Assembly: GCF_002833405.1 (NCBI RefSeq)
Contig: NZ_CP025123.1
Location: 62,001 to 126,000 of the forward strand
Direction: 5' to 3'
Length of the DNA stretch: 64,000 nt
From: Planococcus sp. MB-3u-03
GTDB taxonomy: Bacteria > Bacillota > Bacilli > Bacillales_A > Planococcaceae
Position numbers and translations under genes: made by a program. The notes under the pieces were generated by a model. That model had not been told where the DNA came from. It saw only the letters and a program-made list of their open reading frames with translations, and ran no database searches. Each line of letters starts with the position of its first letter. Position 1 is the first letter of the stretch. Positions 1-64,000 of the stretch are shown piece by piece.

Positions 1-1
1 A

Positions 2-3000
2 GTTTATGCCTTAGACCCAAAAACAATGAAGAAAATAAATTGGTATCGTCCCGATGAGAGTGCAACTTCAACTGAATACACTCAAGTGGGTTCAGGAGAA
101 GAAGTGCTCACTTTGGTCGGGGCTGATAATCATCTGTTCGCGGGTACTGAAACTGCTTTAGAAGGATGGAAGGGCCGCCCTGACTATGTAATAGACGCGA
201 TTAGAGAAGTTGGTTACGGCGGAACATCATCTACCTTAAACAACAAACGATACAATTATTACAGTTCTAGTATTCCAGCAATTGATATCCGAGGTGACTT
301 TATGAATATTGGTTCTTTTGATTACTCCGTCTATACAGACTTTGGCGGACAAAACGATCAAAAGGCAGGTATTCAAATGAAAAACCTCGATACAGGCCAG
401 GATATATCCATTCCTTCTTCGCTGATTCGCACACCATTTTCTGTAGAAGACCACAAATATAGCACCGAACGAAAGAATGTTACAGAGTCTGAAAGACCTT
501 ATCTTTTCCAACTTCCTTCAACTGGAGTTGAAGGCCAGATGAATTTCCCTTTCACTCCGCAAGAGGAAGGGAAATATCAAGTTACATTCAGTGCTAACGT
601 TGATGGTCTGCAGACAGAGTTTCTTCACTCGAACAACACGATGTCTTCAGAATTTGATGTTGTTGATATGAGAGTTCCAAGTATGCAAGCTGACAAAACT
701 GAATACAAACCTGGTGAAACAATTACTTTCACAAACAGCAAATATCAAAAGGCATCCTATGAAAGTTATAGAGCAGAAATAATCGATTCGAGCGGAAATG
801 TGGTGTATGAAGCAACCGATGCAATGTTTGCACCGACATTAACCACGCAGCTTAGTAGCAGCGGAGATTATCGATACAGAATTAGTATCCTTAACCGATA
901 CGGAGATACTCTTTCAAGTTCTTACAAACCGTTATCGATTCTTAACTCGCCGCCAGCCGCTGAAATCACTTATGATCCTGCGACAATCTATAACGATACG
1001 ACAGTTGAGTTGTTTAGCAATGCGAGCGATTCAGATGGCGACGAATTGACTTATCAATGGTCATATCAGGAGCCGAGATCTAGAATTTGGGTTGATTTTT
1101 CGACAGAAGAAAATCCTGTGCGAGATTTCCCAATTAAAGGTTTGTGGCATCTTCGACTTATTGTTTCAGACCCTTATGCTTCGACAACAGTCACCAATGA
1201 ATTTTGGGTTGTAAACAGAGCTCCTGTACCGGACTTTGAGTGGAATCCATCCACTATCTTCAAGGGGACGACAGTTGCTTTCGAAAATAAATCGAGCGAT
1301 CTCGATAAAGATACACTTACTTATCAATGGGCTTATCAAGAGCCAGGAGCAACAACGTGGATAGACCTTTCAACAGCGGAAAATCCTTCTATGGCTTTAG
1401 ATAAAAAGGGCAGCTGGAATGTGAGGCTCACAGCAAGCGATGGAGAAGAATCTAAATCAGTGACTAAGGTTTTGTCAGTTGATAATCGACCGCCAGTCGC
1501 AAACTTTGATTGGAATCCATCGACTATCTATAATGACACTTCAGTAACGTTCACGGATGCTTCAAGTGATGTAGATGGAGATACATTAACGCATCAATGG
1601 GCTTATCAAGAACCAGGCACATCTGATTGGGTTGAGTTTTCTTCTGAGAAATCCCCATCACAAGTCTTTAATAAAAAAGGGGACTGGAACATTCGGTTAA
1701 CGGTATCTGACGGGGCGTTAGAACATTCAGTTACGAAATCGCTGACGGTTCAAAATAGACCGCCACTTGCGAGTTTCAATTGGAATCCAACGACAATCTT
1801 CAATAATACAAAAGTAGATTTTATCAACAACTCTTCGGATGTAGATGAAGACTCGCTTACTTATCAATGGGCTTACCAGGAACCTGAAAGCAGTTCATGG
1901 ATCGACTTCTCAACAGCTGAACAGCCTTCTAGAGTTTTCGATAAGAAGGGACGTTGGAATATTCGATTGACCGTTTCTGATGGATCTTCGACTCATTCTG
2001 AAACGAAAGCATTGGATGTTGAAAACCGTGGTCCAAAAGCAGATTTCAATTGGAACCCTTCCACCATTTACAATGATACGAGCGTAACTTTTGAAGATGC
2101 TTCCACAGATCCGGACAACGATGATCTCAGCTACTCATGGGCTTATCAAGAGCCTGGAACATCTACCTGGACAGACTTCTCACAAATCGAGAATCCGAAG
2201 CAACTTTTCAAAAAGAAAGGCGATTTGAACATCCGGCTTATCGTTTCTGATGGAGCGGGAACTGATTCCATTATTAAATCGCTGACGGTCCAAAATAGAC
2301 CGCCTGCAGCAGCCTTCTCTTGGAATCCAGAAACCATTCATATCGACACCTCTGTAACGTTTGAAAACACTTCGAATGATATTGATGGAGATGATCTAAC
2401 ATATGAGTGGGCTTATCAAGAACCTGGAACTACAACGTGGGTAGATTTCTCGAAAGAGATTGAGCCGGCACAAGTATTCGACAAAAAAGGACAGTGGAAG
2501 GTTCGGTTAACAGCAAATGACGGAGCGGCTTCTCATTCTACCGAAAAAGAAATCTCGGTAGGGAATAGACCACCCGTAACAGCTTTCACGTGGAATCCAA
2601 CCACTGTTTACACAAACACCGAAGTAACATTCGGCAACACTTCTTCCGATCCGGATGAAGATGAACTCACGTACCAATGGGCTTATCAAAAGCCTGGAAC
2701 AAATACATGGACCGACTTTTCCAAAGAGAAAACGCCGTCCCATGAATTTGATCAGATTGGAAAGTGGAATATTCGTCTCATTACTTCAGATGGAAGTGCC
2801 TCAACACCGTTGATCAAAGCTTTGACGGTTCTCAATACGCCGCCGGAGGTCACGTTAGCTTATGCGCCAGAAACGATTTATGAAGGCGATACGGTAACTC
2901 TTACAGCCAAGCCTACTGATTTGGATGGCGATGCTATGACAGTCGTTTTTGAAGAAAATAGAAACGGTGTTTGGCAAGAAATTCACAAAGTAGAGGATGT

Positions 3001-3523
3001 AGCTTCTGGTGATACGCTCAGACATGCTTTCGTAGCTGCTCCGCAGACGTATGATGTTCGTGTAAGAGCAATCGACAGCAACGATGGTGAAGGAACGGCC
3101 ACTGTTAACTTCGAAGCCAGCCCCCTAGAAATAGAAGGGTTCGTGAATCATACAGCAGAATGGCAAGCTATCCATGATGAGGCAGGGCATACGCCAGAGC
3201 AGTTTTATGCAGGAGAGCGTTTCTTAACGGAAGCGGTCGTAACGGACCATCCGATAGAAAAAGTAACGGTAAGCTTCGCTGGAGAACAAATTACCGGCAA
3301 TCTCTTGACGCTTTCTTCTCCAATGGAAGTACGGACACACCCTGTGTATGAAAAAGAAATATATGAGAAATTGACGGGGGATCCGGACGAACATTTGGCC
3401 CCTGGCATGGCATACTTTGTATTTGAAGCAGAATGGGAAAACGGAGTGGTTAAACAAACTAGGGTATCTATAAACATCGTGAGTGATGTATACGGAGCGT
3501 TTGACTTCTACCGATCGAATTAA
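2..3523 (+). CDS. PKD-repeat surface protein, 5' end outside window
   Basis: The frame is open from the first base, so the ATG at 26 is probably internal and the true start lies upstream. After about 300 N-terminal residues come tandem repeats, each opening with N-[RST]-x-P and containing WNP, YQWAYQEPG, KKG-W-N-[IV]-R-L and SDG, as in PKD/Ig-like extracellular domains. A distinct C-terminal part of about 110 residues follows with no sortase motif, membrane segment or SLH domain. PKD domains usually mediate adhesion or act as spacers in surface proteins, so an extracellular role is inferred. No catalytic domain is visible. A terminator follows directly, so this gene ends an operon. Confidence 0.75.
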   Translation, partial: VYALDPKTMKKINWYRPDESATSTEYTQVGSGEEVLTLVGADNHLFAGTETALEGWKGRPDYVIDAIREVGYGGTSSTLNNKRYNYYSSSIPAIDIRGDFMNIGSFDYSVYTDFGGQNDQKAGIQMKNLDTGQDISIPSSLIRTPFSVEDHKYSTERKNVTESERPYLFQLPSTGVEGQMNFPFTPQEEGKYQVTFSANVDGLQTEFLHSNNTMSSEFDVVDMRVPSMQADKTEYKPGETITFTNSKYQKASYESYRAEIIDSSGNVVYEATDAMFAPTLTTQLSSSGDYRYRISILNRYGDTLSSSYKPLSILNSPPAAEITYDPATIYNDTTVELFSNASDSDGDELTYQWSYQEPRSRIWVDFSTEENPVRDFPIKGLWHLRLIVSDPYASTTVTNEFWVVNRAPVPDFEWNPSTIFKGTTVAFENKSSDLDKDTLTYQWAYQEPGATTWIDLSTAENPSMALDKKGSWNVRLTASDGEESKSVTKVLSVDNRPPVANFDWNPSTIYNDTSVTFTDASSDVDGDTLTHQWAYQEPGTSDWVEFSSEKSPSQVFNKKGDWNIRLTVSDGALEHSVTKSLTVQNRPPLASFNWNPTTIFNNTKVDFINNSSDVDEDSLTYQWAYQEPESSSWIDFSTAEQPSRVFDKKGRWNIRLTVSDGSSTHSETKALDVENRGPKADFNWNPSTIYNDTSVTFEDASTDPDNDDLSYSWAYQEPGTSTWTDFSQIENPKQLFKKKGDLNIRLIVSDGAGTDSIIKSLTVQNRPPAAAFSWNPETIHIDTSVTFENTSNDIDGDDLTYEWAYQEPGTTTWVDFSKEIEPAQVFDKKGQWKVRLTANDGAASHSTEKEISVGNRPPVTAFTWNPTTVYTNTEVTFGNTSSDPDEDELTYQWAYQKPGTNTWTDFSKEKTPSHEFDQIGKWNIRLITSDGSASTPLIKALTVLNTPPEVTLAYAPETIYEGDTVTLTAKPTDLDGDAMTVVFEENRNGVWQEIHKVEDVASGDTLRHAFVAAPQTYDVRVRAIDSNDGEGTATVNFEASPLEIEGFVNHTAEWQAIHDEAGHTPEQFYAGERFLTEAVVTDHPIEKVTVSFAGEQITGNLLTLSSPMEVRTHPVYEKEIYEKLTGDPDEHLAPGMAYFVFEAEWENGVVKQTRVSINIVSDVYGAFDFYRSN
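944..3118 (+). repeat. Seven exact 270-bp PKD-type repeats plus one diverged repeat
   Basis: Repeat starts (the N of N-[RST]-x-P) fall at 944, 1214 and 1484 and then every 270 bp to 2834, exactly 90 codons with no length variation. The first and the last unit (2834 onward) are the most diverged. The exact spacing with sequence divergence suggests old duplications held to a structural length. Confidence 0.85.
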
Positions 3524-3524
3524 T

Positions 3525-3563
3525 AAAAGGCATTGCTAATAATTCATTAGCAATGCCTTTTTT
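3525..3563 (+). terminator. Intrinsic terminator of the PKD gene
   Basis: A perfect stem of about 15 bp (AAGGCATTGCTAAT against its complement) with a 5-nt loop is followed by a T-run, two bases after the stop codon. Confidence 0.9.
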
Positions 3564-3602
3564 CACTTTATTATCAGGTCATAGTGTGAGATGATGAAAC
3601 AA

Positions 3603-3641
3603 GGAATATATTCCCTGTATAGATAGAAAAAGTAAATCTAT
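3603..3641. promoter_or_regulatory. Palindrome and inverted repeat upstream of the next gene
   Basis: GGAATATATTCC at 3603-3614 is a perfect 12-bp palindrome. ATAGAT (3619-3624) and ATCTAT (3636-3641) form a second inverted repeat. They lie upstream of a TATAAT at 3673-3678. They may be operator sites, but no binding protein is evident. Confidence 0.3.
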
Positions 3642-3745
3642 AGGACTACTTATATTTCTTGATTTTATAGACTATAATAACTTATAAAACACCATCCGTC
3701 TTCTTGTTTCCCAAAATATTACATTGCTTGAAAGTAGGTTATCCT

Positions 3746-4063
3746 ATGCAGACATATCAAATAGAAAAATACTTTTACACGCGGACAAAGAATATTGTGC
3801 CGACTGACAGTGGTGGGAAAGAGCTTTTCTTATTTGCTAGTCTGGTTATTGAAAAGAATCAGCCAATTGGAGATTCACGCCGCCAAAACGTTAAAACGGT
3901 CGTTTCTAAACTCTACGAAAACCCCGTCGAAGCCAGCCCCTCAATCTACTTGGAATTACCCAACGATACGATTCTCAAAGAAGTCACGCATAAACGCTTT
4001 ACAATACTCGTAGATTTGGCCGAAACTGACGAGTATAGTTTTTTCCTGTTTCCTGAAAGCTAA
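3746..4063 (+). CDS. Small hypothetical protein (105 aa)
   Basis: I do not recognise this protein. The ATG at 3746 is preferred over an upstream TTG at 3704 because a weak GTAGG lies about 10 bases before it. It is soluble, without a signal peptide, and has several short beta-like segments. It stands alone between the PKD terminator and leader L1, with its own -10-like TATAAT at 3673-3678. Confidence 0.55.
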   Translation: MQTYQIEKYFYTRTKNIVPTDSGGKELFLFASLVIEKNQPIGDSRRQNVKTVVSKLYENPVEASPSIYLELPNDTILKEVTHKRFTILVDLAETDEYSFFLFPES

Positions 4064-4136
4064 AGAAGGAAACGAACGTTATTGCAGAACATCTCCAATA
4101 TTGATAGAATTTGGTTATACCTATTTTTGATTCTAT

Positions 4137-4142
4137 TATAAT
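4137..4142 (+). promoter_or_regulatory. Putative promoter -10 for leader L1
   Basis: TATAAT lies immediately before the leader hairpins. The best -35 candidate, TTGGTT at 4111-4116, is spaced a poor 20 bases away, so only the -10 is called. Confidence 0.5.
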
Positions 4143-4234
4143 GTCGAGCGCCACCGCTCCGACGGAGATGAACTAACAAGCCTTTGGGCTGATTTGAACC
4201 ATAGCATTTTTGCTGTGCGACCAATCAACCCAAA
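4143..4234 (+). ncRNA. Structured leader RNA L1 with intrinsic terminator
   Basis: The 5' hairpin pairs GTC-GAGCG (4143-4150) with CGCTC-GAC (4155-4163), with one bulged C at 4160. A linker leads to a long interrupted hairpin: outer stem GCCTTTGGG (4180-4188) with CCCAAAGGC (4219-4227), then TGATT with AATCA, then CATAGC with GCTGTG. Seven T's follow. It matches leaders at 5353, 10856 and 17401 in sequence and structure, and its outer stem differs from theirs by compensating changes. It sits between the promoter and the first start codon, so it is likely an attenuator or antitermination site. Confidence 0.75.
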
Positions 4235-4289
4235 GGCTTTTTTTCGTTCAAAAATAGCGTAAAAAAAGCTTTAGGAAAGGGTGTAGAAT

Positions 4290-4379
4290 ATGAGTGCCAA
4301 TTTGATTTCGGTACCAACTTACGTTTGTAGAGTAAAAGAGGCTGTTTTGTTTAAGGGGAGGTATTCTGATGCGATTTAA
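4290..4379 (+). CDS. 29-aa leader-type ORF overlapping the next gene
   Basis: This short ORF starts at the ATG that follows the conserved AGGAAAGGGTGTA ribosome site also found after leaders L2 and L5. It ends at 4379, 11 bases inside the next gene, whose own ribosome site (AAGGGGAGG) lies within it. That arrangement suggests translational coupling or a regulatory peptide. The 29-residue product has one Cys and no recognisable motif. Confidence 0.5.
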   Translation: MSANLISVPTYVCRVKEAVLFKGRYSDAI

Positions 4380-4905
4380 AGTAACTTGTTTCTTTAATGA
4401 AGCCACAGAACGACTATTTCAGATTTTAGAGAAAAAGCACTTTATGAGAACGCGCAGCAATACTCTTACATGGAGTCACAAGAAAAACTCTTTAGAAATT
4501 GTGCCCTTTTCAAGTCCAGGAAGAGAAACCAACGGCTATCGTTTTTATTATGAAGGATGCAGCGAAGTTTTCGAATTTGTTTTTAATAACCTCGCTGGAA
4601 AACTTGATCCCATGATCACCGGAGTTGAATGTACTATCTCTTCCAGTCTGAAACAGCAACAATTAATTCAGTTGGCCAAAGAGACACGCTACAGAGATTG
4701 TAGTATGCCCGGTCTTTACGAAATGGAAGGCGTGGGCATTGTCCTGTTAAAAAACGGAGAAGTAAATTTCCAAATGAGAAATCGTCGATTTACAATCGGC
4801 TCGCTACACGATTCGATTACCAAAATCAATCGAATTGCAGACCCATTGCTCGCCTTGTTGCCGGCAGCAGAGAAGAGAAACCGTAAAGAGAGAGCATTGG
4901 CTTAA
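4369..4905 (+). CDS. Hypothetical protein (178 aa) behind leader L1
   Basis: I recognise no family. The ATG at 4369 has a strong AAGGGGAGG 8 bases upstream. The protein is soluble and mixed alpha/beta, with a very basic C-terminus (KRNRKERALA). It is first in a short operon with the 83-aa gene at 4942, under control of leader L1. Confidence 0.75.
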   Translation: MRFKVTCFFNEATERLFQILEKKHFMRTRSNTLTWSHKKNSLEIVPFSSPGRETNGYRFYYEGCSEVFEFVFNNLAGKLDPMITGVECTISSSLKQQQLIQLAKETRYRDCSMPGLYEMEGVGIVLLKNGEVNFQMRNRRFTIGSLHDSITKINRIADPLLALLPAAEKRNRKERALA

Positions 4906-4941
4906 TTGCTTATCTATGAATAGATAAAGGGAGGAATTTTA

Positions 4942-5193
4942 GTGGGAAAATCAGTGAATATACAATTGAGCAAGTTCGAGACGCTTCAACTCTTTAATGA
5001 CGGAGAACGAATCCATGTGATTCGTATAAACGAAAGCGGGGAATCAGCTTGCGGTAATTTATCTCAAGAGCAGATTAATGGTCTGATAGAGCTTCTGCAG
5101 CACTGTAATCACGAGAAGAAAGAGTATATGAATACACTTTGGGATAATGAAGAAATTGCAACATGTGAAGATTGTGGAGAGGAAGTAACTTGA
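4942..5193 (+). CDS. Small acidic protein with C-terminal Cys pair (83 aa)
   Basis: It starts at GTG 4942, preceded by AAGGGAGGAA. The product is acidic and ends in CEDCGEE, a CxxC that could be half of a zinc knuckle, with HCNH earlier (around residues 54-57) as possible further ligands. It lies 36 bases after the 178-aa gene and is closed by a terminator. Function unknown. Confidence 0.65.
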   Translation: MGKSVNIQLSKFETLQLFNDGERIHVIRINESGESACGNLSQEQINGLIELLQHCNHEKKEYMNTLWDNEEIATCEDCGEEVT

Positions 5194-5210
5194 CTAGAAG
5201 TGGTAATAAT

Positions 5211-5247
5211 AGAGTATCGACCAAAAGTCGATGCTCTTTTATTTTTG
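5211..5247 (+). terminator. Intrinsic terminator
   Basis: The stem GAGTATCGAC with GTCGATGCTC (one G-U pair) and a CAAAA-type loop is followed by a T-rich run. Confidence 0.85.
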
Positions 5248-5293
5248 AGTACAATAAGGAGATAGAAATCTCTTGAATTTTCTTCAAATTGTT

Positions 5294-5322
5294 TTGATTC
5301 TTAACAATAGGTAGGCTATAAT
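5294..5322 (+). promoter_or_regulatory. Sigma-A-type promoter of leader L2
   Basis: TTGATT (5294-5299) and TATAAT (5317-5322) are separated by 17 bases. Transcription would begin about 24 bases before the first leader hairpin. Confidence 0.8.
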
Positions 5323-5352
5323 TTAACTATACTTATTTTTCTTTTTAATTTT

Positions 5353-5457
5353 GTCGAACGTTACACGTTCTGACGGTGATGACTCTAACAAGCCTCTGGG
5401 CTGATTTTGACACATAGCTTTTTGCTATGATGACTAATCATTCCAGGGGCTTTTTTG
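5353..5457 (+). ncRNA. Structured leader RNA L2 with intrinsic terminator
   Basis: GTC-GAACG (5353-5360) pairs with CGTTC-GAC (5366-5374), with a bulged T at 5371. After the linker GGTGATGAC comes the interrupted hairpin: GCCTCTGG with CCAGGGGC (ending 5450), inner CATAGC with GCTATG, conserved CTGATT and TGACTAATCA in the internal loop, and a T6 run. It belongs to the same family as L1, L3 and L5. The downstream gene starts 55 bases after the T-run. Confidence 0.8.
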
Positions 5458-5511
5458 CGTTTTCTTTTAAAAGAAAAATAAGTGAAAAACCATTAGGAAA
5501 GGGTGTATTTT

Positions 5512-5910
5512 ATGAACAACATTCAAAAAAGGGTGAAGCCGAATCCATTTACACTTGTCCAAAATTCGGTCGATTCCAAAGAGAAAAAAGGAGCATTTTC
5601 TTCATCAAAACTGAAAGATTGTAGCTTGCGGACTTTTCGAATGGAAATCAATACTTCTGACGGAAAAATCCGCCATTACGGACTTCGTTGTGACAATCAA
5701 GAGGATGCTCGTGAACAAGCAATTCAGATGGTAAATGATATGGCTTTCTCTTATGGAGATAATCGTATTATGTGGCGCTTAGCTGGAGATCGACACTGGA
5801 GCTTTCAGGGAGCGGTACACAAGAAAAAGAGCTTGCTTCAAAAAATCATGGAATATTTCTTTGTTCTTGATGATGAAGAGGAAGAAGCTCAATTTAACCA
5901 CGGAAAGTAA
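5512..5910 (+). CDS. Hypothetical protein (132 aa) behind leader L2
   Basis: It starts at ATG 5512 after the conserved TTAGGAAAGGGTGTA ribosome site; a GTG at 5503 lies inside that site and is unlikely. Its middle part (about residues 40-100) is a compact beta-alpha-beta segment rich in W, H and R, and it ends in an acidic DDEEEEA tract. Function unknown. It is directly upstream of SSB and probably co-transcribed with it. Confidence 0.7.
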   Translation: MNNIQKRVKPNPFTLVQNSVDSKEKKGAFSSSKLKDCSLRTFRMEINTSDGKIRHYGLRCDNQEDAREQAIQMVNDMAFSYGDNRIMWRLAGDRHWSFQGAVHKKKSLLQKIMEYFFVLDDEEEEAQFNHGK

Positions 5911-5971
5911 ATTTATTTAAAAGTGCATAAGTCCACATCTACGGAGTGGCTCACTGAGAGGGGAACATACC

Positions 5972-6442
5972 ATGATAAATCGCGTAGTTTTAGTAGGAAG
6001 ACTTACAAAAGATCCGGATCTTCGCTATACACCATCAGGCGTAGCCGTTGCACGTTTCACTTTGGCAGTCAATCGCAATTTCACAAAATCTGCTGGAGAT
6101 AAAGAAGCAGATTTTATTAATGTGACCGTTTGGCGCAAACAAGCTGAGAATGCTGCAAACTTTCTTAAAAAAGGTCACCTTGCAGGTGTTGAAGGAAGAA
6201 TTCAAACCGGCAGTTATGAAGGACAAGATGGGAAGCGAGTCTTCACTACAGAAGTTGTCGCGGACAGCGTTCAATTCCTGGAACCTCGCGGTAAATCGAG
6301 TCAGAGAGAATCGAATACAAATGGTGGGCAGTCAAATCAATCAAATCGTTCGCAAGAGCATTCCTATAGTGGAGCTAACAATGGTTCCTATAGCAATGGC
6401 AGCGGAAAATTTGAAGTCTCAGACGACGATCTGCCGTTTTGA
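5972..6442 (+). CDS. ssb: Single-stranded DNA-binding protein
   Basis: This 156-aa protein has a clear N-terminal OB fold beginning [19 protein letters not shown], with [10 protein letters not shown], then a Gln/Ser/Asn/Gly-rich linker and the acidic C-terminal tip DDDLPF that recruits repair and replication partners. The length is normal for the bacterial family. GAGAGGGG precedes the ATG. SSB coats ssDNA during replication or conjugative transfer, and plasmid copies commonly support replicon maintenance. Confidence 0.95.
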
Positions 6443-6461
6443 GATTCTGACAACCATAAGA

Positions 6462-6506
6462 GTAAAAGGAGCAACTGCAGAAATGCGGTTTCTCCTTTTT
6501 TTATTT
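6462..6506 (+). terminator. Terminator between ssb and the DUF3846-like genes
   Basis: AAAAGGAG pairs with CTCCTTTT around an inner AACTGC/GCGGTT stem, followed by a T-run. It is another interrupted terminator hairpin just upstream of a gene start, so it could also act as an attenuator. Confidence 0.7.
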
Positions 6507-6548
6507 TCAAAAATCACCGTTCCAATAGGAACGAAGGGAGCTATTAAC

Positions 6549-7337
6549 ATGACAACTTTTTTAATGAGAAAAGAAATGGAACTAGGATGGACAGAAGTGG
6601 AGATTAAAAACGAAAAAGAATTGACGCGAGTGGTAGGAGAACGCCTGCAAGAGTATGAACTCCCAATGGGTCTTCAATTGATCTATTCTGAACAAGCCCA
6701 ATTTGATGGAACTCCCGAGACATTTAGTGCAGCCATTGTCGAAGATGATGGAGATTCACAACCATTTTTCAAAACTGTTCTTTTGGCAGCTGTCGGCAAA
6801 AATAAGAGCTTAAAGCCTTTGAGTGCTGAACAAGTGAAGTGGCTTAATAGCCATTCTGAACTTGTGCAAACGCCGGCCGGCCAATTGGTTATGAAGATCA
6901 ATCCGTTTTTGGTGGAAGAAATTGCACCTGTAAAAACAGAAGCTCAGTTTCTTGCTAGACAACCACAAGATCCAGGATTCGAGTTGGTGTCGTTGCCTTC
7001 ACTCAAAGAAAAGCAGATTTATGTAGATGGGAATATAGAGTACATCGAATTGCCGAATGGCATTGATTTGGGTGTAAACGACGAGTTTCTGTTTATCTCT
7101 TCACCTGATACGTTGAATCTTTGTTTGATACAAAAGAGTGGAAGAACACAAAAGATATTCGGATCCGTTTATTTCGCAGCAACGAATGAGAAAGGCGAAA
7201 CGACTTCCTTATCCGCTGAAAAAATGAAATGGATTCAAGACAGAACGGAACTAGTAGTCAGCGGCGAAGGTAAACTCTTTATGGTTTTTGACCCTTATGA
7301 AATTGTGATTAAGCCAGAAAAGGGGGCCTTCGAATGA
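6549..7337 (+). CDS. Two-domain DUF3846-like protein (262 aa)
   Basis: The start is ATG 6549 with GAAGGGAG upstream; the frame stays open back through ssb, but that extension is a shadow. Two copies of one domain (about residues 1-115 and 150-255) each run 'VGG/DG-x-E-x-I/L-P-x-G-I-D/Q' through a hydrophobic core to 'V-x-x-A-A...LS-A-E-x-[VM]-K-W-[LI]'. The pattern resembles DUF3846, a family of unknown function found on phages and plasmids. The next gene starts with a 4-base overlap. Confidence 0.7.
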   Translation: MTTFLMRKEMELGWTEVEIKNEKELTRVVGERLQEYELPMGLQLIYSEQAQFDGTPETFSAAIVEDDGDSQPFFKTVLLAAVGKNKSLKPLSAEQVKWLNSHSELVQTPAGQLVMKINPFLVEEIAPVKTEAQFLARQPQDPGFELVSLPSLKEKQIYVDGNIEYIELPNGIDLGVNDEFLFISSPDTLNLCLIQKSGRTQKIFGSVYFAATNEKGETTSLSAEKMKWIQDRTELVVSGEGKLFMVFDPYEIVIKPEKGAFE

Positions 7338-7735
7338 GCTATCTACAAGGGTTTCTAACCATCCGACCAGGAGCGATGACATTCAATGACTGGCCACTTC
7401 CGACTCTTGAAAGACGAGAGTTTTTTGTGGATGGCCATTTGGAGCGATTGGAGTTGGCCGAGGGTATCGATATCTGGATTAACGAAAAACAGTATGAAAA
7501 AGCCAGCGTGGACAATCTTAGCCTGGTTATTCAAAACGGAGAGAAAAAGCGTCTGATTTTTGGTAATGCGTTTTTTGCAACGACCGACAAACTTGGGAAT
7601 TGTATCAGCATGAGCAATGAACAAGTGGATTGGTTACGTGCGCATTTACTGACCAGCGTAAAAAATGAAGCGGAATTCTACAAGATTATAGACGTGAATG
7701 CCGCTCCAAGATCAAATGTGGGGGTGAGGTCATGA
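7334..7735 (+). CDS. Single-domain DUF3846-like protein (133 aa)
   Basis: It overlaps the previous gene by ATGA and the next by the same arrangement, so the three are translationally coupled. The core (FFVDGHLERLELAEGID ... FGNAFFATTD ... MSNEQVDWLRAH) repeats the pattern of the neighbouring domains. The N-terminus carries a short Trp/Pro-containing extension. Function unknown. Confidence 0.7.
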   Translation: MSYLQGFLTIRPGAMTFNDWPLPTLERREFFVDGHLERLELAEGIDIWINEKQYEKASVDNLSLVIQNGEKKRLIFGNAFFATTDKLGNCISMSNEQVDWLRAHLLTSVKNEAEFYKIIDVNAAPRSNVGVRS

Positions 7736-8154
7736 GTCGCTTTCTTGCTAAAGTAACTAACGACAATCAGTGGACTGAAGTTACCCTGCAAAACGAGCAT
7801 GAGATGAACGTCTTTGTCGGCGGTCGAGCAGATGTCATTCCGTTGTCGATGGGAATCGATTTGCACTTGAATGATGGTTTGATCACTGAACTGGAGAATC
7901 TTCCACTCAACTTGTTTTTGAGCTTTGACGATGATGTACATCCTGTTTATGGGAATGTGTTTGTTGCGGGCCGAGATGAATGTGGAGATCCGATTCCTCT
8001 AACCCGAGAGCAGAAAAAACATTTGGATGCTACTTTTCATGTCATGACGATGCCGAGTGGGTTAAAAATCATGCACCTACATCCTGGAGGATTTCATTGC
8101 AAAATGATTGAACCGCTCCGGATACTTGGCGAAGCTTTGGGAGAATCTATATAA
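7732..8154 (+). CDS. Single-domain DUF3846-like protein (140 aa)
   Basis: It is the fourth copy of the domain: VFVGGRADVIPLSMGID, then YGNVFVAGRDE and PLTREQKKHLDA. Its first lines (WTEVTLQNEHEM) match the first domain of the 262-aa protein (WTEVEIKNEKEL), which points to a local duplication. Function unknown. Confidence 0.7.
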   Translation: MSRFLAKVTNDNQWTEVTLQNEHEMNVFVGGRADVIPLSMGIDLHLNDGLITELENLPLNLFLSFDDDVHPVYGNVFVAGRDECGDPIPLTREQKKHLDATFHVMTMPSGLKIMHLHPGGFHCKMIEPLRILGEALGESI

Positions 8155-8209
8155 AAAATAAATGAGCTTCACATGGCTACCGAGCGCTAATGTGAACAAG
8201 AGAGGACTA

Positions 8210-9277
8210 ATGACTATGAGCCAAATTGGAAATAAACTAAAAGCGGGATTTTTTGCTACACCGACACGACAAGGGGAATACCTGCGGCAGCTGTTGAGCT
8301 TTACGACTGATACAGCCGTTTTAGATCCTACTTGTGGGGAAGGAAAGATTCTTCAACAACTAGCAGAAGATCGTACTGAAAGAGATTTCACAGTGAAAAC
8401 GTATGGCGTGGAGTTGGATAAGCGGAGAGCCCAAATTGCTGCAGAGCACTTAGATGTAGCGGTAGAGGCACCAATCGAATCAATGGTCATTTCCAATGAT
8501 GCTTTTGGCTTCGTTTTTCTGAACCCTCCATATGATCACACAATGGTCGGCTATGGCGATGAACAGTCCGAGCGGAAAGAATATACGGAATTGGTTCGAG
8601 GAACGCGTTATTTGGCCCCAGGCGGCGTTGTAATGTACATCATTCCATCGTATCGTTTCAGTGATAAAAAAATAGCTAGGTTTCTATCTTCGAACTTTGA
8701 AGAATCCCATTTGACGCGATTTACGGACCAAGATTATCCGGATTTTCGCCAATGTATCTTCATTGGCCGCAAAAAGAAAGAAACACGAAAGGCCATCAAC
8801 AAAGAAATGTTCGAGCATCTTACCGCTTGCTCGAGCGAAGACTTTGTAATGGACCAGGTAACGACAGTTGAGCAACTTGCCGCAAAGATTGAACCGCTGC
8901 AAGTTCCAGCTGCTAAGCCGGTAGTGGCAACCTTTTATTCGAGAATTGAAAAGAAAAGTGAATTCATTTCAATGATCAAAGGCAATAAAGGGTTTGCTGC
9001 TTTCCAGGAAAGAACCAAGCCAAAAAAACTAACCATTGGCGGTGAACCGATTATCAATATCGCTCAAGGACAGATGGCCCTGTTGCTTGCGTCTGGAGCG
9101 GTTAATGGTCTAATTGGCACTGGCGATGATCTTCACGCTGTACAGGGCATGGAGAAGGTTTCTAAAGTGATTACCGAGGAATCGACTGAACATACGAATA
9201 TTACCAAGTCGAGGACTAAACGGGAGGTATCAGTTAAAATCATAACGCCACAAGGCGTAGTGAAAAAACTGGTCTAA
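8210..9277 (+). CDS. DUF6094-like N6-adenine methyltransferase-fold protein
   Basis: ATG 8210 is chosen because AAGAGAGGA precedes it; the upstream ATG 8162 has no ribosome site. The protein has SAM-binding motif I as DPTCGEGK (about residues 38-45), an acidic VELDKRRA at the end of beta 2, and the catalytic NPPY (about residue 104) of N6-adenine methyltransferases. The overall pattern resembles DUF6094 proteins of plasmids and phages. No restriction endonuclease is adjacent, so it may be an orphan DNA methylase protecting the element. Target unknown. Confidence 0.75.
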   Translation: MTMSQIGNKLKAGFFATPTRQGEYLRQLLSFTTDTAVLDPTCGEGKILQQLAEDRTERDFTVKTYGVELDKRRAQIAAEHLDVAVEAPIESMVISNDAFGFVFLNPPYDHTMVGYGDEQSERKEYTELVRGTRYLAPGGVVMYIIPSYRFSDKKIARFLSSNFEESHLTRFTDQDYPDFRQCIFIGRKKKETRKAINKEMFEHLTACSSEDFVMDQVTTVEQLAAKIEPLQVPAAKPVVATFYSRIEKKSEFISMIKGNKGFAAFQERTKPKKLTIGGEPIINIAQGQMALLLASGAVNGLIGTGDDLHAVQGMEKVSKVITEESTEHTNITKSRTKREVSVKIITPQGVVKKLV

Positions 9278-9302
9278 TGAGTCAACTATCAATAATTATA
9301 GA

Positions 9303-9336
9303 AGAGCGGCGTCTACGTTGCTCTTTTATTTTAGCT
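9303..9336 (+). terminator. Intrinsic terminator
   Basis: AGAGCGGCG pairs with CGTTGCTCT over a 4-nt loop (G-U tolerant), followed by TTTATTTT. Confidence 0.75.
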
Positions 9337-9403
9337 TTGTTGGACAACCCAAATAATTTATGGCTCAATTAGTGATGAGAAGAAAGTCGAGGTGGCCTTA
9401 AAA

Positions 9404-10033
9404 ATGGAAATAAGAGAAAAAACAAAAAAAATCCTCCAGAGAACGCAATGGTATCATGGAACAACAAAAGATGGATTCAAAAAAATAATGAGCCAAGGTG
9501 TTAAATTTGATGTTGGATTGGGAAGTGAATTAGACTTTGGTCCAGGCTTTTACTTAGCGCCCGAACATCAAATGGCCGAAAACTTCATTACCAACCAGAT
9601 CAATGTCTTGAAAAAAGAGGGGACGGAAGAGTTCTTATCTTCTGATCAGTTAGAACCGGTGATAATCGAATTCGGCTTTACACCCTATCACTATTGGGAA
9701 AATGGAGAGTTAAAGGTTCTCGATAAATTCGATCGTGAATTCGCTTCTTTTGTTACAGAAAACCGAATACGCGCCTTGGAGGGATTAGTTCACGATTATC
9801 CTTTAGTGTACGGCGTTATGAGCGACACCATACCGACTTTACTAGTTTCACAATTTAGGGATGGGGAATTAAGTAAAGAAGAGGTTATAACTGAAATCCA
9901 AAAAACTCGTAATAGCAAAAGACAAGTATCTATTCATAGGCAAGAAATTTGTGATATACTTACAATGACAAACGCCTATGAAGTAGACGGAGGAAAGGAG
10001 TTAGATATTAATGATTACCGCAACGATAAATGA
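9404..10033 (+). CDS. DUF3990-like ADP-ribosyltransferase-fold protein
   Basis: ATG 9404 has AGGTGG 8 bases upstream, preferred over GTG 9392, which sits in that site. WYHGTT (about residues 16-21) and the later FGPGFYLAP (about 45-53) are typical of ART-superfamily folds, including DUF3990. The HGT begins the NAD-binding core and GFYL the second strand. The length of 209 aa is in the family range. It overlaps the next small gene by 23 bases. Related gene pairs are suspected toxin-antitoxin modules, and that role is inferred here. Confidence 0.65.
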   Translation: MEIREKTKKILQRTQWYHGTTKDGFKKIMSQGVKFDVGLGSELDFGPGFYLAPEHQMAENFITNQINVLKKEGTEEFLSSDQLEPVIIEFGFTPYHYWENGELKVLDKFDREFASFVTENRIRALEGLVHDYPLVYGVMSDTIPTLLVSQFRDGELSKEEVITEIQKTRNSKRQVSIHRQEICDILTMTNAYEVDGGKELDINDYRNDK

Positions 10034-10226
10034 CCGCGAGCGCTTAGCGAAAGATTTGGAAGATTCCCTGGTGTATTTTGCACATCGACAAAAGAAGTCT
10101 CTTACAAGAGAAGAAGCAGCTAAAATTTCTCAGCGGGTAATGGCTAATGTTGATATCGAAAACTCTGCCTTTGCACACAAAGGGCCTTCATGGCTTGCAA
10201 GAGAAATTGTAAGTAACCTTAAATAA
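10011..10226 (+). CDS. Small helical partner protein (71 aa)
   Basis: ATG 10011 lies inside the ART-like gene and has AAAGGAG 8 bases upstream. The product looks fully alpha-helical. Its position mirrors that of small DUF3791-type partners next to DUF3990 genes, but I cannot assign it to that family by sequence. A terminator follows, so the pair is a two-gene unit. Confidence 0.65.
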   Translation: MITATINDRERLAKDLEDSLVYFAHRQKKSLTREEAAKISQRVMANVDIENSAFAHKGPSWLAREIVSNLK

Positions 10227-10232
10227 TCAATA

Positions 10233-10268
10233 AAAAAGCGGGCAGATTTATGCCTGCTTTTTTTTGTG
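10233..10268 (+). terminator. Intrinsic terminator
   Basis: AAAAAAGCGGGCA pairs with TGCCTGCTTTTTT over a 6-7-nt loop, A-tract and T-tract included. Confidence 0.9.
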
Positions 10269-10305
10269 GATTAAAGTATTTCAATGAAATAATGGAGGGA
10301 CAGGT

Positions 10306-10755
10306 ATGTTATCTGAAGAAAATGCAATGCTTTTAGAAAAGATGGAGAAATACCAAGAGAATAATAGATACCGTGATAAGTTTTATAAAGGTTTCAATTT
10401 CAATAAAATACCTGAGACATTGGAAAGTATCTATATTTTATATGATAAAGAAGACATAGTTTTATATGTGGGTGAGTCTGCTAGGACGAATGGTCGTTTG
10501 AAGGCTCATTTGAATCAACATAATAACTGGGATAATGTTGTAATAACCAAGATAAAGGTAATTCCTTTCACTAAAAAGACCTTGAAAAAAGAAAGATGTA
10601 TGGTAGAAAAAATGTTTATAAATCTGTTGAACCCTGTAGGAAATGAAATTAATCGAAATAGAAACACAAGGGATGATGAAGTTATTGAGCTGAAAAGGCT
10701 AAACAATCCTTACGAAGTTAACAACCTTGAAAAAGATGAACTCGAATTATATTAG
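10306..10755 (+). CDS. GIY-YIG nuclease-fold protein (149 aa)
   Basis: The core IYILYD (from about residue 43), followed by VLYVGES, R-L-x-H-L and later a Glu in KKERCMVEKMFI, fits the GIY-YIG domain (two short beta strands with Tyr, then Arg and Glu of the active site). The ATG has AATGGAGGG upstream. No DNA-binding domain is fused, so this is not a classical homing endonuclease. It may be a small repair or interference nuclease. It sits alone between a terminator and leader L3. Confidence 0.7.
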   Translation: MLSEENAMLLEKMEKYQENNRYRDKFYKGFNFNKIPETLESIYILYDKEDIVLYVGESARTNGRLKAHLNQHNNWDNVVITKIKVIPFTKKTLKKERCMVEKMFINLLNPVGNEINRNRNTRDDEVIELKRLNNPYEVNNLEKDELELY

Positions 10756-10796
10756 TTCATGAAGAAGCGTCACAGAGAGTGTGTAATTTTGTAAGA

Positions 10797-10824
10797 TTGT
10801 TTTCTTCAACAGCTTTGATATAAT
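10797..10824 (+). promoter_or_regulatory. Promoter of leader L3
   Basis: TTGTTT (10797-10802) and TATAAT (10819-10824) are 16 bases apart, upstream of the leader hairpins. Confidence 0.75.
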
Positions 10825-10855
10825 AAACTCATACATTTTCTTTTGATTTATTTTT

Positions 10856-10959
10856 GCAAACCTTTTAGGTTTCGCAGGTGACGACTTTATTTAAGCCTCT
10901 GGGCTGATTTGATTCATAGCTTTTTAGCTGTGTTGACCAATCACCCCAGGGGCTTTTTT
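10856..10959 (+). ncRNA. Structured leader RNA L3 with intrinsic terminator
   Basis: GC-AAACC (10856-10862) pairs with GGTTT-GC (10868-10875), with a bulged C at 10873. The linker is AGGTGACGAC. The terminator hairpin has outer stem GCCTCTGGG with CCCAGGGGC, inner CATAGC with GCTGTG, conserved CTGATTTGA and TTGACCAATCA, and T6. The 5' stem sequence is quite different from L1/L2/L5, yet its pairing and bulge are preserved. Confidence 0.8.
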
Positions 10960-11010
10960 GCGTTTCTGCAGACTTTTTAGGTGCCGCATTCGTAGATCGG
11001 AGGAAAGTAT

Positions 11011-11263
11011 ATTGAATAATTCTATTAGAAGGAGAGATGAAGTTATGAATGAAGGAAACTACTCAGTGTATTATCGTGCGAGAACCAATGATTATATTAT
11101 TGTCGCCTTTGATGATGAAAAGGACGGAAAAAGAAACTAGACCTACTTGTTAAAGGTTATTCGACTTTGACGAAAACTTCTTCTTATGAAGATGCCGAAA
11201 ATTTCATCATGGAATATCTCTATCAAAAGATGACGACTTTCAGCATTCAAAGAGGCTATTAAG
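11011..11263 (+). pseudogene. Frame-broken paralogue of the XF1762 protein N-terminal domain
   Basis: A TTG start at 11011 after GGAGGAAAG (or ATG 11044) opens an ORF that stops at 11140. The neighbouring frame continues it (KKLDLLVKGY ... SYEDAENFIMEYLYQ) to a stop at 11263. The switch lies at an A-run near 11131 that is one A short. The joined product resembles residues 1-65 of the next gene (YSVYYRARTNDYIIV against YWVFYKESTNHYIVL). It is either a pseudogene or a sequence error. Confidence 0.6.
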
Positions 11264-11291
11264 TAGTTACAGAGAGACAGGAGAGAAAAAT

Positions 11292-11936
11292 ATGGTTGAG
11301 AAAACAAGCGAATGGTATTGGGTTTTCTATAAAGAATCCACAAATCACTATATCGTATTAGCCGATCAAGACATTGACCACGATAATCGTTGGATTTTAC
11401 ACCGTGACGATTATGAAGTCCTTACAGATTGTTGCCGCTCCCGAGAACAAGCGGAGAGGTATGGTAAAGAATACGGTTATCAGAGACTAAAGTACAAAAC
11501 CCCGCCTATTTCATTGAGAGAGGCATGCGAATTTGTAAATACTCATCATCGGCACCACATTTCCCCGCAAGGTCATAAATTTTCTATCGCTTTATACGAT
11601 GGAGATATTGTGATTGGCGTAATCATTGCGGGTAGGCCGGTTTCGCGTATGCAAGATAATGGTCTGACTCTTGAAGTCACTCGTTGCTGTGTCAAAGAAG
11701 TCTACAAAAACGGAATCACTAAGCTCTATGCAGCCGTTTACCGAGTAGCACAGGCAATGGGTTATGAAAGAATCATTACCTACACCTTAGAAAACGAATC
11801 GGGAACGTCGATGAAGGCAGCGAACTTTAAACGCAAACATATCAGTAAAGGCGGTTCCTGGAATTCTCCAAGCCGTCAGAGAGAAAATAAGCATCCGCTT
11901 GAAGCGAAGTATCTGTGGGAATTACAGATCAGCTAA
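11292..11936 (+). CDS. XF1762-family GNAT-like protein (214 aa)
   Basis: After an N-terminal domain of about 65 residues comes the characteristic core: ISLREACEFVNTHHRHH, PQGHKFSI, then GVIIAGRPVSR, LEVTRCC, LYAAVYRVAQAMGYERIITYT and a Gly/Ser turn. This is the XF1762 family, related to acyltransferase (GNAT) folds and found on phages and mobile elements. Substrate unknown; a Mom-like modification of DNA bases is one possibility. Its N-terminal domain is duplicated in the broken gene just upstream, and a DNA methyltransferase operon follows. Confidence 0.8.
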   Translation: MVEKTSEWYWVFYKESTNHYIVLADQDIDHDNRWILHRDDYEVLTDCCRSREQAERYGKEYGYQRLKYKTPPISLREACEFVNTHHRHHISPQGHKFSIALYDGDIVIGVIIAGRPVSRMQDNGLTLEVTRCCVKEVYKNGITKLYAAVYRVAQAMGYERIITYTLENESGTSMKAANFKRKHISKGGSWNSPSRQRENKHPLEAKYLWELQIS

Positions 11937-11979
11937 AAGTGAGGTGCTTTTTTTATTAAATCTAAAGGAGAGATTAGCT

Positions 11980-12444
11980 ATGTATTCACTATTTGAATTT
12001 CTAGATGCAATTGAGGGAGAAAAAGTTAAAAAAGAACAACCTAAGAATGTCATTTTCCAAGAACATTCAAAAACGACATTCCACCCGGACCTTGCTGATT
12101 GGCAGGCGGTCGAGTATATGCCTGGATTGCAGCAATGCGAAGTGATCGGATTGATACCAGCGGACTTGTTGTCACCAACGGAAGGGAAGTATTCAAGCCT
12201 TACTCCGGAGAAGCGACAGGAGCGGGTAGAAATATGGTCAACTTACGTTCGGGCCATTAGCAATGCCATTCCAAAGAGAGACATTAAGACACATTGGATA
12301 AATGCATGTGGGCGACTAAGTGAAGCTCGTATAAGCCAAACTCCAATCCGGTTAAAGATTTCCGATTGTATGAACGAACGGTTTGTTGAAATGGAAGTCA
12401 TCGAATACCTGTCTTCAGAGAAGAGAGGTGATTCCAATGATTAA
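11980..12444 (+). CDS. Hypothetical protein (154 aa) upstream of C5 methylase
   Basis: ATG 11980 has AAAGGAGAG upstream. Not recognised: an alpha/beta protein with an internal region (about residues 70-120) that looks helical and basic. It overlaps the cytosine methyltransferase by 8 bases, so the two are probably coupled and may act together. Confidence 0.65.
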   Translation: MYSLFEFLDAIEGEKVKKEQPKNVIFQEHSKTTFHPDLADWQAVEYMPGLQQCEVIGLIPADLLSPTEGKYSSLTPEKRQERVEIWSTYVRAISNAIPKRDIKTHWINACGRLSEARISQTPIRLKISDCMNERFVEMEVIEYLSSEKRGDSND

Positions 12445-13429
12445 AATTCTCGAACTGTTCGGTGGCATTGGCGCTCCAAGAAAAGCATTAATCAATATGG
12501 GGATCGACCATAAGGCAATTGATTACGTGGAAATAGATGAAAAGGCAGTACGAGCTTACAACGCATTGTATGACCCGCGATATAAGCCGCAGACTGTGGT
12601 GAATTACAATCTAATGCCAGATGTACTGATTCACGGATCTCCGTGTCAGGACTTCAGCAGAGCAGGAATACGACTAGGCGGAAATGGGGAAGACAAAACG
12701 CGTTCTTCGCTAATGTGGGAGACATTGAAAATTATCGAGAATATGGGGAATTGGAAGCCGCGCTATGTGATTTGGGAAAACGTGAAGGGTGTATTAGATA
12801 AAGACATGATTCACTCCTTCAATAAGTACCTCATACGTATGAGAGAGCTCGGCTATACGAATAGCTTTGAAGTCTTAAATGCGATGGACTTTGGGATTCC
12901 TCAAAAAAGAGAACGTGTATTTACTATTTCGATACTCGGCAGCGGTTGTTTTGATTTCTCCAAATTGAAAAAGAAACCCGCTCCGGATATTAAGAACTTC
13001 CTGGAATCTAAAGTAATAGGCGATCAGTATAAAATTTCTGTCCCGTCTATGATGAACAGAATCCGTGAGTTTGCTACAGAGGATATGAATTATCGATTCC
13101 TCGATGTAATTGATACGCATTGTTGGACCATTAGCACAAGACAAGATCGTTGCCCAAACGCCGGCATCATTAAAAACGATGATGGTCCGTACCGCTATTT
13201 AACGGAGCGGGAATGCTGGCGTCTGATGGGCTTTGGTGATGATGATTTCGACAATGTGTTGAAAGAGTATCCAATGAAGCCAGGGAAGCGAAATGCAACT
13301 TTATATAAACTAGCCGGCAACAGCATCGTCGTGAACGTTTTAGAGGCCATATTTGACGTTCTGTTAAACGAGCAGCATAAGGAACCGTTCTTTGCCTTTG
13401 AGCCGCATGAGCAGTTGCAATTGGTGTAA
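12437..13429 (+). CDS. DNA (cytosine-5) methyltransferase
   Basis: This 330-aa protein has the C5-MTase motifs in order: I (MIKILELFGGIGAPRKAL), IV with catalytic Cys (GSPCQDFS, about residues 66-73), VI (ENVKG, about 114), VIII (QKRERVF) and the C-terminal motif X (LAGNSIVVNV). It transfers a methyl group to cytosine in a sequence set by its variable region between VIII and IX, which is short here. No cognate endonuclease is adjacent, so it is probably an orphan methylase that shields the element from host restriction. Confidence 0.92.
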   Translation: MIKILELFGGIGAPRKALINMGIDHKAIDYVEIDEKAVRAYNALYDPRYKPQTVVNYNLMPDVLIHGSPCQDFSRAGIRLGGNGEDKTRSSLMWETLKIIENMGNWKPRYVIWENVKGVLDKDMIHSFNKYLIRMRELGYTNSFEVLNAMDFGIPQKRERVFTISILGSGCFDFSKLKKKPAPDIKNFLESKVIGDQYKISVPSMMNRIREFATEDMNYRFLDVIDTHCWTISTRQDRCPNAGIIKNDDGPYRYLTERECWRLMGFGDDDFDNVLKEYPMKPGKRNATLYKLAGNSIVVNVLEAIFDVLLNEQHKEPFFAFEPHEQLQLV

Positions 13430-13461
13430 TAGGGAGATATTAAAACGATTGGGGAGAAAAG

Positions 13462-13791
13462 ATGATGAAAAATGAAGAGTTAATTCGAGAGTATCGTGAA
13501 ACCAGTAAATTGATGAAAGAGTTAGCTGCTAGTGGAAACCTGGAAGAGAGAAATCTATATGTCCCTCGAATGACTGAGCTCTCTAACCAAATAGATTGGG
13601 GATATAGAAAAGGAGATTTAGTAGAACGAAAAACCGGTCGAGGTTGGGAGGAAGATGTCATTCAGGAAGTAAGAGGATCGGAAATTCATTTCCGGACTAT
13701 GATTCTTCCACCAGCAATGATTCGAAGACCTATAAAAAATCAGAAAACGATTATCGAGATGACATTCGAACAAATTAGTCTATTTTCATAA
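13462..13791 (+). CDS. Small protein with C-terminal clamp-binding-like motif (109 aa)
   Basis: It starts at ATG 13462 (GGGGAGAAAAG upstream); an adjacent ATG at 13465 is equally possible. The N-terminus is helical and charged, the middle carries KGDLVERKTGRGWEED, and the protein ends in EQISLFS. QISLF matches the QL[SD]LF consensus by which bacterial proteins bind the beta sliding clamp. It is last in the methyltransferase operon. Confidence 0.65.
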   Translation: MMKNEELIREYRETSKLMKELAASGNLEERNLYVPRMTELSNQIDWGYRKGDLVERKTGRGWEEDVIQEVRGSEIHFRTMILPPAMIRRPIKNQKTIIEMTFEQISLFS

Positions 13792-13795
13792 ACTT

Positions 13796-13833
13796 TAAAA
13801 AAGGGTTTGCTTTTTAGCAAAGCCTTTTTTTAA
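13796..13833 (+). terminator. Intrinsic terminator
   Basis: AAAAAAGGGTTTGCT pairs with AGCAAAGCCTTTTTT over a T-rich loop. Confidence 0.9.
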
Positions 13834-14032
13834 TGCACAAAGGTCGTATTGAGACTAATAGACATTTAACTATAAATAATAAGTAAATGTATAGGGGGAT
13901 ATAGACCCAATAGACCTTTTCTTTGGGACATTTTTTGATATATCTTGTAGACAGAGTAAATAAATAGTATTTAAATTGATAAATGCCCAATTATTTGAAA
14001 TTTCGTGATATTATCGAAATGGGGGTCTTAGT

Positions 14033-15290
14033 GTGAAAGATGGAGCATTACTAAAATATCATCGAAAAAGGGGCTAAATCAAGAGCAGGTCCTTTGAGGG
14101 CATCGTTTCGACTTCCTATTATTCAAAAATTGAAAATGATCTAGTCGAACCTGCACCAGAAACATATAATCTCTTGTTCGAAAAGTTAGGTTAGAAAGAA
14201 CCAATGCAGAGATAGAAAATCGAAAGTTTATAAAATTATTAATGGATTGGGAAAAGCCATTACTATTTAATAATCTCGAAGAGGCAACTTTGATAAAAGA
14301 AAAGCTCGAAAATTTACTTATTAAAGTCATAGAAGTAGACCTCCTATTAGAATATCAAGTTAAATTAGTACGATTTTGTATTATTGCCAAGCAGTTGTCA
14401 GACATAAAAAACTCATTATAGTTTTAGCTGAATTAACTGAAAATTTAATTTGAGAACTTTTTTCTATTACAAGCATTTGGGGAACTTTTCTATGCTACGG
14501 GAGACTACACAGAGCAGATGAACACCTAGCAATTTCTGTATCGTTGTATAATTCCAATCATTTTCCAATTAGAGAAGGCCGATACCCATTACTTATATAG
14601 CTTAGTGTTGTCTAATCTCAGAAATGATTATAATAACTTAAGCTTTGCAGAATCTTCTTTGGCGGTTTTAGAGATCATTACCGATTGGAAAGCTGTGCTC
14701 AAAGCACACATTCAAATTGGTATTGGAAATAGTCGGCTCTTAAATACCGATGTCGCCTTAAAAGCATTACAATCTTGCTAAGAACCTTTCTTAAAGAAAG
14801 GCAAGATTATAAGATACTCGGAATTATTGAACACAACATCGCTAGTTTACTCCATCGGCGAGAAATAGGAGCTGCCATTAAACATTGAAAATTAGTCTTG
14901 ACTATAAGAAAAAGTTCTATGACTCAAGTTACTTTACTACACTGATTCTTCTTATAACCTACAATTATGAACAAAATGAAATATCAGCATGCAAAAGTGG
15001 ATTGAGGAGGTATCATTTTATTGAACAAAGTTGAAGCATCAAAATACAAGAGTTAGAAATTGAATTTTATAGACAGTTTATATTAGATAACGATTCTGAC
15101 TGGGAACTTTTTGCACTAAAACATTTTTGTTTTCTAAAGAAAATAAAAATGGAATCACCTAACCACTTACTCTAAAATCATTGGTAATTATTTTAATAAG
15201 AAGATGCTGTACAAAAATCTGCTTTATATTTTCAAGAAGCGATAATAGGTCATGAAAATATTCATGTTCGATAAAAAAGTAGCGAAAGAA
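14033..15290 (+). pseudogene. Degraded RNPP/XRE-type regulator with helical repeats
   Basis: From GTG 14033 the pieces read KDGALLKYHRK, NQEQV, then GIVSTSYYSKIENDLVEPAPE, a classic XRE helix-turn-helix. A long stretch of helical pieces in shifting frames follows (for example NLEEATLIKEKLENLL and LLEYQVKLVRFCIIAKQL), like the TPR part of PlcR/NprR/Rgg regulators. Many frame changes and stops break it. These regulators normally bind a short imported peptide, and a candidate peptide gene lies directly downstream. Confidence 0.6.
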
Positions 15291-15299
15291 GGGAATATT

Positions 15300-15441
15300 A
15301 TGAAAAATTCTTGTTCTACTATTAATGACTTTTTATATCAGCAGTTCTATGTCTACAGGTGCAGATTCACAAGCACAGCATGGTGCCCCACATGATGTTG
15401 GTGTTCCTTTATTAGATGAAGAAAATCCACCAGCAAACTAA
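15300..15441 (+). pseudogene. Exported signalling-peptide gene, frame-shifted at the start
   Basis: Just after the ATG at 15300 the frame shifts by one base in an A-run. The continuing frame reads KILVLLLMTFYISSSMS, then GADSQAQHGAPHDVGVP and LLDEENPPAN before TAA at 15439-15441. It would be about 46 aa with a hydrophobic export signal and a short polar tail. Size, export signal and position after an RNPP-type regulator match pre-peptides such as PapR or NprX. The mature peptide cannot be predicted safely. Confidence 0.5.
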
Positions 15442-15619
15442 GAGGTCCATAAAATGGAAAAATCAGTGAAATAATGAAACTATGGGACTTCTGAAAAGGG
15501 GGTCTTTTTAGTATAAAATAAAGCTCCTTAGATGTCAGACTTGCACAAGTCCCCAAAATAAGGCTATTAAGGTGCTAATATTTAACTTTAATTTCACAAT
15601 ACAAGGATTCAGAATATTA

Positions 15620-15638
15620 TGTACAATTGGAGTGTACA
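15620..15638. promoter_or_regulatory. TGTACA inverted repeat upstream of exported proteins
   Basis: TGTACA at 15620-15625 and 15633-15638 flank 7 bases, 17 bases before the start of the next gene. It is a plausible operator, perhaps for the adjacent RNPP regulator. Confidence 0.3.
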
Positions 15639-15657
15639 AAAATAAGGAGGTTTATTG

Positions 15658-16014
15658 ATGAAAAGTTTTATCTATATTCACGTTTGCTTTGGTTTTCGGG
15701 TTCATTTTCCAATTATGACAAGTGCGGCTAGCCAAAGCGAACCCGTAACCAAGAATTCTACAAACGACTTGGTAGTTTTGGATGACAGTTACATTTCAAA
15801 GTTGACGAAGAGACAGGTATTTACTTCCCGAAAAATAATCTCTACCAATAAAGATGCTAATGGACGGAAGTACAAAACAAAACCTATTGATGATTTTGAA
15901 ATGACAGATACAGAAATTATCGTTGATGGAGATGTTATCGCAACATTCCTCAGCACTTCAAAAGGTTCTTCAAAGGAATCGATGTTTACTACTCAAGATG
16001 TGTGGAAGCTATAA
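15658..16014 (+). pseudogene. Exported protein, signal-peptide frame broken
   Basis: ATG 15658 follows AAGGAGG. In frame the N-terminus is a poor signal, but an alternative frame in the same bases reads VLSIFTFALVFGFIFQL, a good signal peptide. That implies an indel in the A-run after the ATG and another before MTSAASQS. The remaining 90 residues are polar with beta-like segments. Family unknown. It may be an error-carrying sequence rather than a dead gene. Confidence 0.5.
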
Positions 16015-16040
16015 CACAATTACTACGATAAGTAGATCTA

Positions 16041-16340
16041 TTGTGGAATATAATAAATTTATTATGTATCATCCTGACTTTTCAACTTGGAGAAGTTAGC
16101 GGATACTACTTCTCAAATGGTTCAGTTTCGGTTTCGGTTTCAGTAGGCGGTACTTACGGTAATATTGGTTTATCGTATTCTCCGGCAGGTAGCGGATACT
16201 ACGTTAACACTAAAAATTCCTATACTCCATCACGTCCATACATTCAAGCTGATATTCAAAAGCACTATTATAAAGTCACAACGAAGTCATGTACAGGCCG
16301 TGTTATCGATACTAACTATAGAACAAAGTATTATGGGTAA
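16041..16340 (+). CDS. Small exported beta-rich protein
   Basis: The ORF starts at a TTG with no clear ribosome site, and the start may be affected by a frame break. Hydrophobic LCIILTFQLGEVSG is followed by a Ser/Val/Gly/Tyr-rich region with alternating SVSVSVGG, then a C-terminal part with many Tyr and Lys and one Cys. It looks exported. I cannot name a family; a bacteriocin-like or surface protein is possible. Confidence 0.45.
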   Translation: MWNIINLLCIILTFQLGEVSGYYFSNGSVSVSVSVGGTYGNIGLSYSPAGSGYYVNTKNSYTPSRPYIQADIQKHYYKVTTKSCTGRVIDTNYRTKYYG

Positions 16341-16498
16341 ATGATGAAATCAAAATCTCATATAGATAAATAAGATAAGAATGCAGGGGTGTAAAACTCC
16401 TTGCATTTTGTTTCTTTATAAAGTAAATTTCAGGTAAGTTAACTTTTCTTAATTTTACAATAAAAGAAATTTTAACAAATTGAAGGAGGATTTGTGTT

Positions 16499-16906
16499 AT
16501 GCGACCATTACATGTTCTTGCACTTCTTTTAGTCTCTATTATTTTGCAGGATGTAGCAGTCAAAGAAGTAATCCGGGTTGGAGAGCCGACAGTTGAAGAT
16601 ACCGATAACGAACAAGAGGTAGTAATTAAAGGTCACGAGATTACAAATGAAATTACTGATGAAAGTAATATCGAAGAAGTTAAGAAAGTTGTTGACCAAA
16701 TAGATAGTATAGAGCGTCCAGATCGTACGTTGTCTGAACCGCCAGAAACTTTTTTTGAACTTTATGAATCTGACAATTCAGTATCTGTCTTCCAGTATTA
16801 TTTGTGGATGCAACCAGATGGTGGGGCTATCTTGATGGATAGTAGCGAAAATTTTTTTGAAGCGGATGAAGAAAATACCGCGACTTTAAAAGAGGCATTA
16901 GAATAA
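16499..16906 (+). CDS. Possible lipoprotein (135 aa), start region suspect
   Basis: ATG 16499 has a strong AAGGAGGA. The N-terminus is hydrophobic (LHVLALLLVSIIL). A lipobox-like AGCSSQ is encoded at the right place but in another frame, which suggests compensating indels. The C-terminal half, with YYLWMQPDGGAILMD and a long acidic linker, resembles small YhfM-like lipoprotein domains. It lies third in a run of exported proteins. Confidence 0.55.
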   Translation: MRPLHVLALLLVSIILQDVAVKEVIRVGEPTVEDTDNEQEVVIKGHEITNEITDESNIEEVKKVVDQIDSIERPDRTLSEPPETFFELYESDNSVSVFQYYLWMQPDGGAILMDSSENFFEADEENTATLKEALE

Positions 16907-16924
16907 GTGAACCTTAAAAGCACA

Positions 16925-16952
16925 TTGCAACTTATATTTTTTTTGCTATAAT
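16925..16952 (+). promoter_or_regulatory. Promoter of leader L4
   Basis: TTGCAA (16925-16930) and TATAAT (16947-16952) are spaced by 16 bases. Confidence 0.75.
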
Positions 16953-16964
16953 AAAATCATATTA

Positions 16965-17055
16965 GCGACACATCGGTGTCCGCTGGATTGAACCACCCAA
17001 GCTCTTTGGAGCATTTTTCCCTTTAGGGAGAAGTGTCTTCAAGGAGCTTTTTTTA
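16965..17055 (+). ncRNA. Structured leader RNA L4 with intrinsic terminator
   Basis: GC-GACAC (16965-16971) pairs with GTGTC-GC, with a bulged C at 16981, exactly the bulge position seen in L1, L2, L3 and L5. The downstream terminator hairpin differs in sequence: AAGCTCTTTGGAG with CTTCAAGGAGCTT, and inner TTTTTCCCT with AGGGAGAA. The CTGATT/AATCA loop motif is missing. It is a structural analogue, perhaps a diverged member. Confidence 0.65.
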
Positions 17056-17077
17056 TTTTGAAAGGAGAGGTTAAGAG

Positions 17078-17317
17078 ATGGAAAAGAAACCAGCTGATTA
17101 TGTATGTGCAGTAAAAGTAGGGGAAAAAGAATTTGGGTATGTTTTAGTTCAAGAGGCGAATGAGCCTAAAATAGAAGTCATTGTGATTGATCACGAATCA
17201 GAATGGGTTCGCACGCTCGGAGAAGCCGATTGTCTAAAGGGGGCGGGCAGCATTCTTTCGACTGCTTTGGCAGAAGGTTTTGAGTTGAAGGGCATTGTTC
17301 ACCAAGCAGCTCAATAA
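17078..17317 (+). CDS. Hypothetical protein (79 aa) behind leader L4
   Basis: ATG 17078 has AAAGGAGAGG upstream. It is a small alpha/beta protein with alternating beta strands (YVCAVKVGEKEFGYVLVQ, IEVIVIDHE) and a C-terminal helix. No family recognised. It is a monocistronic unit between L4 and L5. Confidence 0.65.
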   Translation: MEKKPADYVCAVKVGEKEFGYVLVQEANEPKIEVIVIDHESEWVRTLGEADCLKGAGSILSTALAEGFELKGIVHQAAQ

Positions 17318-17400
17318 CCGCTCCCGCCGGTAAAAACGTATGGTATTGTCAAAACTTTTACGCTATACTTAGCTTATAACTTTTCTCTTCTTTTAATTTT

Positions 17401-17507
17401 GTCGAACGTATTCACGTTCCGACGGTGACGACATAAACAAAGCCTCTGGGCTGATTTGAACCATAGTATCTTTTACTATGCTGACTAATCAACCTAGGGG
17501 CTTTTTT
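17401..17507 (+). ncRNA. Structured leader RNA L5 with intrinsic terminator
   Basis: GTC-GAACG (17401-17408) pairs with CGTTC-GAC (17415-17423), with a bulged C at 17420. The linker is GGTGACGAC. The terminator has outer GCCTCTGGG with CCTAGGGGC, inner CATAGTA with TACTATG (covarying with CATAGC/GCTATG in L2), conserved CTGATTTGA and CTGACTAATCA, and T6. The gene start follows the conserved TTAGGAAAGGGTGTA. Confidence 0.8.
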
Positions 17508-17557
17508 GCGTTCTCACAAAGAGAGAGGTAAAAAATCTTTAGGAAAGGGTGTATTAA

Positions 17558-18451
17558 ATGGCGAAAAAAGGGTTCGTAAAAAAATCTGCCGATGAAAAGA
17601 AACAGGAGGTCGACCACCTACTCAGTCTTTTAGACAATGGTGTAAAGAGCTTCGAGGCTAATCCAGAAAAATTTAAAGCTTTATTGAAGATGCAAGCGAT
17701 GTTTCGCAGCTACACATTCCGAAACACGATGCTGATCCAAGCCCAAATGCCGAATGCTTCTTATGTTGCGAGCTTCAAGCATTGGAAAACACTCGGTCGC
17801 AGCGTTCGAAAAGGTGAAAAATCTCTTCGTGTACTAGCGCCGCGTTTTAAAAAGGAGAAAGATGAAATCACTGGTCTTGAGGAACAAAAACTAATCGGCT
17901 ATATGAGCTGTCCTGTTTTTGATATTTCTCAAACAGAGGGCGAACCACTGCCAATTGACGATGTACGCTTGAAACTTGAAGGCGAATCGGATGAAGCAGA
18001 AATTATTTTTGCCTGGGTTAAGCTGTTGGCTGAAGAAGATGATTGTAGTGTGGAGGTTGCGTTTGCGAATGGTGCAAATGGCTATTACAGACCATCCTCC
18101 CATCAAATCGTCATCGATCCAAAACTAACAGTGAACCACAAAGCGAAAACGATGGTACACGAATATGTTCACTCTCAATTGCATCGCAATGATAACTCGA
18201 CACAAGAAGAGCGGGAATGCGTTGCAGAAGGTGTAGCGTTTATCGTTTGTTCCTACTTTGGATTAGACACTTCTGATTATTCATTTGAGTATGTAAATGG
18301 ATGGTCCGGAGATGGCGGAAAATCCTTAATGAAGTACGGAACCATCATGCAAAAAGCAGCATCTGCTATTATTGCGGATATTGAACGGATCGCCACAAGC
18401 CTTCCGACTCCAGCTGCAGAGACAAAAGAACTTCAAAATCAAGCATCTTAA
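17558..18451 (+). CDS. ArdC-like antirestriction protein with zinc peptidase motif
   Basis: The 297-aa protein has an N-terminal ArdC/DUF1738-type ssDNA-binding region (YTFRNTMLIQAQMPNASYV, WKTLGRSVRKGEK) and a C-terminal metallopeptidase domain with HEYVH near residue 200, an HExxH zinc site, followed by RECVAEGVAF with the third ligand Glu. ArdC proteins protect incoming plasmid DNA from restriction during conjugation. Leader L5 and the conserved ribosome site control it, so expression timing may depend on terminator read-through. Confidence 0.85.
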   Translation: MAKKGFVKKSADEKKQEVDHLLSLLDNGVKSFEANPEKFKALLKMQAMFRSYTFRNTMLIQAQMPNASYVASFKHWKTLGRSVRKGEKSLRVLAPRFKKEKDEITGLEEQKLIGYMSCPVFDISQTEGEPLPIDDVRLKLEGESDEAEIIFAWVKLLAEEDDCSVEVAFANGANGYYRPSSHQIVIDPKLTVNHKAKTMVHEYVHSQLHRNDNSTQEERECVAEGVAFIVCSYFGLDTSDYSFEYVNGWSGDGGKSLMKYGTIMQKAASAIIADIERIATSLPTPAAETKELQNQAS

Positions 18452-18468
18452 TTAGATGAGAGACACAG

Positions 18469-18525
18469 CCGATTGACTGAAATGTTGCCGACAAAGCAAC
18501 CAACCAGCCAATCGGTATTTTTTAT
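18469..18525 (+). terminator. Interrupted terminator/attenuator before the helicase
   Basis: CCGATTG (18469-18475) pairs with CAATCGG (18509-18515) around an inner GTTGC/GCAAC stem (18484-18488 with 18496-18500), followed by TATTTTTTATTT. The two-step hairpin just before a gene resembles the leader terminators. It may limit read-through from the ardC-like gene into the helicase. Confidence 0.7.
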
Positions 18526-18544
18526 TTCAGGGAGGAAACTATCA

Positions 18545-21500
18545 ATGAAGAATACCTATCGTTTAGAGAGTGATGAAAACCCAAAGCTATTAGAAATCTA
18601 TGTGAATCAAGCGTGGCATCAAGTATTTTGCTACGCATTGGCATTTGAGAAAGTAGAGGGTTATGGAAGAGAAGACAAAATACTATTTACGATCGTTAGT
18701 GGCAGTGATTCAGCATTACAATCACTTAAAGCAGCAATCGACATTGGCACCAGAAGCGGTATTCGATTCGGATATGGTGAAAAAACATCTATCGGTTTTG
18801 AATTTAAAGGCGAAAAATCTTTAGCTTCTGAAAAAGGGAAGTACACCAAGTTTCCAATGACCCTTAGCCAAAATAGAAAAGCACTCGCTATCGTTCACGA
18901 ATCCGTATTAAACAATTCCGAGTATGTCCTGGCATTCAATAATAATCCGGTTTCTGAGGTTTCACAGTTGCTCGGCGGTTCCACTTTCGGTCTACATATC
19001 TTACCTGAATGGGAACAGCCGGTTTTAGATGAACTGATGCTTCAAAAGCATCTGGTCAAGCATGACATTTATTACGACGAGAGACTATTTGAAGATGGTT
19101 TATCTCTTCTCTCCATCAACTTAGAAGAAGAAGCAGCCGACCGTTTTATTGAGCGAATGATTAAGGAAAGGCGTTTACAGTTTCCGGAGAGCGGAAGTGG
19201 TGAGAAGGTCAAGGATATTGCGGATCTAACCGGTTATCTCATGGAATACAATGAGCCGATGGTCCAGAAACTTTCCGACCGATTTAAACCTACCCACAAT
19301 CCGATACACGACCCTGTATTACCGAGTACACTGACTTATCCTCGGGAACTGTTTCCAGTCCAGGGGCACAGCGTTACAGCCGTGGCCAAGCGACTACAGA
19401 AGCAAAAAGCCGTGGTAATTCAAGGAGAGATGTCTACAGGGAAGTCCTCAATGATGACTGCCATTGCTGATGCTTATCATTCTCTTAAAGGGAAAAAAGG
19501 CTACCATGCAGCGTTGATGTGTCCACCTTCTTTAACGAAGAAGTGGCCGCTTGAGATAAAAGAAATCCTGCCCGATGCTGAAGTTCACGTTATTGAAAAG
19601 AGTGCTGACTTAATACGCTATCACCGAGACTGGTTGAGAAACGGACAAAAGAAACCTACCAAGCCTACTTTCTTTATCATTTCGTTTACGACTATGCGTG
19701 GCGATGCAAGAACGGTACCAGCTGTCACGCACCGGAAGAAGCCGAAATTGATGGAAGAGGGCGCGAATGCCGAGTCGGGTTATTTCTGTAATTCTTGCGG
19801 GCTTCCTCACCAAGTCGTTGAAGATGAGCAAACGCACATCAACGAAGACGGCTATGAAGAAGTGACTAAGATTACACATAACATGGAAAGCAGTGATTTT
19901 GGCACTTCCAGACGACTTAATAACGGGGCTTCACCAGCAAATGCATTTTGCTACCATTGCGGTGATTCTTTGTGGTCGAAGAAAGTGGTAACTCGATATA
20001 ACGGATTTAAAGAGTGGACTTCTCATGAGAAAAAAATTCTTCATGCCGTCCAGCAAAATAATCCGAATTATATCAATCACCTTCAAGCGACTCAGCAGAA
20101 ACCTGGATCCGCTACTGGAATGCCAAGACGAATTGCTGCTATTGAATATATTCGACGGAAAATGAACAATTTCTTTAATATTTCACTAGTCGATGAAGTT
20201 CATGAACTGAAGGGTGGAATGACTGCGCAAGGAAATGCTTTAGGATCCCTGTCGCAAGCATCCAAAAAGATTGTCGCCGGTACCGGAACTTTATTCGGTG
20301 GAAAAGCAGAAGATGTCTATTTTTTGCTCTGGCGTATGTTCCCGAACGATATGGCTTCGAGTGGATTCTCTTATGAAGAGGTAACAAAATTCAATGAAGA
20401 GTATGGAAACATCGAAGAGACAACTTATGCTTCAAAAGGTGAATCGAGTGAGTACAGCAATACTAATTCACGTGGCGGTGATCGGCGCTCAACTAAAAAA
20501 GTGGTTCCTGGTATTTCCCCTTTCATTTACGGACAGTTTCTAATTCAAAATGTAATCAATGTCCGTTTAAAAGATGTATGGCCGGATCCGGTTGATTTGG
20601 TAGATACGCCGACTATTTTTGTCCCAATGACAGAGGAAATGAAATCTCATTATGATGAAATGATTTGGAGCTTTGAGCACGCTATAGATTCTTGGGATAA
20701 CGGAAATCAGCTTTACATGCGAATGACGGATTATGGCATTGCCTATCCTGATAATCCATTTAATTTTCCGGATGCAGTGGCTAAGAATATCGAGGGTGAA
20801 AGAGAGCTCATATGGGAAGCTCGTCACTTAGATCCGTCCATTACCTTGCCCAAAGAAGCGAAGCTACAAGAAATCATTCAATCAGAAATGGCAGAAGGAC
20901 GTAAATCGATTGTTTATGTCAAAGACACAGGTTCTTCAGTAGCTGAGCGTGATGTACGTCCTCGACTTCAGCAAAAACTAGAAGAAATCGGTGCGAAGGT
21001 GTTTGTGTTAGATACCTCATCGACTAAAACAAATAATCGATCAGACTATCTCAAGAAGAAAATTGAGAAAGAAGGATATGACGTTTGCATTGTTTCTCAG
21101 GAGCTTGTGAAAGTCGGGTTAGATTTACTGTGTACACCAACGCTTATTTACTATCAATTCAGCTGGTCGCTCTTCACAATCAACCAGTCAGCGAAGCGGG
21201 CATGGCGAATCGGACAAGAACAAGAGTGTCGTTTGTTCTACCTTGCTTATGAAGACTGCTATCAAGAAACAATGGCGGAACTCATTGCCAAAAAAAATCG
21301 CGCTACGGCGGCTATCAATGGAGACGTTTCATCCGACGGCCTAAGCGCGATGCTCGGAGACGAAGGAGACCTTCAAACGATGCTCATTCAGTCAGTTAAG
21401 AAGGGCGGAACAGCATTAAAAGGTTCTGCAGAGGAATGGATCAACCAAACTTCGGATCGGGCTCGAGAACTTCTTGCGAGTATTGGTAAAAAGAAAAAGG

Positions 21501-21880
21501 CTGCGCCTATTGAACAATTCAAGCAATGGGTAAATTTCGAGATTGAAGGCGAAACTACTAAAGCTGCTCTCATTCGAGGCGCTGCAGAGTACCTGGGCTT
21601 TATTGAGCAAGATTTGATTCCAGGCTTTTCTCTACAAAATGGCCAACTAAATGTTGATCTAGAAGAGGGGACCGGACTGGATAGAGCTTTCTTTGGAGAT
21701 GGAGCAATTCTTTTCCATTTGTCGAAACCAATGAAAGCGGCTCAGTCAGTGGCTGAAGAAAAAGAGAAGAAAGAAGTCGTTCCTACTGCACCAATCGTGT
21801 TAACGACGCATGAAACAAAAACAAAGAGAGCGAAGAAGAAGGTTGCAGAAGGCCAATGGGCATTCGACCTCTTCGGATAA
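18545..21880 (+). CDS. SNF2/SF2-type DNA helicase with zinc ribbon (1111 aa)
   Basis: ATG 18545 follows GGGAGG. An N-terminal region of about 270 residues of unknown fold is followed by Walker A GEMSTGKSSM (about residue 295), two CxxC pairs (FCNSCG near 415 and CYHCG near 469) likely to form a zinc ribbon, a DEVH Walker B (about 548), and the C-terminal helicase lobe with QSAKRAWRIGQEQ (about 881), typical of SNF2 motif VI. It ends in QWAFDLFG, a clamp-binding-like peptide. It probably translocates on DNA for replication or repair of the element. Related large proteins occur on plasmids and phages. Confidence 0.85.
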   Translation: MKNTYRLESDENPKLLEIYVNQAWHQVFCYALAFEKVEGYGREDKILFTIVSGSDSALQSLKAAIDIGTRSGIRFGYGEKTSIGFEFKGEKSLASEKGKYTKFPMTLSQNRKALAIVHESVLNNSEYVLAFNNNPVSEVSQLLGGSTFGLHILPEWEQPVLDELMLQKHLVKHDIYYDERLFEDGLSLLSINLEEEAADRFIERMIKERRLQFPESGSGEKVKDIADLTGYLMEYNEPMVQKLSDRFKPTHNPIHDPVLPSTLTYPRELFPVQGHSVTAVAKRLQKQKAVVIQGEMSTGKSSMMTAIADAYHSLKGKKGYHAALMCPPSLTKKWPLEIKEILPDAEVHVIEKSADLIRYHRDWLRNGQKKPTKPTFFIISFTTMRGDARTVPAVTHRKKPKLMEEGANAESGYFCNSCGLPHQVVEDEQTHINEDGYEEVTKITHNMESSDFGTSRRLNNGASPANAFCYHCGDSLWSKKVVTRYNGFKEWTSHEKKILHAVQQNNPNYINHLQATQQKPGSATGMPRRIAAIEYIRRKMNNFFNISLVDEVHELKGGMTAQGNALGSLSQASKKIVAGTGTLFGGKAEDVYFLLWRMFPNDMASSGFSYEEVTKFNEEYGNIEETTYASKGESSEYSNTNSRGGDRRSTKKVVPGISPFIYGQFLIQNVINVRLKDVWPDPVDLVDTPTIFVPMTEEMKSHYDEMIWSFEHAIDSWDNGNQLYMRMTDYGIAYPDNPFNFPDAVAKNIEGERELIWEARHLDPSITLPKEAKLQEIIQSEMAEGRKSIVYVKDTGSSVAERDVRPRLQQKLEEIGAKVFVLDTSSTKTNNRSDYLKKKIEKEGYDVCIVSQELVKVGLDLLCTPTLIYYQFSWSLFTINQSAKRAWRIGQEQECRLFYLAYEDCYQETMAELIAKKNRATAAINGDVSSDGLSAMLGDEGDLQTMLIQSVKKGGTALKGSAEEWINQTSDRARELLASIGKKKKAAPIEQFKQWVNFEIEGETTKAALIRGAAEYLGFIEQDLIPGFSLQNGQLNVDLEEGTGLDRAFFGDGAILFHLSKPMKAAQSVAEEKEKKEVVPTAPIVLTTHETKTKRAKKKVAEGQWAFDLFG

Positions 21881-21903
21881 ATCAATTTTGGGAGGAATAT
21901 CAA

Positions 21904-22731
21904 ATGGTTTTACACATAGTTTTATTGACAAGTTGTTGTTTGCTCTTGCTTTTGGAGACTGTTCTTACAGAGCACGCTAAATGGGTGAAAACTTTTGAAC
22001 AGGCTGAAATTGCTTCAAAACAAGAGCTTACCGAGGAAGATATTAAGAAAGGGTGGGGCTTTAACCAGCCAACGGTTTTAATGCCGGTGGCCGCTCCTGC
22101 TATCCCGAAAGCGGAAACTTCACCTATCTACGAAGAATCTCAATTGACTGCTGAGCACGAAAGTTTCTTTGATTCTTTAGCTTCGTTATCCGAGCCAGCG
22201 CCTGCTGCTTCTAATGAAGATAATGTGATTCCATTCATAGAAACTGCACCACCAACACATGAAAATGAGATGGAAGCAGAGGAATATGTATCGTGGGATC
22301 AAGTAGTTGCTGAATCAGAACATACACAAACTGATTCGAAGAAAGAAGCAATCCAAGAATCTGAGTTTTTGACTATGGAGGATTGGAAAGAAGAACCAAT
22401 GCCGGTTAGCATGAGCACGCAATTGTCCGCAAAAGCGAGCCATAAAATCGGTGAAGGATATGTTGGAGAGCAGCTATGGGTTGTGGAAGTCGTTGGTTAT
22501 GAGCAGAGCTATATCCATGTTAGCGACGGAGAATCTAGAGCATGGCTAAACTTACGTAAATTGGGCAAGGCAAATAAAGGGGATATCCTTTCATTGCTAG
22601 TGGAGAGAGACGAAAGTGACCAGCTTTATGTAATGAAAGTCGATGTTCTTCAGCAAAAATCAAATGATTTCGCTTTGGAAATCGAGGAAGAGTTGGATTA
22701 TCAACACACAGAATATTACGAAGCAATTTGA
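21904..22731 (+). CDS. Membrane-anchored acidic protein (275 aa)
   Basis: ATG 21904 has GGGAGGAA upstream, 23 bases after the helicase stop. One N-terminal hydrophobic segment (about residues 2-20) is followed by a long acidic, Pro/Glu-rich low-complexity stretch, then a compact C-terminal domain (about 180-255) with alternating beta strands resembling a small OB or SH3-like barrel (GEQLWVVEVVGYEQSYIHV). No named family. It may tether a DNA-processing partner to the membrane. Confidence 0.65.
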   Translation: MVLHIVLLTSCCLLLLLETVLTEHAKWVKTFEQAEIASKQELTEEDIKKGWGFNQPTVLMPVAAPAIPKAETSPIYEESQLTAEHESFFDSLASLSEPAPAASNEDNVIPFIETAPPTHENEMEAEEYVSWDQVVAESEHTQTDSKKEAIQESEFLTMEDWKEEPMPVSMSTQLSAKASHKIGEGYVGEQLWVVEVVGYEQSYIHVSDGESRAWLNLRKLGKANKGDILSLLVERDESDQLYVMKVDVLQQKSNDFALEIEEELDYQHTEYYEAI

Positions 22732-22737
22732 TAGATT

Positions 22738-22785
22738 CATACGGAGAAGATCTGCACTAAGTAGGTCTTTGTTCCGTGTGTTATA
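22738..22785 (+). terminator. Imperfect hairpin after the helicase operon
   Basis: CATACGGAGAAGATCT pairs imperfectly with AGGTCTTTGTTCCGTGTG. The T-run is weak, so termination efficiency is uncertain. Confidence 0.5.
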
Positions 22786-23092
22786 TAAGAGTTAAGGCTA
22801 AAGACCTTTTAAAAATCCTATAATTTATTTTTAATTCAAGATAAATTATCAAATATTTAGAAAATATTTACTTTTTAACAGCTTTGCAATAATAAAAATA
22901 TCAAAATATTACACCTAAAATTTGAAAGATTTAGGTATTTGCACAGAGCCACAAACAAGATATTTGTGGTTTTGTGGAAAAACTTAAAATTTTCTCATAT
23001 AAAAGTTTCATTTTTGGATAAAAATGCTTATGCCATTGTAATCCAAATAGACTAACTTTACTATTAATTATAGGAATATCAGGAGGGATTGG
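22786..23092 (+). promoter_or_regulatory. AT-rich leader region with two hairpins
   Basis: No gene is visible in these 307 bases. ACCTAAA...TTTAGGT forms one hairpin (about 22911-22935). CCACAAA...TTTGTGG followed by TTTTG forms a second, terminator-like one (about 22950-22975). A GGAGGG ribosome site precedes the next ATG. The arrangement again resembles a promoter followed by an attenuator. Confidence 0.4.
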
Positions 23093-23773
23093 ATGATGGA
23101 AAACAAACTACGAAAAGATGATTGGACCAATGATACACTAACTACCCTTATTCAAGGAATGCGTGAAGAGGGATTAGTTTTTAAGGAGATAACACTCCAA
23201 TATAGAACAAAAACCAAAAATGTCTTCATAAATGCTACTGGTCGTGAATCAATGAAAGCTTCCGAGAATTACTTCAGCAAAGTGGAAGAACAGTTGATCC
23301 GTACATACAATATAATCTTCAAACGTTTTATCAATTTCGCTCAATGCCAGGTGGATATGACGCTGCAAGTAAACGAGCACGGAGAATTTGATTTTGAAAA
23401 CATGCAGATGGCAATGCATATGGATATCCCAAGTTCTCGAAATGCAGAAGAAGCTTTACGCCGTCCGCTTAGGCACTTTTTGCCCTTCCTAGAAAATGTG
23501 ACTTATTTAGAAGCGACTGGCCACAAGTTTGAATTAAAAGCCCTTCATTGTGCGCTGGAACTTTCAGAAGAGGACTTTGCGATCGTTTTAGAAGATCCGT
23601 CAATCATTCATCCTAAAGCAAGATTGGATTGGCTCTCATTCGGCTCTCTATTATTTATGAAAGCAAAGGAATCATATAGCTTTAATCAAAAAATTCCTTG
23701 TTTTTCCGGTGAACTCCTTTGGGATAATAAGGACGTAACAATCAAACACACCATTAAGAGGTTGGAAAAATGA
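23093..23773 (+). CDS. Hypothetical protein (226 aa)
   Basis: It starts at ATG 23093 (or 23096) after CAGGAGGGATT. It is a soluble alpha/beta protein without recognisable motifs. It overlaps the following membrane protein gene by 4 bases (ATGA), so the two probably work in the same process. Confidence 0.7.
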   Translation: MMENKLRKDDWTNDTLTTLIQGMREEGLVFKEITLQYRTKTKNVFINATGRESMKASENYFSKVEEQLIRTYNIIFKRFINFAQCQVDMTLQVNEHGEFDFENMQMAMHMDIPSSRNAEEALRRPLRHFLPFLENVTYLEATGHKFELKALHCALELSEEDFAIVLEDPSIIHPKARLDWLSFGSLLFMKAKESYSFNQKIPCFSGELLWDNKDVTIKHTIKRLEK

Positions 23774-24348
23774 AAAAGGTATACGGATTCTTAGCTTCGT
23801 TGCTGTTAATCCTTTTAGTGCAACCGCTCTCCAGCGTAAGCGCAATGTCTAAATTACCTTCTCCGCCAAACGGAAAGTCGATAGAATCATCCGACTCATT
23901 TTTGGATAATATCTACTCCGACGTTGGCGGTCTAGGAACACCTTTATATGGATGGGCGATTGATCTATTTACCATTTTGTTTGTTGTCGGTACGCTTGTA
24001 ATGATCTTATCAATCGCCTTTAAAAATGGACAATGGCAAAAATACGCTCAGGGGACGATGTTAACCTCCTTCGTGATTCTCCTTTTAATGCGTGGGCTTC
24101 CGATTATTATGCTTTCCATGAATACTACGGAAGACATTGATTTACTCTTTACTGCAGGCGTTGCTTTCTTGAGTGCTACGACCATCATGATGGCTGTAAT
24201 GAGCGTTGGCATAAGCGCAGACTTCAAGTTTAACTATCATCTGATCGAGCATCCTAAATATAATAGATGGTCCAAGAACCTATTCTACGTAGCAATATTG
24301 ATGACGTTCCTGGCCGTACTGGTCCCATGGTTTTTCCCTCAAGTGTAA
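23770..24348 (+). CDS. Multi-pass membrane protein with signal peptide (192 aa)
   Basis: An N-terminal signal (KKVYGFLASLLLILLVQPLSS, ending near VSA) is followed by four hydrophobic segments (about residues 62-83, 95-115, 123-145 and 167-187) separated by short charged loops. The size and layout resemble small channel or pilin-like components of type IV secretion systems (VirB2/TrbC size class), but no diagnostic motif is visible, so a conjugation role is only a guess. Confidence 0.65.
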   Translation: MKKVYGFLASLLLILLVQPLSSVSAMSKLPSPPNGKSIESSDSFLDNIYSDVGGLGTPLYGWAIDLFTILFVVGTLVMILSIAFKNGQWQKYAQGTMLTSFVILLLMRGLPIIMLSMNTTEDIDLLFTAGVAFLSATTIMMAVMSVGISADFKFNYHLIEHPKYNRWSKNLFYVAILMTFLAVLVPWFFPQV

Positions 24349-24378
24349 AAAATCACTCACAATCATACTTTTCTCTGA

Positions 24379-24384
24379 TATAAT
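24379..24384 (+). promoter_or_regulatory. Promoter -10 of leader L6
   Basis: TATAAT at 24379-24384 has a weak -35 (CTCACA) 17 bases upstream. Confidence 0.55.
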
Positions 24385-24407
24385 AGAGAGACAATTTAAA
24401 CCAAAGG

Positions 24408-24461
24408 GCGCACCCCTCCAAAAACCGATTACGTTCGGTTTGGAGGGGTGCGCTTTTTTTT
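24408..24461 (+). terminator. Very strong hairpin with T8 between promoter and gene (L6)
   Basis: GCGCACCCCTCC plus AACCG pair with CGGTT plus GGAGGGGTGCGC, followed by eight T's. The next ribosome site begins within 3 bases of the T-run. With a promoter only about 20 bases upstream, most transcripts should stop here unless antitermination occurs. It lacks the bulged 5' hairpin of L1-L5. Confidence 0.85.
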
Positions 24462-24473
24462 AGGAGAGATGAG

Positions 24474-25046
24474 ATGGAAATTCACGTTATCGGAAAAACG
24501 GACAATAAAAAGAAACGATTAAAAGTGCTGCTGTCGGAGCACTACCCTCAACATTGCATCGTTAATCAAGAAACTGTTTCAGTATTAAATGACGATGCTC
24601 ACCGGCAAAACATAGCACTTCTCGTGATTCTTCTAAATGAAGAAAATACCGAGACTGTTGAGCAGCTTCTCCAAATCGAGAAGTTAGATATCCCAATCCT
24701 CTTCGTGGAAGAAGAAGAAACCCACGCGCGAGAAAGGTTATTAAATGGATCATTGGTCAAAGGTTACATCCGGCGTAACGCTCCGTTAGAAAAAATTAAA
24801 AGCGCAATGAACCTTGTTCTGGATGGCGGTATATACAAAGAACCTACCAGCTTACACAGGAAGAATGAACAAGTATCAAATCACAAAGAGCTTGAGTTGG
24901 AGTGGACCATCCTTTCTATGCATTCAAAAGGATTTAGCTTCGAAGAAATGAGCGAAGTGGTAGATCTCTCTATTGATGAAATCGAGACAAAACTCAATCA
25001 AATCAAAAACAATTGTCGTTCCTGCCCATCATCAACCACAAGTTAG
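24474..25046 (+). CDS. NarL-like regulator with degenerate receiver domain
   Basis: The 190-aa protein has the size and layout of NarL/LuxR-type response regulators: an N-terminal alpha/beta domain, the linker signature IKSAMNLVLDGGIYKEP, then a C-terminal helix-turn-helix (about residues 145-180: LEWTILSMHSKGFSFEEMSE). The expected phosphoacceptor Asp after strand 3 is missing (ALLVILLNEEN). It probably senses something other than phosphorylation. It is controlled by the L6 terminator. Confidence 0.7.
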   Translation: MEIHVIGKTDNKKKRLKVLLSEHYPQHCIVNQETVSVLNDDAHRQNIALLVILLNEENTETVEQLLQIEKLDIPILFVEEEETHARERLLNGSLVKGYIRRNAPLEKIKSAMNLVLDGGIYKEPTSLHRKNEQVSNHKELELEWTILSMHSKGFSFEEMSEVVDLSIDEIETKLNQIKNNCRSCPSSTTS

Positions 25047-25131
25047 GAACGTGAAAAGAAATAGATAAATTTAGTTGATTATAAATATAACGTTATATTA
25101 TTAATTTATAAAAAAAAAGGACGTGTTGATG

Positions 25132-25440
25132 ATGAAAAAGCACTTTGTTTATCGTGGGCGGTAGCCAAGAACAGACATTCATGAAGATTGGAAAAAGCAA
25201 AATTGCAACATTTTATTTCATCCAGGAAAAGTACGGAATGGCGGAGTGAAGAACGCTTTTCGCAAATCCGTAAAAAACGCGGATTGTGTTGTCGTTTTAT
25301 GTGATGCACTCATGCACGAAACTATGTATCAAGTTAAGGATCTGTGTAAAGAATACGATACAAAAGTCGTTTTCCATACAAACGGATTCGGTGCTTCAGG
25401 AGCCATTGCTGCAGGATTGGGTAAACTGGGAGCAGCTTAA
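25132..25440 (+). pseudogene. DUF2325 protein gene with an early frame break
   Basis: After AAAGGACG the ATG opens a frame with an in-frame TAG about 11 codons on. A second frame of the same bases reads FIVGGSQ, the DUF2325 start, and the main frame then continues as NCNILFHPGKVRNGG, VKNADCVVVLCDALMHETM and TKVVFHTNGFGASGAI, all DUF2325 hallmarks. Two compensating indels would restore a protein of about 100 aa. DUF2325 proteins are small Rossmann-like proteins of unknown role. Confidence 0.6.
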
Positions 25441-25456
25441 GTTAGGAGGAGACATT

Positions 25457-25603
25457 TTGCGTGAAGTATATAAGTCACGATCAGTAATATCGACAATTGT
25501 AATATCCATCGCTATAGCCGGAATTGCTATGTACTGGCAAACTTCAACTTCTGTCATGGAACAAGCACCAGCAATTGAAGCAAATATTATAGCGCTTTTC
25601 TAG
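25457..25603 (+). CDS. Small single-pass membrane protein (48 aa)
   Basis: A TTG start at 25457 has TTAGGAGGAG upstream. One hydrophobic segment (about residues 9-25) is followed by a short polar tail. It lies 16 bases after the DUF2325 frame and 10 bases before the next gene, so it belongs to this operon. Confidence 0.5.
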   Translation: MREVYKSRSVISTIVISIAIAGIAMYWQTSTSVMEQAPAIEANIIALF

Positions 25604-25613
25604 GAGGCTAATT

Positions 25614-25763
25614 ATGAGTAAGACTTTGAGCAAAGAATGCATTGGTTGTGGCAGACAATTCATCGTTTTAAATATTGATGATACCAACGTTAATTTCTGT
25701 ACAGAACAATGTAGGGAATCACACAGCATTTTAGAAGAAAACAGGAAAAACAGGGAGGGATAA
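25614..25763 (+). CDS. Small zinc-finger-like protein (49 aa)
   Basis: ATG 25614 has TAGGAGG upstream. ECIGCGRQF followed 17 residues later by NFCTEQCRES gives CxxC and CxxxC pairs suited to one zinc. It resembles small treble-clef zinc ribbons. The next gene's ribosome site lies at its 3' end. Confidence 0.6.
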   Translation: MSKTLSKECIGCGRQFIVLNIDDTNVNFCTEQCRESHSILEENRKNREG

Positions 25764-25765
25764 AA

Positions 25766-26608
25766 ATGCACTCTGCTCTTGTATCAGGAAATCAGATTGT
25801 TTCGGCTGAAGCTTATGATGAATCAATTCATGGTATTGAAATTCGCTGCATGGATCAGAAATGTAAAGTTCCAGTCTTTTTTGTTCGCGGCACCGCCAGT
25901 TTAAATGCTCATTTTAAAACTAGCGGAAAGGGGGCTTCTGTTCATAAGGATTACTGTGGGTTTGCTAAACCATTATCATTTCAAGACACAGTTTCTAAAG
26001 TGGGTGAGTACCAGGAAAGTATCCTCGAAAACAATACCCGCCAAATTGTGATTCGCTTAAGCATGAATGATATTGATCCTGACTACGAGAAAAAGACAAT
26101 TGAGCGCAATCCACTCGACAAAGAGAAGAAAAAGCCCGAACCAGTTGAAGAATCACTGAAGGTTAGCAAAGTGACTCCATCTTCAATAAGTTCATTGAAA
26201 GCGGTAAAAAAACTGTTCACAACTGTCAGTCCTGATATCTTAGCCGGCATCATGCTTTCGGTTAAAGGACAAAAAATCCCCATATCGAATTTAATTCAAA
26301 GTTATTCTGAAGCGCATGAAGCTTTATGGAGCGGGAAGGCGGAGGAAGTCCCTTATTTCGTTCACGGTTGTATTGAGCGGGTCGTAAGGCGAGATCGAGT
26401 ATGGTATATCAGTTTAAGCAAGACCGACAAAGGCTATTTCTCCCTTATTGTTTTTGATCGACACTTTAACCATTTCACTTATAAAGACTCGGAGCTCATC
26501 GGTAAGGAAGTTTTGGCCTATGGCTACCTTCAAAAGAACGATTACCACAAAGATAAAAAGTCTACTGAAATGGTCATTAAATCGAATCAGTATATCGAAT
26601 TTCTCTAA
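25766..26608 (+). CDS. CoiA-like N-terminal domain protein (280 aa)
   Basis: ATG 25766 follows GGGAGGG. The N-terminal 70 residues, with RCMDQKCKVPVFFVRG, HFKTSGKGASVHKDYCGF, resemble the Cys/His region at the start of CoiA-type competence proteins, likely a zinc site. A charged linker (Lys/Glu/Pro) follows, then a C-terminal alpha/beta domain (about 175-280) reminiscent of an OB fold. It has no visible CoiA nuclease core. Function unknown. Confidence 0.55.
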   Translation: MHSALVSGNQIVSAEAYDESIHGIEIRCMDQKCKVPVFFVRGTASLNAHFKTSGKGASVHKDYCGFAKPLSFQDTVSKVGEYQESILENNTRQIVIRLSMNDIDPDYEKKTIERNPLDKEKKKPEPVEESLKVSKVTPSSISSLKAVKKLFTTVSPDILAGIMLSVKGQKIPISNLIQSYSEAHEALWSGKAEEVPYFVHGCIERVVRRDRVWYISLSKTDKGYFSLIVFDRHFNHFTYKDSELIGKEVLAYGYLQKNDYHKDKKSTEMVIKSNQYIEFL

Positions 26609-26620
26609 AGAGGTGTTTCG

Positions 26621-26884
26621 ATGCAAATAGAATACACCAACGTCAAAGATTACTTATTCTTCCTAATAGAAAAATACGAACCTAATCATTATGAATCGAT
26701 CTCAGCCCTATGCCTATTGGAACAGGCAATGCCTGGAACCTCTATAAACCGTCTTTTAACTTTGGTAGTTGCGTTTTTTGAACAAAGCTTATCATCTACT
26801 TCTCCATTATTAAGGGCGGCATCTGAATTATTAGAACAGTCATACAAACTGGAGGCCGCAGGAATTTTGCAGCACAGAATTTGA
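26621..26884 (+). CDS. Small helical protein (87 aa)
   Basis: ATG 26621 has AAGAGGTG upstream and lies 12 bases after the previous stop. It is predicted to be all-helical with many Leu and Ala. No family recognised. Confidence 0.6.
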   Translation: MQIEYTNVKDYLFFLIEKYEPNHYESISALCLLEQAMPGTSINRLLTLVVAFFEQSLSSTSPLLRAASELLEQSYKLEAAGILQHRI

Positions 26885-26907
26885 TTTTGATAAGGAGATC
26901 TATTTTA

Positions 26908-27420
26908 ATGAAAACTTTACTCACCAGGTTTTTCAAGCCCCCTAAAACTTCATTGGTCGAAATCGCAGAATCTACTGAAATCTCGCAAAGCAGCTCGTTT
27001 ATTGAAGAATTTCAAATAGAAATCAACTCGTTTTTCAGAGACCTTCAGAATTAAAGGCTTATTGGAACCGCTAAGCGAAGCATCGATCGAGAGGTTTTAG
27101 ACGAAATTTTATATAACGCGATGGAACTGCAGATGAAACTTACAAAACAATCGCTTCTTACTGAAGAACAATCTCACAAAGATTTTGTTACAGCCGTGAG
27201 TTGGCATATTGCCGACTCTATAGTGGATATCCCTTATAAAAATCCGAAAGATCCAGCGGTTTGGAAGAAAAATACCAAAGAAAACCAGATAGTCTTCATT
27301 AAATACTTTTATCTTTCCAAAAGCTTTTGAAGAAATCTTACAAACATACAATGGATTTCCGGAACCATTACAATTCCATTCATACAAGGATTATCTAGAG
27401 TATAAACTCATTATCTCTTA
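26908..27420 (+). pseudogene. Broken small gene(s), unknown
   Basis: ATG 26908 after AAGGAG opens a frame to TAA 27052-27054. The same frame reopens and runs to 27330, and a third frame continues (FPKAFEEILQTY ... SYKDYLEYK) to a stop near 27420. It may be one gene of about 170 aa with two indels, or a 48-aa gene followed by a broken one. No family recognised. Confidence 0.4.
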
Positions 27421-27456
27421 AACCTATCGCTTGAAATGTTGAAAAGGAGGGCTTAT

Positions 27457-27717
27457 ATGCAGCCGCTGGAAAGAGTCTACGTTAGAACCCGCGATTTTGA
27501 AGGCCGAGCAACCGTGCTCCATATTATTCAAAATGAATTTTATCCTGTCCAGGTTGAACTAGACAAACCCGATGAAGATGGCCACCGTATTAAACGAGTC
27601 GCTTTTCATGAAATCATCAAAGAGACGACTAGCTATAAACCCAGTCTTTCAACACCTGTCATAGAATCTAAGAGACCTGAAATGCAGCAGCAGATGACCT
27701 TTTTCGACTTGCTATAA
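27457..27717 (+). CDS. Small protein with C-terminal clamp-binding-like motif (86 aa)
   Basis: ATG 27457 has AAAGGAGGG upstream, preferred over the in-frame TTG-type start at 27436. An SH3-like beta-rich body (VYVRTRDFEGRATVLHI, FYPVQVELD) is followed by a flexible tail ending QQQMTFFDLL. QMTFF fits the Q-[LM]-x-[LF]-F type beta-clamp-binding motif. Confidence 0.6.
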   Translation: MQPLERVYVRTRDFEGRATVLHIIQNEFYPVQVELDKPDEDGHRIKRVAFHEIIKETTSYKPSLSTPVIESKRPEMQQQMTFFDLL

Positions 27718-27746
27718 ATAGATTCGTTCATGGAAGGGAGAATATT

Positions 27747-27920
27747 ATGATTGAAATGACGCCTCACGAAATGAATATAATACGCATGCAAATGGCCTTC
27801 GCGAAAGATAAAATAGTTAGCGATTATAAAGAGCGAAATAAAGACGATAGGTTCTCTAAAAAAGTCATTAACGACTACCAAAGGATTCTCGACAAATTGG
27901 GAAAGATAGAGCCTAAATGA
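27747..27920 (+). CDS. Small charged helical protein (57 aa)
   Basis: ATG 27747 has GGAAGGGAG upstream. It is highly charged, helical and overlaps the nuclease start by ATGA at 27917-27920, indicating coupling. Confidence 0.55.
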   Translation: MIEMTPHEMNIIRMQMAFAKDKIVSDYKERNKDDRFSKKVINDYQRILDKLGKIEPK

Positions 27921-28654
27921 AGGTTTTCGATACTAAAAGGAAAAAGATTCTTATCGTTGCTATATTCGCTTTATTACTCACAGGATGTACCGTACCTACA
28001 GCTGAACCGGACAATGCTCCGATAAAATCAGAATCAAGCAAGGAGCAAGTAAACGAAGAGGACATTACGGGTGTTATTAGTAGTTTAGCTGACGGAGATA
28101 CATATAATGTTGTCATCTCAAAGGATAGAAAAGTGAGGGATGGTGTTCAGCTAACTGCCGGCGAAGAAATTGCAGTTCGATTGCTTCTGGTGGATACTCC
28201 AGAGAGTGTCGGTGAGAAAGCGGGTATGCCTTATGCTAATGAAGCAAGTTCTTATGCGAAAGGTTTGCTCATAGGAAAAACGGTTACGCTAGAATTTGAT
28301 GAGGGTGACCTAAAGGACAAATATGATAGGTACTTAGCATATGTATATCTGGATGGAAAGCGAGTACAGGATTATCTGCTGGAGAACGGCTATGCGATGG
28401 TCCACTATGTGTACGAACCAAACACTCGATACTTGTCCGAATTGCAGGCTATTGAAAATACCGCTAGCAAACAATCAATAGGAATCTGGTCGCTGGAAGG
28501 TTACGCAGTTCCAGGGGAAGGTTTTAACGAAGTAGGTTTGGGGCCCGACTTAAAAGTTATAGGAGAAGATATAAAAAATAAAGCACAGGAAACTGCCGAC
28601 GACTTCCTTGGTGAAACGGTTGATTCATTGTTTGATTCTTTCGATAGCCAGTAA
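27917..28654 (+). CDS. Micrococcal nuclease-family lipoprotein (SNase)
   Basis: The 245-aa protein has a lipoprotein signal with lipobox LLTGC (Cys about residue 24). The SNase domain follows: ADGDTYNV with the metal-binding Asp, VRLLLVDTPES with the catalytic Arg and Glu, and DKYDRYLAYVYLDG with the second Arg. All main active-site residues are present. It should cut DNA or RNA at the outer face of the membrane. Secreted nucleases of this kind occur near conjugation and biofilm genes, but no direct partner is visible. Confidence 0.9.
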   Translation: MKVFDTKRKKILIVAIFALLLTGCTVPTAEPDNAPIKSESSKEQVNEEDITGVISSLADGDTYNVVISKDRKVRDGVQLTAGEEIAVRLLLVDTPESVGEKAGMPYANEASSYAKGLLIGKTVTLEFDEGDLKDKYDRYLAYVYLDGKRVQDYLLENGYAMVHYVYEPNTRYLSELQAIENTASKQSIGIWSLEGYAVPGEGFNEVGLGPDLKVIGEDIKNKAQETADDFLGETVDSLFDSFDSQ

Positions 28655-28691
28655 TAAATTATTAAGTAAATCGAATAAGAGGTGAACCCAT

Positions 28692-29015
28692 ATGGACTAT
28701 ATCTTTTGGACTCAGGTTTTCTTGTTTACCATCATTACGCTGGAACTCATGCTTAGATTAGCTGCTCCATTCATCATGCCGGTAGGCACAACTTCATTTA
28801 GCGAACAACTTCATATTATCTTTATATTTCGGGCGATGATTACCACTTATATAGCGTTGAATTTGGAATCCATTTCCAATAAAATAGCGGCACTCTTACC
28901 TGAACAAATGGCTATTGACGTAACAACTTATCCAATCTGGTTACTCCCATTACTGGCCTATAGCGTATACGCTATAACAGTTCAGTCGAAGGAAAAGAAG
29001 AAAACTACTTCGTAG
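28692..29015 (+). CDS. Small membrane protein (107 aa)
   Basis: ATG 28692 has AGAGGTGA upstream. About three hydrophobic segments (residues 5-30, 41-60 and 80-96) are separated by short loops, and a Lys-rich tail follows. No family recognised. Confidence 0.6.
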   Translation: MDYIFWTQVFLFTIITLELMLRLAAPFIMPVGTTSFSEQLHIIFIFRAMITTYIALNLESISNKIAALLPEQMAIDVTTYPIWLLPLLAYSVYAITVQSKEKKKTTS

Positions 29016-29071
29016 AGTTACTTCAAAAAAAGGAGATTCTAATCGAATTGAGGGGGAGGGGGGAGAAGGAA

Positions 29072-29212
29072 ATGAAAAACAGAATATATAAGCCTGACAA
29101 AATAATAGCTAGGGAAGTCCTTAAAGATATAGGCATGGACGAAACTATAGTAGAAAACATGTCTGACGAAGAATGCGAGAAGGAATTAACGGAAATATAT
29201 AAGGCAGAGTAG
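29072..29212 (+). CDS. Small acidic protein (46 aa)
   Basis: ATG 29072 has GGGAGAAGGA upstream. The product is acidic in its C-terminal half and helical. No family recognised; placement in the operon and the strong ribosome site support it. Confidence 0.5.
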   Translation: MKNRIYKPDKIIAREVLKDIGMDETIVENMSDEECEKELTEIYKAE

Positions 29213-29239
29213 CTGAGTCAAACCAAAGGAGAACTTAAA

Positions 29240-29566
29240 ATGTCTATTAGCATGTTTCTTTTCAACATAATAATCTTGGTACTTTTACCTCTCGTGATGG
29301 AAAGTGCTCTAAAAAAAGTCAAAGAGAATTCGATTCGTCATATCAAACGAATATATTGGGTTTACATGTTTCCAACTTTTGTAGCTGCAGCGACACTTAC
29401 TTTATTATTATTGATTCCAGGAGTCATCTCAAACTTTGATCAACTGATTGAAGTTCAAAAAAAAGTAATTTCCTTATTTCTGCTTAGCGTCCTTCTTTTC
29501 GTTGGAGCGGTCGAAGGATCACGCATCAATAAAAGCCTATCTGTTGAAAAAAAGGTAAATCGATAA
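29240..29566 (+). CDS. Small membrane protein (108 aa)
   Basis: ATG 29240 has AAAGGAGA upstream. Three hydrophobic segments (about residues 4-20, 42-62 and 77-92) with positive loops suggest a three-pass membrane protein. A terminator follows, ending this operon. Confidence 0.6.
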   Translation: MSISMFLFNIIILVLLPLVMESALKKVKENSIRHIKRIYWVYMFPTFVAAATLTLLLLIPGVISNFDQLIEVQKKVISLFLLSVLLFVGAVEGSRINKSLSVEKKVNR

Positions 29567-29620
29567 AAAACGCCTTTATACTTGTTATGGTGTTTTCAAT
29601 AAATCAAATTATATATTTAT

Positions 29621-29652
29621 AAAACCCTGCAGCTTTAAGCTCCAGGGTTTTT
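29621..29652. terminator. Bidirectional terminator
   Basis: AAAACCCTG pairs with CAGGGTTTT over a 13-nt loop, with T- and A-runs on both sides. It separates the + strand operon from the - strand gene that follows. Confidence 0.8.
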
Positions 29653-29716
29653 ACATATATTCATACTTATTTATACCTATTGGACTTCATTGATCTTCGC
29701 CCACTCCATTCAGGAA

Positions 29717-30131
29717 TTACATTTCTTCTTCGCCTCTTTCTACTTGCTCTTTTGCCATCAGTTCTTCGTCGTTCTTGATAATAGCTTCAACTTCTCTCAC
29801 GGATACCTGTTCTTTAATGAAGTATTGTATAACTTCGATATTCGACATTCCCTCCCAGGCATCTGGATTCGAATGGCAATGACGATAAAATTCCCCTATT
29901 TCATTTAAATATAATGCAGCAACCTTATCTCCAATTAAGAAGTCTCCTTCTTTTCGGCAAAACTGATTGATTCCAAAGTGCTGGATATTAAATGTTTTGT
30001 TGTGTTTACATGAAGATCCAAACCTCCAAAATGGGCCAATTCCTTGTAATCAACACCTTTATATTCAATTTCAAGCATATTTCCTTTGCGATCATGCCCT
30101 TCAATATTGCATTCGATTTCTCCAAGTTCAA
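29717..30131 (-). pseudogene. Frame-broken hypothetical gene
   Basis: On the - strand, AGGAGG near 30139 is followed by pieces in two frames: ECNIEGHDRKGNMLEIEYKG, then FNIQHFGINQFCRKEGDF, LNEIGEFYRHCHSNPDAW and a charged helical end stopping at 29717. About 140 aa in total, with one or two indels. No family recognised. It is divergent from the cyclase-like gene. Confidence 0.45.
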
Positions 30132-30201
30132 TCCTCCTATTTTTCTAACTTCTGTCAGTTTAATAATAGAGGTATAAAAAGGATTTACAATAATAGTTGG
30201 A

Positions 30202-30333
30202 ATGACTTTATTTAATGAAGGTCAAATAGAAAATCTGTATGATGTCATCGGTAATGTTAATAAGCAGAATATTGAGGTACTATATTTGTATATGAGTTTT
30301 GAAAAGGAGTGGTTTTATGTATCCGGAATATGA
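30202..30333 (+). CDS. Short ORF overlapping the cyclase-like gene (43 aa)
   Basis: ATG 30202 lacks a strong ribosome site. The ORF ends 17 bases inside the next gene, whose AAAGGAG site it contains. It may be a coupled small protein or chance. Confidence 0.3.
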   Translation: MTLFNEGQIENLYDVIGNVNKQNIEVLYLYMSFEKEWFYVSGI

Positions 30334-31162
30334 TCCACACAATCCTGAATTATTAGAGTCGTTTGTTTGCTTTGCAGACATTCTAGGTTTTTCTGAATAT
30401 ATAAGAAGTACGCCAAAAGAAGAGCAGGCACAAGTCCTTTAGATTTGCATTCCCAGCTTAGTGATTGTTATACAGAAATCAAGAAACTAAATGCATCAGC
30501 AAACTTTAAAGCTTTTACCGATAATATTGTGCTAGCTTACCCTCGTTATGAAGACGGGGAAGGGCAGCTCGGAAATATCATAACCAGTATAAGTGAATTT
30601 CAACTCAACATGACTCTGAATGGGTATTTTGTGCGAGGAGGAACATCATTAGGTGATTATTACGGTGATGATACTTTCGCCTTTGGCCCAGCGCTTTTAG
30701 AGGCTCATGACTTAGAAAGTATTTACGCGATTCATCCACGCATTGCTATAAGCAACACGGTGGCTGCTTTAATGGGCGTATACATAAAACAGTTTTATGG
30801 AGGAAGTCATGCCCCACAATCAGAACAATTACTCTTGGACTTAGAAGATAATATCTATTTTATAAATTACCTTTATTATATAGAAGACCTTTTTATGATG
30901 GCTTACCTGTAGCTAAATATCTTGATATGGTCATGACACATAAAGAGAAAATTGAAGCCGCGCTTGAAAAGTACTCTGATGACCCAAAAATCGAGAGCAA
31001 ATATAGTTGGGTAGCTAAATACCATAACCATTATTGCGATGTTTATTTACCGTCCAAAAGAAGGTGCAAGATTTAAATATCGGAAATTATAAAATATCAT
31101 CTCTTTCAAGCGGAAATTTTATTAGCTTATATTCCGCATTAAGAACTGGACTAATGAAGTAA
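30317..31162 (+). pseudogene. Class III nucleotide cyclase-like gene, frame-broken
   Basis: GAAAAGGAG precedes ATG 30317. The joined frames read SFVCFADILGFSEYI (first metal-binding Asp), FKAFTDNIVLAYPR (second Asp), GYFVRGGTSLGDYY, FGPALLEAHDLES and a helical C-terminal region (HKEKIEAALEKY, KYSWVAKYHNHYCDVY). The pattern is that of class III adenylate/guanylate-cyclase folds, including the uridylate or cytidylate cyclases of Pycsar anti-phage systems. The first break is CTTTAG, where one T is missing. Whether an effector exists is unclear. Confidence 0.55.
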
Positions 31163-31170
31163 ATGATAGA

Positions 31171-31200
31171 AAAACCAGGTGCATGAGCTCCTGGTTTTTA
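31171..31200. terminator. Bidirectional terminator
   Basis: AAAACCAGG pairs with CCTGGTTTT over a 10-nt loop, between two convergent genes. Confidence 0.85.
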
Positions 31201-31203
31201 GAT

Positions 31204-31877
31204 TTATAAATTTACCTTCAGTAGCTGTTTGCTAAATAGTTGGCCTTTTTCTTCGGCGAAATGGTCAACACTTGTAGAAGTCCCAACTTCATTTCTCTCT
31301 AAATGTAAATTAAAGTGTTCTCCTAGTTCAGTACGTACCGGCGAATCGATGCTTTGCGAAATAATAATTATACGAAGTCCACCATTGACGAAATCTGACA
31401 AATACTCAGTTATTTTATCGCTTTTGCATTAAAAATGAAAATTCATCAATCACCAGAAAATCAATAGCATTTTCCTTCAAGAAATCCATGTTAAAATCTC
31501 TAAGCTCAAGGTTATATAGATTTTCCATGTGGGTTCCTAATATGAGCGAATATAGTTCATCACGGGGCTCAATAAAGCGACAAAGTTTTGTGAGAAATCT
31601 TGTATTAAAAGATCCGCTGCAAAGGTAGTTTTTCCGGAAGCTACATTCCCTGTGATTGTTAGAACCGGAAACTTATTTATCAAGAATTGGACCAAGTTGA
31701 AAGAGGTCTCTTTCGCTAAGTTTAATTCACTGTTTTTCTTCATAACAACCTCCCCGGGGCGATTAATTACAAAATCAAGATGATCTCCTGAGTTTAGTTT
31801 TAACATATCACGAACGGTTTTAGGTAAAGTTACTTGCCCCTTACTTGTTAGCTTAGCAGTGATTCTATCAATAACAA
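31204..31877 (-). pseudogene. AbrB-domain/P-loop ATPase fusion, frame-broken
   Basis: The first 45 residues (ITAKLTSKGQVTLPKTV, RDMLKLNSGDHLDFVI) form an AbrB/MazE swapped-hairpin DNA-binding domain. A P-loop follows (ITGNVASGKTTFAADLL), then in shifted frames DELYSLILGTHMENLY, Walker B IDFLVIDEFSF and a sensor-like LRIIIISQSID. That ATPase order resembles RecA/FtsK/VirD4-type folds. AbrB fused to an ATPase is unusual. The N-terminus is also shifted, so the exact start is unclear. Confidence 0.55.
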
Positions 31878-31883
31878 AAACCT

Positions 31884-31926
31884 CCTTACTTTTTCCTTAC
31901 ATATAAATTGTAAGGGAAAAGTAAGG
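31884..31926. promoter_or_regulatory. 18-bp inverted repeat overlapping the AbrB-ATPase ribosome site
   Basis: CCTTACTTTTTCCTTACA (31884-31901) and TGTAAGGGAAAAGTAAGG (31909-31926) are inverted copies with one G-U-type mismatch and a 7-base spacer. On the - strand the inner arm ends in AAGG, part of the AAGGAGG ribosome site of the AbrB-ATPase gene. It may be an operator for the AbrB domain or an RNA hairpin hiding the ribosome site. Confidence 0.55.
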
Positions 31927-32052
31927 ATTCTACAAGTAAAATTATTGAATTAAAATAAACACTTGTAATCATAAAGTCTTTTATTTGAACGAAAAACAGT
32001 CAAAGCAAACGGGGTTGAAGCAAATAAAAGAAAAAACATTTCTCCGATCTAT

Positions 32053-33201
32053 TTAGAGAAACTCCTCTAATGCGTCCGGCGCCCACTGGTTCACTGCATT
32101 TTTCTCCCGCTCGAATACTTTTTCCAAATAAATCATCGTGGTTTCCATTTTTTCATGGCCAAGTGATCGCATGATATCGAACAAATCCGCTCCGCCTAAT
32201 CTAGATGTGATCGCAAAAGCATGACGGAATACATGGGGAGTGAGTTTCACTTCGATACCTTCAAGCTCGGTTTCAATTTTCTTCAACTCTTTCGTCATAT
32301 AAGCAATTAAGTAGGAAGGGGAAAATGCCGTCCCACGACTCGTCGTGAATAAAGGGGCATCGGATTCAGAATCGCCCAGGGCAGGAAGGCCGCGCGCATA
32401 CCGGTACATCCGTATGCTATCATACGCCTTCTGCTTCAACGGAATCTGCCGCTTCTTGTTGCCTTTTCCGATGACATCTAAATAGTACCCCCCATGGATT
32501 CGATCTTTTTTTACATCGGTCACCTTCAATTTGCAGAATTCCTCGTTTCGCATCCCCGTAGCCGTCAGAACCAGGACAATACTGAACATGACCGGATGGT
32601 TGATGTTCTGGAATGCTCGCAGCACTTTCACCACATCTTGCGGTCCCAAGTCACGATCCGGCCGGTCGTCTTTCCGGACAGAAGCAATACGCAGCCCATC
32701 GGCAATGTTGTCCTGGATATAACCGATCCGGTACAGGTAGCGGAAAAAGGATTTCAAGACCGTCGTCTTTCTGGAAATAGTCGCTGGGCTGTATGGGCCC
32801 CGCTCCAAAACATATGGGCTCTCGGTCATTAACCACTCCTGGTATCGGCGCAGGTGACGCGATTCTAACGACTTGAAAAGGGATTGCCCACGGATTTCAT
32901 CAATATCGACGTCTATGGCCTCTGTGTGGGACAGGATAGCGGCAATAAACTGCCGGATTTCGCTTTCGTACTCTTTTTTGGTTCGCATCGATCGATCGTT
33001 CTCTTTGTTTGCATGTTTCTGCTCGTGGATATACCAGGCGAGAATCTCCAAATCATTAAAATCGGCAAATGGATTTTCCTTCGCTTTTTCGGCCGCATCT
33101 TTTTTCTGCTGAAGCTGCATCATCGAGACTTCCGATATTTCCATTACTGCATGTGATTCCTGTTTGCTGATTTCCTGCAAAATGCTCACCACTTTCTCCA
33201 T
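32053..33201 (-). CDS. Tyrosine recombinase (integrase)
   Basis: The intact 382-aa protein has an N-terminal helical extension and a core-binding SAM-like domain (TISRKTTVLKSFFRYL, about residues 140-160). The catalytic domain carries Arg in GMRNEEF (about 218), Lys in VIGKGNKKRQIPL, HVFRH (about 322-326), LGH and the nucleophile Tyr in TTMIYLEKV (about 357). XerC/D and integrative-element integrases share this layout. It may serve dimer resolution or integration. It has higher GC than its neighbours. No attachment site or tRNA is evident beside it. Confidence 0.9.
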   Translation of the reverse strand: MEKVVSILQEISKQESHAVMEISEVSMMQLQQKKDAAEKAKENPFADFNDLEILAWYIHEQKHANKENDRSMRTKKEYESEIRQFIAAILSHTEAIDVDIDEIRGQSLFKSLESRHLRRYQEWLMTESPYVLERGPYSPATISRKTTVLKSFFRYLYRIGYIQDNIADGLRIASVRKDDRPDRDLGPQDVVKVLRAFQNINHPVMFSIVLVLTATGMRNEEFCKLKVTDVKKDRIHGGYYLDVIGKGNKKRQIPLKQKAYDSIRMYRYARGLPALGDSESDAPLFTTSRGTAFSPSYLIAYMTKELKKIETELEGIEVKLTPHVFRHAFAITSRLGGADLFDIMRSLGHEKMETTMIYLEKVFEREKNAVNQWAPDALEEFL

Positions 33202-33267
33202 TTCCTTATTTTAGAATCCGTTAAAACAAAAGTATATTTATTACCTATTTTACCCTTATCAATAACT

Positions 33268-33298
33268 AACCACAACAAACAGTCCCTTTGTTGTGGTT
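33268..33298. repeat. Perfect 12-bp inverted repeat upstream of the integrase
   Basis: AACCACAACAAA (33268-33279) and TTTGTTGTGGTT (33287-33298) flank a 7-base spacer. It could be a recombinase core or arm site or a factor-binding site. No T-run favours either strand as terminator. Confidence 0.5.
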
Positions 33299-33498
33299 TA
33301 TTTAAGTTATAAAAGATAAATATTATTTATTTTACCAAACAACAAGTCTACTTTTAAATTAAGTATGTTATGATCAATTTGTAAATAAATCACTTATATT
33401 CTTTAAAATGGGATTCGTTTTATCAATGATGATTAACAAATTCTAACTAACGAGGATTTTCAAGAAATCAAAAGTTTACGCATATCTAAGGAGGAAAA

Positions 33499-33960
33499 AT
33501 GAAATATACATCATACTTCAAAAACTTACCTTTAAGTCTGCAAAAAGATATAACTGCTTATAGCACAGGAAATATAAGTAATCTACAAAGAATAAAAACA
33601 GAAAATAATCGCTCAGTAATATACGAGCTAGCAGGGCATAATGTGATTTTAAAAGTCATGTTAGATAAGGGTAGAAATGACTATGATATTGATGCGCTTA
33701 TCGATTTAGAAGACATAGATTATTTCCCTAAGCTATACGCATACAAAGAAAAGAGTACCTCTTCATGGAAAAGCACGAGGAATGAGTTTACCTGAGTTTA
33801 TAGAATCGGGTGCTACTGATCAGGAATAAAAATTGTCTTAACTTCACTTTTAAAAGCTTTAGATACAATGCTGGATAGGAATCGAATAGACTGGGATCTT
33901 AAGCTTGAACACTTTACTGGGATAAAGAAAATGAACACCTCACTTGGATTGATTTAGGCT
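33499..33960 (+). pseudogene. Protein-kinase-like fold remnant
   Basis: AAGGAGG precedes ATG 33499. The joined pieces read YELAGHNVILKVMLD, DYFPKLYAYKEKEYLFMEKA, MSLPEFIESGAT, RNRIDWDLKLEHF and HLTWIDLGL. This follows the order of a bacterial kinase-like fold (ATP-binding Lys strand, hinge, HxD-like and D-L-G region). At least three single-base breaks, the first an A-run one A short near 33755. Confidence 0.45.
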
Positions 33961-34369
33961 TGTGAAAAATCGATGCCCTTATATCCATCAAAAGAGGAAA
34001 ATATAATTAATTTTAAAATTTTTCGAAAATGAATTAAGTTATTATAACATTGAAATTTAATTCAAGATCTAAGAAAAGCTAATGGATTATAAGGACCTTA
34101 TATAGGTGACAATATTATATAGAAGAAACTCAATTTTCTCATGAAAAGTTCTAGTCCTTATCTATCGAAAAGAATGCTTTAAGTGGTGAGTAACTTAATA
34201 AGTCACCTACAGCCTAGTAACTTACTATTTAGAAAAAGAACTTTTATCTTTGCCGATTTCTTTAAACTAAACAACAAAAGTGACAAGTAGAGTTTATTTT
34301 TCAGTGTCGCTACGAAGCATTAAATGTTCTGACAAAGTAGACTTCAAGACTAAAAAAGGGGAAATAATA
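33961..34369. other. AT-rich stretch without a recognisable gene
   Basis: Only short ORFs with no motif or ribosome site were seen. It may hold degraded coding sequence. Confidence 0.5.
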
Positions 34370-34783
34370 GTGACTAATTTTGATTCGAATAATAACCACG
34401 GAAACAACTGGGAGTTCAATAAATTTCCGGAATTTTTATCGGACACACATAAAGATCTTTTTAAATTCGTTATTGATCAGTTGAACAGCTCGCAACAAAA
34501 AAGCAATGAGTATTTAGCCGTAGCATTTATCGCTACTAGCGATAGCGAGTTGTATGAAAAAATGCGTCCGTATTTTGGTTCGAATGGTTTCAAATCATTT
34601 GATATGTTCGAAGAAGTTGATTTCAGTAGTGGCTATCGTAAAATCGCTCGCGCAGCCGGCAACTTATTTGGCCAAGACTATGAAATATCCCTTGCCGATT
34701 TGTCTAATTCTCTAGACCATAACTTGTTCAACACGTTGCTACAGGCGATGAAAGTACGAAAATACGGAGTGAACAATACATGA
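34370..34783 (+). CDS. Hypothetical protein (137 aa)
   Basis: GTG 34370 has AAAGGGGAAA upstream; the longer frame back to 34280 has no ribosome site. It is soluble, mostly helical and aromatic-rich. No family recognised. It overlaps the next gene by 4 bases. Confidence 0.6.
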   Translation: MTNFDSNNNHGNNWEFNKFPEFLSDTHKDLFKFVIDQLNSSQQKSNEYLAVAFIATSDSELYEKMRPYFGSNGFKSFDMFEEVDFSSGYRKIARAAGNLFGQDYEISLADLSNSLDHNLFNTLLQAMKVRKYGVNNT

Positions 34784-35763
34784 TAGAAGGATATACCCCC
34801 CAAGAAGCAGCAGACCTCTTAGGCTTCACAGTACCGACTATATATGCGTATGAGAAAAAGAGAATTCTAAGACGTATAGAAGATCCGCATCGTTTGAAAG
34901 GAACCACTTTATTCGTAAAAGAGGATATAGACATTCTAGCTGAGGAAAAAAAGAAATTGGACAATATGGGCATAACTATCTCAGAACTAGCAAGAAAAGC
35001 CGGAGTATTTAGTTCTAATATAAGAGAAGCGATTAGAACGATGAATCTACAAGTTCCTATGATTCCCAGTAATCCTCACTCATCTAGAATGCGTTTTGCC
35101 ATAACTCCTGAATATGAAGAGAAGATTTTGTCTTATTTAAACCAACAAAAAACAAGGCGAGCTAAGAAAAATCATTTATATGTTCCATCTTTTGATATTG
35201 CACTACATCAACGGTTTTTGATTGCTGGTGAACAGAAGCTTCGCTTAAAGACAGACCGAAAGGAAAGGGTGGGCTTTGAACTGGAAAATGGCTCCTTTAT
35301 TCCCTATATCCAAGCCATTAGAGCTTTCGACATTGAGCCACTATATCGTATTCATCGAAAGAAAAATGAAGCACAGAGCGGGTTTACAGATATTGTTGTT
35401 CCAACAGGTAAGAAAGCTTTCTATGAGATACTGGACTTCCTCTACAGCAATTGTGGAGTAGAAAATTTCAATGCAGATATAGATACAGACCACTTTGTAG
35501 CATCAATTCGAAATGCGGAGTACCGAACGACCCAAACTAATCAGGAAACTTTAGAACTCGTCCAACAGTACATTACTAATGGAAAACTTGAAATGCGTGA
35601 TGGTTGTTGGGTTTTTTGTAGAACCGAGAAAAGTGTTCAAGTCCATATGACACCTGAAGACTACCTTTTATTTAAGCAGGTAGCCAAACATGATAATATA
35701 TCTTTAAAAAATTGGATTGAAAACGCACTTGCCGAGAAAGCGAATGAGCTTAGAAGCACATAA
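34780..35763 (+). CDS. MerR-like helix-turn-helix protein (327 aa)
   Basis: It begins EGYTPQEAADLLGFTVPTIYAYEKKRIL, a MerR-type winged helix, and then GITISELARKAGVFSSNIREAI, a second HTH. The C-terminal two thirds are unrecognised, with a helical end (TPEDYLLFKQVAKHDNISLKNWIENALAE) that resembles ribbon-helix-helix or toxin-antitoxin antitoxin termini. It overlaps the upstream gene by ATGA. Possibly a plasmid partition or copy-control regulator. Confidence 0.7.
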   Translation: MIEGYTPQEAADLLGFTVPTIYAYEKKRILRRIEDPHRLKGTTLFVKEDIDILAEEKKKLDNMGITISELARKAGVFSSNIREAIRTMNLQVPMIPSNPHSSRMRFAITPEYEEKILSYLNQQKTRRAKKNHLYVPSFDIALHQRFLIAGEQKLRLKTDRKERVGFELENGSFIPYIQAIRAFDIEPLYRIHRKKNEAQSGFTDIVVPTGKKAFYEILDFLYSNCGVENFNADIDTDHFVASIRNAEYRTTQTNQETLELVQQYITNGKLEMRDGCWVFCRTEKSVQVHMTPEDYLLFKQVAKHDNISLKNWIENALAEKANELRST

Positions 35764-35791
35764 TAACTAAACCAGGAACGGAGGAAAATCT

Positions 35792-35968
35792 GTGGCGAAG
35801 ATTTTATATCTAATTCGATGCACAGTCTGTAAGAGACGCATTAAGAATAATGAATCTTATACTTTTTGGGAGAAAGAACATTATTGCAAGACATGCTTTG
35901 ATGCCTACATGGAAATTATCGACCCCCAAAATTTTTTAAGCAAAGAAATTAAGAATGGCGATGAATAA
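35792..35968 (+). CDS. Small zinc-ribbon protein (58 aa)
   Basis: GTG 35792 has GGAGGAAAA upstream. IRCTVCKRRI and, 20 residues later, HYCKTCFDAY form a CxxC/CxxC zinc ribbon similar to a single LIM-like finger. It sits between the MerR-like gene and AbrB. Confidence 0.6.
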   Translation: MAKILYLIRCTVCKRRIKNNESYTFWEKEHYCKTCFDAYMEIIDPQNFLSKEIKNGDE

Positions 35969-36008
35969 AAAATGAAAATGCTAATATATGTATAAAGGAT
36001 GGTATAAA

Positions 36009-36287
36009 TTGAAGAGTACAGGTATCGTAAGAAGAGTAGATCAACTGGGAAGAATCGTTATTCCCAAAGAACTTCGCAAAATCACTAATATGGATATCGG
36101 CGCACCAGTTGAAATCTTTATGGATGGAGATTTCATTAACTTGAGAAGATATCAAACTACTCGTGCTTGCGTGATCACTGGGGAAATGTCTGAATTGAAC
36201 AAAGAATTTGCACCTGGGTTGGTTCTAAGCCCTCAAGGCGCAGATATCTTGTTTAATCGGTTAGAAAAAGAGAGGAAGGATGCTTAG
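36009..36287 (+). CDS. abrB-like: AbrB-family transition regulator
   Basis: A TTG start at 36009 (ATAAAGGATGG upstream) gives MKSTGIVRRVDQLGRIVIPKELRK, the AbrB/Abh/SpoVT DNA-binding hairpin, and a 92-aa product with ACVITGEMSE and LSPQGADIL in the C-terminal part, as in AbrB itself. It should bind AT-rich promoters as a multimer and repress element genes. It differs from the AbrB-ATPase fusion at 31.2 kb. Confidence 0.85.
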   Translation: MKSTGIVRRVDQLGRIVIPKELRKITNMDIGAPVEIFMDGDFINLRRYQTTRACVITGEMSELNKEFAPGLVLSPQGADILFNRLEKERKDA

Positions 36288-36289
36288 TA

Positions 36290-36439
36290 ATGAATAAAAC
36301 GGAGTATTTTAGGCAGGGGATAATCACTCCATCTGTAAAGGAGTATAGAAAGTTCCTTGAGACTAATCTAAATATCGTGATTATTGCTGTAAATATGTTT
36401 AAAGATGATTGCATTCTGCTAACTTATAAAGAACAATAA
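36290..36439 (+). CDS. Small hypothetical protein (49 aa)
   Basis: ATG 36290 follows the abrB-like stop directly and has AGAGGAAGG upstream. It is helical, then hydrophobic (NIVIIAVNMF). A further aromatic stretch (NARWRSWSDNQNYW) occurs in another frame at about 36485-36530, so the gene may be longer with a frame break. Confidence 0.4.
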   Translation: MNKTEYFRQGIITPSVKEYRKFLETNLNIVIIAVNMFKDDCILLTYKEQ

Positions 36440-36576
36440 TTTAATTATGCGTCTCAAATGCATTTTTCATCCGGTATGCAGAAAAAGATCAATGCTCGCT
36501 GGCGCTCATGGTCAGACAACCAGAATTATTGGGTTAGCTTCAATACCTTACGGTAGCAGGTCGTGAAGAAAGTGAT

Positions 36577-36610
36577 TGAGGGAGAACTAGTTTAGTTCTC
36601 CCTCATTTTT
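36577..36610 (+). terminator. Intrinsic terminator
   Basis: TGAGGGAGAACTA pairs with TAGTTCTCCCTCA over a 3-base loop and is followed by TTTTT. Confidence 0.9.
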
Positions 36611-36915
36611 CTCTATTAATTCAGACAAAATAACCAGCAGATTCTAGACAAATTTAGGCTTCATTAAAAGTCAGGCCACCGCACTTCAAGAAGGATAGAT
36701 ATTCTGTTAAAACAGTAGAGGAATGTCAGAACCTAAGGCATTACTTCTTACTGGATTTATTCGATTTCACTTATTCTACATCAAATCACACAATGAAATC
36801 TGCATTCATCTCAACTTTAAAACAAAGGGAAAACTAAAAAAAGAGCAGCAAAGCCACTCTTTTCTAAAAATATCTATTCAGCAATTGTGCCAATTAATTG
36901 TAGATCATTAATGTT
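36611..36915. other. Intergenic AT-rich stretch
   Basis: No gene with a ribosome site or motif was seen here. Confidence 0.4.
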
Positions 36916-37414
36916 TTACCTTTGTATTGCTTTTATTCCTTCCTCCATAATTTTTTTACCTGCTTCTTTATGTTTGATACTAATAGCAATTCCTCCAAAG
37001 ACCACAACTGTACCCATTGCGCCGAATGCCAATTTTCCTAACCAATCTCTTTGTTTGTCTGATTCTTTTTCTATCCTGTCATATACTTCAGATAGTTCTT
37101 CCCGAATCTTTTCTATTAATTCTGGGTCCTTTTCAGTTTCGTATCTTTTATTTAATGCATCAATTCTTTTTTCAAAGGATTTTATAACATCTTTTCCTAA
37201 ACTTTGCGATGCTAAATCACTCAATGTCTTCATCATGGTAGGTAGTGCACCTGTAAGGTATTTATAATACTCTTTAATCAAAGTTTCATCTAATACATTA
37301 TCAGCTGTAATTGCTGAAGAGGGAAGAAGTTCTAATATTTTTATATCGGACTTGGTTGGATTTTTCGGGTTGCTAATTCCTTCTTTTTAGAAATTCTTTG
37401 AATCCATCTTCCAT
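36916..37414 (-). pseudogene. Single-pass membrane protein with coiled-coil region, one frame break
   Basis: ATG at 37414 (MEDGFKEFLK) shifts frame near 37386 in a T-run and continues GISNPKNPTKSD ... to the stop at 36916, about 165 aa. A charged coiled-coil-like middle (EKRIDALNKRYETEKDPELI) precedes one hydrophobic segment (FGAMGTVVVFGGIAI) and a basic tail. No family recognised. Confidence 0.5.
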
Positions 37415-37562
37415 TAAGACACACTCCATTCTTAAATTTTTATCTCTTTTAGCAATTTTGCTGAACATTAACTTTTCTTATCATGTAACTATTTAAATCA
37501 ACATGCAAGTAAGCCATGAATTAACAACTACATTAGAAACATCAAAAGAGATGCTTACTGTT

Positions 37563-37805
37563 TTAATGATTTTCCATATAATATTTGCAAGCCTCAATCA
37601 TTTCTGTCAATGGGTTCATGCTGTTTAATTCCCTCCATGGAAGATTAACTTTCCTACTATCCACTACAGCTTTTCCTTTATATGATTCTTCATGGTTAGC
37701 CATTGTAATTTCCCAATTCCACGTTTCAGACCATGTCCCACTACCGAAAGGTTTATTTTTCAATTTCTACTAATATAACCTCTGTATTAAAATTCTATGT
37801 TCCAC
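37563..37805 (-). pseudogene. Small hypothetical gene, frame-broken near its start
   Basis: GTG at 37805 after GAGGGGAGAAAAA leads, through one or two indels, into NTEVILVEIEK and KNKPFGSGTWSETWNWEIT, ending at 37563. It is about 80 aa and Trp/Ser/Glu-rich. No family recognised. Confidence 0.4.
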
Positions 37806-37964
37806 TTTTTCTCCCCTCTATAGATTCATCCTTCAGAAAAGAATAAACACCTTTTGCTTCTAAAAGCATTATACATCAATCAAAATCGTCATTTCAAGAT
37901 TGTTGAAGGTGAATAGATAAAAGTAACAGAAAGCTATGAGAACTGATGTATTGAGAATGCGAGT

Positions 37965-37987
37965 ACTTATCATTAGCAATGATAAGT
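37965..37987. repeat. 10-bp inverted repeat
   Basis: ACTTATCATT (37965-37974) and AATGATAAGT (37978-37987) with a 3-base spacer lie upstream of the type I restriction locus. No T-run is present. Confidence 0.35.
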
Positions 37988-38094
37988 GCCTAATGCAAGT
38001 CTCATTTGGAATTATCTACAATTTGGAAGCTCTTTTAATTAATATGCTGTATTGTTTATATAAGGAAATAATTTTAATGTAATTGGGAGATAGT

Positions 38095-41052
38095 ATGTCG
38101 AAGATAATACATAATGAAGACTCTAGAGTTAAAATACCTGTACTTCTTCATTTTTAAGACTAGGTTATCATTACCAAACAAAAAGGCGTATATCGATAAG
38201 AGAAATAATATTTTGTTGATGTTTTAAAAGTCTATAAGAAATTAATAAGATAGAATATGAAGATAGTATTTTAGACAATTTAATAAAAGATAGCAGAGTT
38301 AACAGATAACTCTATTGATAAGGGTAAAGCTTTTATGAAAGAATTACTAGGTATCACAGTATCAAATTAATTGATCTCGAGACACCAGAAAACAACGATT
38401 TCAGAGTAGTTTCAGAACTTTCTTATCAGAAGGGCATAGTTTCTCCATTTAGACCCGACATTACGATACTAATCAATGGAATACCTATGGGGTTTTGGAA
38501 GTGAAAAACCTAACAATCCGCGAGGGATACCAGAAGAATTTAGTAGAATGAAAGCTAGAATGGCGATTTCAGATTTCAAGCATTTTTCAATCAAATGCAA
38601 ATTTTAGGTTTTCAAATAACATGTCATATAACGACAATGAAAAGTTAAACTACAAGGAAGCTTTACACTACTCCAAACGGAGAGAAAACATCTTTTAATA
38701 ACTTCAGAGAAGAGAAAGAAATTGGTATCTCCGAATATATAAGTGAATCCGACATAGTAACAGTACTCTCTGATAATAACGTTTTAGCAATCAAAGACAC
38801 TCCAGAGTTTCAAACTAACCTAAGGGTCAATTCGAAGCAAATCGATTTGCTACATCATTGTTTTCAAACAGAGAATTATTTTTGATTAAATATGGAATTG
38901 TTTTTAGATTCTCCTAGAGATGGATTCGACAAGCATATTATGCGTTATCCTCAGTTTTTGCTATCTTAAAATGTTGGAAGATCTTGAGAGGTATGAAAAG
39001 AGGGGTGTTATGGCATACACAGGGCTCAGGGAAAACAGCATTGTCTTACTTTGCCAGTAATGTTCTAAGAGACTATTATTCTAAAAACGTTGTAACAAAA
39101 TTCTTTTTATAGTAGATCGATTAGATCTTCTTAATCAAGCATCTGTTGAATTTGCAAGTCGAGGCATGTCAATTGCTAATATTAATACAAGAGAAGACTT
39201 TACTAGAAACATTAAATCGTCAGTTATAACTTCTTCAGGAACTCCTGGAGGAAGTTATAAGGAGACCATGAATGTAGTGAATATCCAGAAGTTTTCGGAT
39301 GATTCTACAGTTGATAACGAGATCGATCAAAATATCCAACGAATCTATTTTTAGATGAAGTCCATAGAGGTTACAAGCCAAGTGGCACTTTTCTAGCTAA
39401 CTTGATTGGGTCCGATCCAGACGCATTATTCATTGGTTTAACGGGAACTCCTATTCTTAAAGAAAAGTTTAAGACTACAGATTTATTTAATGGCTATATC
39501 CATAAATACTATTACAATAAATCAATTGCAGATGGATATACTTTGAAAATAAAAAGAAAATATCTCTACTCAATTTAGGAGTAATGTAAAAGAGTTATTA
39601 AAAATAGAAGAAAACAAGAAAATTCCAAGCAAAAGTGGCAAGTAATTTCTAAAGCACCTGAGTTTGTCGAACATTTTGTAATTACATTGTTGAAGATTTT
39701 CTGCAGTTTAAAAAGTACACCAAAAATTCCTCAGTCGGATTTATGATTGTTTCTTCCTCCTCAGAACAAGCAAGAAGAATCCAAGAATGGTTTACAAACG
39801 AAGGAGTATTAAAACAGCATTAATTTTATATGATGAAGAGAATAATAAAAAGAACAAGAAGATTTCCGAGGTACAAAGAACAAAAATACCGGAGCTATAG
39901 AAAGTAAGTACGATGGCGTTATTGTTTTAACATGCTTTAACTGGTTTTGATGCTCCACGATTAAAAAGCGTCTATATCTTATGAGAGAAATTAAGGAACA
40001 TAGTCTTTTACAAACACTATCTAGAGTTAATAGACCGTATGAGGGGTTGGATTATGGCTATGTAGTGGATTTCGTAGATATTACCGAAGAATATGAAACG
40101 AACCGAAGATATCTTGAAGAAATTAGAGCCGATTTGCAGTTGGATGCAGATTTGGGAATCGAAGATATATTTGTAGATACTGAAGAAATTAAAAGAAATT
40201 AAGATTAATTGAAAATCAACTTTTGTTTTACAGTTTTGATAACCTTGAAGAGTTCACTGGTCAAATAGAACATTTAGAAGAAAACCTTAAGAGAAGTGAA
40301 AGGTTTTTAGGTGAATACAAAGATTGTTATAATGAATTAAGAATAGGCCATGTGGACGTTTCTGACATTCCTATCGAACGCATCAGCAAAGCCTACATAG
40401 AGGTTTCCAATCGAGTTAATCTAAAAGTCTTAGAGCGTATGATTGACCGGGAGATGATCAAGTTGCTGATTTTGATTTGTCAGGATTGTTTATTGAGTTT
40501 CTCAAAGGCTTAACAATAGATATAGATTTTACAACAGAGAACGATGTATTAGATAGAGTAAATAATATTCAAAACGCATTTTCTGCAAATACAGACAAAA
40601 AGATACCAACTATATAAAAATTCGTGAAAAGTATCAGGATTTGTTGAAACGGTTTAAAGACCATACTAAGACTGTTGCTGAAGTAAAAGAAATATTAATG
40701 GAAATGGAAGCATTAACAAATGAGCTACTGATATTAAATTCAAAAGATAATGTTATGACAAGTAAGTACAAAGGCGAATTAGCTTATATGAGAGTTCATA
40801 AGAGATTATCCACTTCCTATAGTGGAAAATTAAATGACATAGAGATATTTAAAATAATGAGAGTTGATAACTGAAATTGAAGAAATAGGTGGACGTATGC
40901 ATAAGCCAAACCTTAAAGCGATTGAAAGAGATTTGAGAAGGCCTATCAGTATCGCTTTTAAGAAATTTGAAATAGCTCTTGATCCTAAAGAAATAGACCA
41001 TATATTAGGCCAACTTATTGAAGAAAGATTTATGGGAGGCGCAACAATATAG
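38095..41052 (+). pseudogene. hsdR: Type I restriction subunit HsdR, many frame breaks
   Basis: ATG 38095 has GGGAGA upstream. In several frames one reads the nuclease domain (RPDITILINGIPM, LEVKKPNNPRG), Walker A (WHTQGSGKTALSYF), the DEVH box (DEVHRGYKPSGTFL, FIGLTGTPIL) and motif VI (LLQTLSRVNRPYEG), and the C-terminal helical end. HsdR cuts DNA and translocates with HsdM and HsdS. More than ten single-base breaks are present, many as shortened A or T runs. AT-rich. Confidence 0.8.
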
Positions 41053-41139
41053 TTTAGTAACAGGACAGGTCGCTCTCAATAGACAGCGACTTTTTGTTGT
41101 TTTAAAGGCAACATAAATTAACTATAATAAGTAATTAAT

Positions 41140-41300
41140 TTAGTCTTTCTGAGAAGGTTCTTTGCTTAAATCTTTCAAGATAAGACTAGCAACGTAATTG
41201 CTAATAGAACGATTATTATTTTCGGCTTTTATTTCTAACTGATTTTAACATTTTTAGGTATAGTAACTTGTATTCTAATATTTTGATTAGAAATAGACAT
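41140..41300 (-). pseudogene. Ribbon-helix-helix protein gene, one frame break
   Basis: AAGAGGTGAG precedes ATG 41300. The joined frames read IRIQVTIPKNVK, LEIKAENNNRSISNYVASLILKDL, a small RHH (CopG/Arc-type) DNA-binding protein of about 53 aa. It lies between hsdR and hsdM on the opposite strand and could regulate the locus. Confidence 0.6.
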
Positions 41301-41410
41301 TCTTCTCACCTCTTTTTAGTATATAATATTAAATGTGGAGATGTAAAGTGTGGTCAAAGTGACGTAACTGTGTTATAGTTTTATCGTTAAGAGAATTGGG
41401 AGGTAACACC

Positions 41411-42955
41411 ATGAGTCCAGAAGAATATATGGGAAAATAAAATTTATGATTGATGATTTGAAAGCCATGAGTACAGATCTTGGGCTTAGCAATACAGGTG
41501 ATGAATATAAAATTATTGCCGAATTATTTACTTATAAATTTCTAAACGACAAGCTTTTATACGATTTTGAAAATCGGGATGATAAAATGAAAGCTTTGAT
41601 ATATTTGTTGATTTTGCTGATTCTAATACGGCAAAATGAAAGAAGAACACTTGATTGATAGTCTATATCAAAAACAAAATAAACCAAACTTCCACCAAAT
41701 ACTAGATAAAGCACTTGTAGAAATAAGTGACATGAATAAAGATGTTTACGCTATTGAAACAATTTCAGGCAAAAACAGAATTTGTTTGAACCATTAGCTT
41801 CATATATACGAGACGAAAACAAAGAGAATGAACTTGCCAAGAGAGCAATTAATATTTTATCCAGACATAAATTTACTGGTATCTACAGTGGGGATTTGAT
41901 TATTTTTCTAGTATTTTGAATACTTGATTAAAGATTACAATAAGGATTCAGGAAAATATGCTGAATACTTTACTCCAAGTTTCGCTGGAAATATAATGGC
42001 TGATATTTTATTTAATGACACACCTGTAACAAATGTATCCGTTTATGACCCAGCAGCAGGTTCAGGTACTTTGCTTTTGTCTATGGCAAATAAAATTGGA
42101 ACTAATAATTGTACAATATATTCAGGATATCTCGCAAAATCTACTCAGTTTTACGGATTAATTTAATATTAAATAAATTAGCTCATTCTCTTAATTATGT
42201 AATTGAAGGAATACTTTAATTAAACCTGCACATCGTTATTCGACAGATAAATTGCAGAAGTTCGATTTTATCGTAAGCAATCCACCTTTTAATATGGATT
42301 TTAGTTCTATTGTAGAAATCTTAAAAGCTGATCCATTCAATCGATTCTTTGCAGGCGTTCCTAATGTACCGAACAAAAGAAAGAAAGTATGGCAATTTAC
42401 CAAATGTTTTACAACATATTATGTCTTCACTTTCTGAAAAGGAAAAGCTGCTATTGTAGTTCCTACTGGTTTTGTTTCAGCAGCAAATGGAATACCATTG
42501 AAGATACGAAAGAAATGATTGATGAAAACATGTTGCGTGCCGTTGTACATATGCCTGCAAATATCTTTGCTACTACAGGCACATCAGTTAGCATCTTGTT
42601 CCTCGATAAAACAAAAGAGATGAAGAAGATGTGATGCTTCTAGATGCTTCCAATTTAGGTACGAAGACAAAGTTGAATGATGGACAACGCACATTATTAT
42701 CTCCTACAGAAATTGCACATATAATTGATACAACAAAAATCGGATTGAAATTCCAGACTTTTCTAAAGTGGTGTCTAGGGATTTAATAGAAGAGAATAGT
42801 TATTCAATTCAAGCTGGTCAATATGTAGATTTAAAAGAAGAAGAAGTAAGGGTAGATGTAGATAAGGAGCTATTTTTGTTAAAACAAAGATTAAAAAGTC
42901 CTTAGAAGAATCGAAACATATTGATGAAATTTTAAATCTATTTGAGGTGAAATAA
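41411..42955 (+). pseudogene. hsdM: Type I DNA methyltransferase subunit HsdM, frame-broken
   Basis: After GGGAGGTAAC the ATG at 41411 opens a multi-frame gene with N-terminal helices, SAM motif I (VYDPAAGSGTLLLSM), N6-adenine motif IV (FIVSNPPFNMDF) and the C-terminal FATTGTSVSILFLDK. It ends one base before the hsdS start. HsdM methylates adenine in the target set by HsdS. Confidence 0.8.
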
Positions 42956-44183
42956 ATGCAAGAAATTGCGTTAGGAGAAATTTGTACGGTCATAACAGAT
43001 GGAGCACATTACAGTCCTCCAACTGTTATAAAAAGGACAACCTATTGCTTCTGTTAAAGATATGACAGATTACGGTATTAACCTATCTAGTTGTCGTTTG
43101 ATATCGAAAAGACCAATTTGAAATTTTTTCAGAATCGGGTTGTAAACCTGAAATAGGAGATGTATTAATCGCTAAAGATGGAAGTTATTTGAAAAGGTTT
43201 TGTTGTGAAAGATAGTGCAGATTATGTGTTACTGTCTTCAGTAGGTATTTTCCGTCCAGATACTGAAAAGTAAATTCTTATTTTTGAAATACTACTTTTT
43301 AAATGAAGAATTTCGAAATCATGTAACTCGAGGGTACGTCACTGGAACGGCATTAAAAGAATTGTTTTAGATGCATTTAAGAGAATCAAAATTCACCTTC
43401 CTTCTTTGAGTGAACAAAATAAAATTGTTAGTCTAATTCGTCCATTCGATGAAAAATTAGAATTAATTTAGAATTGATTAAACAACTTGAGGAATATGCT
43501 GATGTTCTTTTCTATAAATGGTTTGTTGATTTCAATTTTCCGGGTTTAGATTAAAAAACCTTACAGAGACAATGAAGGAAAATGACTGAATTAGGTAAAA
43601 AGTAAATTCAAAGGGTTGGGAATTAGGAATTGAAAGATTTAGGGAAATTGTAGGTGGCGCCACTCCATCGACTAGTAATCCTGAAAACTTTACAAAGTCC
43701 GGTATTCCTTGGATTACACAAAAGATTTGTCTTTGGACAAATCTGTATATATTCTAGAGGGTTAACTGATATCACAGAATTAGGTTATAAAAGTTCAAGT
43801 ACCAAAATAATGCCGATTGGTTCTGTACTATTTACTTCCCGAGCTCCTATCGGTTACGTTGCAATTGCCGCTGAAGAGGTTTCAACGAATCAAGGTTTTA
43901 AATCAATTGTTCCTTTGAAAACAGTACCAAGCGAGTTTCTTTATCTCTTATTGAAAAGGTTGGTGCCAATAATTGAAAGAAATGCAGGTGGTACAACATT
44001 CAAAGAAATTTCTACTAGTGGTATCTCGAAGATAAAGATTATAAAACCTTCCGAACTAATTTTAAAGAAATTTGAAAAGAAGTAAAACCAATATTTCGGA
44101 AGATAAAATCTGCAGAAAAGAAAATAAATTGCTTAAAGAAAAAAGATTTATTAATACATCAACTAGTTAGATGCAAACCTTAA
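42956..44183 (+). pseudogene. hsdS: Type I specificity subunit HsdS, frame-broken
   Basis: ATG 42956 follows hsdM. Two target-recognition domains are visible: IALGEICTVITDGAHYSPPT ... LPSLSEQNKIVSLI with a helical spacer, then FREIVGGATPSTSNPE ... SGIPWITQKD ... FTSRAPIGYVAIA. The second contains the conserved TSRAPIGY. Several indels interrupt it. Confidence 0.8.
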
Positions 44184-44210
44184 ACAATTTTCTGCTATTA
44201 AAAATACAAA

Positions 44211-44234
44211 AAGCGTCTACCTTAGTAGACGCTT
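44211..44234. terminator. Bidirectional terminator after hsdS
   Basis: AAGCGTCTAC pairs with GTAGACGCTT over a 4-base loop, between the + strand hsd locus and the - strand Abi gene. Confidence 0.8.
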
Positions 44235-44353
44235 ATTATGTATTAAATTAAACCCGAACAAAGTGTACCTATAAATTCCGGCACTCCTTCCCCGTACAAA
44301 CCGTAAAGGTTTATTTTCCTTGACATTAATATACAATACTTCAGTTCAGTTGG

Positions 44354-45257
44354 TCAACAATTTTGCTGAAAAATGTATATGCACTTACTAAACCCAGGTT
44401 TTGTTGATAAAATCTTTATTTCTTTTATTCTTTCCATAAGTTCAAGTAAATCTTGATTTGATTCTTTTGATACCTTCACTAATGATGTAATTTTCATAAA
44501 ATATAAAACTGCTACCAGATCATGAATTTTACGGTTTTCAGTTTATGATTTCTCATAGTACTTGAGATTGAAGAAATTTCTAATACATAATCAGAAATTA
44601 CTTTTGTAGCTCTGTCAGCTCTATTTTCAGCAATATCCATTAAAATAGCTTGATTATGGGCAGCCGCATTATGAATATTCTTTACATGCTTTATCACTTT
44701 AGCAAGATTCAAAAATAATCATCATTTTAGTGATCTTATAAGTATAAAATTCTATAAAGCGAACGAAAATTCCAAATTGCATAGTTTCCAGTAGCACCCA
44801 TATTGGAGGATCTTTTTAGATACCGTTTATATAATTTTTCATTATAGTGAGTTTTCGCTGCACTTCCAGGCATGCAATCATCAGCAGTTAAATTTTCATG
44901 TTTGAAAATCTATCTACAATATCATAGCCGTCAAGCTGTGTATTGTCGGTAATATCCTTCAATATTTTACTTTTAATGTATGTTCAATATCAAGACACAT
45001 ATGCAATAAGATATATCTCAACCGCATATCGATTGTTGATAGGTCATACAAATATGAAAATTCAAGATTGTTGTATTTACCAACTGAATTTTCGAGAAAT
45101 TCCTCTTATAAAAGTTAATTTATAATAGTAGTTAGTATGTTGTAAAATGTTTTTGCATCCTCTTCATTAATGCCATTAAACTTAATGCCTTTTGCTTTCA
45201 TATGAGTCATTAATTCTTCGTATGTATTTTTACTTTAAGTGTTCTATTCAGTGTAAT
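44354..45257 (-). pseudogene. Abi_2-family (AbiD/F-type) abortive infection gene, frame-broken
   Basis: On the - strand the joined frames read MTHMKAKGIKF, FYNILTTII, SYLYDLSTIDMRLRYILLH and DIEHTLKVKIL, the typical Abi_2 N-terminal motif, and then LAKVIKHVKNIHNAAAHNQ, the R/K-x4-H-like C-terminal motif of this HEPN-like family. Abi_2 proteins abort phage infection in lactococci. At least three frame breaks occur. Confidence 0.7.
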
Positions 45258-45363
45258 GTTAATCCCCTAGGACACATTTCTTATTTAGTATATATCAATC
45301 GAATATCGTTATGCATAATCCTATTATTATTAAAAAAGGGGGTATTTTGAAAAGTTCTTTCTA

Positions 45364-45981
45364 TTATAATAGCTTTGCTGGCTCTTCTTCGAGTGCTTTT
45401 ACCAATTTATAAAAGCTAGTCTTTTTAACTCCGGCTTCTTGCATGGCTTCCACTGCAGTTAGTTCTCTAGCTTTCCATTTTCTATAAACCTCTTTAAATT
45501 CTTCTGAAACAAGAACAGGCGTCCTGCCAAACTGAATGCCATTTTGTAGCGCCAAGTCGATTCCTTCACGCTGCCGTTTTCGGATGCGTTCCCGTTCCTC
45601 TTCTGCCATCCAAGAAAGAATCTGCAAAACCAAGTCGGCAATAAAAGTTCCCATACTGTCTTTGTATTGCGTCGTATCCAGTAACGGCATATCCAACACC
45701 ACAATATCGGCTTCAATGTTTTTCGTGAGATCATTCCATTCCTGGAGGATTTCCTCTTTGTTCCGGCCGAACCGATCCAAGGAGTGGATATACAAAATGT
45801 CGCCCTTCCGAATAACTCGTTTCAATAATTGATAGTTCGCTCGTTCGAAGTTCTTTCCACTTTGTTTGTCTAAATATATATCTCGTCCATTGATGCCCAT
45901 TTTTTTCATGGCTTCCAATTGACGTCCTTCATTTTGATCTTTGCTGCTGACACGTATGTATCCAAATTTGCGATGTTCCAT
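45364..45981 (-). CDS. Serine recombinase (resolvase/invertase family)
   Basis: The intact 205-aa protein has the N-terminal catalytic domain with KFGYIRVSSKDQN (catalytic Ser about 12), IHSLDRFGRNKEEIL (conserved Arg), the long E helix (EEERERIRKRQREGI) and a C-terminal HTH (ELTAVEAMQEAGVKKTSFYKLVKAL). It should act on the repeats upstream (46028-46151), to resolve multimers or transposon cointegrates. Confidence 0.92.
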   Translation of the reverse strand: MEHRKFGYIRVSSKDQNEGRQLEAMKKMGINGRDIYLDKQSGKNFERANYQLLKRVIRKGDILYIHSLDRFGRNKEEILQEWNDLTKNIEADIVVLDMPLLDTTQYKDSMGTFIADLVLQILSWMAEEERERIRKRQREGIDLALQNGIQFGRTPVLVSEEFKEVYRKWKARELTAVEAMQEAGVKKTSFYKLVKALEEEPAKLL

Positions 45982-46027
45982 AATTCACCTCTATAAACGA
46001 TTCTTTTCTCTCATTATACCTGAAAAC

Positions 46028-46151
46028 CGTTCGTAAAAGTGTATGTAAATTCGCGAACGTTCGTAAAGTGTTTTTATACGTTTACGAACGTCTTTTCAGG
46101 TCATTTTCGGCTGTTTCCAAAGCGTTCGTAAAAGTGTACTTTTACGAACGC
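46028..46151. other. res site with three inverted-repeat subsites
   Basis: Three subsites share the arm CGTTCGTAAA. Subsite III spans 46028-46059 and II spans 46058-46090 (near it, closest to the gene). Subsite I spans 46122-46151 and is a near-perfect 30-bp palindrome centred on GTAC. This is the typical layout of a Tn3-family res site, with the crossover site farthest from the gene. It lies just upstream of the resolvase. Confidence 0.75.
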
Positions 46152-46186
46152 TTTTAATAAAGAACAACTTATACTAAGCATCTGAA

Positions 46187-46250
46187 CTGAATTCCAAACG
46201 GTAGACACTTAAAATGTATTTGATATTGGGGGTTCTGTTCAGATAATCTA
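46187..46250. other. Remnant of an IS3-type element end
   Basis: TGAACTGAATTCC, then GGTAGACACTTAAAA, and GGGGGTTCTGTTCA nearby resemble the left end of the IS3-type element at 61259. No transposase follows. Confidence 0.35.
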
Positions 46251-46495
46251 GTGTATAGCTCCTTTCAAATGTTAAGAATACTAATTATATTCACACAGCA
46301 TACTTAGTGCTGATCTTTCAATATTTTTCCTTTAATGTCATCAAATATTCTAACATTTTTTTAAACTGAATATTTGGTATTTAATTAAACTCAAAGAAGA
46401 CATTTATAAATAGGCTTTAATTTATTTGCAATTTTACTGGTTGCTCACTGTAATCAGACAACCGTGTCACTGCAGGTGATAAAATGGTTCTTCCG
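46251..46495. other. AT-rich intergenic stretch
   Basis: No gene or motif was seen in this stretch. Confidence 0.4.
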
Positions 46496-48180
46496 CAATT
46501 TTGGTGAAGTTTGTCGTAGGCGCCTTTGGAGAGTTTAATTCGTTTTTTTAAAAGAATATTAGTGAGTGTGATATCAAACTTTTAGACGAAGTAGATCAAA
46601 ATTAGCTCGGCCATACATCTGTCGTTTGATTACTTTGATTCGATTTACAGGGCCTTCGATCAACCCATTACTCCATTGATAAACTATGGCATTCTGAACT
46701 GCCTGCCAATCCGACCGCAAATAATGTTCAAACTGGTTCAGCTCCTTGATTCCAGTTTTTTTGTGCGTTCGATCCAGGCTGCCAACGCATCCGATTCTCT
46801 TTGGATGCGCATAATCTGCTGAAACTGGTCGAGGAGTAGCTGTAATTCTCTTAGCTCCACATTCTTTTTTTAGAAGCAAGTCGATTGCATGCTTCTCCTG
46901 CCCTTCGGGCAGCTTTGACCACAAGTAACTGTGGAGCTTCTGCCTTGGCACCTTATGGATTTTCTGACTTTGTTCGTTGTTACCTTGGTGTTTCTGTAAC
47001 TTATGGAGGTAGTCTTTCAATCTCGAAAATGATTTTTGGTAGCCCTTTTTCTGTAGTACTTCAAAAATACGTTTTCGTGAAACATCTTGCTTTACTAAAG
47101 AAACAATAAGCGAATAATACGGATCGGCGCTATGGGTTCGATTCCGTTGTATCTGAGGCGGCCTTTCCATACTCACATATCGAGATACGGTTTTATGGTT
47201 AAGCGAGAATATTCGGCAGAGGTCTGCTATTCGTACACCCTTCCGCTATTGGTGCTGCACTTGTTGGATGAGCTGCCACTTCTTTTCTTCGCTTTCTGTC
47301 AATATCTTATCGTAGGATTTAGGAGAAGACTCTGTCGTGGTGCTTTCTTTCCAACTGATTCCCAAAGGGAATTTTCGTTTCAGGAACTAATCGATGCGTT
47401 TATTAAGGTTATGAAACAAGTGCCACCTGTCGGTTACTTGGATCGCCTTCGGCACTCCTGTCGAAAGGGCTTTTGCGTATTCCGTCGAGCCATTCCTTGA
47501 CGAAACTCGAAATGGAAGGATGTTTCTTCAACCAATTACTGACCACTTTTTCTTTCCGACTTTCCAACAACTCAATTGGCCGTTTCTGTTCAAGATCGCA
47601 AATAATGGTTCCGTATCTCATACCTCGTTTCAAGGCCCAGTCATCCAGTCCAATCACACGTGGCTCTGCTATGGCGGGCAGTTGTTTGGCATCTCCACTA
47701 AGTGGGATCACGTATTTCGAAGAGATACAACTCGCTGCTTCAGCACTAAGAGAAAAAGTGAGCTGCCGAAAGAAAGCAGCTAACCGCAAGGTTTTTCAAT
47801 CATAGGCGTTCAACCATTCCGGCCGTCGCTCTGTAAAGATACGCTGGTGGCAGTCGGACTGGTGATAGAAGAATTTGCGAGCTCTTACATGCAGGGAAAC
47901 AGGCATTGAATGAAGCGGTGTATCCTTGAGTGTCCGCCAATATCGGCTGTGAATCCGGCAGGAAATATGGCGGCACGCCGGACAACGGCTCCCATGCTGA
48001 ACAGATTCCATATAGAAATGAAAGGCATCATTAGAAACAGAAACGTGCAAGACGGTCCAAGTTGGGTAGAAGAACTGCAGATTCATGGTTTAACGCCCCC
48101 TTAAGAATTTTTACTACTATAATTCCCAAAAAGAGGCTTCACCAAAATTGCGGAAGAACCAAAATTAAACCGCCGTTGAC
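46496..48180 (-). mobile_element. ISL3-type insertion sequence, copy 1
   Basis: Left end GGTTCTTCCGCAATTTTGG (46496) is inverted as CCAAAATTGCGGAAGAACC (ending 48160), and the right end extends to CCGCCGTTGAC near 48180. The outermost left bases (GTCAACGCCGGTTT in copy 3) are missing. It is highly similar to copy 3 at 60.2 kb, in the same orientation. Confidence 0.75.
46574..48086 (-). pseudogene. ISL3-family transposase (copy 1), frame-broken
   Basis: The N-terminal zf-ISL3 domain (HGSRCPACRHISCRIHSRYW) and HTH are followed by the DDE-type core (EPRVIGLDDWALKRGMRYGT, VSNWLKKHPSI) and C-terminal helical region (NAIVYQWSNGLIEGPVN). It is split into several frames, with a compensating pair near 46.8 kb giving a scrambled stretch compared with copy 3. 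Inactive as it stands. Confidence 0.75.
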
Positions 48181-48390
48181 AAAATTCAATTTCTTAAAAA
48201 AATTTTTAAGCTATAAAATTAATTTTAAAAAGGGAAAAAATGTAATTAACTTGACGGTATTTATTTTTATTGTATAATTAATTAATTGGCAGAAAACATA
48301 AAATTTTGTATCATTTTATTCAATTTTTAAAATAATACTTTGAACTAAAACTAATTTAAAACATAAGAAAAATAGAAAAGGATGATTATA

Positions 48391-48627
48391 ATGAAAAATT
48401 TGAGTTAGGAAAATTTTGTGTCTCCCATAAAACCGAATAAATTAAAGAAGAGTAGCGAATTTTTATCTTATTTAAATGAAAGAAATTTAGACGATTTATT
48501 AATTGTTAATTCATTTGAAGAGGGGAAAAGTTTAATTGAATCTCTAAGGTTGCTTGGTTTTAAGGTTAATTTTTTTTGTTGTTATAGGTCTTCTGATGTG
48601 CAAAAAAAAATATGGAAATTATTATAG
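48391..48627 (+). pseudogene. Small gene with early in-frame stop
   Basis: AAAAGGATG precedes ATG 48391. TAG appears at codon 6 and the frame continues from GTG 48418 as PIKPNKLKKSSEFLSYLNER ... to 48627. About 78 aa if joined, helical and basic. No family recognised. Confidence 0.35.
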
Positions 48628-49503
48628 AAAGTTCTTTAAAACTTAAAAGATTCCGCAACAATAACTCACAAGTGATAGCTTTTACTAGAAAAGTATTATA
48701 CAAGTACTATCAATATTTAAAATAGTACTTGAGCTCTTTGTCAATAATTTTGATGAAGGAAATTTTCTCAAAGATCGGTTTAAAATTCAGATAGTATAGC
48801 AAAGTGTATAATAATTTTCGTCAAGGTCAAAATATTTTTGTAGAGATGTCACATGATGATTTTGTGAGGGATTTTTCTATCAATCAATTTACCATTATTT
48901 TCATCATTAGATTATATACCCTGAGCACGCTATAATAGTTGATGGAGAAAACATGATGGAGATACCGCTTTTAAGTTTTTATTGTTTAAAAGTGGGATAT
49001 TATAATTTTAATGTTCTCTTATAATTCATAGGTGAAAATATTTTATATGATAAACCAAAATTTTTATCAAATCTTCAGTTAGGTTTATGACCTAATAATA
49101 CATGAGGTTTTCCGACTATAACTTAGATTAAGACTTCAAAATTACTCTAATGGTGAGAATTTAATAGAAGTGATATTAGTAGATGAATTCTGTAATTATA
49201 CCTGTCTTAGAAAAGTCGATATAATTAAGTTTGACAGTGAAGACGATGAAAAGGAGTTATGGTGGCTAAGGAGATTATTACTGATTTAAAACTGATTTAT
49301 CAATTTATTTATATCATAAAGAAACGCATTTATGGGATACTTTCTTAATGATTAGCCTGTTAAACAAGTACATATGAAATTTATTTAGACACCATATTAG
49401 TACCCTTATGAGACTATATTATATACATCGATTAAGTAGGGAATGCTAATTTTGATCTTACTTAAGATTCGTTAAATTTTTATAAATATTGAATGGAGGA
49501 AAA
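48628..49503. other. AT-rich stretch with degraded sequence
   Basis: Over 870 bases with only very short frames. Nothing recognisable. Confidence 0.4.
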
Positions 49504-50512
49504 GTGAAATCCATATTACAAACTATGCCATACCCTGATGAGTATACTCTGGTTTTAATTAAACCAGATGGAGTAGAAAAGGAAGCAATTAATTATGTAA
49601 TTAAGTCTATAGAAGAGCTAGACTTAAAATCATTCAAAAAGGTATTTGCAATTAACACCAAAAGTAGTTAGAGAAATCTTATTCATTCTATTGATAGATT
49701 CACAAAATATATGTCTCGCTCTAAAGTATTTGCTATTCTAGTGTATGAAACAATGCTTTCACAAATTAAGAGTATAAAGCCAATAATAAGAAAAATGAAC
49801 AGTGTAGAAGTTGAGAATATTCTACATTCACCTGAATCAGGCAACGAATACGACATGCAAATGCGAAATTTTTCCGGAACTTAATATGGAGATTACAATA
49901 ATTTTGCTGATATGTTTGTAAAGAAAATTTATCAACTGATTACAATGAGTTTGAAATAAAGCTTAAAAATCTGTCAAAGTACAAGCGAAAGTACTCAGCT
50001 TTATTATACCTTCAGATATTTATAATGAAATTCAAAAACTTTTAAAATTTATAAATAGTAATAATAAGTTAAAACCCTTTTTATTAGAATGGAGTATGAA
50101 GTTTTTCAAAGAGTATAATTATAAAATACTAGGTTACTTTTATTGGAAACAATTGTAGAAGATATAGATGAGCATAATGAAGACCTTTATATTGACCCTA
50201 AAGATGTCATTAATTTAATTAACAAAATGGTGGTACTTTTTCTATCAGCAACTACTCATCTTTTAATTATCAGATAATTACTTTGATGAATTATGGGATA
50301 GTGGCCTCAAAGGTGCCATCGTGTCCATCCAAGATATACGTTAAAGGAGACAGACTTTTGAGAGAAGAGACTAAGGGTAAAGGAAAATGTATGAGTGGAG
50401 GAAGTGGCGGTATATCAACACCTGGTAGATATGGTATCTCCTACGAAATTTTCATGAGTTATTCGCAATAGGAAATAATATTGATAATAATGCCGAATGG
50501 ATACTAGGATGA
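49504..50512 (+). pseudogene. Nucleoside diphosphate kinase-like gene remnant
   Basis: GGAGGAAAA precedes GTG 49504. YTLVLIKPDGVEKEAI matches the NDP-kinase start, and later pieces (FAILVYETM, ENILHSPESGNEYDMQM) line up with the VWEG and HGSDS regions. The catalytic His (N-x-x-H-GSDS) cannot be placed with certainty. Further pieces up to 50512 (GGSGGISTPGRYGI, FHELFAIGNNIDNN) are unrecognised. Multiple stops. Confidence 0.4.
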
Positions 50513-50822
50513 ACTAGTTTCAAAGAGACTAAATAAACGATATTGCAGAAATTAAAATCACTTAATTTTTACTTTCTGATGTACTTGGTTTCAAGGTTAT
50601 CTTACTAATCACTTAGACATTTATATCAACTAGGTTATCTTGACTTTAGGCATAGAACATTTTTCCTTGTTTATAGTTGTTGTGTTCACTATGTTATACA
50701 GGAATTGAAAAGGATCTTTCTTTGTGTTGTGTGCACTCGAGTCTTGTAGTTTCCATTTAATACGAATAATATTTACCGAAAATTATAATAGTATTATTTT
50801 AACGAAAAACTAGGGGTTCAGT
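50513..50822. other. AT-rich intergenic stretch
   Basis: No gene or structured element was seen. Confidence 0.4.
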
Positions 50823-51729
50823 ATGAATATTGTACTCATTTTGCCTGAAAAGCATATCAATCATTTGTTCACGGAGAAGTGTGGGAGAAGATATAGATTC
50901 ATTAGGTATAAAAAGCTATTGAAAGTTTAGAGGGGTATAATTGTGAAATTCTGACTTCTAACATAATTAATTATTTGAATGGTATAAACAGGTTAGAGGA
51001 AAAACTTTCTGTTGCAATACATTTTGATTGGCCATCTGTCTTGATAGAGAAATGTAAAACATATTGTTTTTCAGCAATATTATGAAGATGTATATTACAA
51101 CGAGTTGGACAGATTTTAAAACTTTGATTTAGTAATCACTAATAGCTATAATATTTCAAAAAGCATAAGGATATTTTGTATTTTCCTTTAGCAGTAGATA
51201 CTGAGTTATTCTCTGTAGGAAAAATTGAATCACTAAAATCAGATGTAGTTTTTATAGGGAATACGAAAATGCGTGATGACGAATCTTATGAACAGTATTT
51301 AAAGCCAGCCACAAAATTCGATTTAAAATTTATGGTAATGGATGGGATAAAGAAGCCTTCAACTTTACAAACCATATTATGAAGGTATTATCAGTATAGA
51401 AGAGAATGGTAAAGGTCTACCAGTCTACTAATATAGTTTTATGTATACACAATAAAGCTTATATAGAAAATATGGCCTTATAACTAATAGGTTTTCCAAG
51501 CATTATCAACGGGGAAGGTATTAGTTTCAGACTTTCATCCTGCTATGATCGAGATGTTTCCTAATGAAAAGGGGTCATTTATACAAAAGGACATGAACAC
51601 GGAACAAATCCTAGAGGAACTACTAAATGATCCGGAAAAAGAATGAAAATTGCTCAACAGGGTAGAAATGAGGTTTTGAAAAATCATACTTGGTTGAACC
51701 GATTGGATCCAGTATTTAAAAATCAGTAG
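50823..51729 (+). pseudogene. CgeB-like glycosyltransferase, frame-broken
   Basis: ATG 50823 opens MNIVLILPEK, followed in other frames by IHFDWPSVLI, YFPLAVDTELFSV, SDVVFIGNTKMRDDESYEQYL, PATKFDLKFYGNGWDKEAF and NRFFEALSTGKVLVSDFHP-like pieces, ending HTWLNRLDPVFKNQ. The order fits a GT-B glycosyltransferase of the CgeB/Glyco_trans_1_2 type, used in surface polysaccharide or spore-coat glycosylation. Confidence 0.6.
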
Positions 51730-52087
51730 ACAATAAAGTCTTTAATTTAATGTATTGACTGGATTTTATTTTAGAAATTCAAAATCATTATACTAGATAT
51801 AAATTTGTCAAATATACTTTTAAAATTTCCTTTGTACTCAAATTTTATGTAAAACAATTTAACATATTCAGTCTTCTATAGCCTTTCCATTAAGCTATCA
51901 TTTAACTAAGATAATATATGCTTTCCTTAATAATATGACAAACATTTTAAATAATACAAATGATAAAGTACTTCGGTTCCATTATTTAAATGAATTCCTG
52001 TTGAAAATTAAGGTTCTTCTAAAAGTTCATTATTATTAAATTTCATATGGTCTGAAAGAAAAGAAAAGCCGAAATTTATCCGGCTAC
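51730..52087. other. AT-rich intergenic stretch
   Basis: No gene or structured element was seen before the IS3-type copy begins. Confidence 0.4.
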
Positions 52088-52117
52088 GGTAGTGACTCCT
52101 TAAAGTTAGAATTTTAT

Positions 52118-52943
52118 TTATGCAGATAATTGGCTGGCATGCATCCGGTATTGGACCGGGCTCATGCCGGCCAATTTTTGTTTGATGCGTTCGTTGTTAT
52201 AATAGTTTATGTATTGTACGATCCGCTGTTTTAATTCTTTGTAGCATACCAATGCTTATCCGTAATACATTTCCTGCTTCAAGAGGCCAAAGAAGTTTTC
52301 CATGGCCACATTATCGGCACAGGTTCCTTTTTGGGACATGCTTTGGAAGATCCGTTGCCCCTTCAATGCCTTCACCCACTTACGGTGCTGGTATTGCCAT
52401 CACTGATCGGAATGGATAGTTGTCCGGTAGACCGCCTGCTTCTCGATAATCGGCAGGACCTGATGCAGCGATTCCAGAACGAAGTCGAGGGTCGGCCGTT
52501 TTGCCGTGCTTACCCCGATGATTTCGCCGTTGTAGAGATCCATGATCGGACTTAAATAAAGCTTTTCTTCTCCCGTGCACTTGAACTCCGTGACGTCGGT
52601 CGTCAATTTCTGAAGGCGTGCGGCGTGGAAAACCTGAGGTTCATCTGGTTTTTGGCGATGGTTCCAACTTTTCCTCTGTAAGATTTATAATGCAATTTAT
52701 GGATGAATTTTCCTCATGTGAGATTCAACTCGTTCATGATGCGCTGCACTTTCTTGTGGTTGATGACAAGGCCAATCGCCTGTAACGCCAGGCGGATCCG
52801 GCGGTATCCGTAACGGCCTTCGTGCTTCTCAAACAATTCCAGGATCAGGTTTTTCCACTCCTAGTCGGGGTCTTCCGAGTTGAACCGTTGCCGGTGGTAA
52901 TGGTAGGTCGCTTCCGTAACACCAACGATCTTCAGCACATCCT
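52118..52943 (-). pseudogene. IS3-type orfB (DDE transposase), degraded
   Basis: Pieces read TTDVTEFKCTGEEKLYLSPIMD, SLHQVLPIIEKQAVYRTTIHSDQ and similar DDE-core motifs (D..HSDQG) in several frames. Not functional. Confidence 0.7.
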
Positions 52944-53507
52944 TTAATCGAAATCCTTCTTTGTGGAGTTCGAACGCCAGTGCTGCTTGTGCTTTTCGAG
53001 GAAGACATCCGGATTCTCCTGGAAAGCTTTTAACTTTTTTAAATACGCAACTTCTAAATGGAGAAGCTCATTCTCACGTTCGAGTTGTTCTTCCCGGGAA
53101 AAGGCCCTTTCAAGCTTGCCCGCAGTCGGTTTCGGTTTTTTAGACATGGAGGGCCGTCCTTTCGCTCGTTTTTCCAGGCCTTTTATCCCTTCCGTCAAAA
53201 ACTTTTGGTTCCAATTCGTAATGAATGTCGGATTGTTCATCTCAAATTGGATCGCTGTGTCTTGGTAAGAAGCACCTGTTTGTTTCATAAAGTGTAATAC
53301 ATCCACCTTGAATTGAACAGAATACACCTGTTTCGTCTGCTTCCTGCGCAATCCTCCTTCTCCAAACTCTTGATAAGCGCGCATCCCGCGTTTAATAGGC
53401 GTAGAACTCGGAATTCCGTATTCTCGCGCTAAATATTCATACCCCAAAGATTTTTCCAAGTACTGCTTCACCAACAGCAGTTTGAAACCCTCACTATATT
53501 TCGCCAT
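52944..53507 (-). CDS. IS3-type orfA (HTH, leucine-zipper)
   Basis: The 187-aa ORF has two HTH segments (KYSEGFKLLLVKQYLEKS, SVQFKVDVLHFMKQTGASYQ), then a Glu/Leu-rich coiled coil (EEQLERENELLHLEVAYLKKLK) typical of IS3 OrfA. Intact although its orfB is not. Confidence 0.75.
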   Translation of the reverse strand: MAKYSEGFKLLLVKQYLEKSLGYEYLAREYGIPSSTPIKRGMRAYQEFGEGGLRRKQTKQVYSVQFKVDVLHFMKQTGASYQDTAIQFEMNNPTFITNWNQKFLTEGIKGLEKRAKGRPSMSKKPKPTAGKLERAFSREEQLERENELLHLEVAYLKKLKAFQENPDVFLEKHKQHWRSNSTKKDFD

Positions 53508-53591
53508 AGAAAAACACCGCTAAAGTTAGATTTGAACTCTAAATTTCGGGGTGCGCTAACTACCCCACCTGTAAAGTAGCTTAAGTGGGAA

Positions 53592-55180
53592 ATTTTATTT
53601 TGGCTATAATCGGGAAAATTAAACCGGCATTCACATAACCCATGGATTTGCATTTCTTTTACTAGACTTGAATAGTCTTGCACATTTCAGTTTCTTGTGA
53701 TGCCTTTCATTTGTATATGGAATCTACTCAACATCGGAGCCGTTATCTGACGTGCTGCCAAATTTCTTGTCGGAATCACAGCCGATATTGGTGCACCCTC
53801 AAGGATACACCGCTTCATTCAATGCCTGTTTTTCTCCATGCAAGGGCTCGGAAACTTTTCTGCCACCAGGACATCTTTACGGAGCGACGGCCGGAATGGT
53901 GGAAAACCTATAATCGAAAAACCATGCGATTACCTGCTTTCTTTGGGCAGATCGCTTTTTCTCTTAGTGCTGAAGTCGCGCATTGTATCTTTTCGAAATA
54001 TGGGGCCCTACTTAGCGGAAAGGCCTTTCATTACTTGATTCGAAAAGAATAGCTGCTCCCGCGCATGATTGTGCTGGATGACTAGGCTTTGAAAAAAGGT
54101 ATGAGATAGGGAGTCGTTATTTGCGACCTTGAACAGAGACGGCCATTTGAGTTGTTGGAAAGCCGTAAAGAAAAAGTGGTCAGTACTTGGTTGAAGCAAT
54201 ATCCTTCCATTCTAGTTTCGTGAAGAGATGACTCGGCGGAATATGTAAAACCTCTTTCAACAGTAGCATTGAAAGTGATTTAAGTAACCGGCAGGTGGCT
54301 TTTGTTTAATAATCTTAATAAACGCATCGAGCAGTTCCTGAACCGAAAGGCTCCGTTGGGAATCAGTTAGCAAGAAGGTACAGCGATAGAGCGTTCTCCT
54401 TAATCCAACGATAAGATATTGACAGAAAGTGAAGAAAAGAAGTAGCAGCTCAGCCAACAAGTGTAGGTCCAACACTGGAAGGTTACACAAATAGCAGACA
54501 TCTGCAGAAAATTCTCGCTTGACCGTAAAACCTTATCTTGATATACCCGTATGGAAAGACTGTCTCAGGTGCAACGGAAACGGACCCATAGCGCCGATCC
54601 GTATCATTCGCTTATCGTTTATCTAGTAAGGCAAGATGTTTCACAGAAACAAATTTTCGAAGTACTACAGGAAAAGGCATACTAAAAATCATTTTAGACT
54701 TTGAAAGACAACCTCTTAAATTTGCAGAAACAAAAATATAATGAAATGATGAACAAGCTCAAATAATCTATAAGGTGCCAATCTGCATGATGGACAAGAG
54801 AAAAAGATAATCGACCAGTTTCAAGCAGATTATGCGTATACTAAGAGAACCGGGTGCGTTGTCTGCCGGAATTGGACGCATAGAAAAACCTAAATTAAGG
54901 TGCTGAAACAGTTTGGACATTACTTGCGGTCGGATTGGCAGATAGTTCAGAATGCTCTATTTCACCAATGGAGCAATCGTTTGGTTCAGGGACACGTGAA
55001 TCGTATTAAAGTTATCAAAAGGTAAATGTATGGCCGGGCAAAATTCAACTTACTTCGTCAAAAAGTTTTATATTATTCTCGCTAATGCTTTCTTAAAAAA
55101 GTAAATAAACCTCCAATTTATGATGAAGACAAACTTCGCCAAAAACGTGGAAGAACCAAAATTAGACCGGCGTTGACATG
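53592..55180 (+). mobile_element. ISL3-type insertion sequence, copy 2, highly degraded
   Basis: On the + strand the zf-ISL3 region (HRSRYLTCCQISCRNHSRYWC, 53.7 kb) and the C-terminal region (about 54.9-55.1 kb, INALFHQWSNRLVQGHVN-like) are recognisable, ending with GGAAGAACC and CCGGCGTTGAC at 55180. Many stops and indels make it much older than copies 1 and 3. Confidence 0.65.
53678..55085 (+). pseudogene. ISL3 transposase remnant (copy 2)
   Basis: It can be aligned by eye with copies 1 and 3 in pieces: ERRPEWWKTYNRKTMRLPAFFGQIAFSLSAEV (two joined segments), then the C-terminal VNRIKVIKR. No frame longer than 124 codons survives. Confidence 0.6.
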
Positions 55181-56039
55181 ATATATACTATTCTTAAAAG
55201 GAGCAGGTGTCGTAGTAGAAAAATAGAAGAAACTTTTACAATTAGAGAATTCCATCAAAAGAACATTCATTAAGAAATATTGCGTAAGTGATAGGTTTTG
55301 ACCAGAAAACTATATAAGGTGGTTTACAAAAGCTATCTCGAAGCTCTATGCGGATGAAACGACTAAGCAAGATACTGATAATGCTTGTATAAACGTTAGA
55401 CAAAATAGATTTCTAATTATTAAGATAATTTAGGTTTTAACAAATATAAGATTCATCTCCTTATAAATATGAAGATTGTGATAGGCTACAGCTATTTATA
55501 AAAGGGAGAACAGAACAAACAGATTCATAAAATACGGAGAGGTTTTAAAGTTGTAAGTAGAATTGTTTTATATTAACTCGATTAAGAAAAACCTTAATAT
55601 GTCAGAAATAATATAAAACAATATATCTAGAAGAGGTCGAAGTAATTTGAAGAATTTTACATCACAGTTATATAACTGTGCAAAGAAGTTTAAACCCTTT
55701 CGATATTTCATATTTCAGTGACTATTCTATAGTAGCATTCAAATTGACTGATGCATATTTACGCGGGTAGTTAGAGGTACAGGTGAACTTCAAAGAAGCT
55801 GTGGAAAATACGTTAATCCATCACATGAATGGACAGCCAGAGAAGTTCCACTGATTAAGGCCATGAATTTTTACCAGGTCTGCCACCTTATTTATCACAC
55901 AGTTCCATTTGCTTTACCACGATTTGTCCCACCATTTACCAAACCAACCACAAAGCCCTATAGACCAAGAGTTATAAGTCTGCAGGACTTGCTTTGTTTC
56001 TTTTTATGCATTGGGCAATGAGTTCTTATCTCTGTCCTA
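55181..56039. other. Stretch without recognisable genes
   Basis: Short frames only. It presumably includes the right end of the IS21-type element in its last part. Confidence 0.4.
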
Positions 56040-56423
56040 AACCATGGCACTCACGCATCGGTATATCTCCATCGATCATGAGTTGGTAGAAGTCGTGGAT
56101 GATCCGGTCGAGAATGGCTTCTGCAATTGCTTCATTTCCCAGCTTCACATGCCAGTTTGAGAATTTGTTCTTTGTTCAAGTGGCTATCGGCGTGATACGC
56201 GATGTTTTCAATGCAGACAATGGAATCTAAAAAGGCACCTACATTAATCAACCGCTGAAGTTTATTATTTTTCCGGCGCGAGGTACTCCAAATCTACAAG
56301 CAACGAAAAACGCTCATCAAAAGCCATCTGTTGAAAATTTCGCTTGGACACTTGTTCCTCATAGGCCTCTGCCATGACATTTAATTTCATGTCGTTCAGC
56401 TTGTTCATCGTCTGCTCATTCAT
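56040..56423 (-). pseudogene. istB: istB-like gene lacking its ATPase core
   Basis: From ATG 56423 the N-terminal helices (LNDMKLNVMAEAYEEQVSKR, FDERFSLLVDLEY) and CIENIAYHADSHLNKEQI are followed almost at once by WHVKLGNEAIAEAILDRIIHD, a C-terminal IstB segment. The P-loop and Walker B region of a normal 250-aa IstB is missing, an internal deletion of roughly 110 residues. Confidence 0.65.
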
Positions 56424-56449
56424 GCGTGTCCCTCGTAATAGGCTGCTCC

Positions 56450-57450
56450 GCGAGTGAAGCCATAATTAGTCGTGGTGGTTTCCATCTTTCTTTTCAGTTC
56501 CTATTCTGCATCGCGTTTCTTATTATTCGCCAGCAGTGTTTGTACGCTTTTGGCCGTAGGTCTTGCAGTCATAGAGATAATCATTTTACAAGTCCGTTCA
56601 ATCTCATACTTGAAGTAGCGTCGCTCTGTTTTCTTCAAGGAAAAGATCAATTGTAAGGCCAATTTTCCGGTGCTTTCACCGATGCTTTCAGCCAAATCCT
56701 TCGCATTTTTGGGTATCTAGTCGACATAGAGATTGTGGGTGTCGGGGGTTGTCTTGCCATATAATCGTTTATGAGAAGCGCTCCGCATATTGTTAAAGTA
56801 AATCTCGACAGGATTATTGGTGAGGCACACTTCGACATGACGATTGATGTATTCGTTGGGAACGATAAAATATAATCTCGACAGACATTTGATAATCCGG
56901 CCGCACTTTAGCCATCTTCCATTCAGACATTTTGTAGAATGCGGGGGCAGAGGGGAAAGCGCAAATTTCTTTTCTTCTTCAAATAACTCCCTTGCTTTCT
57001 GGTGAAAGGCCGTTGGTTGAACTCATCCCACTTTTTTTGATTTCTTCATTCAGTTACTCAATACTGAAACACTGTGTGTTTCGAAGTGCTGCGATGACCC
57101 AGACCGAAATGATACCGACTGATCCCTCGACACTGGCTTTCAAATTATTCGGAGTAACGATCTGCGTACTCCTGCCGAAATAGGCAAAAGCATAAATATG
57201 GGCCATGATCCTGGGAGACAAATTCATGGATAACGTGGCGACAACGTCGCCACAAAGACACATGTCTTCACTTTCTCGCCCGTACCCCGGTCAATAATGA
57301 AGGCAGTAGAGCCGGCCCAATCCACTTTCATAATCTCCCTAGGTTTCCGGCGTATTCGCAATGTAGCTTTATGCTTATTCGCATAGCTACTGTAGTGGCG
57401 GACAAAAGTTCGGTAAGAGTAAGGGATTTTCTTGTTCATCCGTCATTTAG
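56450..57450 (-). pseudogene. istA: istA-like transposase remnant
   Basis: The piece NKKIPYSYRTFVRHYSSYAN, RKPREIMKVDWAGSTAFIID is the start of the IstA DDE core (DWAG). Others further down match C-terminal parts. Multiple stops. Confidence 0.65.
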
Positions 57451-57690
57451 TCTCATATTCATGGTGAAGTAGTGAGAGCGTGACATTAAGCTTGGCAAGT
57501 TCCTAGTGAATACGATCAAAGTTGAGTGGCTTTCTTCCAGAGGCTTCCACTGACTTCTCAAGAAATAAGAATTACTCAATCAATTTGTCGGTCAGCTCTT
57601 CCTCTAAAGGACCTTTAACCTCAAAATCCTGGTATATTGAGGCATAAAAAATACCTCCTATAAAAAATGTCACATAAATAGGTGTGCCCA

Positions 57691-58616
57691 TCAATTATAT
57701 ACAGGTATCAGATCGTTTGATGCATATCGTGTCATTCAGTGGTACATTATTTGTAAATTATTGGTAAAAAAGATGGCGGGTGTGGCTTATTTTAGTGGCT
57801 GTAATCAGTCCTACATTACCAATAGTGTAAGACGTCAAAAATACGTAAATATTATCCAAACTCAGATTAGCTTGCAAACTCAGTTAGATTTTGAGTAAAT
57901 GGTCGTAAAAATAATATAGTTAGAAAACAAATATCTTTATCTCATTGCATTTATCCTTTCACGTTTCAGTTATAAATATGTAGAATGGCTCTATCGGTCT
58001 CTTCGGAAAATGGAGGTCATGAGTGCTATGAAGATGCCTTTACGTGTTGCAAATAAGGGTGTAAAGGAAAAAGTACGATTCTGAAAAATTTCATGAATTC
58101 CGATCACAAAGGTGGAAACACTGGCGAAACTAATTTTTGAAACACTACTGGCCAAAAGGCATACAAGGAGTAGATAGAAATCTGTTTATATGAAGTGAAT
58201 GGAATATTCATATAAACGTCGCATTTCTAATAATCCTTGGATATTTGCCAATGAACTAAATAGATTTTACAACACACTTAAAAGTGAATAATGTAAGGGA
58301 ATTCCAAGTGAGTACCTTGATGTATTTCAACGGTCAAAAAATTTAAGTTCTCTACGATTATGTGAAAACGGTGGTTATTGCGCATATATCCGCAGAAATC
58401 CGCTTCAAGCTCGGCTTCTCACTTACCATAGCCCAACATCTAAAAGGGTAAGGCTTATTAGACTTAGACAAAAGGGAATTTTGAATAAGAGGTCTACTAT
58501 ACTATGTATAGAAATGTCAGTAAATAAGTCCTCTCAAAAGATAATTTTAATTTTAAAAGCTAACTTCAAAGTCATTTTTAACTAATCATCTTGAACTTCG
58601 ATGCTTTTATTTTTTC
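57691..58616. other. Stretch without recognisable genes
   Basis: More than 900 bases of short frames. A weak resemblance to transposase-like basic pieces exists around 58.0-58.4 kb, but nothing I would name. Confidence 0.4.
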
Positions 58617-59994
58617 TCAAACTTTTAGGTTAAGCTTTTGAACTAAGGACAGTGATATAATTTCTTCCCAGTCATTGCTAATTCTAATAATATCAGTCTC
58701 TCTTGTTTGAGAACCAGATTGAATCTCAATAATTTCTAAGGAGGTGAGTGCTTTAATCGAATGCTTACTACCAGAAGGTATATGGAATGTCTTTCCTACA
58801 ACAGCATCGAAAATCTGATTATCAATGACAAGTATTCCTTTGCCGTCTATAATAGTCCATGTTTCATCACGGTGTTCGTGAAACTGATAACTTATGTTGT
58901 TATTTTCTTTAATATGAAGTTTTTAGTTAGTATATGTTGCCCGGCAGAATTAATACTATGATCTAGTATTTTATACCAGCCCCAATTTTTCTACAAACAA
59001 GTCATTACAATCGTCACCATATAGATCGACAGCATCTTTTATAAGGTAAGCCTCATCTTTAGAACAAACTAATATACCGTTAATACTTGCAGATACTACG
59101 GCATTTTGTATACCCTGAACAATAATTGGAATCTCTAATTCATTAAAAGATGAGTATTTTCAGAGTTTGAATCGTTCCTTTTCCGATTATGTTTTGGTTT
59201 AATTCTTGGGTTATACTATCCCAAGTACCAAGGTCTTTCCATTTTCGGAATACTTTGTATAAAATATCTGTTCTGTTTGTGCCAGCACTTGATAATCGAA
59301 AGATATATTAGAATTTCGTTATATTTAGTTAAAAGCTCATTATAAGTTAAAGGTAAATTTAAGTTTTCAACCATGTGATAATAATTTCACTGGTGAAAAT
59401 ACTAACCCCACTATTCCATAACGCTCCATTTTCAATTAATGTCTGCGCCTGTAGTTTAGTAGGTTTTCAACATAAAGTTTAACTTGTCCATCTTCATTGT
59501 TAAGTAGCTCATTTTAAGAGGTAAAATGTATCCATACTTCTCAGAAGGCGAAGTTGGGTTAACACCTATCAACGAAATTGATGAATTCTTTTTCTCACAT
59601 ATATTTTTAATACACTCTATAAAAGAATGATCAACCAAAATATCTACGGAAAGATGCATATCGGTTCTTCAGAAGTAACCGAGTCGTTTTCAAGCATATA
59701 TAAAACACTTAAAGCCACAGCTCGAATGTATCTCTAGTTTCTGGTTCAATTACTGTAGGGATTATGTCATTTAATTGATCTTTCAAAATATTTAATTGAT
59801 TAATATTAGTAGCAATTACAGTAGAGCTTTCTAAATTAGCTTTTCTTAATTGATAATATATTCGTTCAAAGGAAGATATATTTTATTCTCGTTAAACTCA
59901 CCTTTTAATACTTTTAAAATTGTTTTGGTCTAGTTTTATTAGAGGTTGGCCACAATCGCTTTCCTGAACCTCCGGATAATAAAATTATTTTCAT
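58617..59994 (-). pseudogene. manC-like: ManC-like mannose-1-phosphate guanylyltransferase, frame-broken
   Basis: GGAGAAG precedes ATG 59994 and MKIILLSGGSGKRLWPTSN, TRPKQF, the nucleotidyltransferase start motif of ManC/AlgA. The C-terminal cupin domain is clear: YQFHEHRDETWTIIDGKG, AVVGKTFHIPSGSKHSIKAL, IIEIQSGSQTRETDIIRI. The middle is broken into several frames. ManC makes GDP-mannose for surface polysaccharides, linking it to the glycosyltransferase at 50.8 kb. Confidence 0.75.
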
Positions 59995-60188
59995 GAAATC
60001 TTCTCCTTAAATATGAATTATTGGTATTTTATTCTATTATAATATAAAAGTATGGGTTAGTTAAAATTTAGAATATTTTACTAAATAAAGTTGATAAATC
60101 AAAATAACCTAGTTATAAATATCACAAAATAGGATAATGAGGTATGCATCAAAAGTAAAATGTATAGTCGAACCAATTTTTAATCTTG

Positions 60189-61258
60189 TCAACGCCGGTT
60201 TAATTTTGGTTCTTCCGCAATTTTGGTGAAGTGTGTCGTAGGTGCCTTTGGAGAGTTTAATTTGTTTTTTTAAAAGAATATTAATGAGTGTGATATAAAA
60301 CTTTTAGACGAAGTAGATCAAAATTAGTTCGACCATACATCTGCCGTTTGATTACTTTGATTCGATTCACATGGCCTTCGACCAATCCATTACTCCATTG
60401 ATAAACTATGGCATTTTGAACTGCCTGCCAATCCGATCGCAAATAATGTCCAAACTGGTTCAGCTCCTTGATTCCAGTTTTTTCTGTGCGTTCAATCCAG
60501 GCTGCCAACGCATCCGGTTCTCTTTGGATGCGCATAATCTGCTGAAACTGGTCGAGGAGTAGCTGTAGTTCTCTTAGCTCCACATTCTCTTTTAGAAGCA
60601 AGTCGATTGCACGCTTCTCCTGCCCATCGGGCAGCTTTGACCACAAGTAACTGTGGAGCTTCTGCCTTGGCACCTTATGGATTGTCTGACTTTGTTTGTT
60701 GTTACCTTGGTGTTTCTGCAACTTGTGGAGGTAGTCTTTCAATGTCGAAAATGATTTTTGGTAGCCCTTTTCCTGTAGGACTTCAAAAATACGTTTTCGT
60801 GAAACATCTTGCTTTACTAAAGAAACAATAAGCGAATAATACGGATCGGCGCTGTGGGTTCGCTTCCGTTGTATCTGAGGCGGCCTTTCCATACTCACAT
60901 ATCGAGATACGGTTTTACGGTTAAGCGAGAATGTTCGGCAGAGGTCTGCTATTCGTACACCCTTCCGGTATTGGTGCTGCACTTGTTGGATGAGCTGCCA
61001 CTTCTTTTCTTCGCTGTCTGTCAGTATCTTATCGTAGGATTTAGGAGAAGACTCTGTCGTGGTGCTTTCTTTCCAACTGATTCCCAAAGGGAATTTTCGT
61101 TTTAGGAACTGATCGATGCGTTTATTAAGGTTATGAAACAAGTGCCACCTGTCGGTTACTTGGATCGCCTTCGGCGCTCCTGTCGAAAGGGCTTTTGCAT
61201 ATTCCGTCGAGCCATCCCTTGACGAAACTCGAATGGAAGGATGTTTCTTCAGCCAATT
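60189..61258 (-). mobile_element. ISL3-type insertion sequence, copy 3, 5' truncated
   Basis: The left end GTCAACGCCGGTTT at 60189 is followed by GGTTCTTCCGCAATTTTGG. The transposase (stop near 60281) is open and clean in its C-terminal 325 codons. The element stops at 61258, where an IS3-type element is inserted, so its N-terminal zinc-finger part is lost. Confidence 0.8.
60281..61258 (-). pseudogene. ISL3 transposase (copy 3), N-terminally truncated
   Basis: The frame begins in WLKKHPSI and runs through STEYAKALSTGAPKAIQVTD, HLFHNLNKRIDQFLKRKF and NAIVYQWSNGLVEGHVN to LRLKVLYHTH. The first 160 residues are missing. It is nearly identical to copy 1 but without its frame breaks. Confidence 0.8.
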
Positions 61259-61267
61259 TGAACCGCA

Positions 61268-61312
61268 CCCCAAATGGTAGACACTTTAAAAAAAGTGACC
61301 CATTTGGGGTTT
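61268..61312 (+). promoter_or_regulatory. Terminal hairpin of the IS3-type element
   Basis: CCCCAAATGG and CCATTTGGGG form a 10-bp stem around a 25-base loop, at the element's tip. It could block read-through transcription into the transposase. Confidence 0.6.
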
Positions 61313-61368
61313 TCTATTTTCTGACCCCGGTATACTAAATTTAGTGAACTTGGACGGGAGAAGATCAG

Positions 61369-61794
61369 ATGAGTAAAATTACTTTCAATGAACACCAACA
61401 ACGGGTCCTGGAGGCAAATCCGAATGTCGCTTCCGTCTCCGATCGAGCGATTCAATATACGCCAGAATTCAAAATCCACGCGGTGAAAGAATACCAGACA
61501 GGCAAAGGCCCGGCCCAGATATTTAGTGAAAATGGATTTGATTTAACTGTTATTGGATCCAAAAAAGCGAGCTCATCCTTGAACCGGTGGCGGACGACGT
61601 TCAGGCTTTATGGAGAAGACGCTTTTTTCGAAGAGCGTCGTGGGAAAAACAGTACGGGCCGCCCTTCTGAGAAAGATCTTTCAGCTGAGAAAAAGCTGGA
61701 GAAAGCAGAAGCACGCATCAAATACTTAGAAGCCGAAAATGAGTTGCTAAAAAAGCTCGAGGAACTCGAGAGGCAGGCGAAGAAACGCAGCTGA
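61369..61794 (+). CDS. IS3-type orfA
   Basis: A 141-aa product with an HTH (QYTPEFKIHAVKEYQTGKGPAQ) and a leucine-zipper (EKAEARIKYLEAENELLKKLE). Near its end, CTAAAAAAGCTC (A6G at 61749-61755) is a slippery site for -1 frameshifting into orfB. Confidence 0.85.
   Translation: MSKITFNEHQQRVLEANPNVASVSDRAIQYTPEFKIHAVKEYQTGKGPAQIFSENGFDLTVIGSKKASSSLNRWRTTFRLYGEDAFFEERRGKNSTGRPSEKDLSAEKKLEKAEARIKYLEAENELLKKLEELERQAKKRS
61749..61755 (+). other. Predicted -1 ribosomal frameshift site
   Basis: A AAA AAG lies in the last codons of orfA. The -1 frame is open from here into orfB (LTPAEKFEAINAVV). Confidence 0.7.
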
Positions 61795-61826
61795 CCCCAG
61801 CGGAAAAATTTGAAGCCATCAATGCG

Positions 61827-62677
61827 GTGGTTCGGAAATTCCAACTGAAGAGGTTGGTAGAAACCCTTTGCCGCACAGCGGGAGTGAGCCGGAGTGGCTA
61901 TTACGCTTGGCTGGAGAAAGTGGAACAGCACGCTATTCGCGAAGAACAGGATTACCAGGATTACCTGTTGCTCAAAAGCATCTACGATGCGCATCATGGG
62001 AAAATCGGGTATCGCACCTTTTACATGGTCCTCTCTGAACTCTTGGAAACGCCGATGAATCACAAGAAAATCTTACGCCTCGTGCGCAAATTCAATCTCT
62101 TTGCCAAAATCCGGCGAGCGAATCCCTATAAGCAGATCGCCAAAGCCACACAGGAACACACCGTCTGCCCTAATCTGTTGGACCGTAAGTTTGAACAAGA
62201 TGAACCCGGCAAGGTATTCGTCACCGATATCACGTATCTACCCAACCGTTCAGGGCAAATGGCGTATCTGTCCGCCGTAAAAGATTTCGCCACCCGTGAA
62301 ATCGTCGCCTATGAAGTGACAACGACGCTTACGATGGAACTTGTGTATCGGACGTTACGAAAACTGAAGGAGGCATTGGATGGCAATGTTCATCCGGAAG
62401 CGATGATTCATTCCGATCAAGGCTTCCACTATACCCACCCTGAATACCAACAACGTGTGAAAGAGATGAAATTGACCCAATCAATGTCCCGCCGGGGCAA
62501 CTGCCTCGACAACGCCCCCATCGAATCTTTTTTTGGCCACTTTAAAGATGATGTCGATGTGAAACAAGCAACCAGTCTGGATGAATTGAAAGAGCTGGTG
62601 GATGTATACATGGCGTATTACAACGGAACACGCAAGCAATGGAATCTAAAAAAGATGACTCCGTCACAATGGTCTTA
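61827..62677 (+). CDS. IS3-type orfB (DDE transposase), C-terminus truncated
   Basis: HTH_21 (TLCRTAGVSRSGYYAWLEK) and the rve core (VFVTDITYLPN, IHSDQGFHYTHPEYQ, SMSRRGNCLDNAPIESFF) contain all three catalytic acidic residues. The frame runs on to 62762, but from about 62678 it reads into the next element, so the last native residues are lost. Confidence 0.85.
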
Positions 62678-62717
62678 CCCCCGTCAAATAGACTGCTGTA
62701 ATCAAGATGACTGCTTA

Positions 62718-63559
62718 TTAAGCAGCCTTTGTTCGATATTCAATCGGACTCAGGTTGCTTAATTTTTTTGAAACCGTTTGTGATTGTAATACCATATGTA
62801 TCGCTCAACTGCGTCTATCACACTGCTTTTCTCCGTAAATACCTTCCGATAAAAACACTCTGTTTTAAAATGGCTAAAAAAGCTTTCGATACAAGCATTG
62901 TCATAACAATTTCCTTTTCTAGACATACTGATCTTCATGTCGTAATGCAGTAAAAGGTTACTATACTTTTTAGAAGTGTATTGGTAGCCTTGATCACTAT
63001 GTACAAGCATGCCTACGGCATTTCGGTGTTTAGCTGCGGCTTTTATAGTATTAAGCACTAAGTTGAGATTATTTTGTCCACTAATTTGATAGGCCACAAT
63101 CTCATTGTTATAAAGGTCCATAACCGCGGAAAGATATAGACGATTTCCATTAAAGGTGAGATAGGTGATATCGGTTGCCCGCTTTTCATTTGGTTTACTG
63201 GAAGAAAATTCACGGTTCAATTGGTTTTCACTAACCGTATGCTGGTCCTTGATTCCGAAATGTCTCCACTTTTTCTTTCGAATCTTAGCTTGAATTCCAA
63301 GCTTTTTCATTAAGCGATAAACTCGTTTATGATTAATGTTTAATCCGTAATTTCTTTTTAACCATGTTTGTACCCTTGGGTAACCATAATTACCATTCAC
63401 ATCCGGATCTTTTTCACACTCTAAAATTTTAGACATAATAAACTGATCTGCGCGTTGTTTTTCGGACGGATTTGTTCTTCTTCTCTTCCATTTATAGTAG
63501 CCGCTTCTTGAGACTCCAGCGATTTCACATAGCATCCCTATCGGGAAATGGTGCTTCAA
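62718..63559 (-). pseudogene. IS3-type orfB, last codons shifted by one missing A
   Basis: HTH_21 (MLCEIAGVSRSGYYKW), KRATDITYLTFNG, LVHSDQGYQYTSKKYS and SMSRKGNCYDNACIESFFSHFK give the DDE core. The continuous frame ends at 62759. One additional A in the run before AATTAAGC would restore the usual C-terminus (KLSNLSPIEYRTKAA) to the stop at 62718. Confidence 0.8.
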
Positions 63560-63579
63560 AGAATAAATAATTCCAAATT

Positions 63580-63897
63580 CTACTGCCTTTTCTCGGTTAA
63601 TCTCATCTCCTTTTTCACTTCTAAGAGCTTTTTTAGATATGCGTTTTCTGCTTCCAAGCGTTCTATCTTTTCATCGCTTGTATTTGAAGAGTCTTGAATT
63701 GTGCTAGAGGCCTTTCCTCTCTTTTCCTGTAAACCGATAAGCCCCTCTTTTTTATAATGGGCAATCCATCGGTCCACTATAGAATAAGTAATGTCTAATT
63801 CTTTCCCAATCCGTTTACTTCCCATTCCTCTATGCAAATACATTTCAATTGCTTTCATTTTAAACTCTGCTGTAAACGTTCTTCTCTTTTTTTCCAT
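63580..63897 (-). CDS. IS3-type orfA
   Basis: ATG 63897 is preferred (GGAGGGGAT upstream); upstream extension would run off the element end. HTH (TFTAEFKMKAIEMYLHRGMGS) and coiled coil (EKIERLEAENAYLKKLLE). It contains the same CTAAAAAAGCTC slippery sequence as the first IS3 element (63628-63635, complement). Confidence 0.85.
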   Translation of the reverse strand: MEKKRRTFTAEFKMKAIEMYLHRGMGSKRIGKELDITYSIVDRWIAHYKKEGLIGLQEKRGKASSTIQDSSNTSDEKIERLEAENAYLKKLLEVKKEMRLTEKRQ

Positions 63898-63958
63898 AGA
63901 AAAATCCCCTCCAATATAACAGTAGGCACCTTTCTTCCTACTGTCTACACTAAGGGGA

Positions 63959-64000
63959 TAATACCACAATACCGGAGTCATCTGATTGCAGCCTAGCTGC
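63959..64000 (-). other. Possible 3' end of another IS3-type orfB
   Basis: On the - strand the last 42 bases read QLGCNQMTPVLWYY, like the C-terminal M-T-P-V-x-Y of IS150-type transposases. Its upstream part lies outside the window. Confidence 0.35.

Follow-up and report, generated by a model that had tools for sequence, protein, structure and literature searches.

Among described systems, the closest to the RNA leaders analysed here are the ANTAR antiterminators (EutV, NasR, AmiR), described as two small hairpins of which the second overlaps the 5' part of the terminator, the hexaloops starting with A and carrying G as their fourth base, and the BglG/SacY type, in which a protein-stabilised antiterminator is mutually exclusive with the terminator (PMC3369931). 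LoaP, which depends on a NusG paralogue and on a hairpin of the UNCG type, is likewise described with a small leader hairpin ahead of an intrinsic terminator (PMC12691694). On Gram-positive conjugative plasmids, the antitermination theme is represented by conAn, made up of the ConAn1 protein and the conAn2 RNA at the start of the conjugation operon (PMC8955417). Multi-copy conserved sequences, EGeRS1 on pLS20 and EGeRS2 on p576, are reported ahead of ardC and other establishment operons; EGeRS1 is 420-750 bp long with multiple inverted repeats and no promoter detected, EGeRS2 combines a strong promoter with operators for the RHH repressor Reg, and conjugative plasmids with neither must establish by other mechanisms, of which ssDNA promoters are at least one (PMC8708921).

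Judging from sequence, a putative RNA switch is present in several copies on large plasmids of soil and marine Bacillus relatives. The window, a stretch of 64,000 nucleotides, lies on a 129-kb, plasmid-like contig (C1) of a Planococcaceae genome. One RNA family comprises L1, L2, L3, L5 and L4 in the window (Table 1) and two copies beyond it on the same contig (C1:25348-25455, minus strand; C1:27212-27322, plus strand). Related contigs have 5-8 copies apiece, and 41 were counted across six contigs. The earlier note had given L1, L2, L3 and L5 a shared anatomy, in which a 5' hairpin (P1) carrying a single bulged pyrimidine leads through a GGTGACGAC-like linker to a terminator (P2) with middle and inner stems, and had seen in L4 the same bulged hairpin before a different terminator. 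Both descriptions held, L4 turning up (E=2.2e-6) in a search with a covariance model from which it had been left out, and the covariance-model search proposed there as a check found homologues in two families, Planococcaceae and Bacillaceae. What that description of the terminator overlooked is an antiterminator mini-hairpin (AT) and a further helix, P0. On Bacillaceae plasmids with the same backbone, the leader stands ahead of the same genes as in Planococcaceae.

Table 1. Leaders, their elements and the units behind them, in window coordinates.
Feature	Position	Strand	Remark
L1 promoter TTGCAG-17-TAGAAT	4082..4110	+	putative start A at 4117
L1 P0 5' strand CTATTTTTG	4121..4129	+	
L1 hairpin P1	4143..4163	+	bulged C at 4160, then linker GGAGATGA
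L1 terminator P2 and T-run	4178..4244	+	
L1 AT AGCC-TTTG-GGCT	4179..4190	+	exclusive with P2 outer stem
L1 P0 3' strand CAAAAATAG	4249..4257	+	
L1 conserved RBS box AGGAAAGGGTGT	4273..4284	+	
29-aa ORF behind L1	4290-4379	+	
178-aa protein behind L1	4369..4905	+	after 29-aa ORF; without Pfam match
Strong terminator at end of L1 unit	5211-5237		
L2 promoter TTGATT-17-TATAAT	5294..5322	+	putative start A at 5329
L2 P0 5' strand ACTTATTTTTCTTTT	5331..5345	+	
L2 hairpin P1	5353..5374	+	bulged T at 5371, then GGTGATGA
L2 terminator P2 and T-run	5390..5456	+	
L2 AT AGCC-TCTG-GGCT	5391..5402	+	
L2 P0 3' strand AAAAGAAAAATAAGT	5469..5483	+	
L2 unit: DUF6018, SSB, three DUF3846-like proteins, DUF6094	5503..9277	+	one of the three DUF3846-like proteins scores just under cut-off
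SSB gene in L2 unit	5972-6442	+	
Strong terminator at end of L2 unit	9298-9329		
L3 -10 box TATAAT	10819-10824	+	
L3 hairpin P1	10855..10876	+	bulged C at 10873, then GGTGACGAC
L3 terminator P2	10893..10959	+	
L3 AT	10894-10905	+	
L3 region genes: Mom-like and C5 DNA methylase	11292..13429	+	Mom-like match weak, sub-cut-off
L4 hairpin P1	16964..16984	+	bulged C at 16981
L4 terminator	16999..17054	+	different sequence
L4 AT GCTC-TTTG-GAGC	17001-17012	+	
79-aa protein behind L4	17078..17317	+	
L5 -10 box TATACT	17364..17369	+	putative start A at 17376
L5 P0 5' strand ACTTTTCTCTT	17379..17389	+	
L5 hairpin P1	17401..17423	+	bulged C at 17420, then GGTGACGAC
L5 terminator P2	17439..17507	+	
L5 AT	17441-17452	+	
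L5 P0 3' strand AAGAGAGAGGT	17519..17529	+	
ArdC-like antirestriction protein behind L5	17558..18451	+	ArdcN 7.5e-13
Helicase-like ORF after ArdC-like gene	18473-21880	+	

At the gathering score, Rfam gave no match in the window, Bacillus-plasmid RNA included, or in L009, L010, L160 and L163, and below threshold just weak matches at 4000-18000; the family, absent from Rfam, appears to be a candidate two-state switch with a defined set of target genes. DNA searches returned Planococcus lenghuensis alone among plasmids; among phages they gave a match of 26 nt, to the 3' part of the terminator, in three Streptococcus phages. A pattern scan of genome contigs gave 29 stretches, four of them from CANLRI010000004.1 (uncultured Planococcus); the other 25, from other, mostly distant taxa, were taken as chance and not inspected singly. 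The sole match on a viral contig was, on visual inspection, unlike a leader. The covariance model had no match in Bacillus pumilus pONU554, considered as a potential relative of p576, where the ardC-like gene stands after a relaxase gene, or in the ardC region of Enterococcus avium; other genomes gave weak single matches (E 0.001-0.01). A word search of the main text of a premature-terminator survey (PMC2965389) for plasmid, conjugat-, ArdC and phage returned no mention.

Each of L1, L2, L3 and L5 folds with a z of -5.99 to -6.14, and none of 200 dinucleotide shuffles apiece reached the fold of the real sequence. The earlier note had pointed to compensating changes in the stems, and these recur in a covariance-model alignment of 43 copies (42 distinct; taken from 25 loci at E<=5e-11, weaker sense matches omitted), where pairing holds in 98.3% of 1204 cells, double changes occur in 16 of 30 pairs and covariation scores 0.330 vs 0.148 shuffled (reached by 0 of 500 shuffles), numbers biased towards structure both by the fitting of the alignment to it and by the relatedness of its rows. 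Further pair types are not extreme (40 vs 37.0 shuffled; 43 of 500). Within the helix cells, G-U stands at 110 vs 6 for A-C, 67 of the 110 coming from two near-invariant U-G columns, and this excess points to selection on the sense RNA. P1 contains one bulged base, usually followed by GG, and its loops and stem vary freely; it is kept together with the linker where the terminator sequence differs (the L4 class, and the DUF3854 class of G254 and G279), and the interior of the terminator is conserved in sequence across copies. A small-molecule riboswitch common to the regulon would likewise place conserved structure ahead of its expression platform, but the free variation of the P1 loop and stem, and the absence of a metabolic theme downstream, make it very unlikely.

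AT has 3-6 bp and a loop that is mostly UUUG or UCUG, usually lies 16-17 nt after P1, and occupies the 5' arm of the intrinsic terminator P2, so that it cannot coexist with the P2 outer stem. TYTG is present in the searched stretch of 79 of 80 leaders (65 TTTG, 14 TCTG). A blind rule gave an AT of at least four pairs in 50 of 65 leaders, counted after removal of 12 near-identical G020/G026 copies; the background of 2.5% (136 of 5518 TYTG sites) is an unfair control, because the leaders were collected with models that knew the consensus at the AT positions. Shuffles are a fairer control, with the proviso that P2, too, pairs levels 1 and 2 and, at every level, the 5' base: levels 2 and 3 covary in the 65 leaders (0 of 5000 shuffles each), and the 30 Bacillaceae leaders alone gave 0, 1 and 9 of 5000 at levels 2, 3 and 4; covariation in the Planococcaceae alignment alone is modest (3 of 500). 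Among leaders fetched after the AT idea arose, P1 was predicted in 13 of 14 and an AT of at least four pairs in 12 of 14, a two-hairpin layout like that of the ANTAR targets. In transcripts cut before the 3' arm, AT folded in four of the seven tried (L1, L3, L5, C1_25348); the other three (L2, C1_27212, L4), in which part of the 3' arm was still present, gave no AT fold. AT alone is weak, at -4.8 to -5.7 kcal/mol vs about -30 to -36 for P2, so P2 should win without a factor.

The likeness to ANTAR extends to its 13-mer AGCAANGRRGCUY, in which AGC can pair with GCU around the loop as in AT (PMC3369931). Read as a hexaloop, however, AT is C-UYUG-G, with C at position 1 and T at position 4 in place of the ANTAR A and G; P1, with its varying loops and bulged base, also differs from ANTAR hairpins. 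A search for ANTAR proteins found none in the plasmid's own genome, and was equally silent in all 14 controls. The leaders differ from BglG/SacY targets in their two-hairpin layout, and the sole CAT_RBD protein found is encoded on contig C13, off the plasmid contig. We rejected LoaP: the genome has one PF02357 NusG-family protein, on contig C13 (controls were positive in 10 of 14), and the AT loops are UUUG/UCUG, not UNCG. In contrast to EGeRS1, the leaders are RNA switches of about 110 nt with a promoter-like site, and in contrast to conAn they are several and dispersed; model R2 found 0 matches in the whole of pLS20, the conAn prototype. EGeRS2 operators were also rejected, the dual motif TTATCCCnnTTATCCC having 5 matches at <=3 mismatches vs 6.3 expected and none at a leader promoter. 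The best reading of these comparisons is that the switch would work like ANTAR or BglG antiterminators and, in the features tested, unlike EGeRS1, EGeRS2, LoaP and ssDNA promoters.

The earlier note placed promoters upstream of the leaders. In 26 of 33 copies the -10 box with the highest score is found 28-32 nt ahead of P1, clear of both P1 and P2; promoter-like sites at 3500-18000 do not exceed shuffles (40 vs 36.5). Terminator-like sites in the same region are enriched (22 vs 10.6 in shuffles). An A that 27 of 33 copies have 7 nt past the -10 gives the putative transcript start. Of 39 copies, 38 have an ORF start at 13-59 nt past the T-run (39 of the 41 on six contigs, two G026 copies being left out). 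It is hardly plausible that the hairpins merely terminate upstream operons and are followed by new promoters: they resemble good intrinsic terminators, with same-direction genes upstream, but the -10 precedes P1 at a fixed distance, the ORF is close for an extra promoter and RBS, and P1 and AT covary. Exceedingly unlikely, too, is an ssDNA promoter of the Frpo/ssi type, or a single-strand origin, folded in the transferred strand. The gene set does resemble leading-region genes (PMC11541004), but in Frpo/ssi the -10 and -35 lie inside the ssDNA stem, whereas here the promoter-like site is outside the helices, and the G-U excess indicates selection at the RNA level; on these grounds a Frpo-like promoter was rejected.

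P0 is a copy-specific helix, possible in the read-through transcript of most representatives, in which the 5' end of the transcript pairs with a segment before the RBS. Its mean energy in 21 copies, including the four in which it was first noticed by eye, was -11.2 vs -6.7 kcal/mol (sd 0.49; 0 of 20,000 permutations). It is weaker in Bacillaceae (38 of 20,000, with 15 of 16 leaders used, the 3' segment of the other being too short), was not found in L3 and is absent from the DUF3854 class (15,774 of 20,000). A trans-acting small RNA, for which the terminated leader is the product and readthrough incidental, would fit the many copies and the conserved terminator interior, yet it is very improbable, given that all 39 copies examined precede ORFs (a count without computed background) and that the pairing partner of each copy in P0 is its own mRNA.

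Of the two modes proposed in the earlier note, plasmid-wide attenuation is well supported by the multiple leaders, the fixed-distance -10, the nearby ORF, the homologues, the covariation and the exclusive antiterminator hairpin. Long-range processive antitermination is disfavoured, since units end in strong terminators: those of L1 and L2 do, and the DUF4258-DUF3854 unit has one about 1.75-1.9 kb from the leader in 6 of 6 contigs. It keeps some probability from further sense terminators among the transfer genes and from second terminator-like hairpins behind several Bacillaceae leaders. It is also unlikely that P1 and its linker act like put, EAR or conAn2 RNA, binding RNA polymerase and passing terminators without a protein. 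Such an RNA would account for the conservation of P1, bulge and GG although terminators differ, for the second terminator-like hairpins seen by eye behind several Bacillaceae leaders, and for the further sense terminators among the transfer genes (sense and antisense numbers are similar), and conAn and establishment regulons are known from Gram-positive conjugative plasmids (PMC8955417, PMC8708921); against it stand the unit-ending terminators, the lack of covariance-model matches in pLS20 and the AT covariation, which implies a cis switch at each terminator.

We consider it likely, from the sequence evidence, that the leaders are factor-dependent attenuators of the terminator/antiterminator kind, all belonging to one plasmid regulon, and that P1 and AT form the binding module. 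AT would form first, stacked on the inner P2 stem, and a trans-acting factor, probably an RNA-binding protein, would recognise P1 and AT and set the outcome, with readthrough where AT persists and termination where P2 closes. P0, formed only after readthrough, may protect the 5' end or tune translation. A positive factor that stabilises AT has a slightly better than even chance of being correct, and is likelier than a donor factor that enforces termination, which we regard as doubtful.

The downstream genes, called unrelated in the earlier note, resemble one functional set: ArdC, SSB, Rad52-like, DnaN (sliding clamp), DUF3854, methyltransferases and helicase. They look like an establishment regulon. 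All five Bacillaceae plasmids have the leader just upstream of the Rad52 gene, and the three in which the stretch examined includes an ArdC gene have it upstream of ArdC. DUF6018, DUF3846 and the 178-aa family behind leaders are candidate establishment or anti-defence genes, and the leader family is a concrete candidate for a further establishment mechanism in a family of Bacillales plasmids. If the regulon serves establishment of the incoming plasmid, as gene content suggests, the switch would open after entry. In a reading that is less likely than not, a plasmid-encoded RNA-binding protein would act on every leader at once through P1/AT, and when the plasmid enters a cell that lacks this protein, or has just been supplied with it, all establishment operons would flip together, by controlled termination and not by a promoter repressor or ssDNA promoter; this would be a further, RNA-based way of timing plasmid establishment. 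A conserved plasmid S1-domain protein (C1:47858-48748) is perhaps that RNA-binding protein, as a candidate only.

The leaders L1, L2, L3 and L5, which the earlier note had described as one family, are real and far from chance, and the proposed kinship of L4 is borne out by a covariance model lacking L4, which places it in the family (E = 2.2e-6). Two further copies on the same contig (C1), outside the window, diverge around a 516-aa ORF. Covariance-model searches also brought homologues to light: at E ≤ 0.001, R1, a model of nine copies, matches 9 of 150 relatives, and at E ≤ 0.01 it matches 28 of 261 genomes from the family; R2, a model of 43 copies, matches 21 of 261 genomes at E ≤ 0.001 (here the set was defined as the order, with the number of genomes unchanged). 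When the class was sampled evenly, 7 of 398 genomes had R2 matches, five of the seven being Planococcaceae. Counted without the antisense matches of the palindromic terminators, the sense copies number 5-8 per contig on six contigs. Genomes beyond these have one or few leaders, some lying by eye near recombinase- or excisionase-like ORFs, and such leaders may belong to other mobile elements or be remnants. A sub-family upstream of small ORFs of one family (about 68-115 aa; stretches L106, L107, L053, L103, L046 and L047) occurs in genomes without the multi-copy set, is followed in L106 by a recombinase-like ORF, and perhaps marks a distinct mobile element that employs this RNA. In the open PMC literature, outside which most subscription journals lie, we found no title or abstract describing this leader element.

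Each leader combines a 5' hairpin with one bulged base (P1) and an intrinsic terminator (P2). In a 43-row alignment, 98.3% of cells pair and double changes occur in 16 of 30 pairs (137 cells); the covariation score was reached in 0 of 500 shuffles, and the paired fraction falls to 31-54% in slid controls. The helix letters comprise 1074 Watson-Crick, 110 G-U, 6 A-C and 14 other combinations. Two near-invariant columns supply 67 of the G-U cells, leaving 43 G-U against 6 A-C elsewhere, an asymmetry that indicates a sense RNA rather than single-stranded DNA. Of 74 leaders searched automatically, a list that includes near-identical orthologues, 56 have a P1 exceeding the chosen score, with C (33), A (14) or T (9) as the bulged base. 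Thirteen of the A bulges are from Bacillaceae and the other, in G206_C5, is a false fit; no Bacillaceae P1 above the score in this list has a C or T bulge. Of 14 Bacillaceae leaders obtained later, 13 have P1, the bulged base being A in all but two, of which one has C and the other T.

The earlier note had read CTGATT as an interruption of the terminator stem. Its CT is indeed unpaired in the terminator, yet it is almost invariant and completes a separate mini-hairpin (AT) in the 5' arm of P2, AGCC-UYUG-GGCU, whose stem variants include AACC/GGUU, GUUC/GAAC, UGCC/GGCA, GCUC/GAGC, GGUC/GACU, GAUC/GGUC and GUCC/GGAU. Because our first count picked the best-pairing site, we repeated it by a blind rule that takes the first TYTG. 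The loop was then found in 65 of 66 leaders, with at least three pairs in 57 and at least four in 50, compared to 136 of 5518 background TYTG sites in four contigs, a rate that flatters AT since the models that found the leaders know the consensus letters there. The observed pairing was reached by 39 of 5000 shuffles at level 1, by none at levels 2 and 3, and by 133 at level 4. The 14 later Bacillaceae leaders, fetched after the AT idea, have at least four pairs in 12 cases, and the remaining two show, by eye, pairing with a five-base loop. For the combined set (79 of 80 leaders), levels 2 and 3 were reached by 0 and level 4 by 5 of 5000 shuffles, with no signal at levels 5 and 6; for Bacillaceae alone (30 leaders), levels 2-4 were reached by 0, 1 and 9 of 5000. 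The Planococcaceae alignment by itself gives modest support (3 of 500 shuffles). AT also shares several bases with terminator pairs, which in most copies leaves only its outer 3' bases independent of the terminator. In our model AT adjoins the inner terminator stem with zero gap, and it is possible that the two stack.

A further helix, P0, is private to each copy and pairs the U-rich transcript start with the segment from the T-run to the RBS, reaching at least 15 consecutive pairs in L2. Over 25 representatives, the mean for the cognate duplex is -9.7 versus -5.9 kcal/mol (0 of 20,000 permutations), and -11.2 versus -6.7 kcal/mol when four copies of the DUF3854 class are left out. Within single plasmids, 158 (C1), 856 (the Planococcus lenghuensis plasmid), 53 (G254) and 163 (G279) of 20,000 permutations reach the observed value. 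P0 is absent from L3 and from the DUF3854 class (15,774 of 20,000), and is weaker in Bacillaceae (-8.0 versus -6.2, 38 of 20,000, 15 leaders), where it is confounded by segment length. Since transcription reaches its 3' strand after passing the terminator, P0 cannot decide termination; it might serve in end protection or translation control. Twenty-seven of 39 copies carry a conserved RBS box. At the other end, the best-scoring -10 box (best site per copy, no background) lies 28-32 nt upstream of P1 in 26 of 33 copies, and in 27 of 33 an A follows it 7 nt on. Taken together, the promoter-like sites between 3500 and 18000 show no enrichment.

C1 has 129,321 bases, of which the window covers 62001-126000, and is one of 13 contigs of a genome assigned to Planococcaceae from its kin. 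Its backbone genes recur, mostly in the same order, on the 329-kb P. lenghuensis plasmid NZ_CP019641.1 (MOBQ) and on contigs of G020, G026, G254 and G279, and by this synteny we treat C1 as a plasmid. An ORF of at least 25 codons begins within 130 nt of the T-run in 39 of 39 copies examined (no background was computed), and at 13-59 nt in 38. The genes behind the leaders encode ArdC and a helicase-like protein; DUF6018, SSB, DUF3846-like and DUF6094 proteins; Mom-like protein and C5 methylase; Rad52-like, DnaN and E2/JAB/ThiF-like proteins; and DUF4258-like and DUF3854 proteins. The E2/JAB-like/ThiF genes form a ubiquitin-like conjugation set. A strong sense terminator follows the DUF4258-DUF3854 unit in 6 of 6 contigs; the transfer genes past it are interspersed with further sense terminators, and terminators on the antisense strand are about as numerous. 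Other features, of the window and of further stretches, are listed in the table.

As to a trans-acting factor, searches found a single NusG-family protein and a single CAT_RBD protein, each encoded on contig C13, and a search for ANTAR gave no match, but its controls were equally silent. A candidate is the S1-domain plasmid protein encoded after the coupling-protein gene. At E ≤ 1e-12 it is encoded by 8 of the 261 genomes in the family. Seven of the eight bear leaders (R2, E ≤ 0.001), among them all six with a multi-copy set; G269, the remaining one, shows two partial matches, and 14 of the 21 leader-bearing genomes have no such protein at this threshold. The 14 plasmid records that carry its good matches (at least 34% identity over at least 97%) are also those with the best DUF6094 matches (at least 45%); this reflects a shared backbone and is not independent evidence.

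Bacillaceae plasmids with the same backbone have R2 matches at E ≤ 0.01 in Sutcliffiella (6), Rossellomorea (9), Priestia (4), Halobacillus (6) and Cytobacillus (4), two of them antisense; pLS20 has none at this threshold. A leader lies about 70-100 nt upstream of the Rad52 match in all five, and upstream of ArdC in the three for which the stretch examined includes an ardC gene. In Bacillaceae stretches L162, L163 and L166, a second terminator-like hairpin is visible by eye between the ardC leader and the gene.

Coordinates of features (window positions unless another stretch is named)
Feature	Coordinates	Strand	Remarks
PKD-repeat protein, large	26-3523		C1 60754-65523 as one ORF; 270-nt repeats; relatives in 3/5 compared contigs
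Conserved protein	24474-25046		relatives annotated as response regulators; LuxR-type HTH in three Bacillaceae relatives, weak matches only in window copy
ISL3-type element copies, diverged	46460-47537; 60182-61258		91-96% in aligned blocks
Transposase ORF, 330 aa	60281-61273	minus	ISL3-type
Transposase ORF, shorter	46574-47176	minus	ISL3-type
S1-domain protein, 296 aa	C1 47858-48748 (L010 7858-8748)		PF00575, 1.1e-10
Prok-E2, Prok-JAB-like, ThiF genes	L009 10517-13130		Rad52-DnaN region; relatives in 5/5 compared contigs
Second-hairpin ardC leader	L162 19798-20010		by eye
Second-hairpin ardC leader	L163 38624-38847		by eye
Second-hairpin ardC leader	L166 11758-11965		by eye
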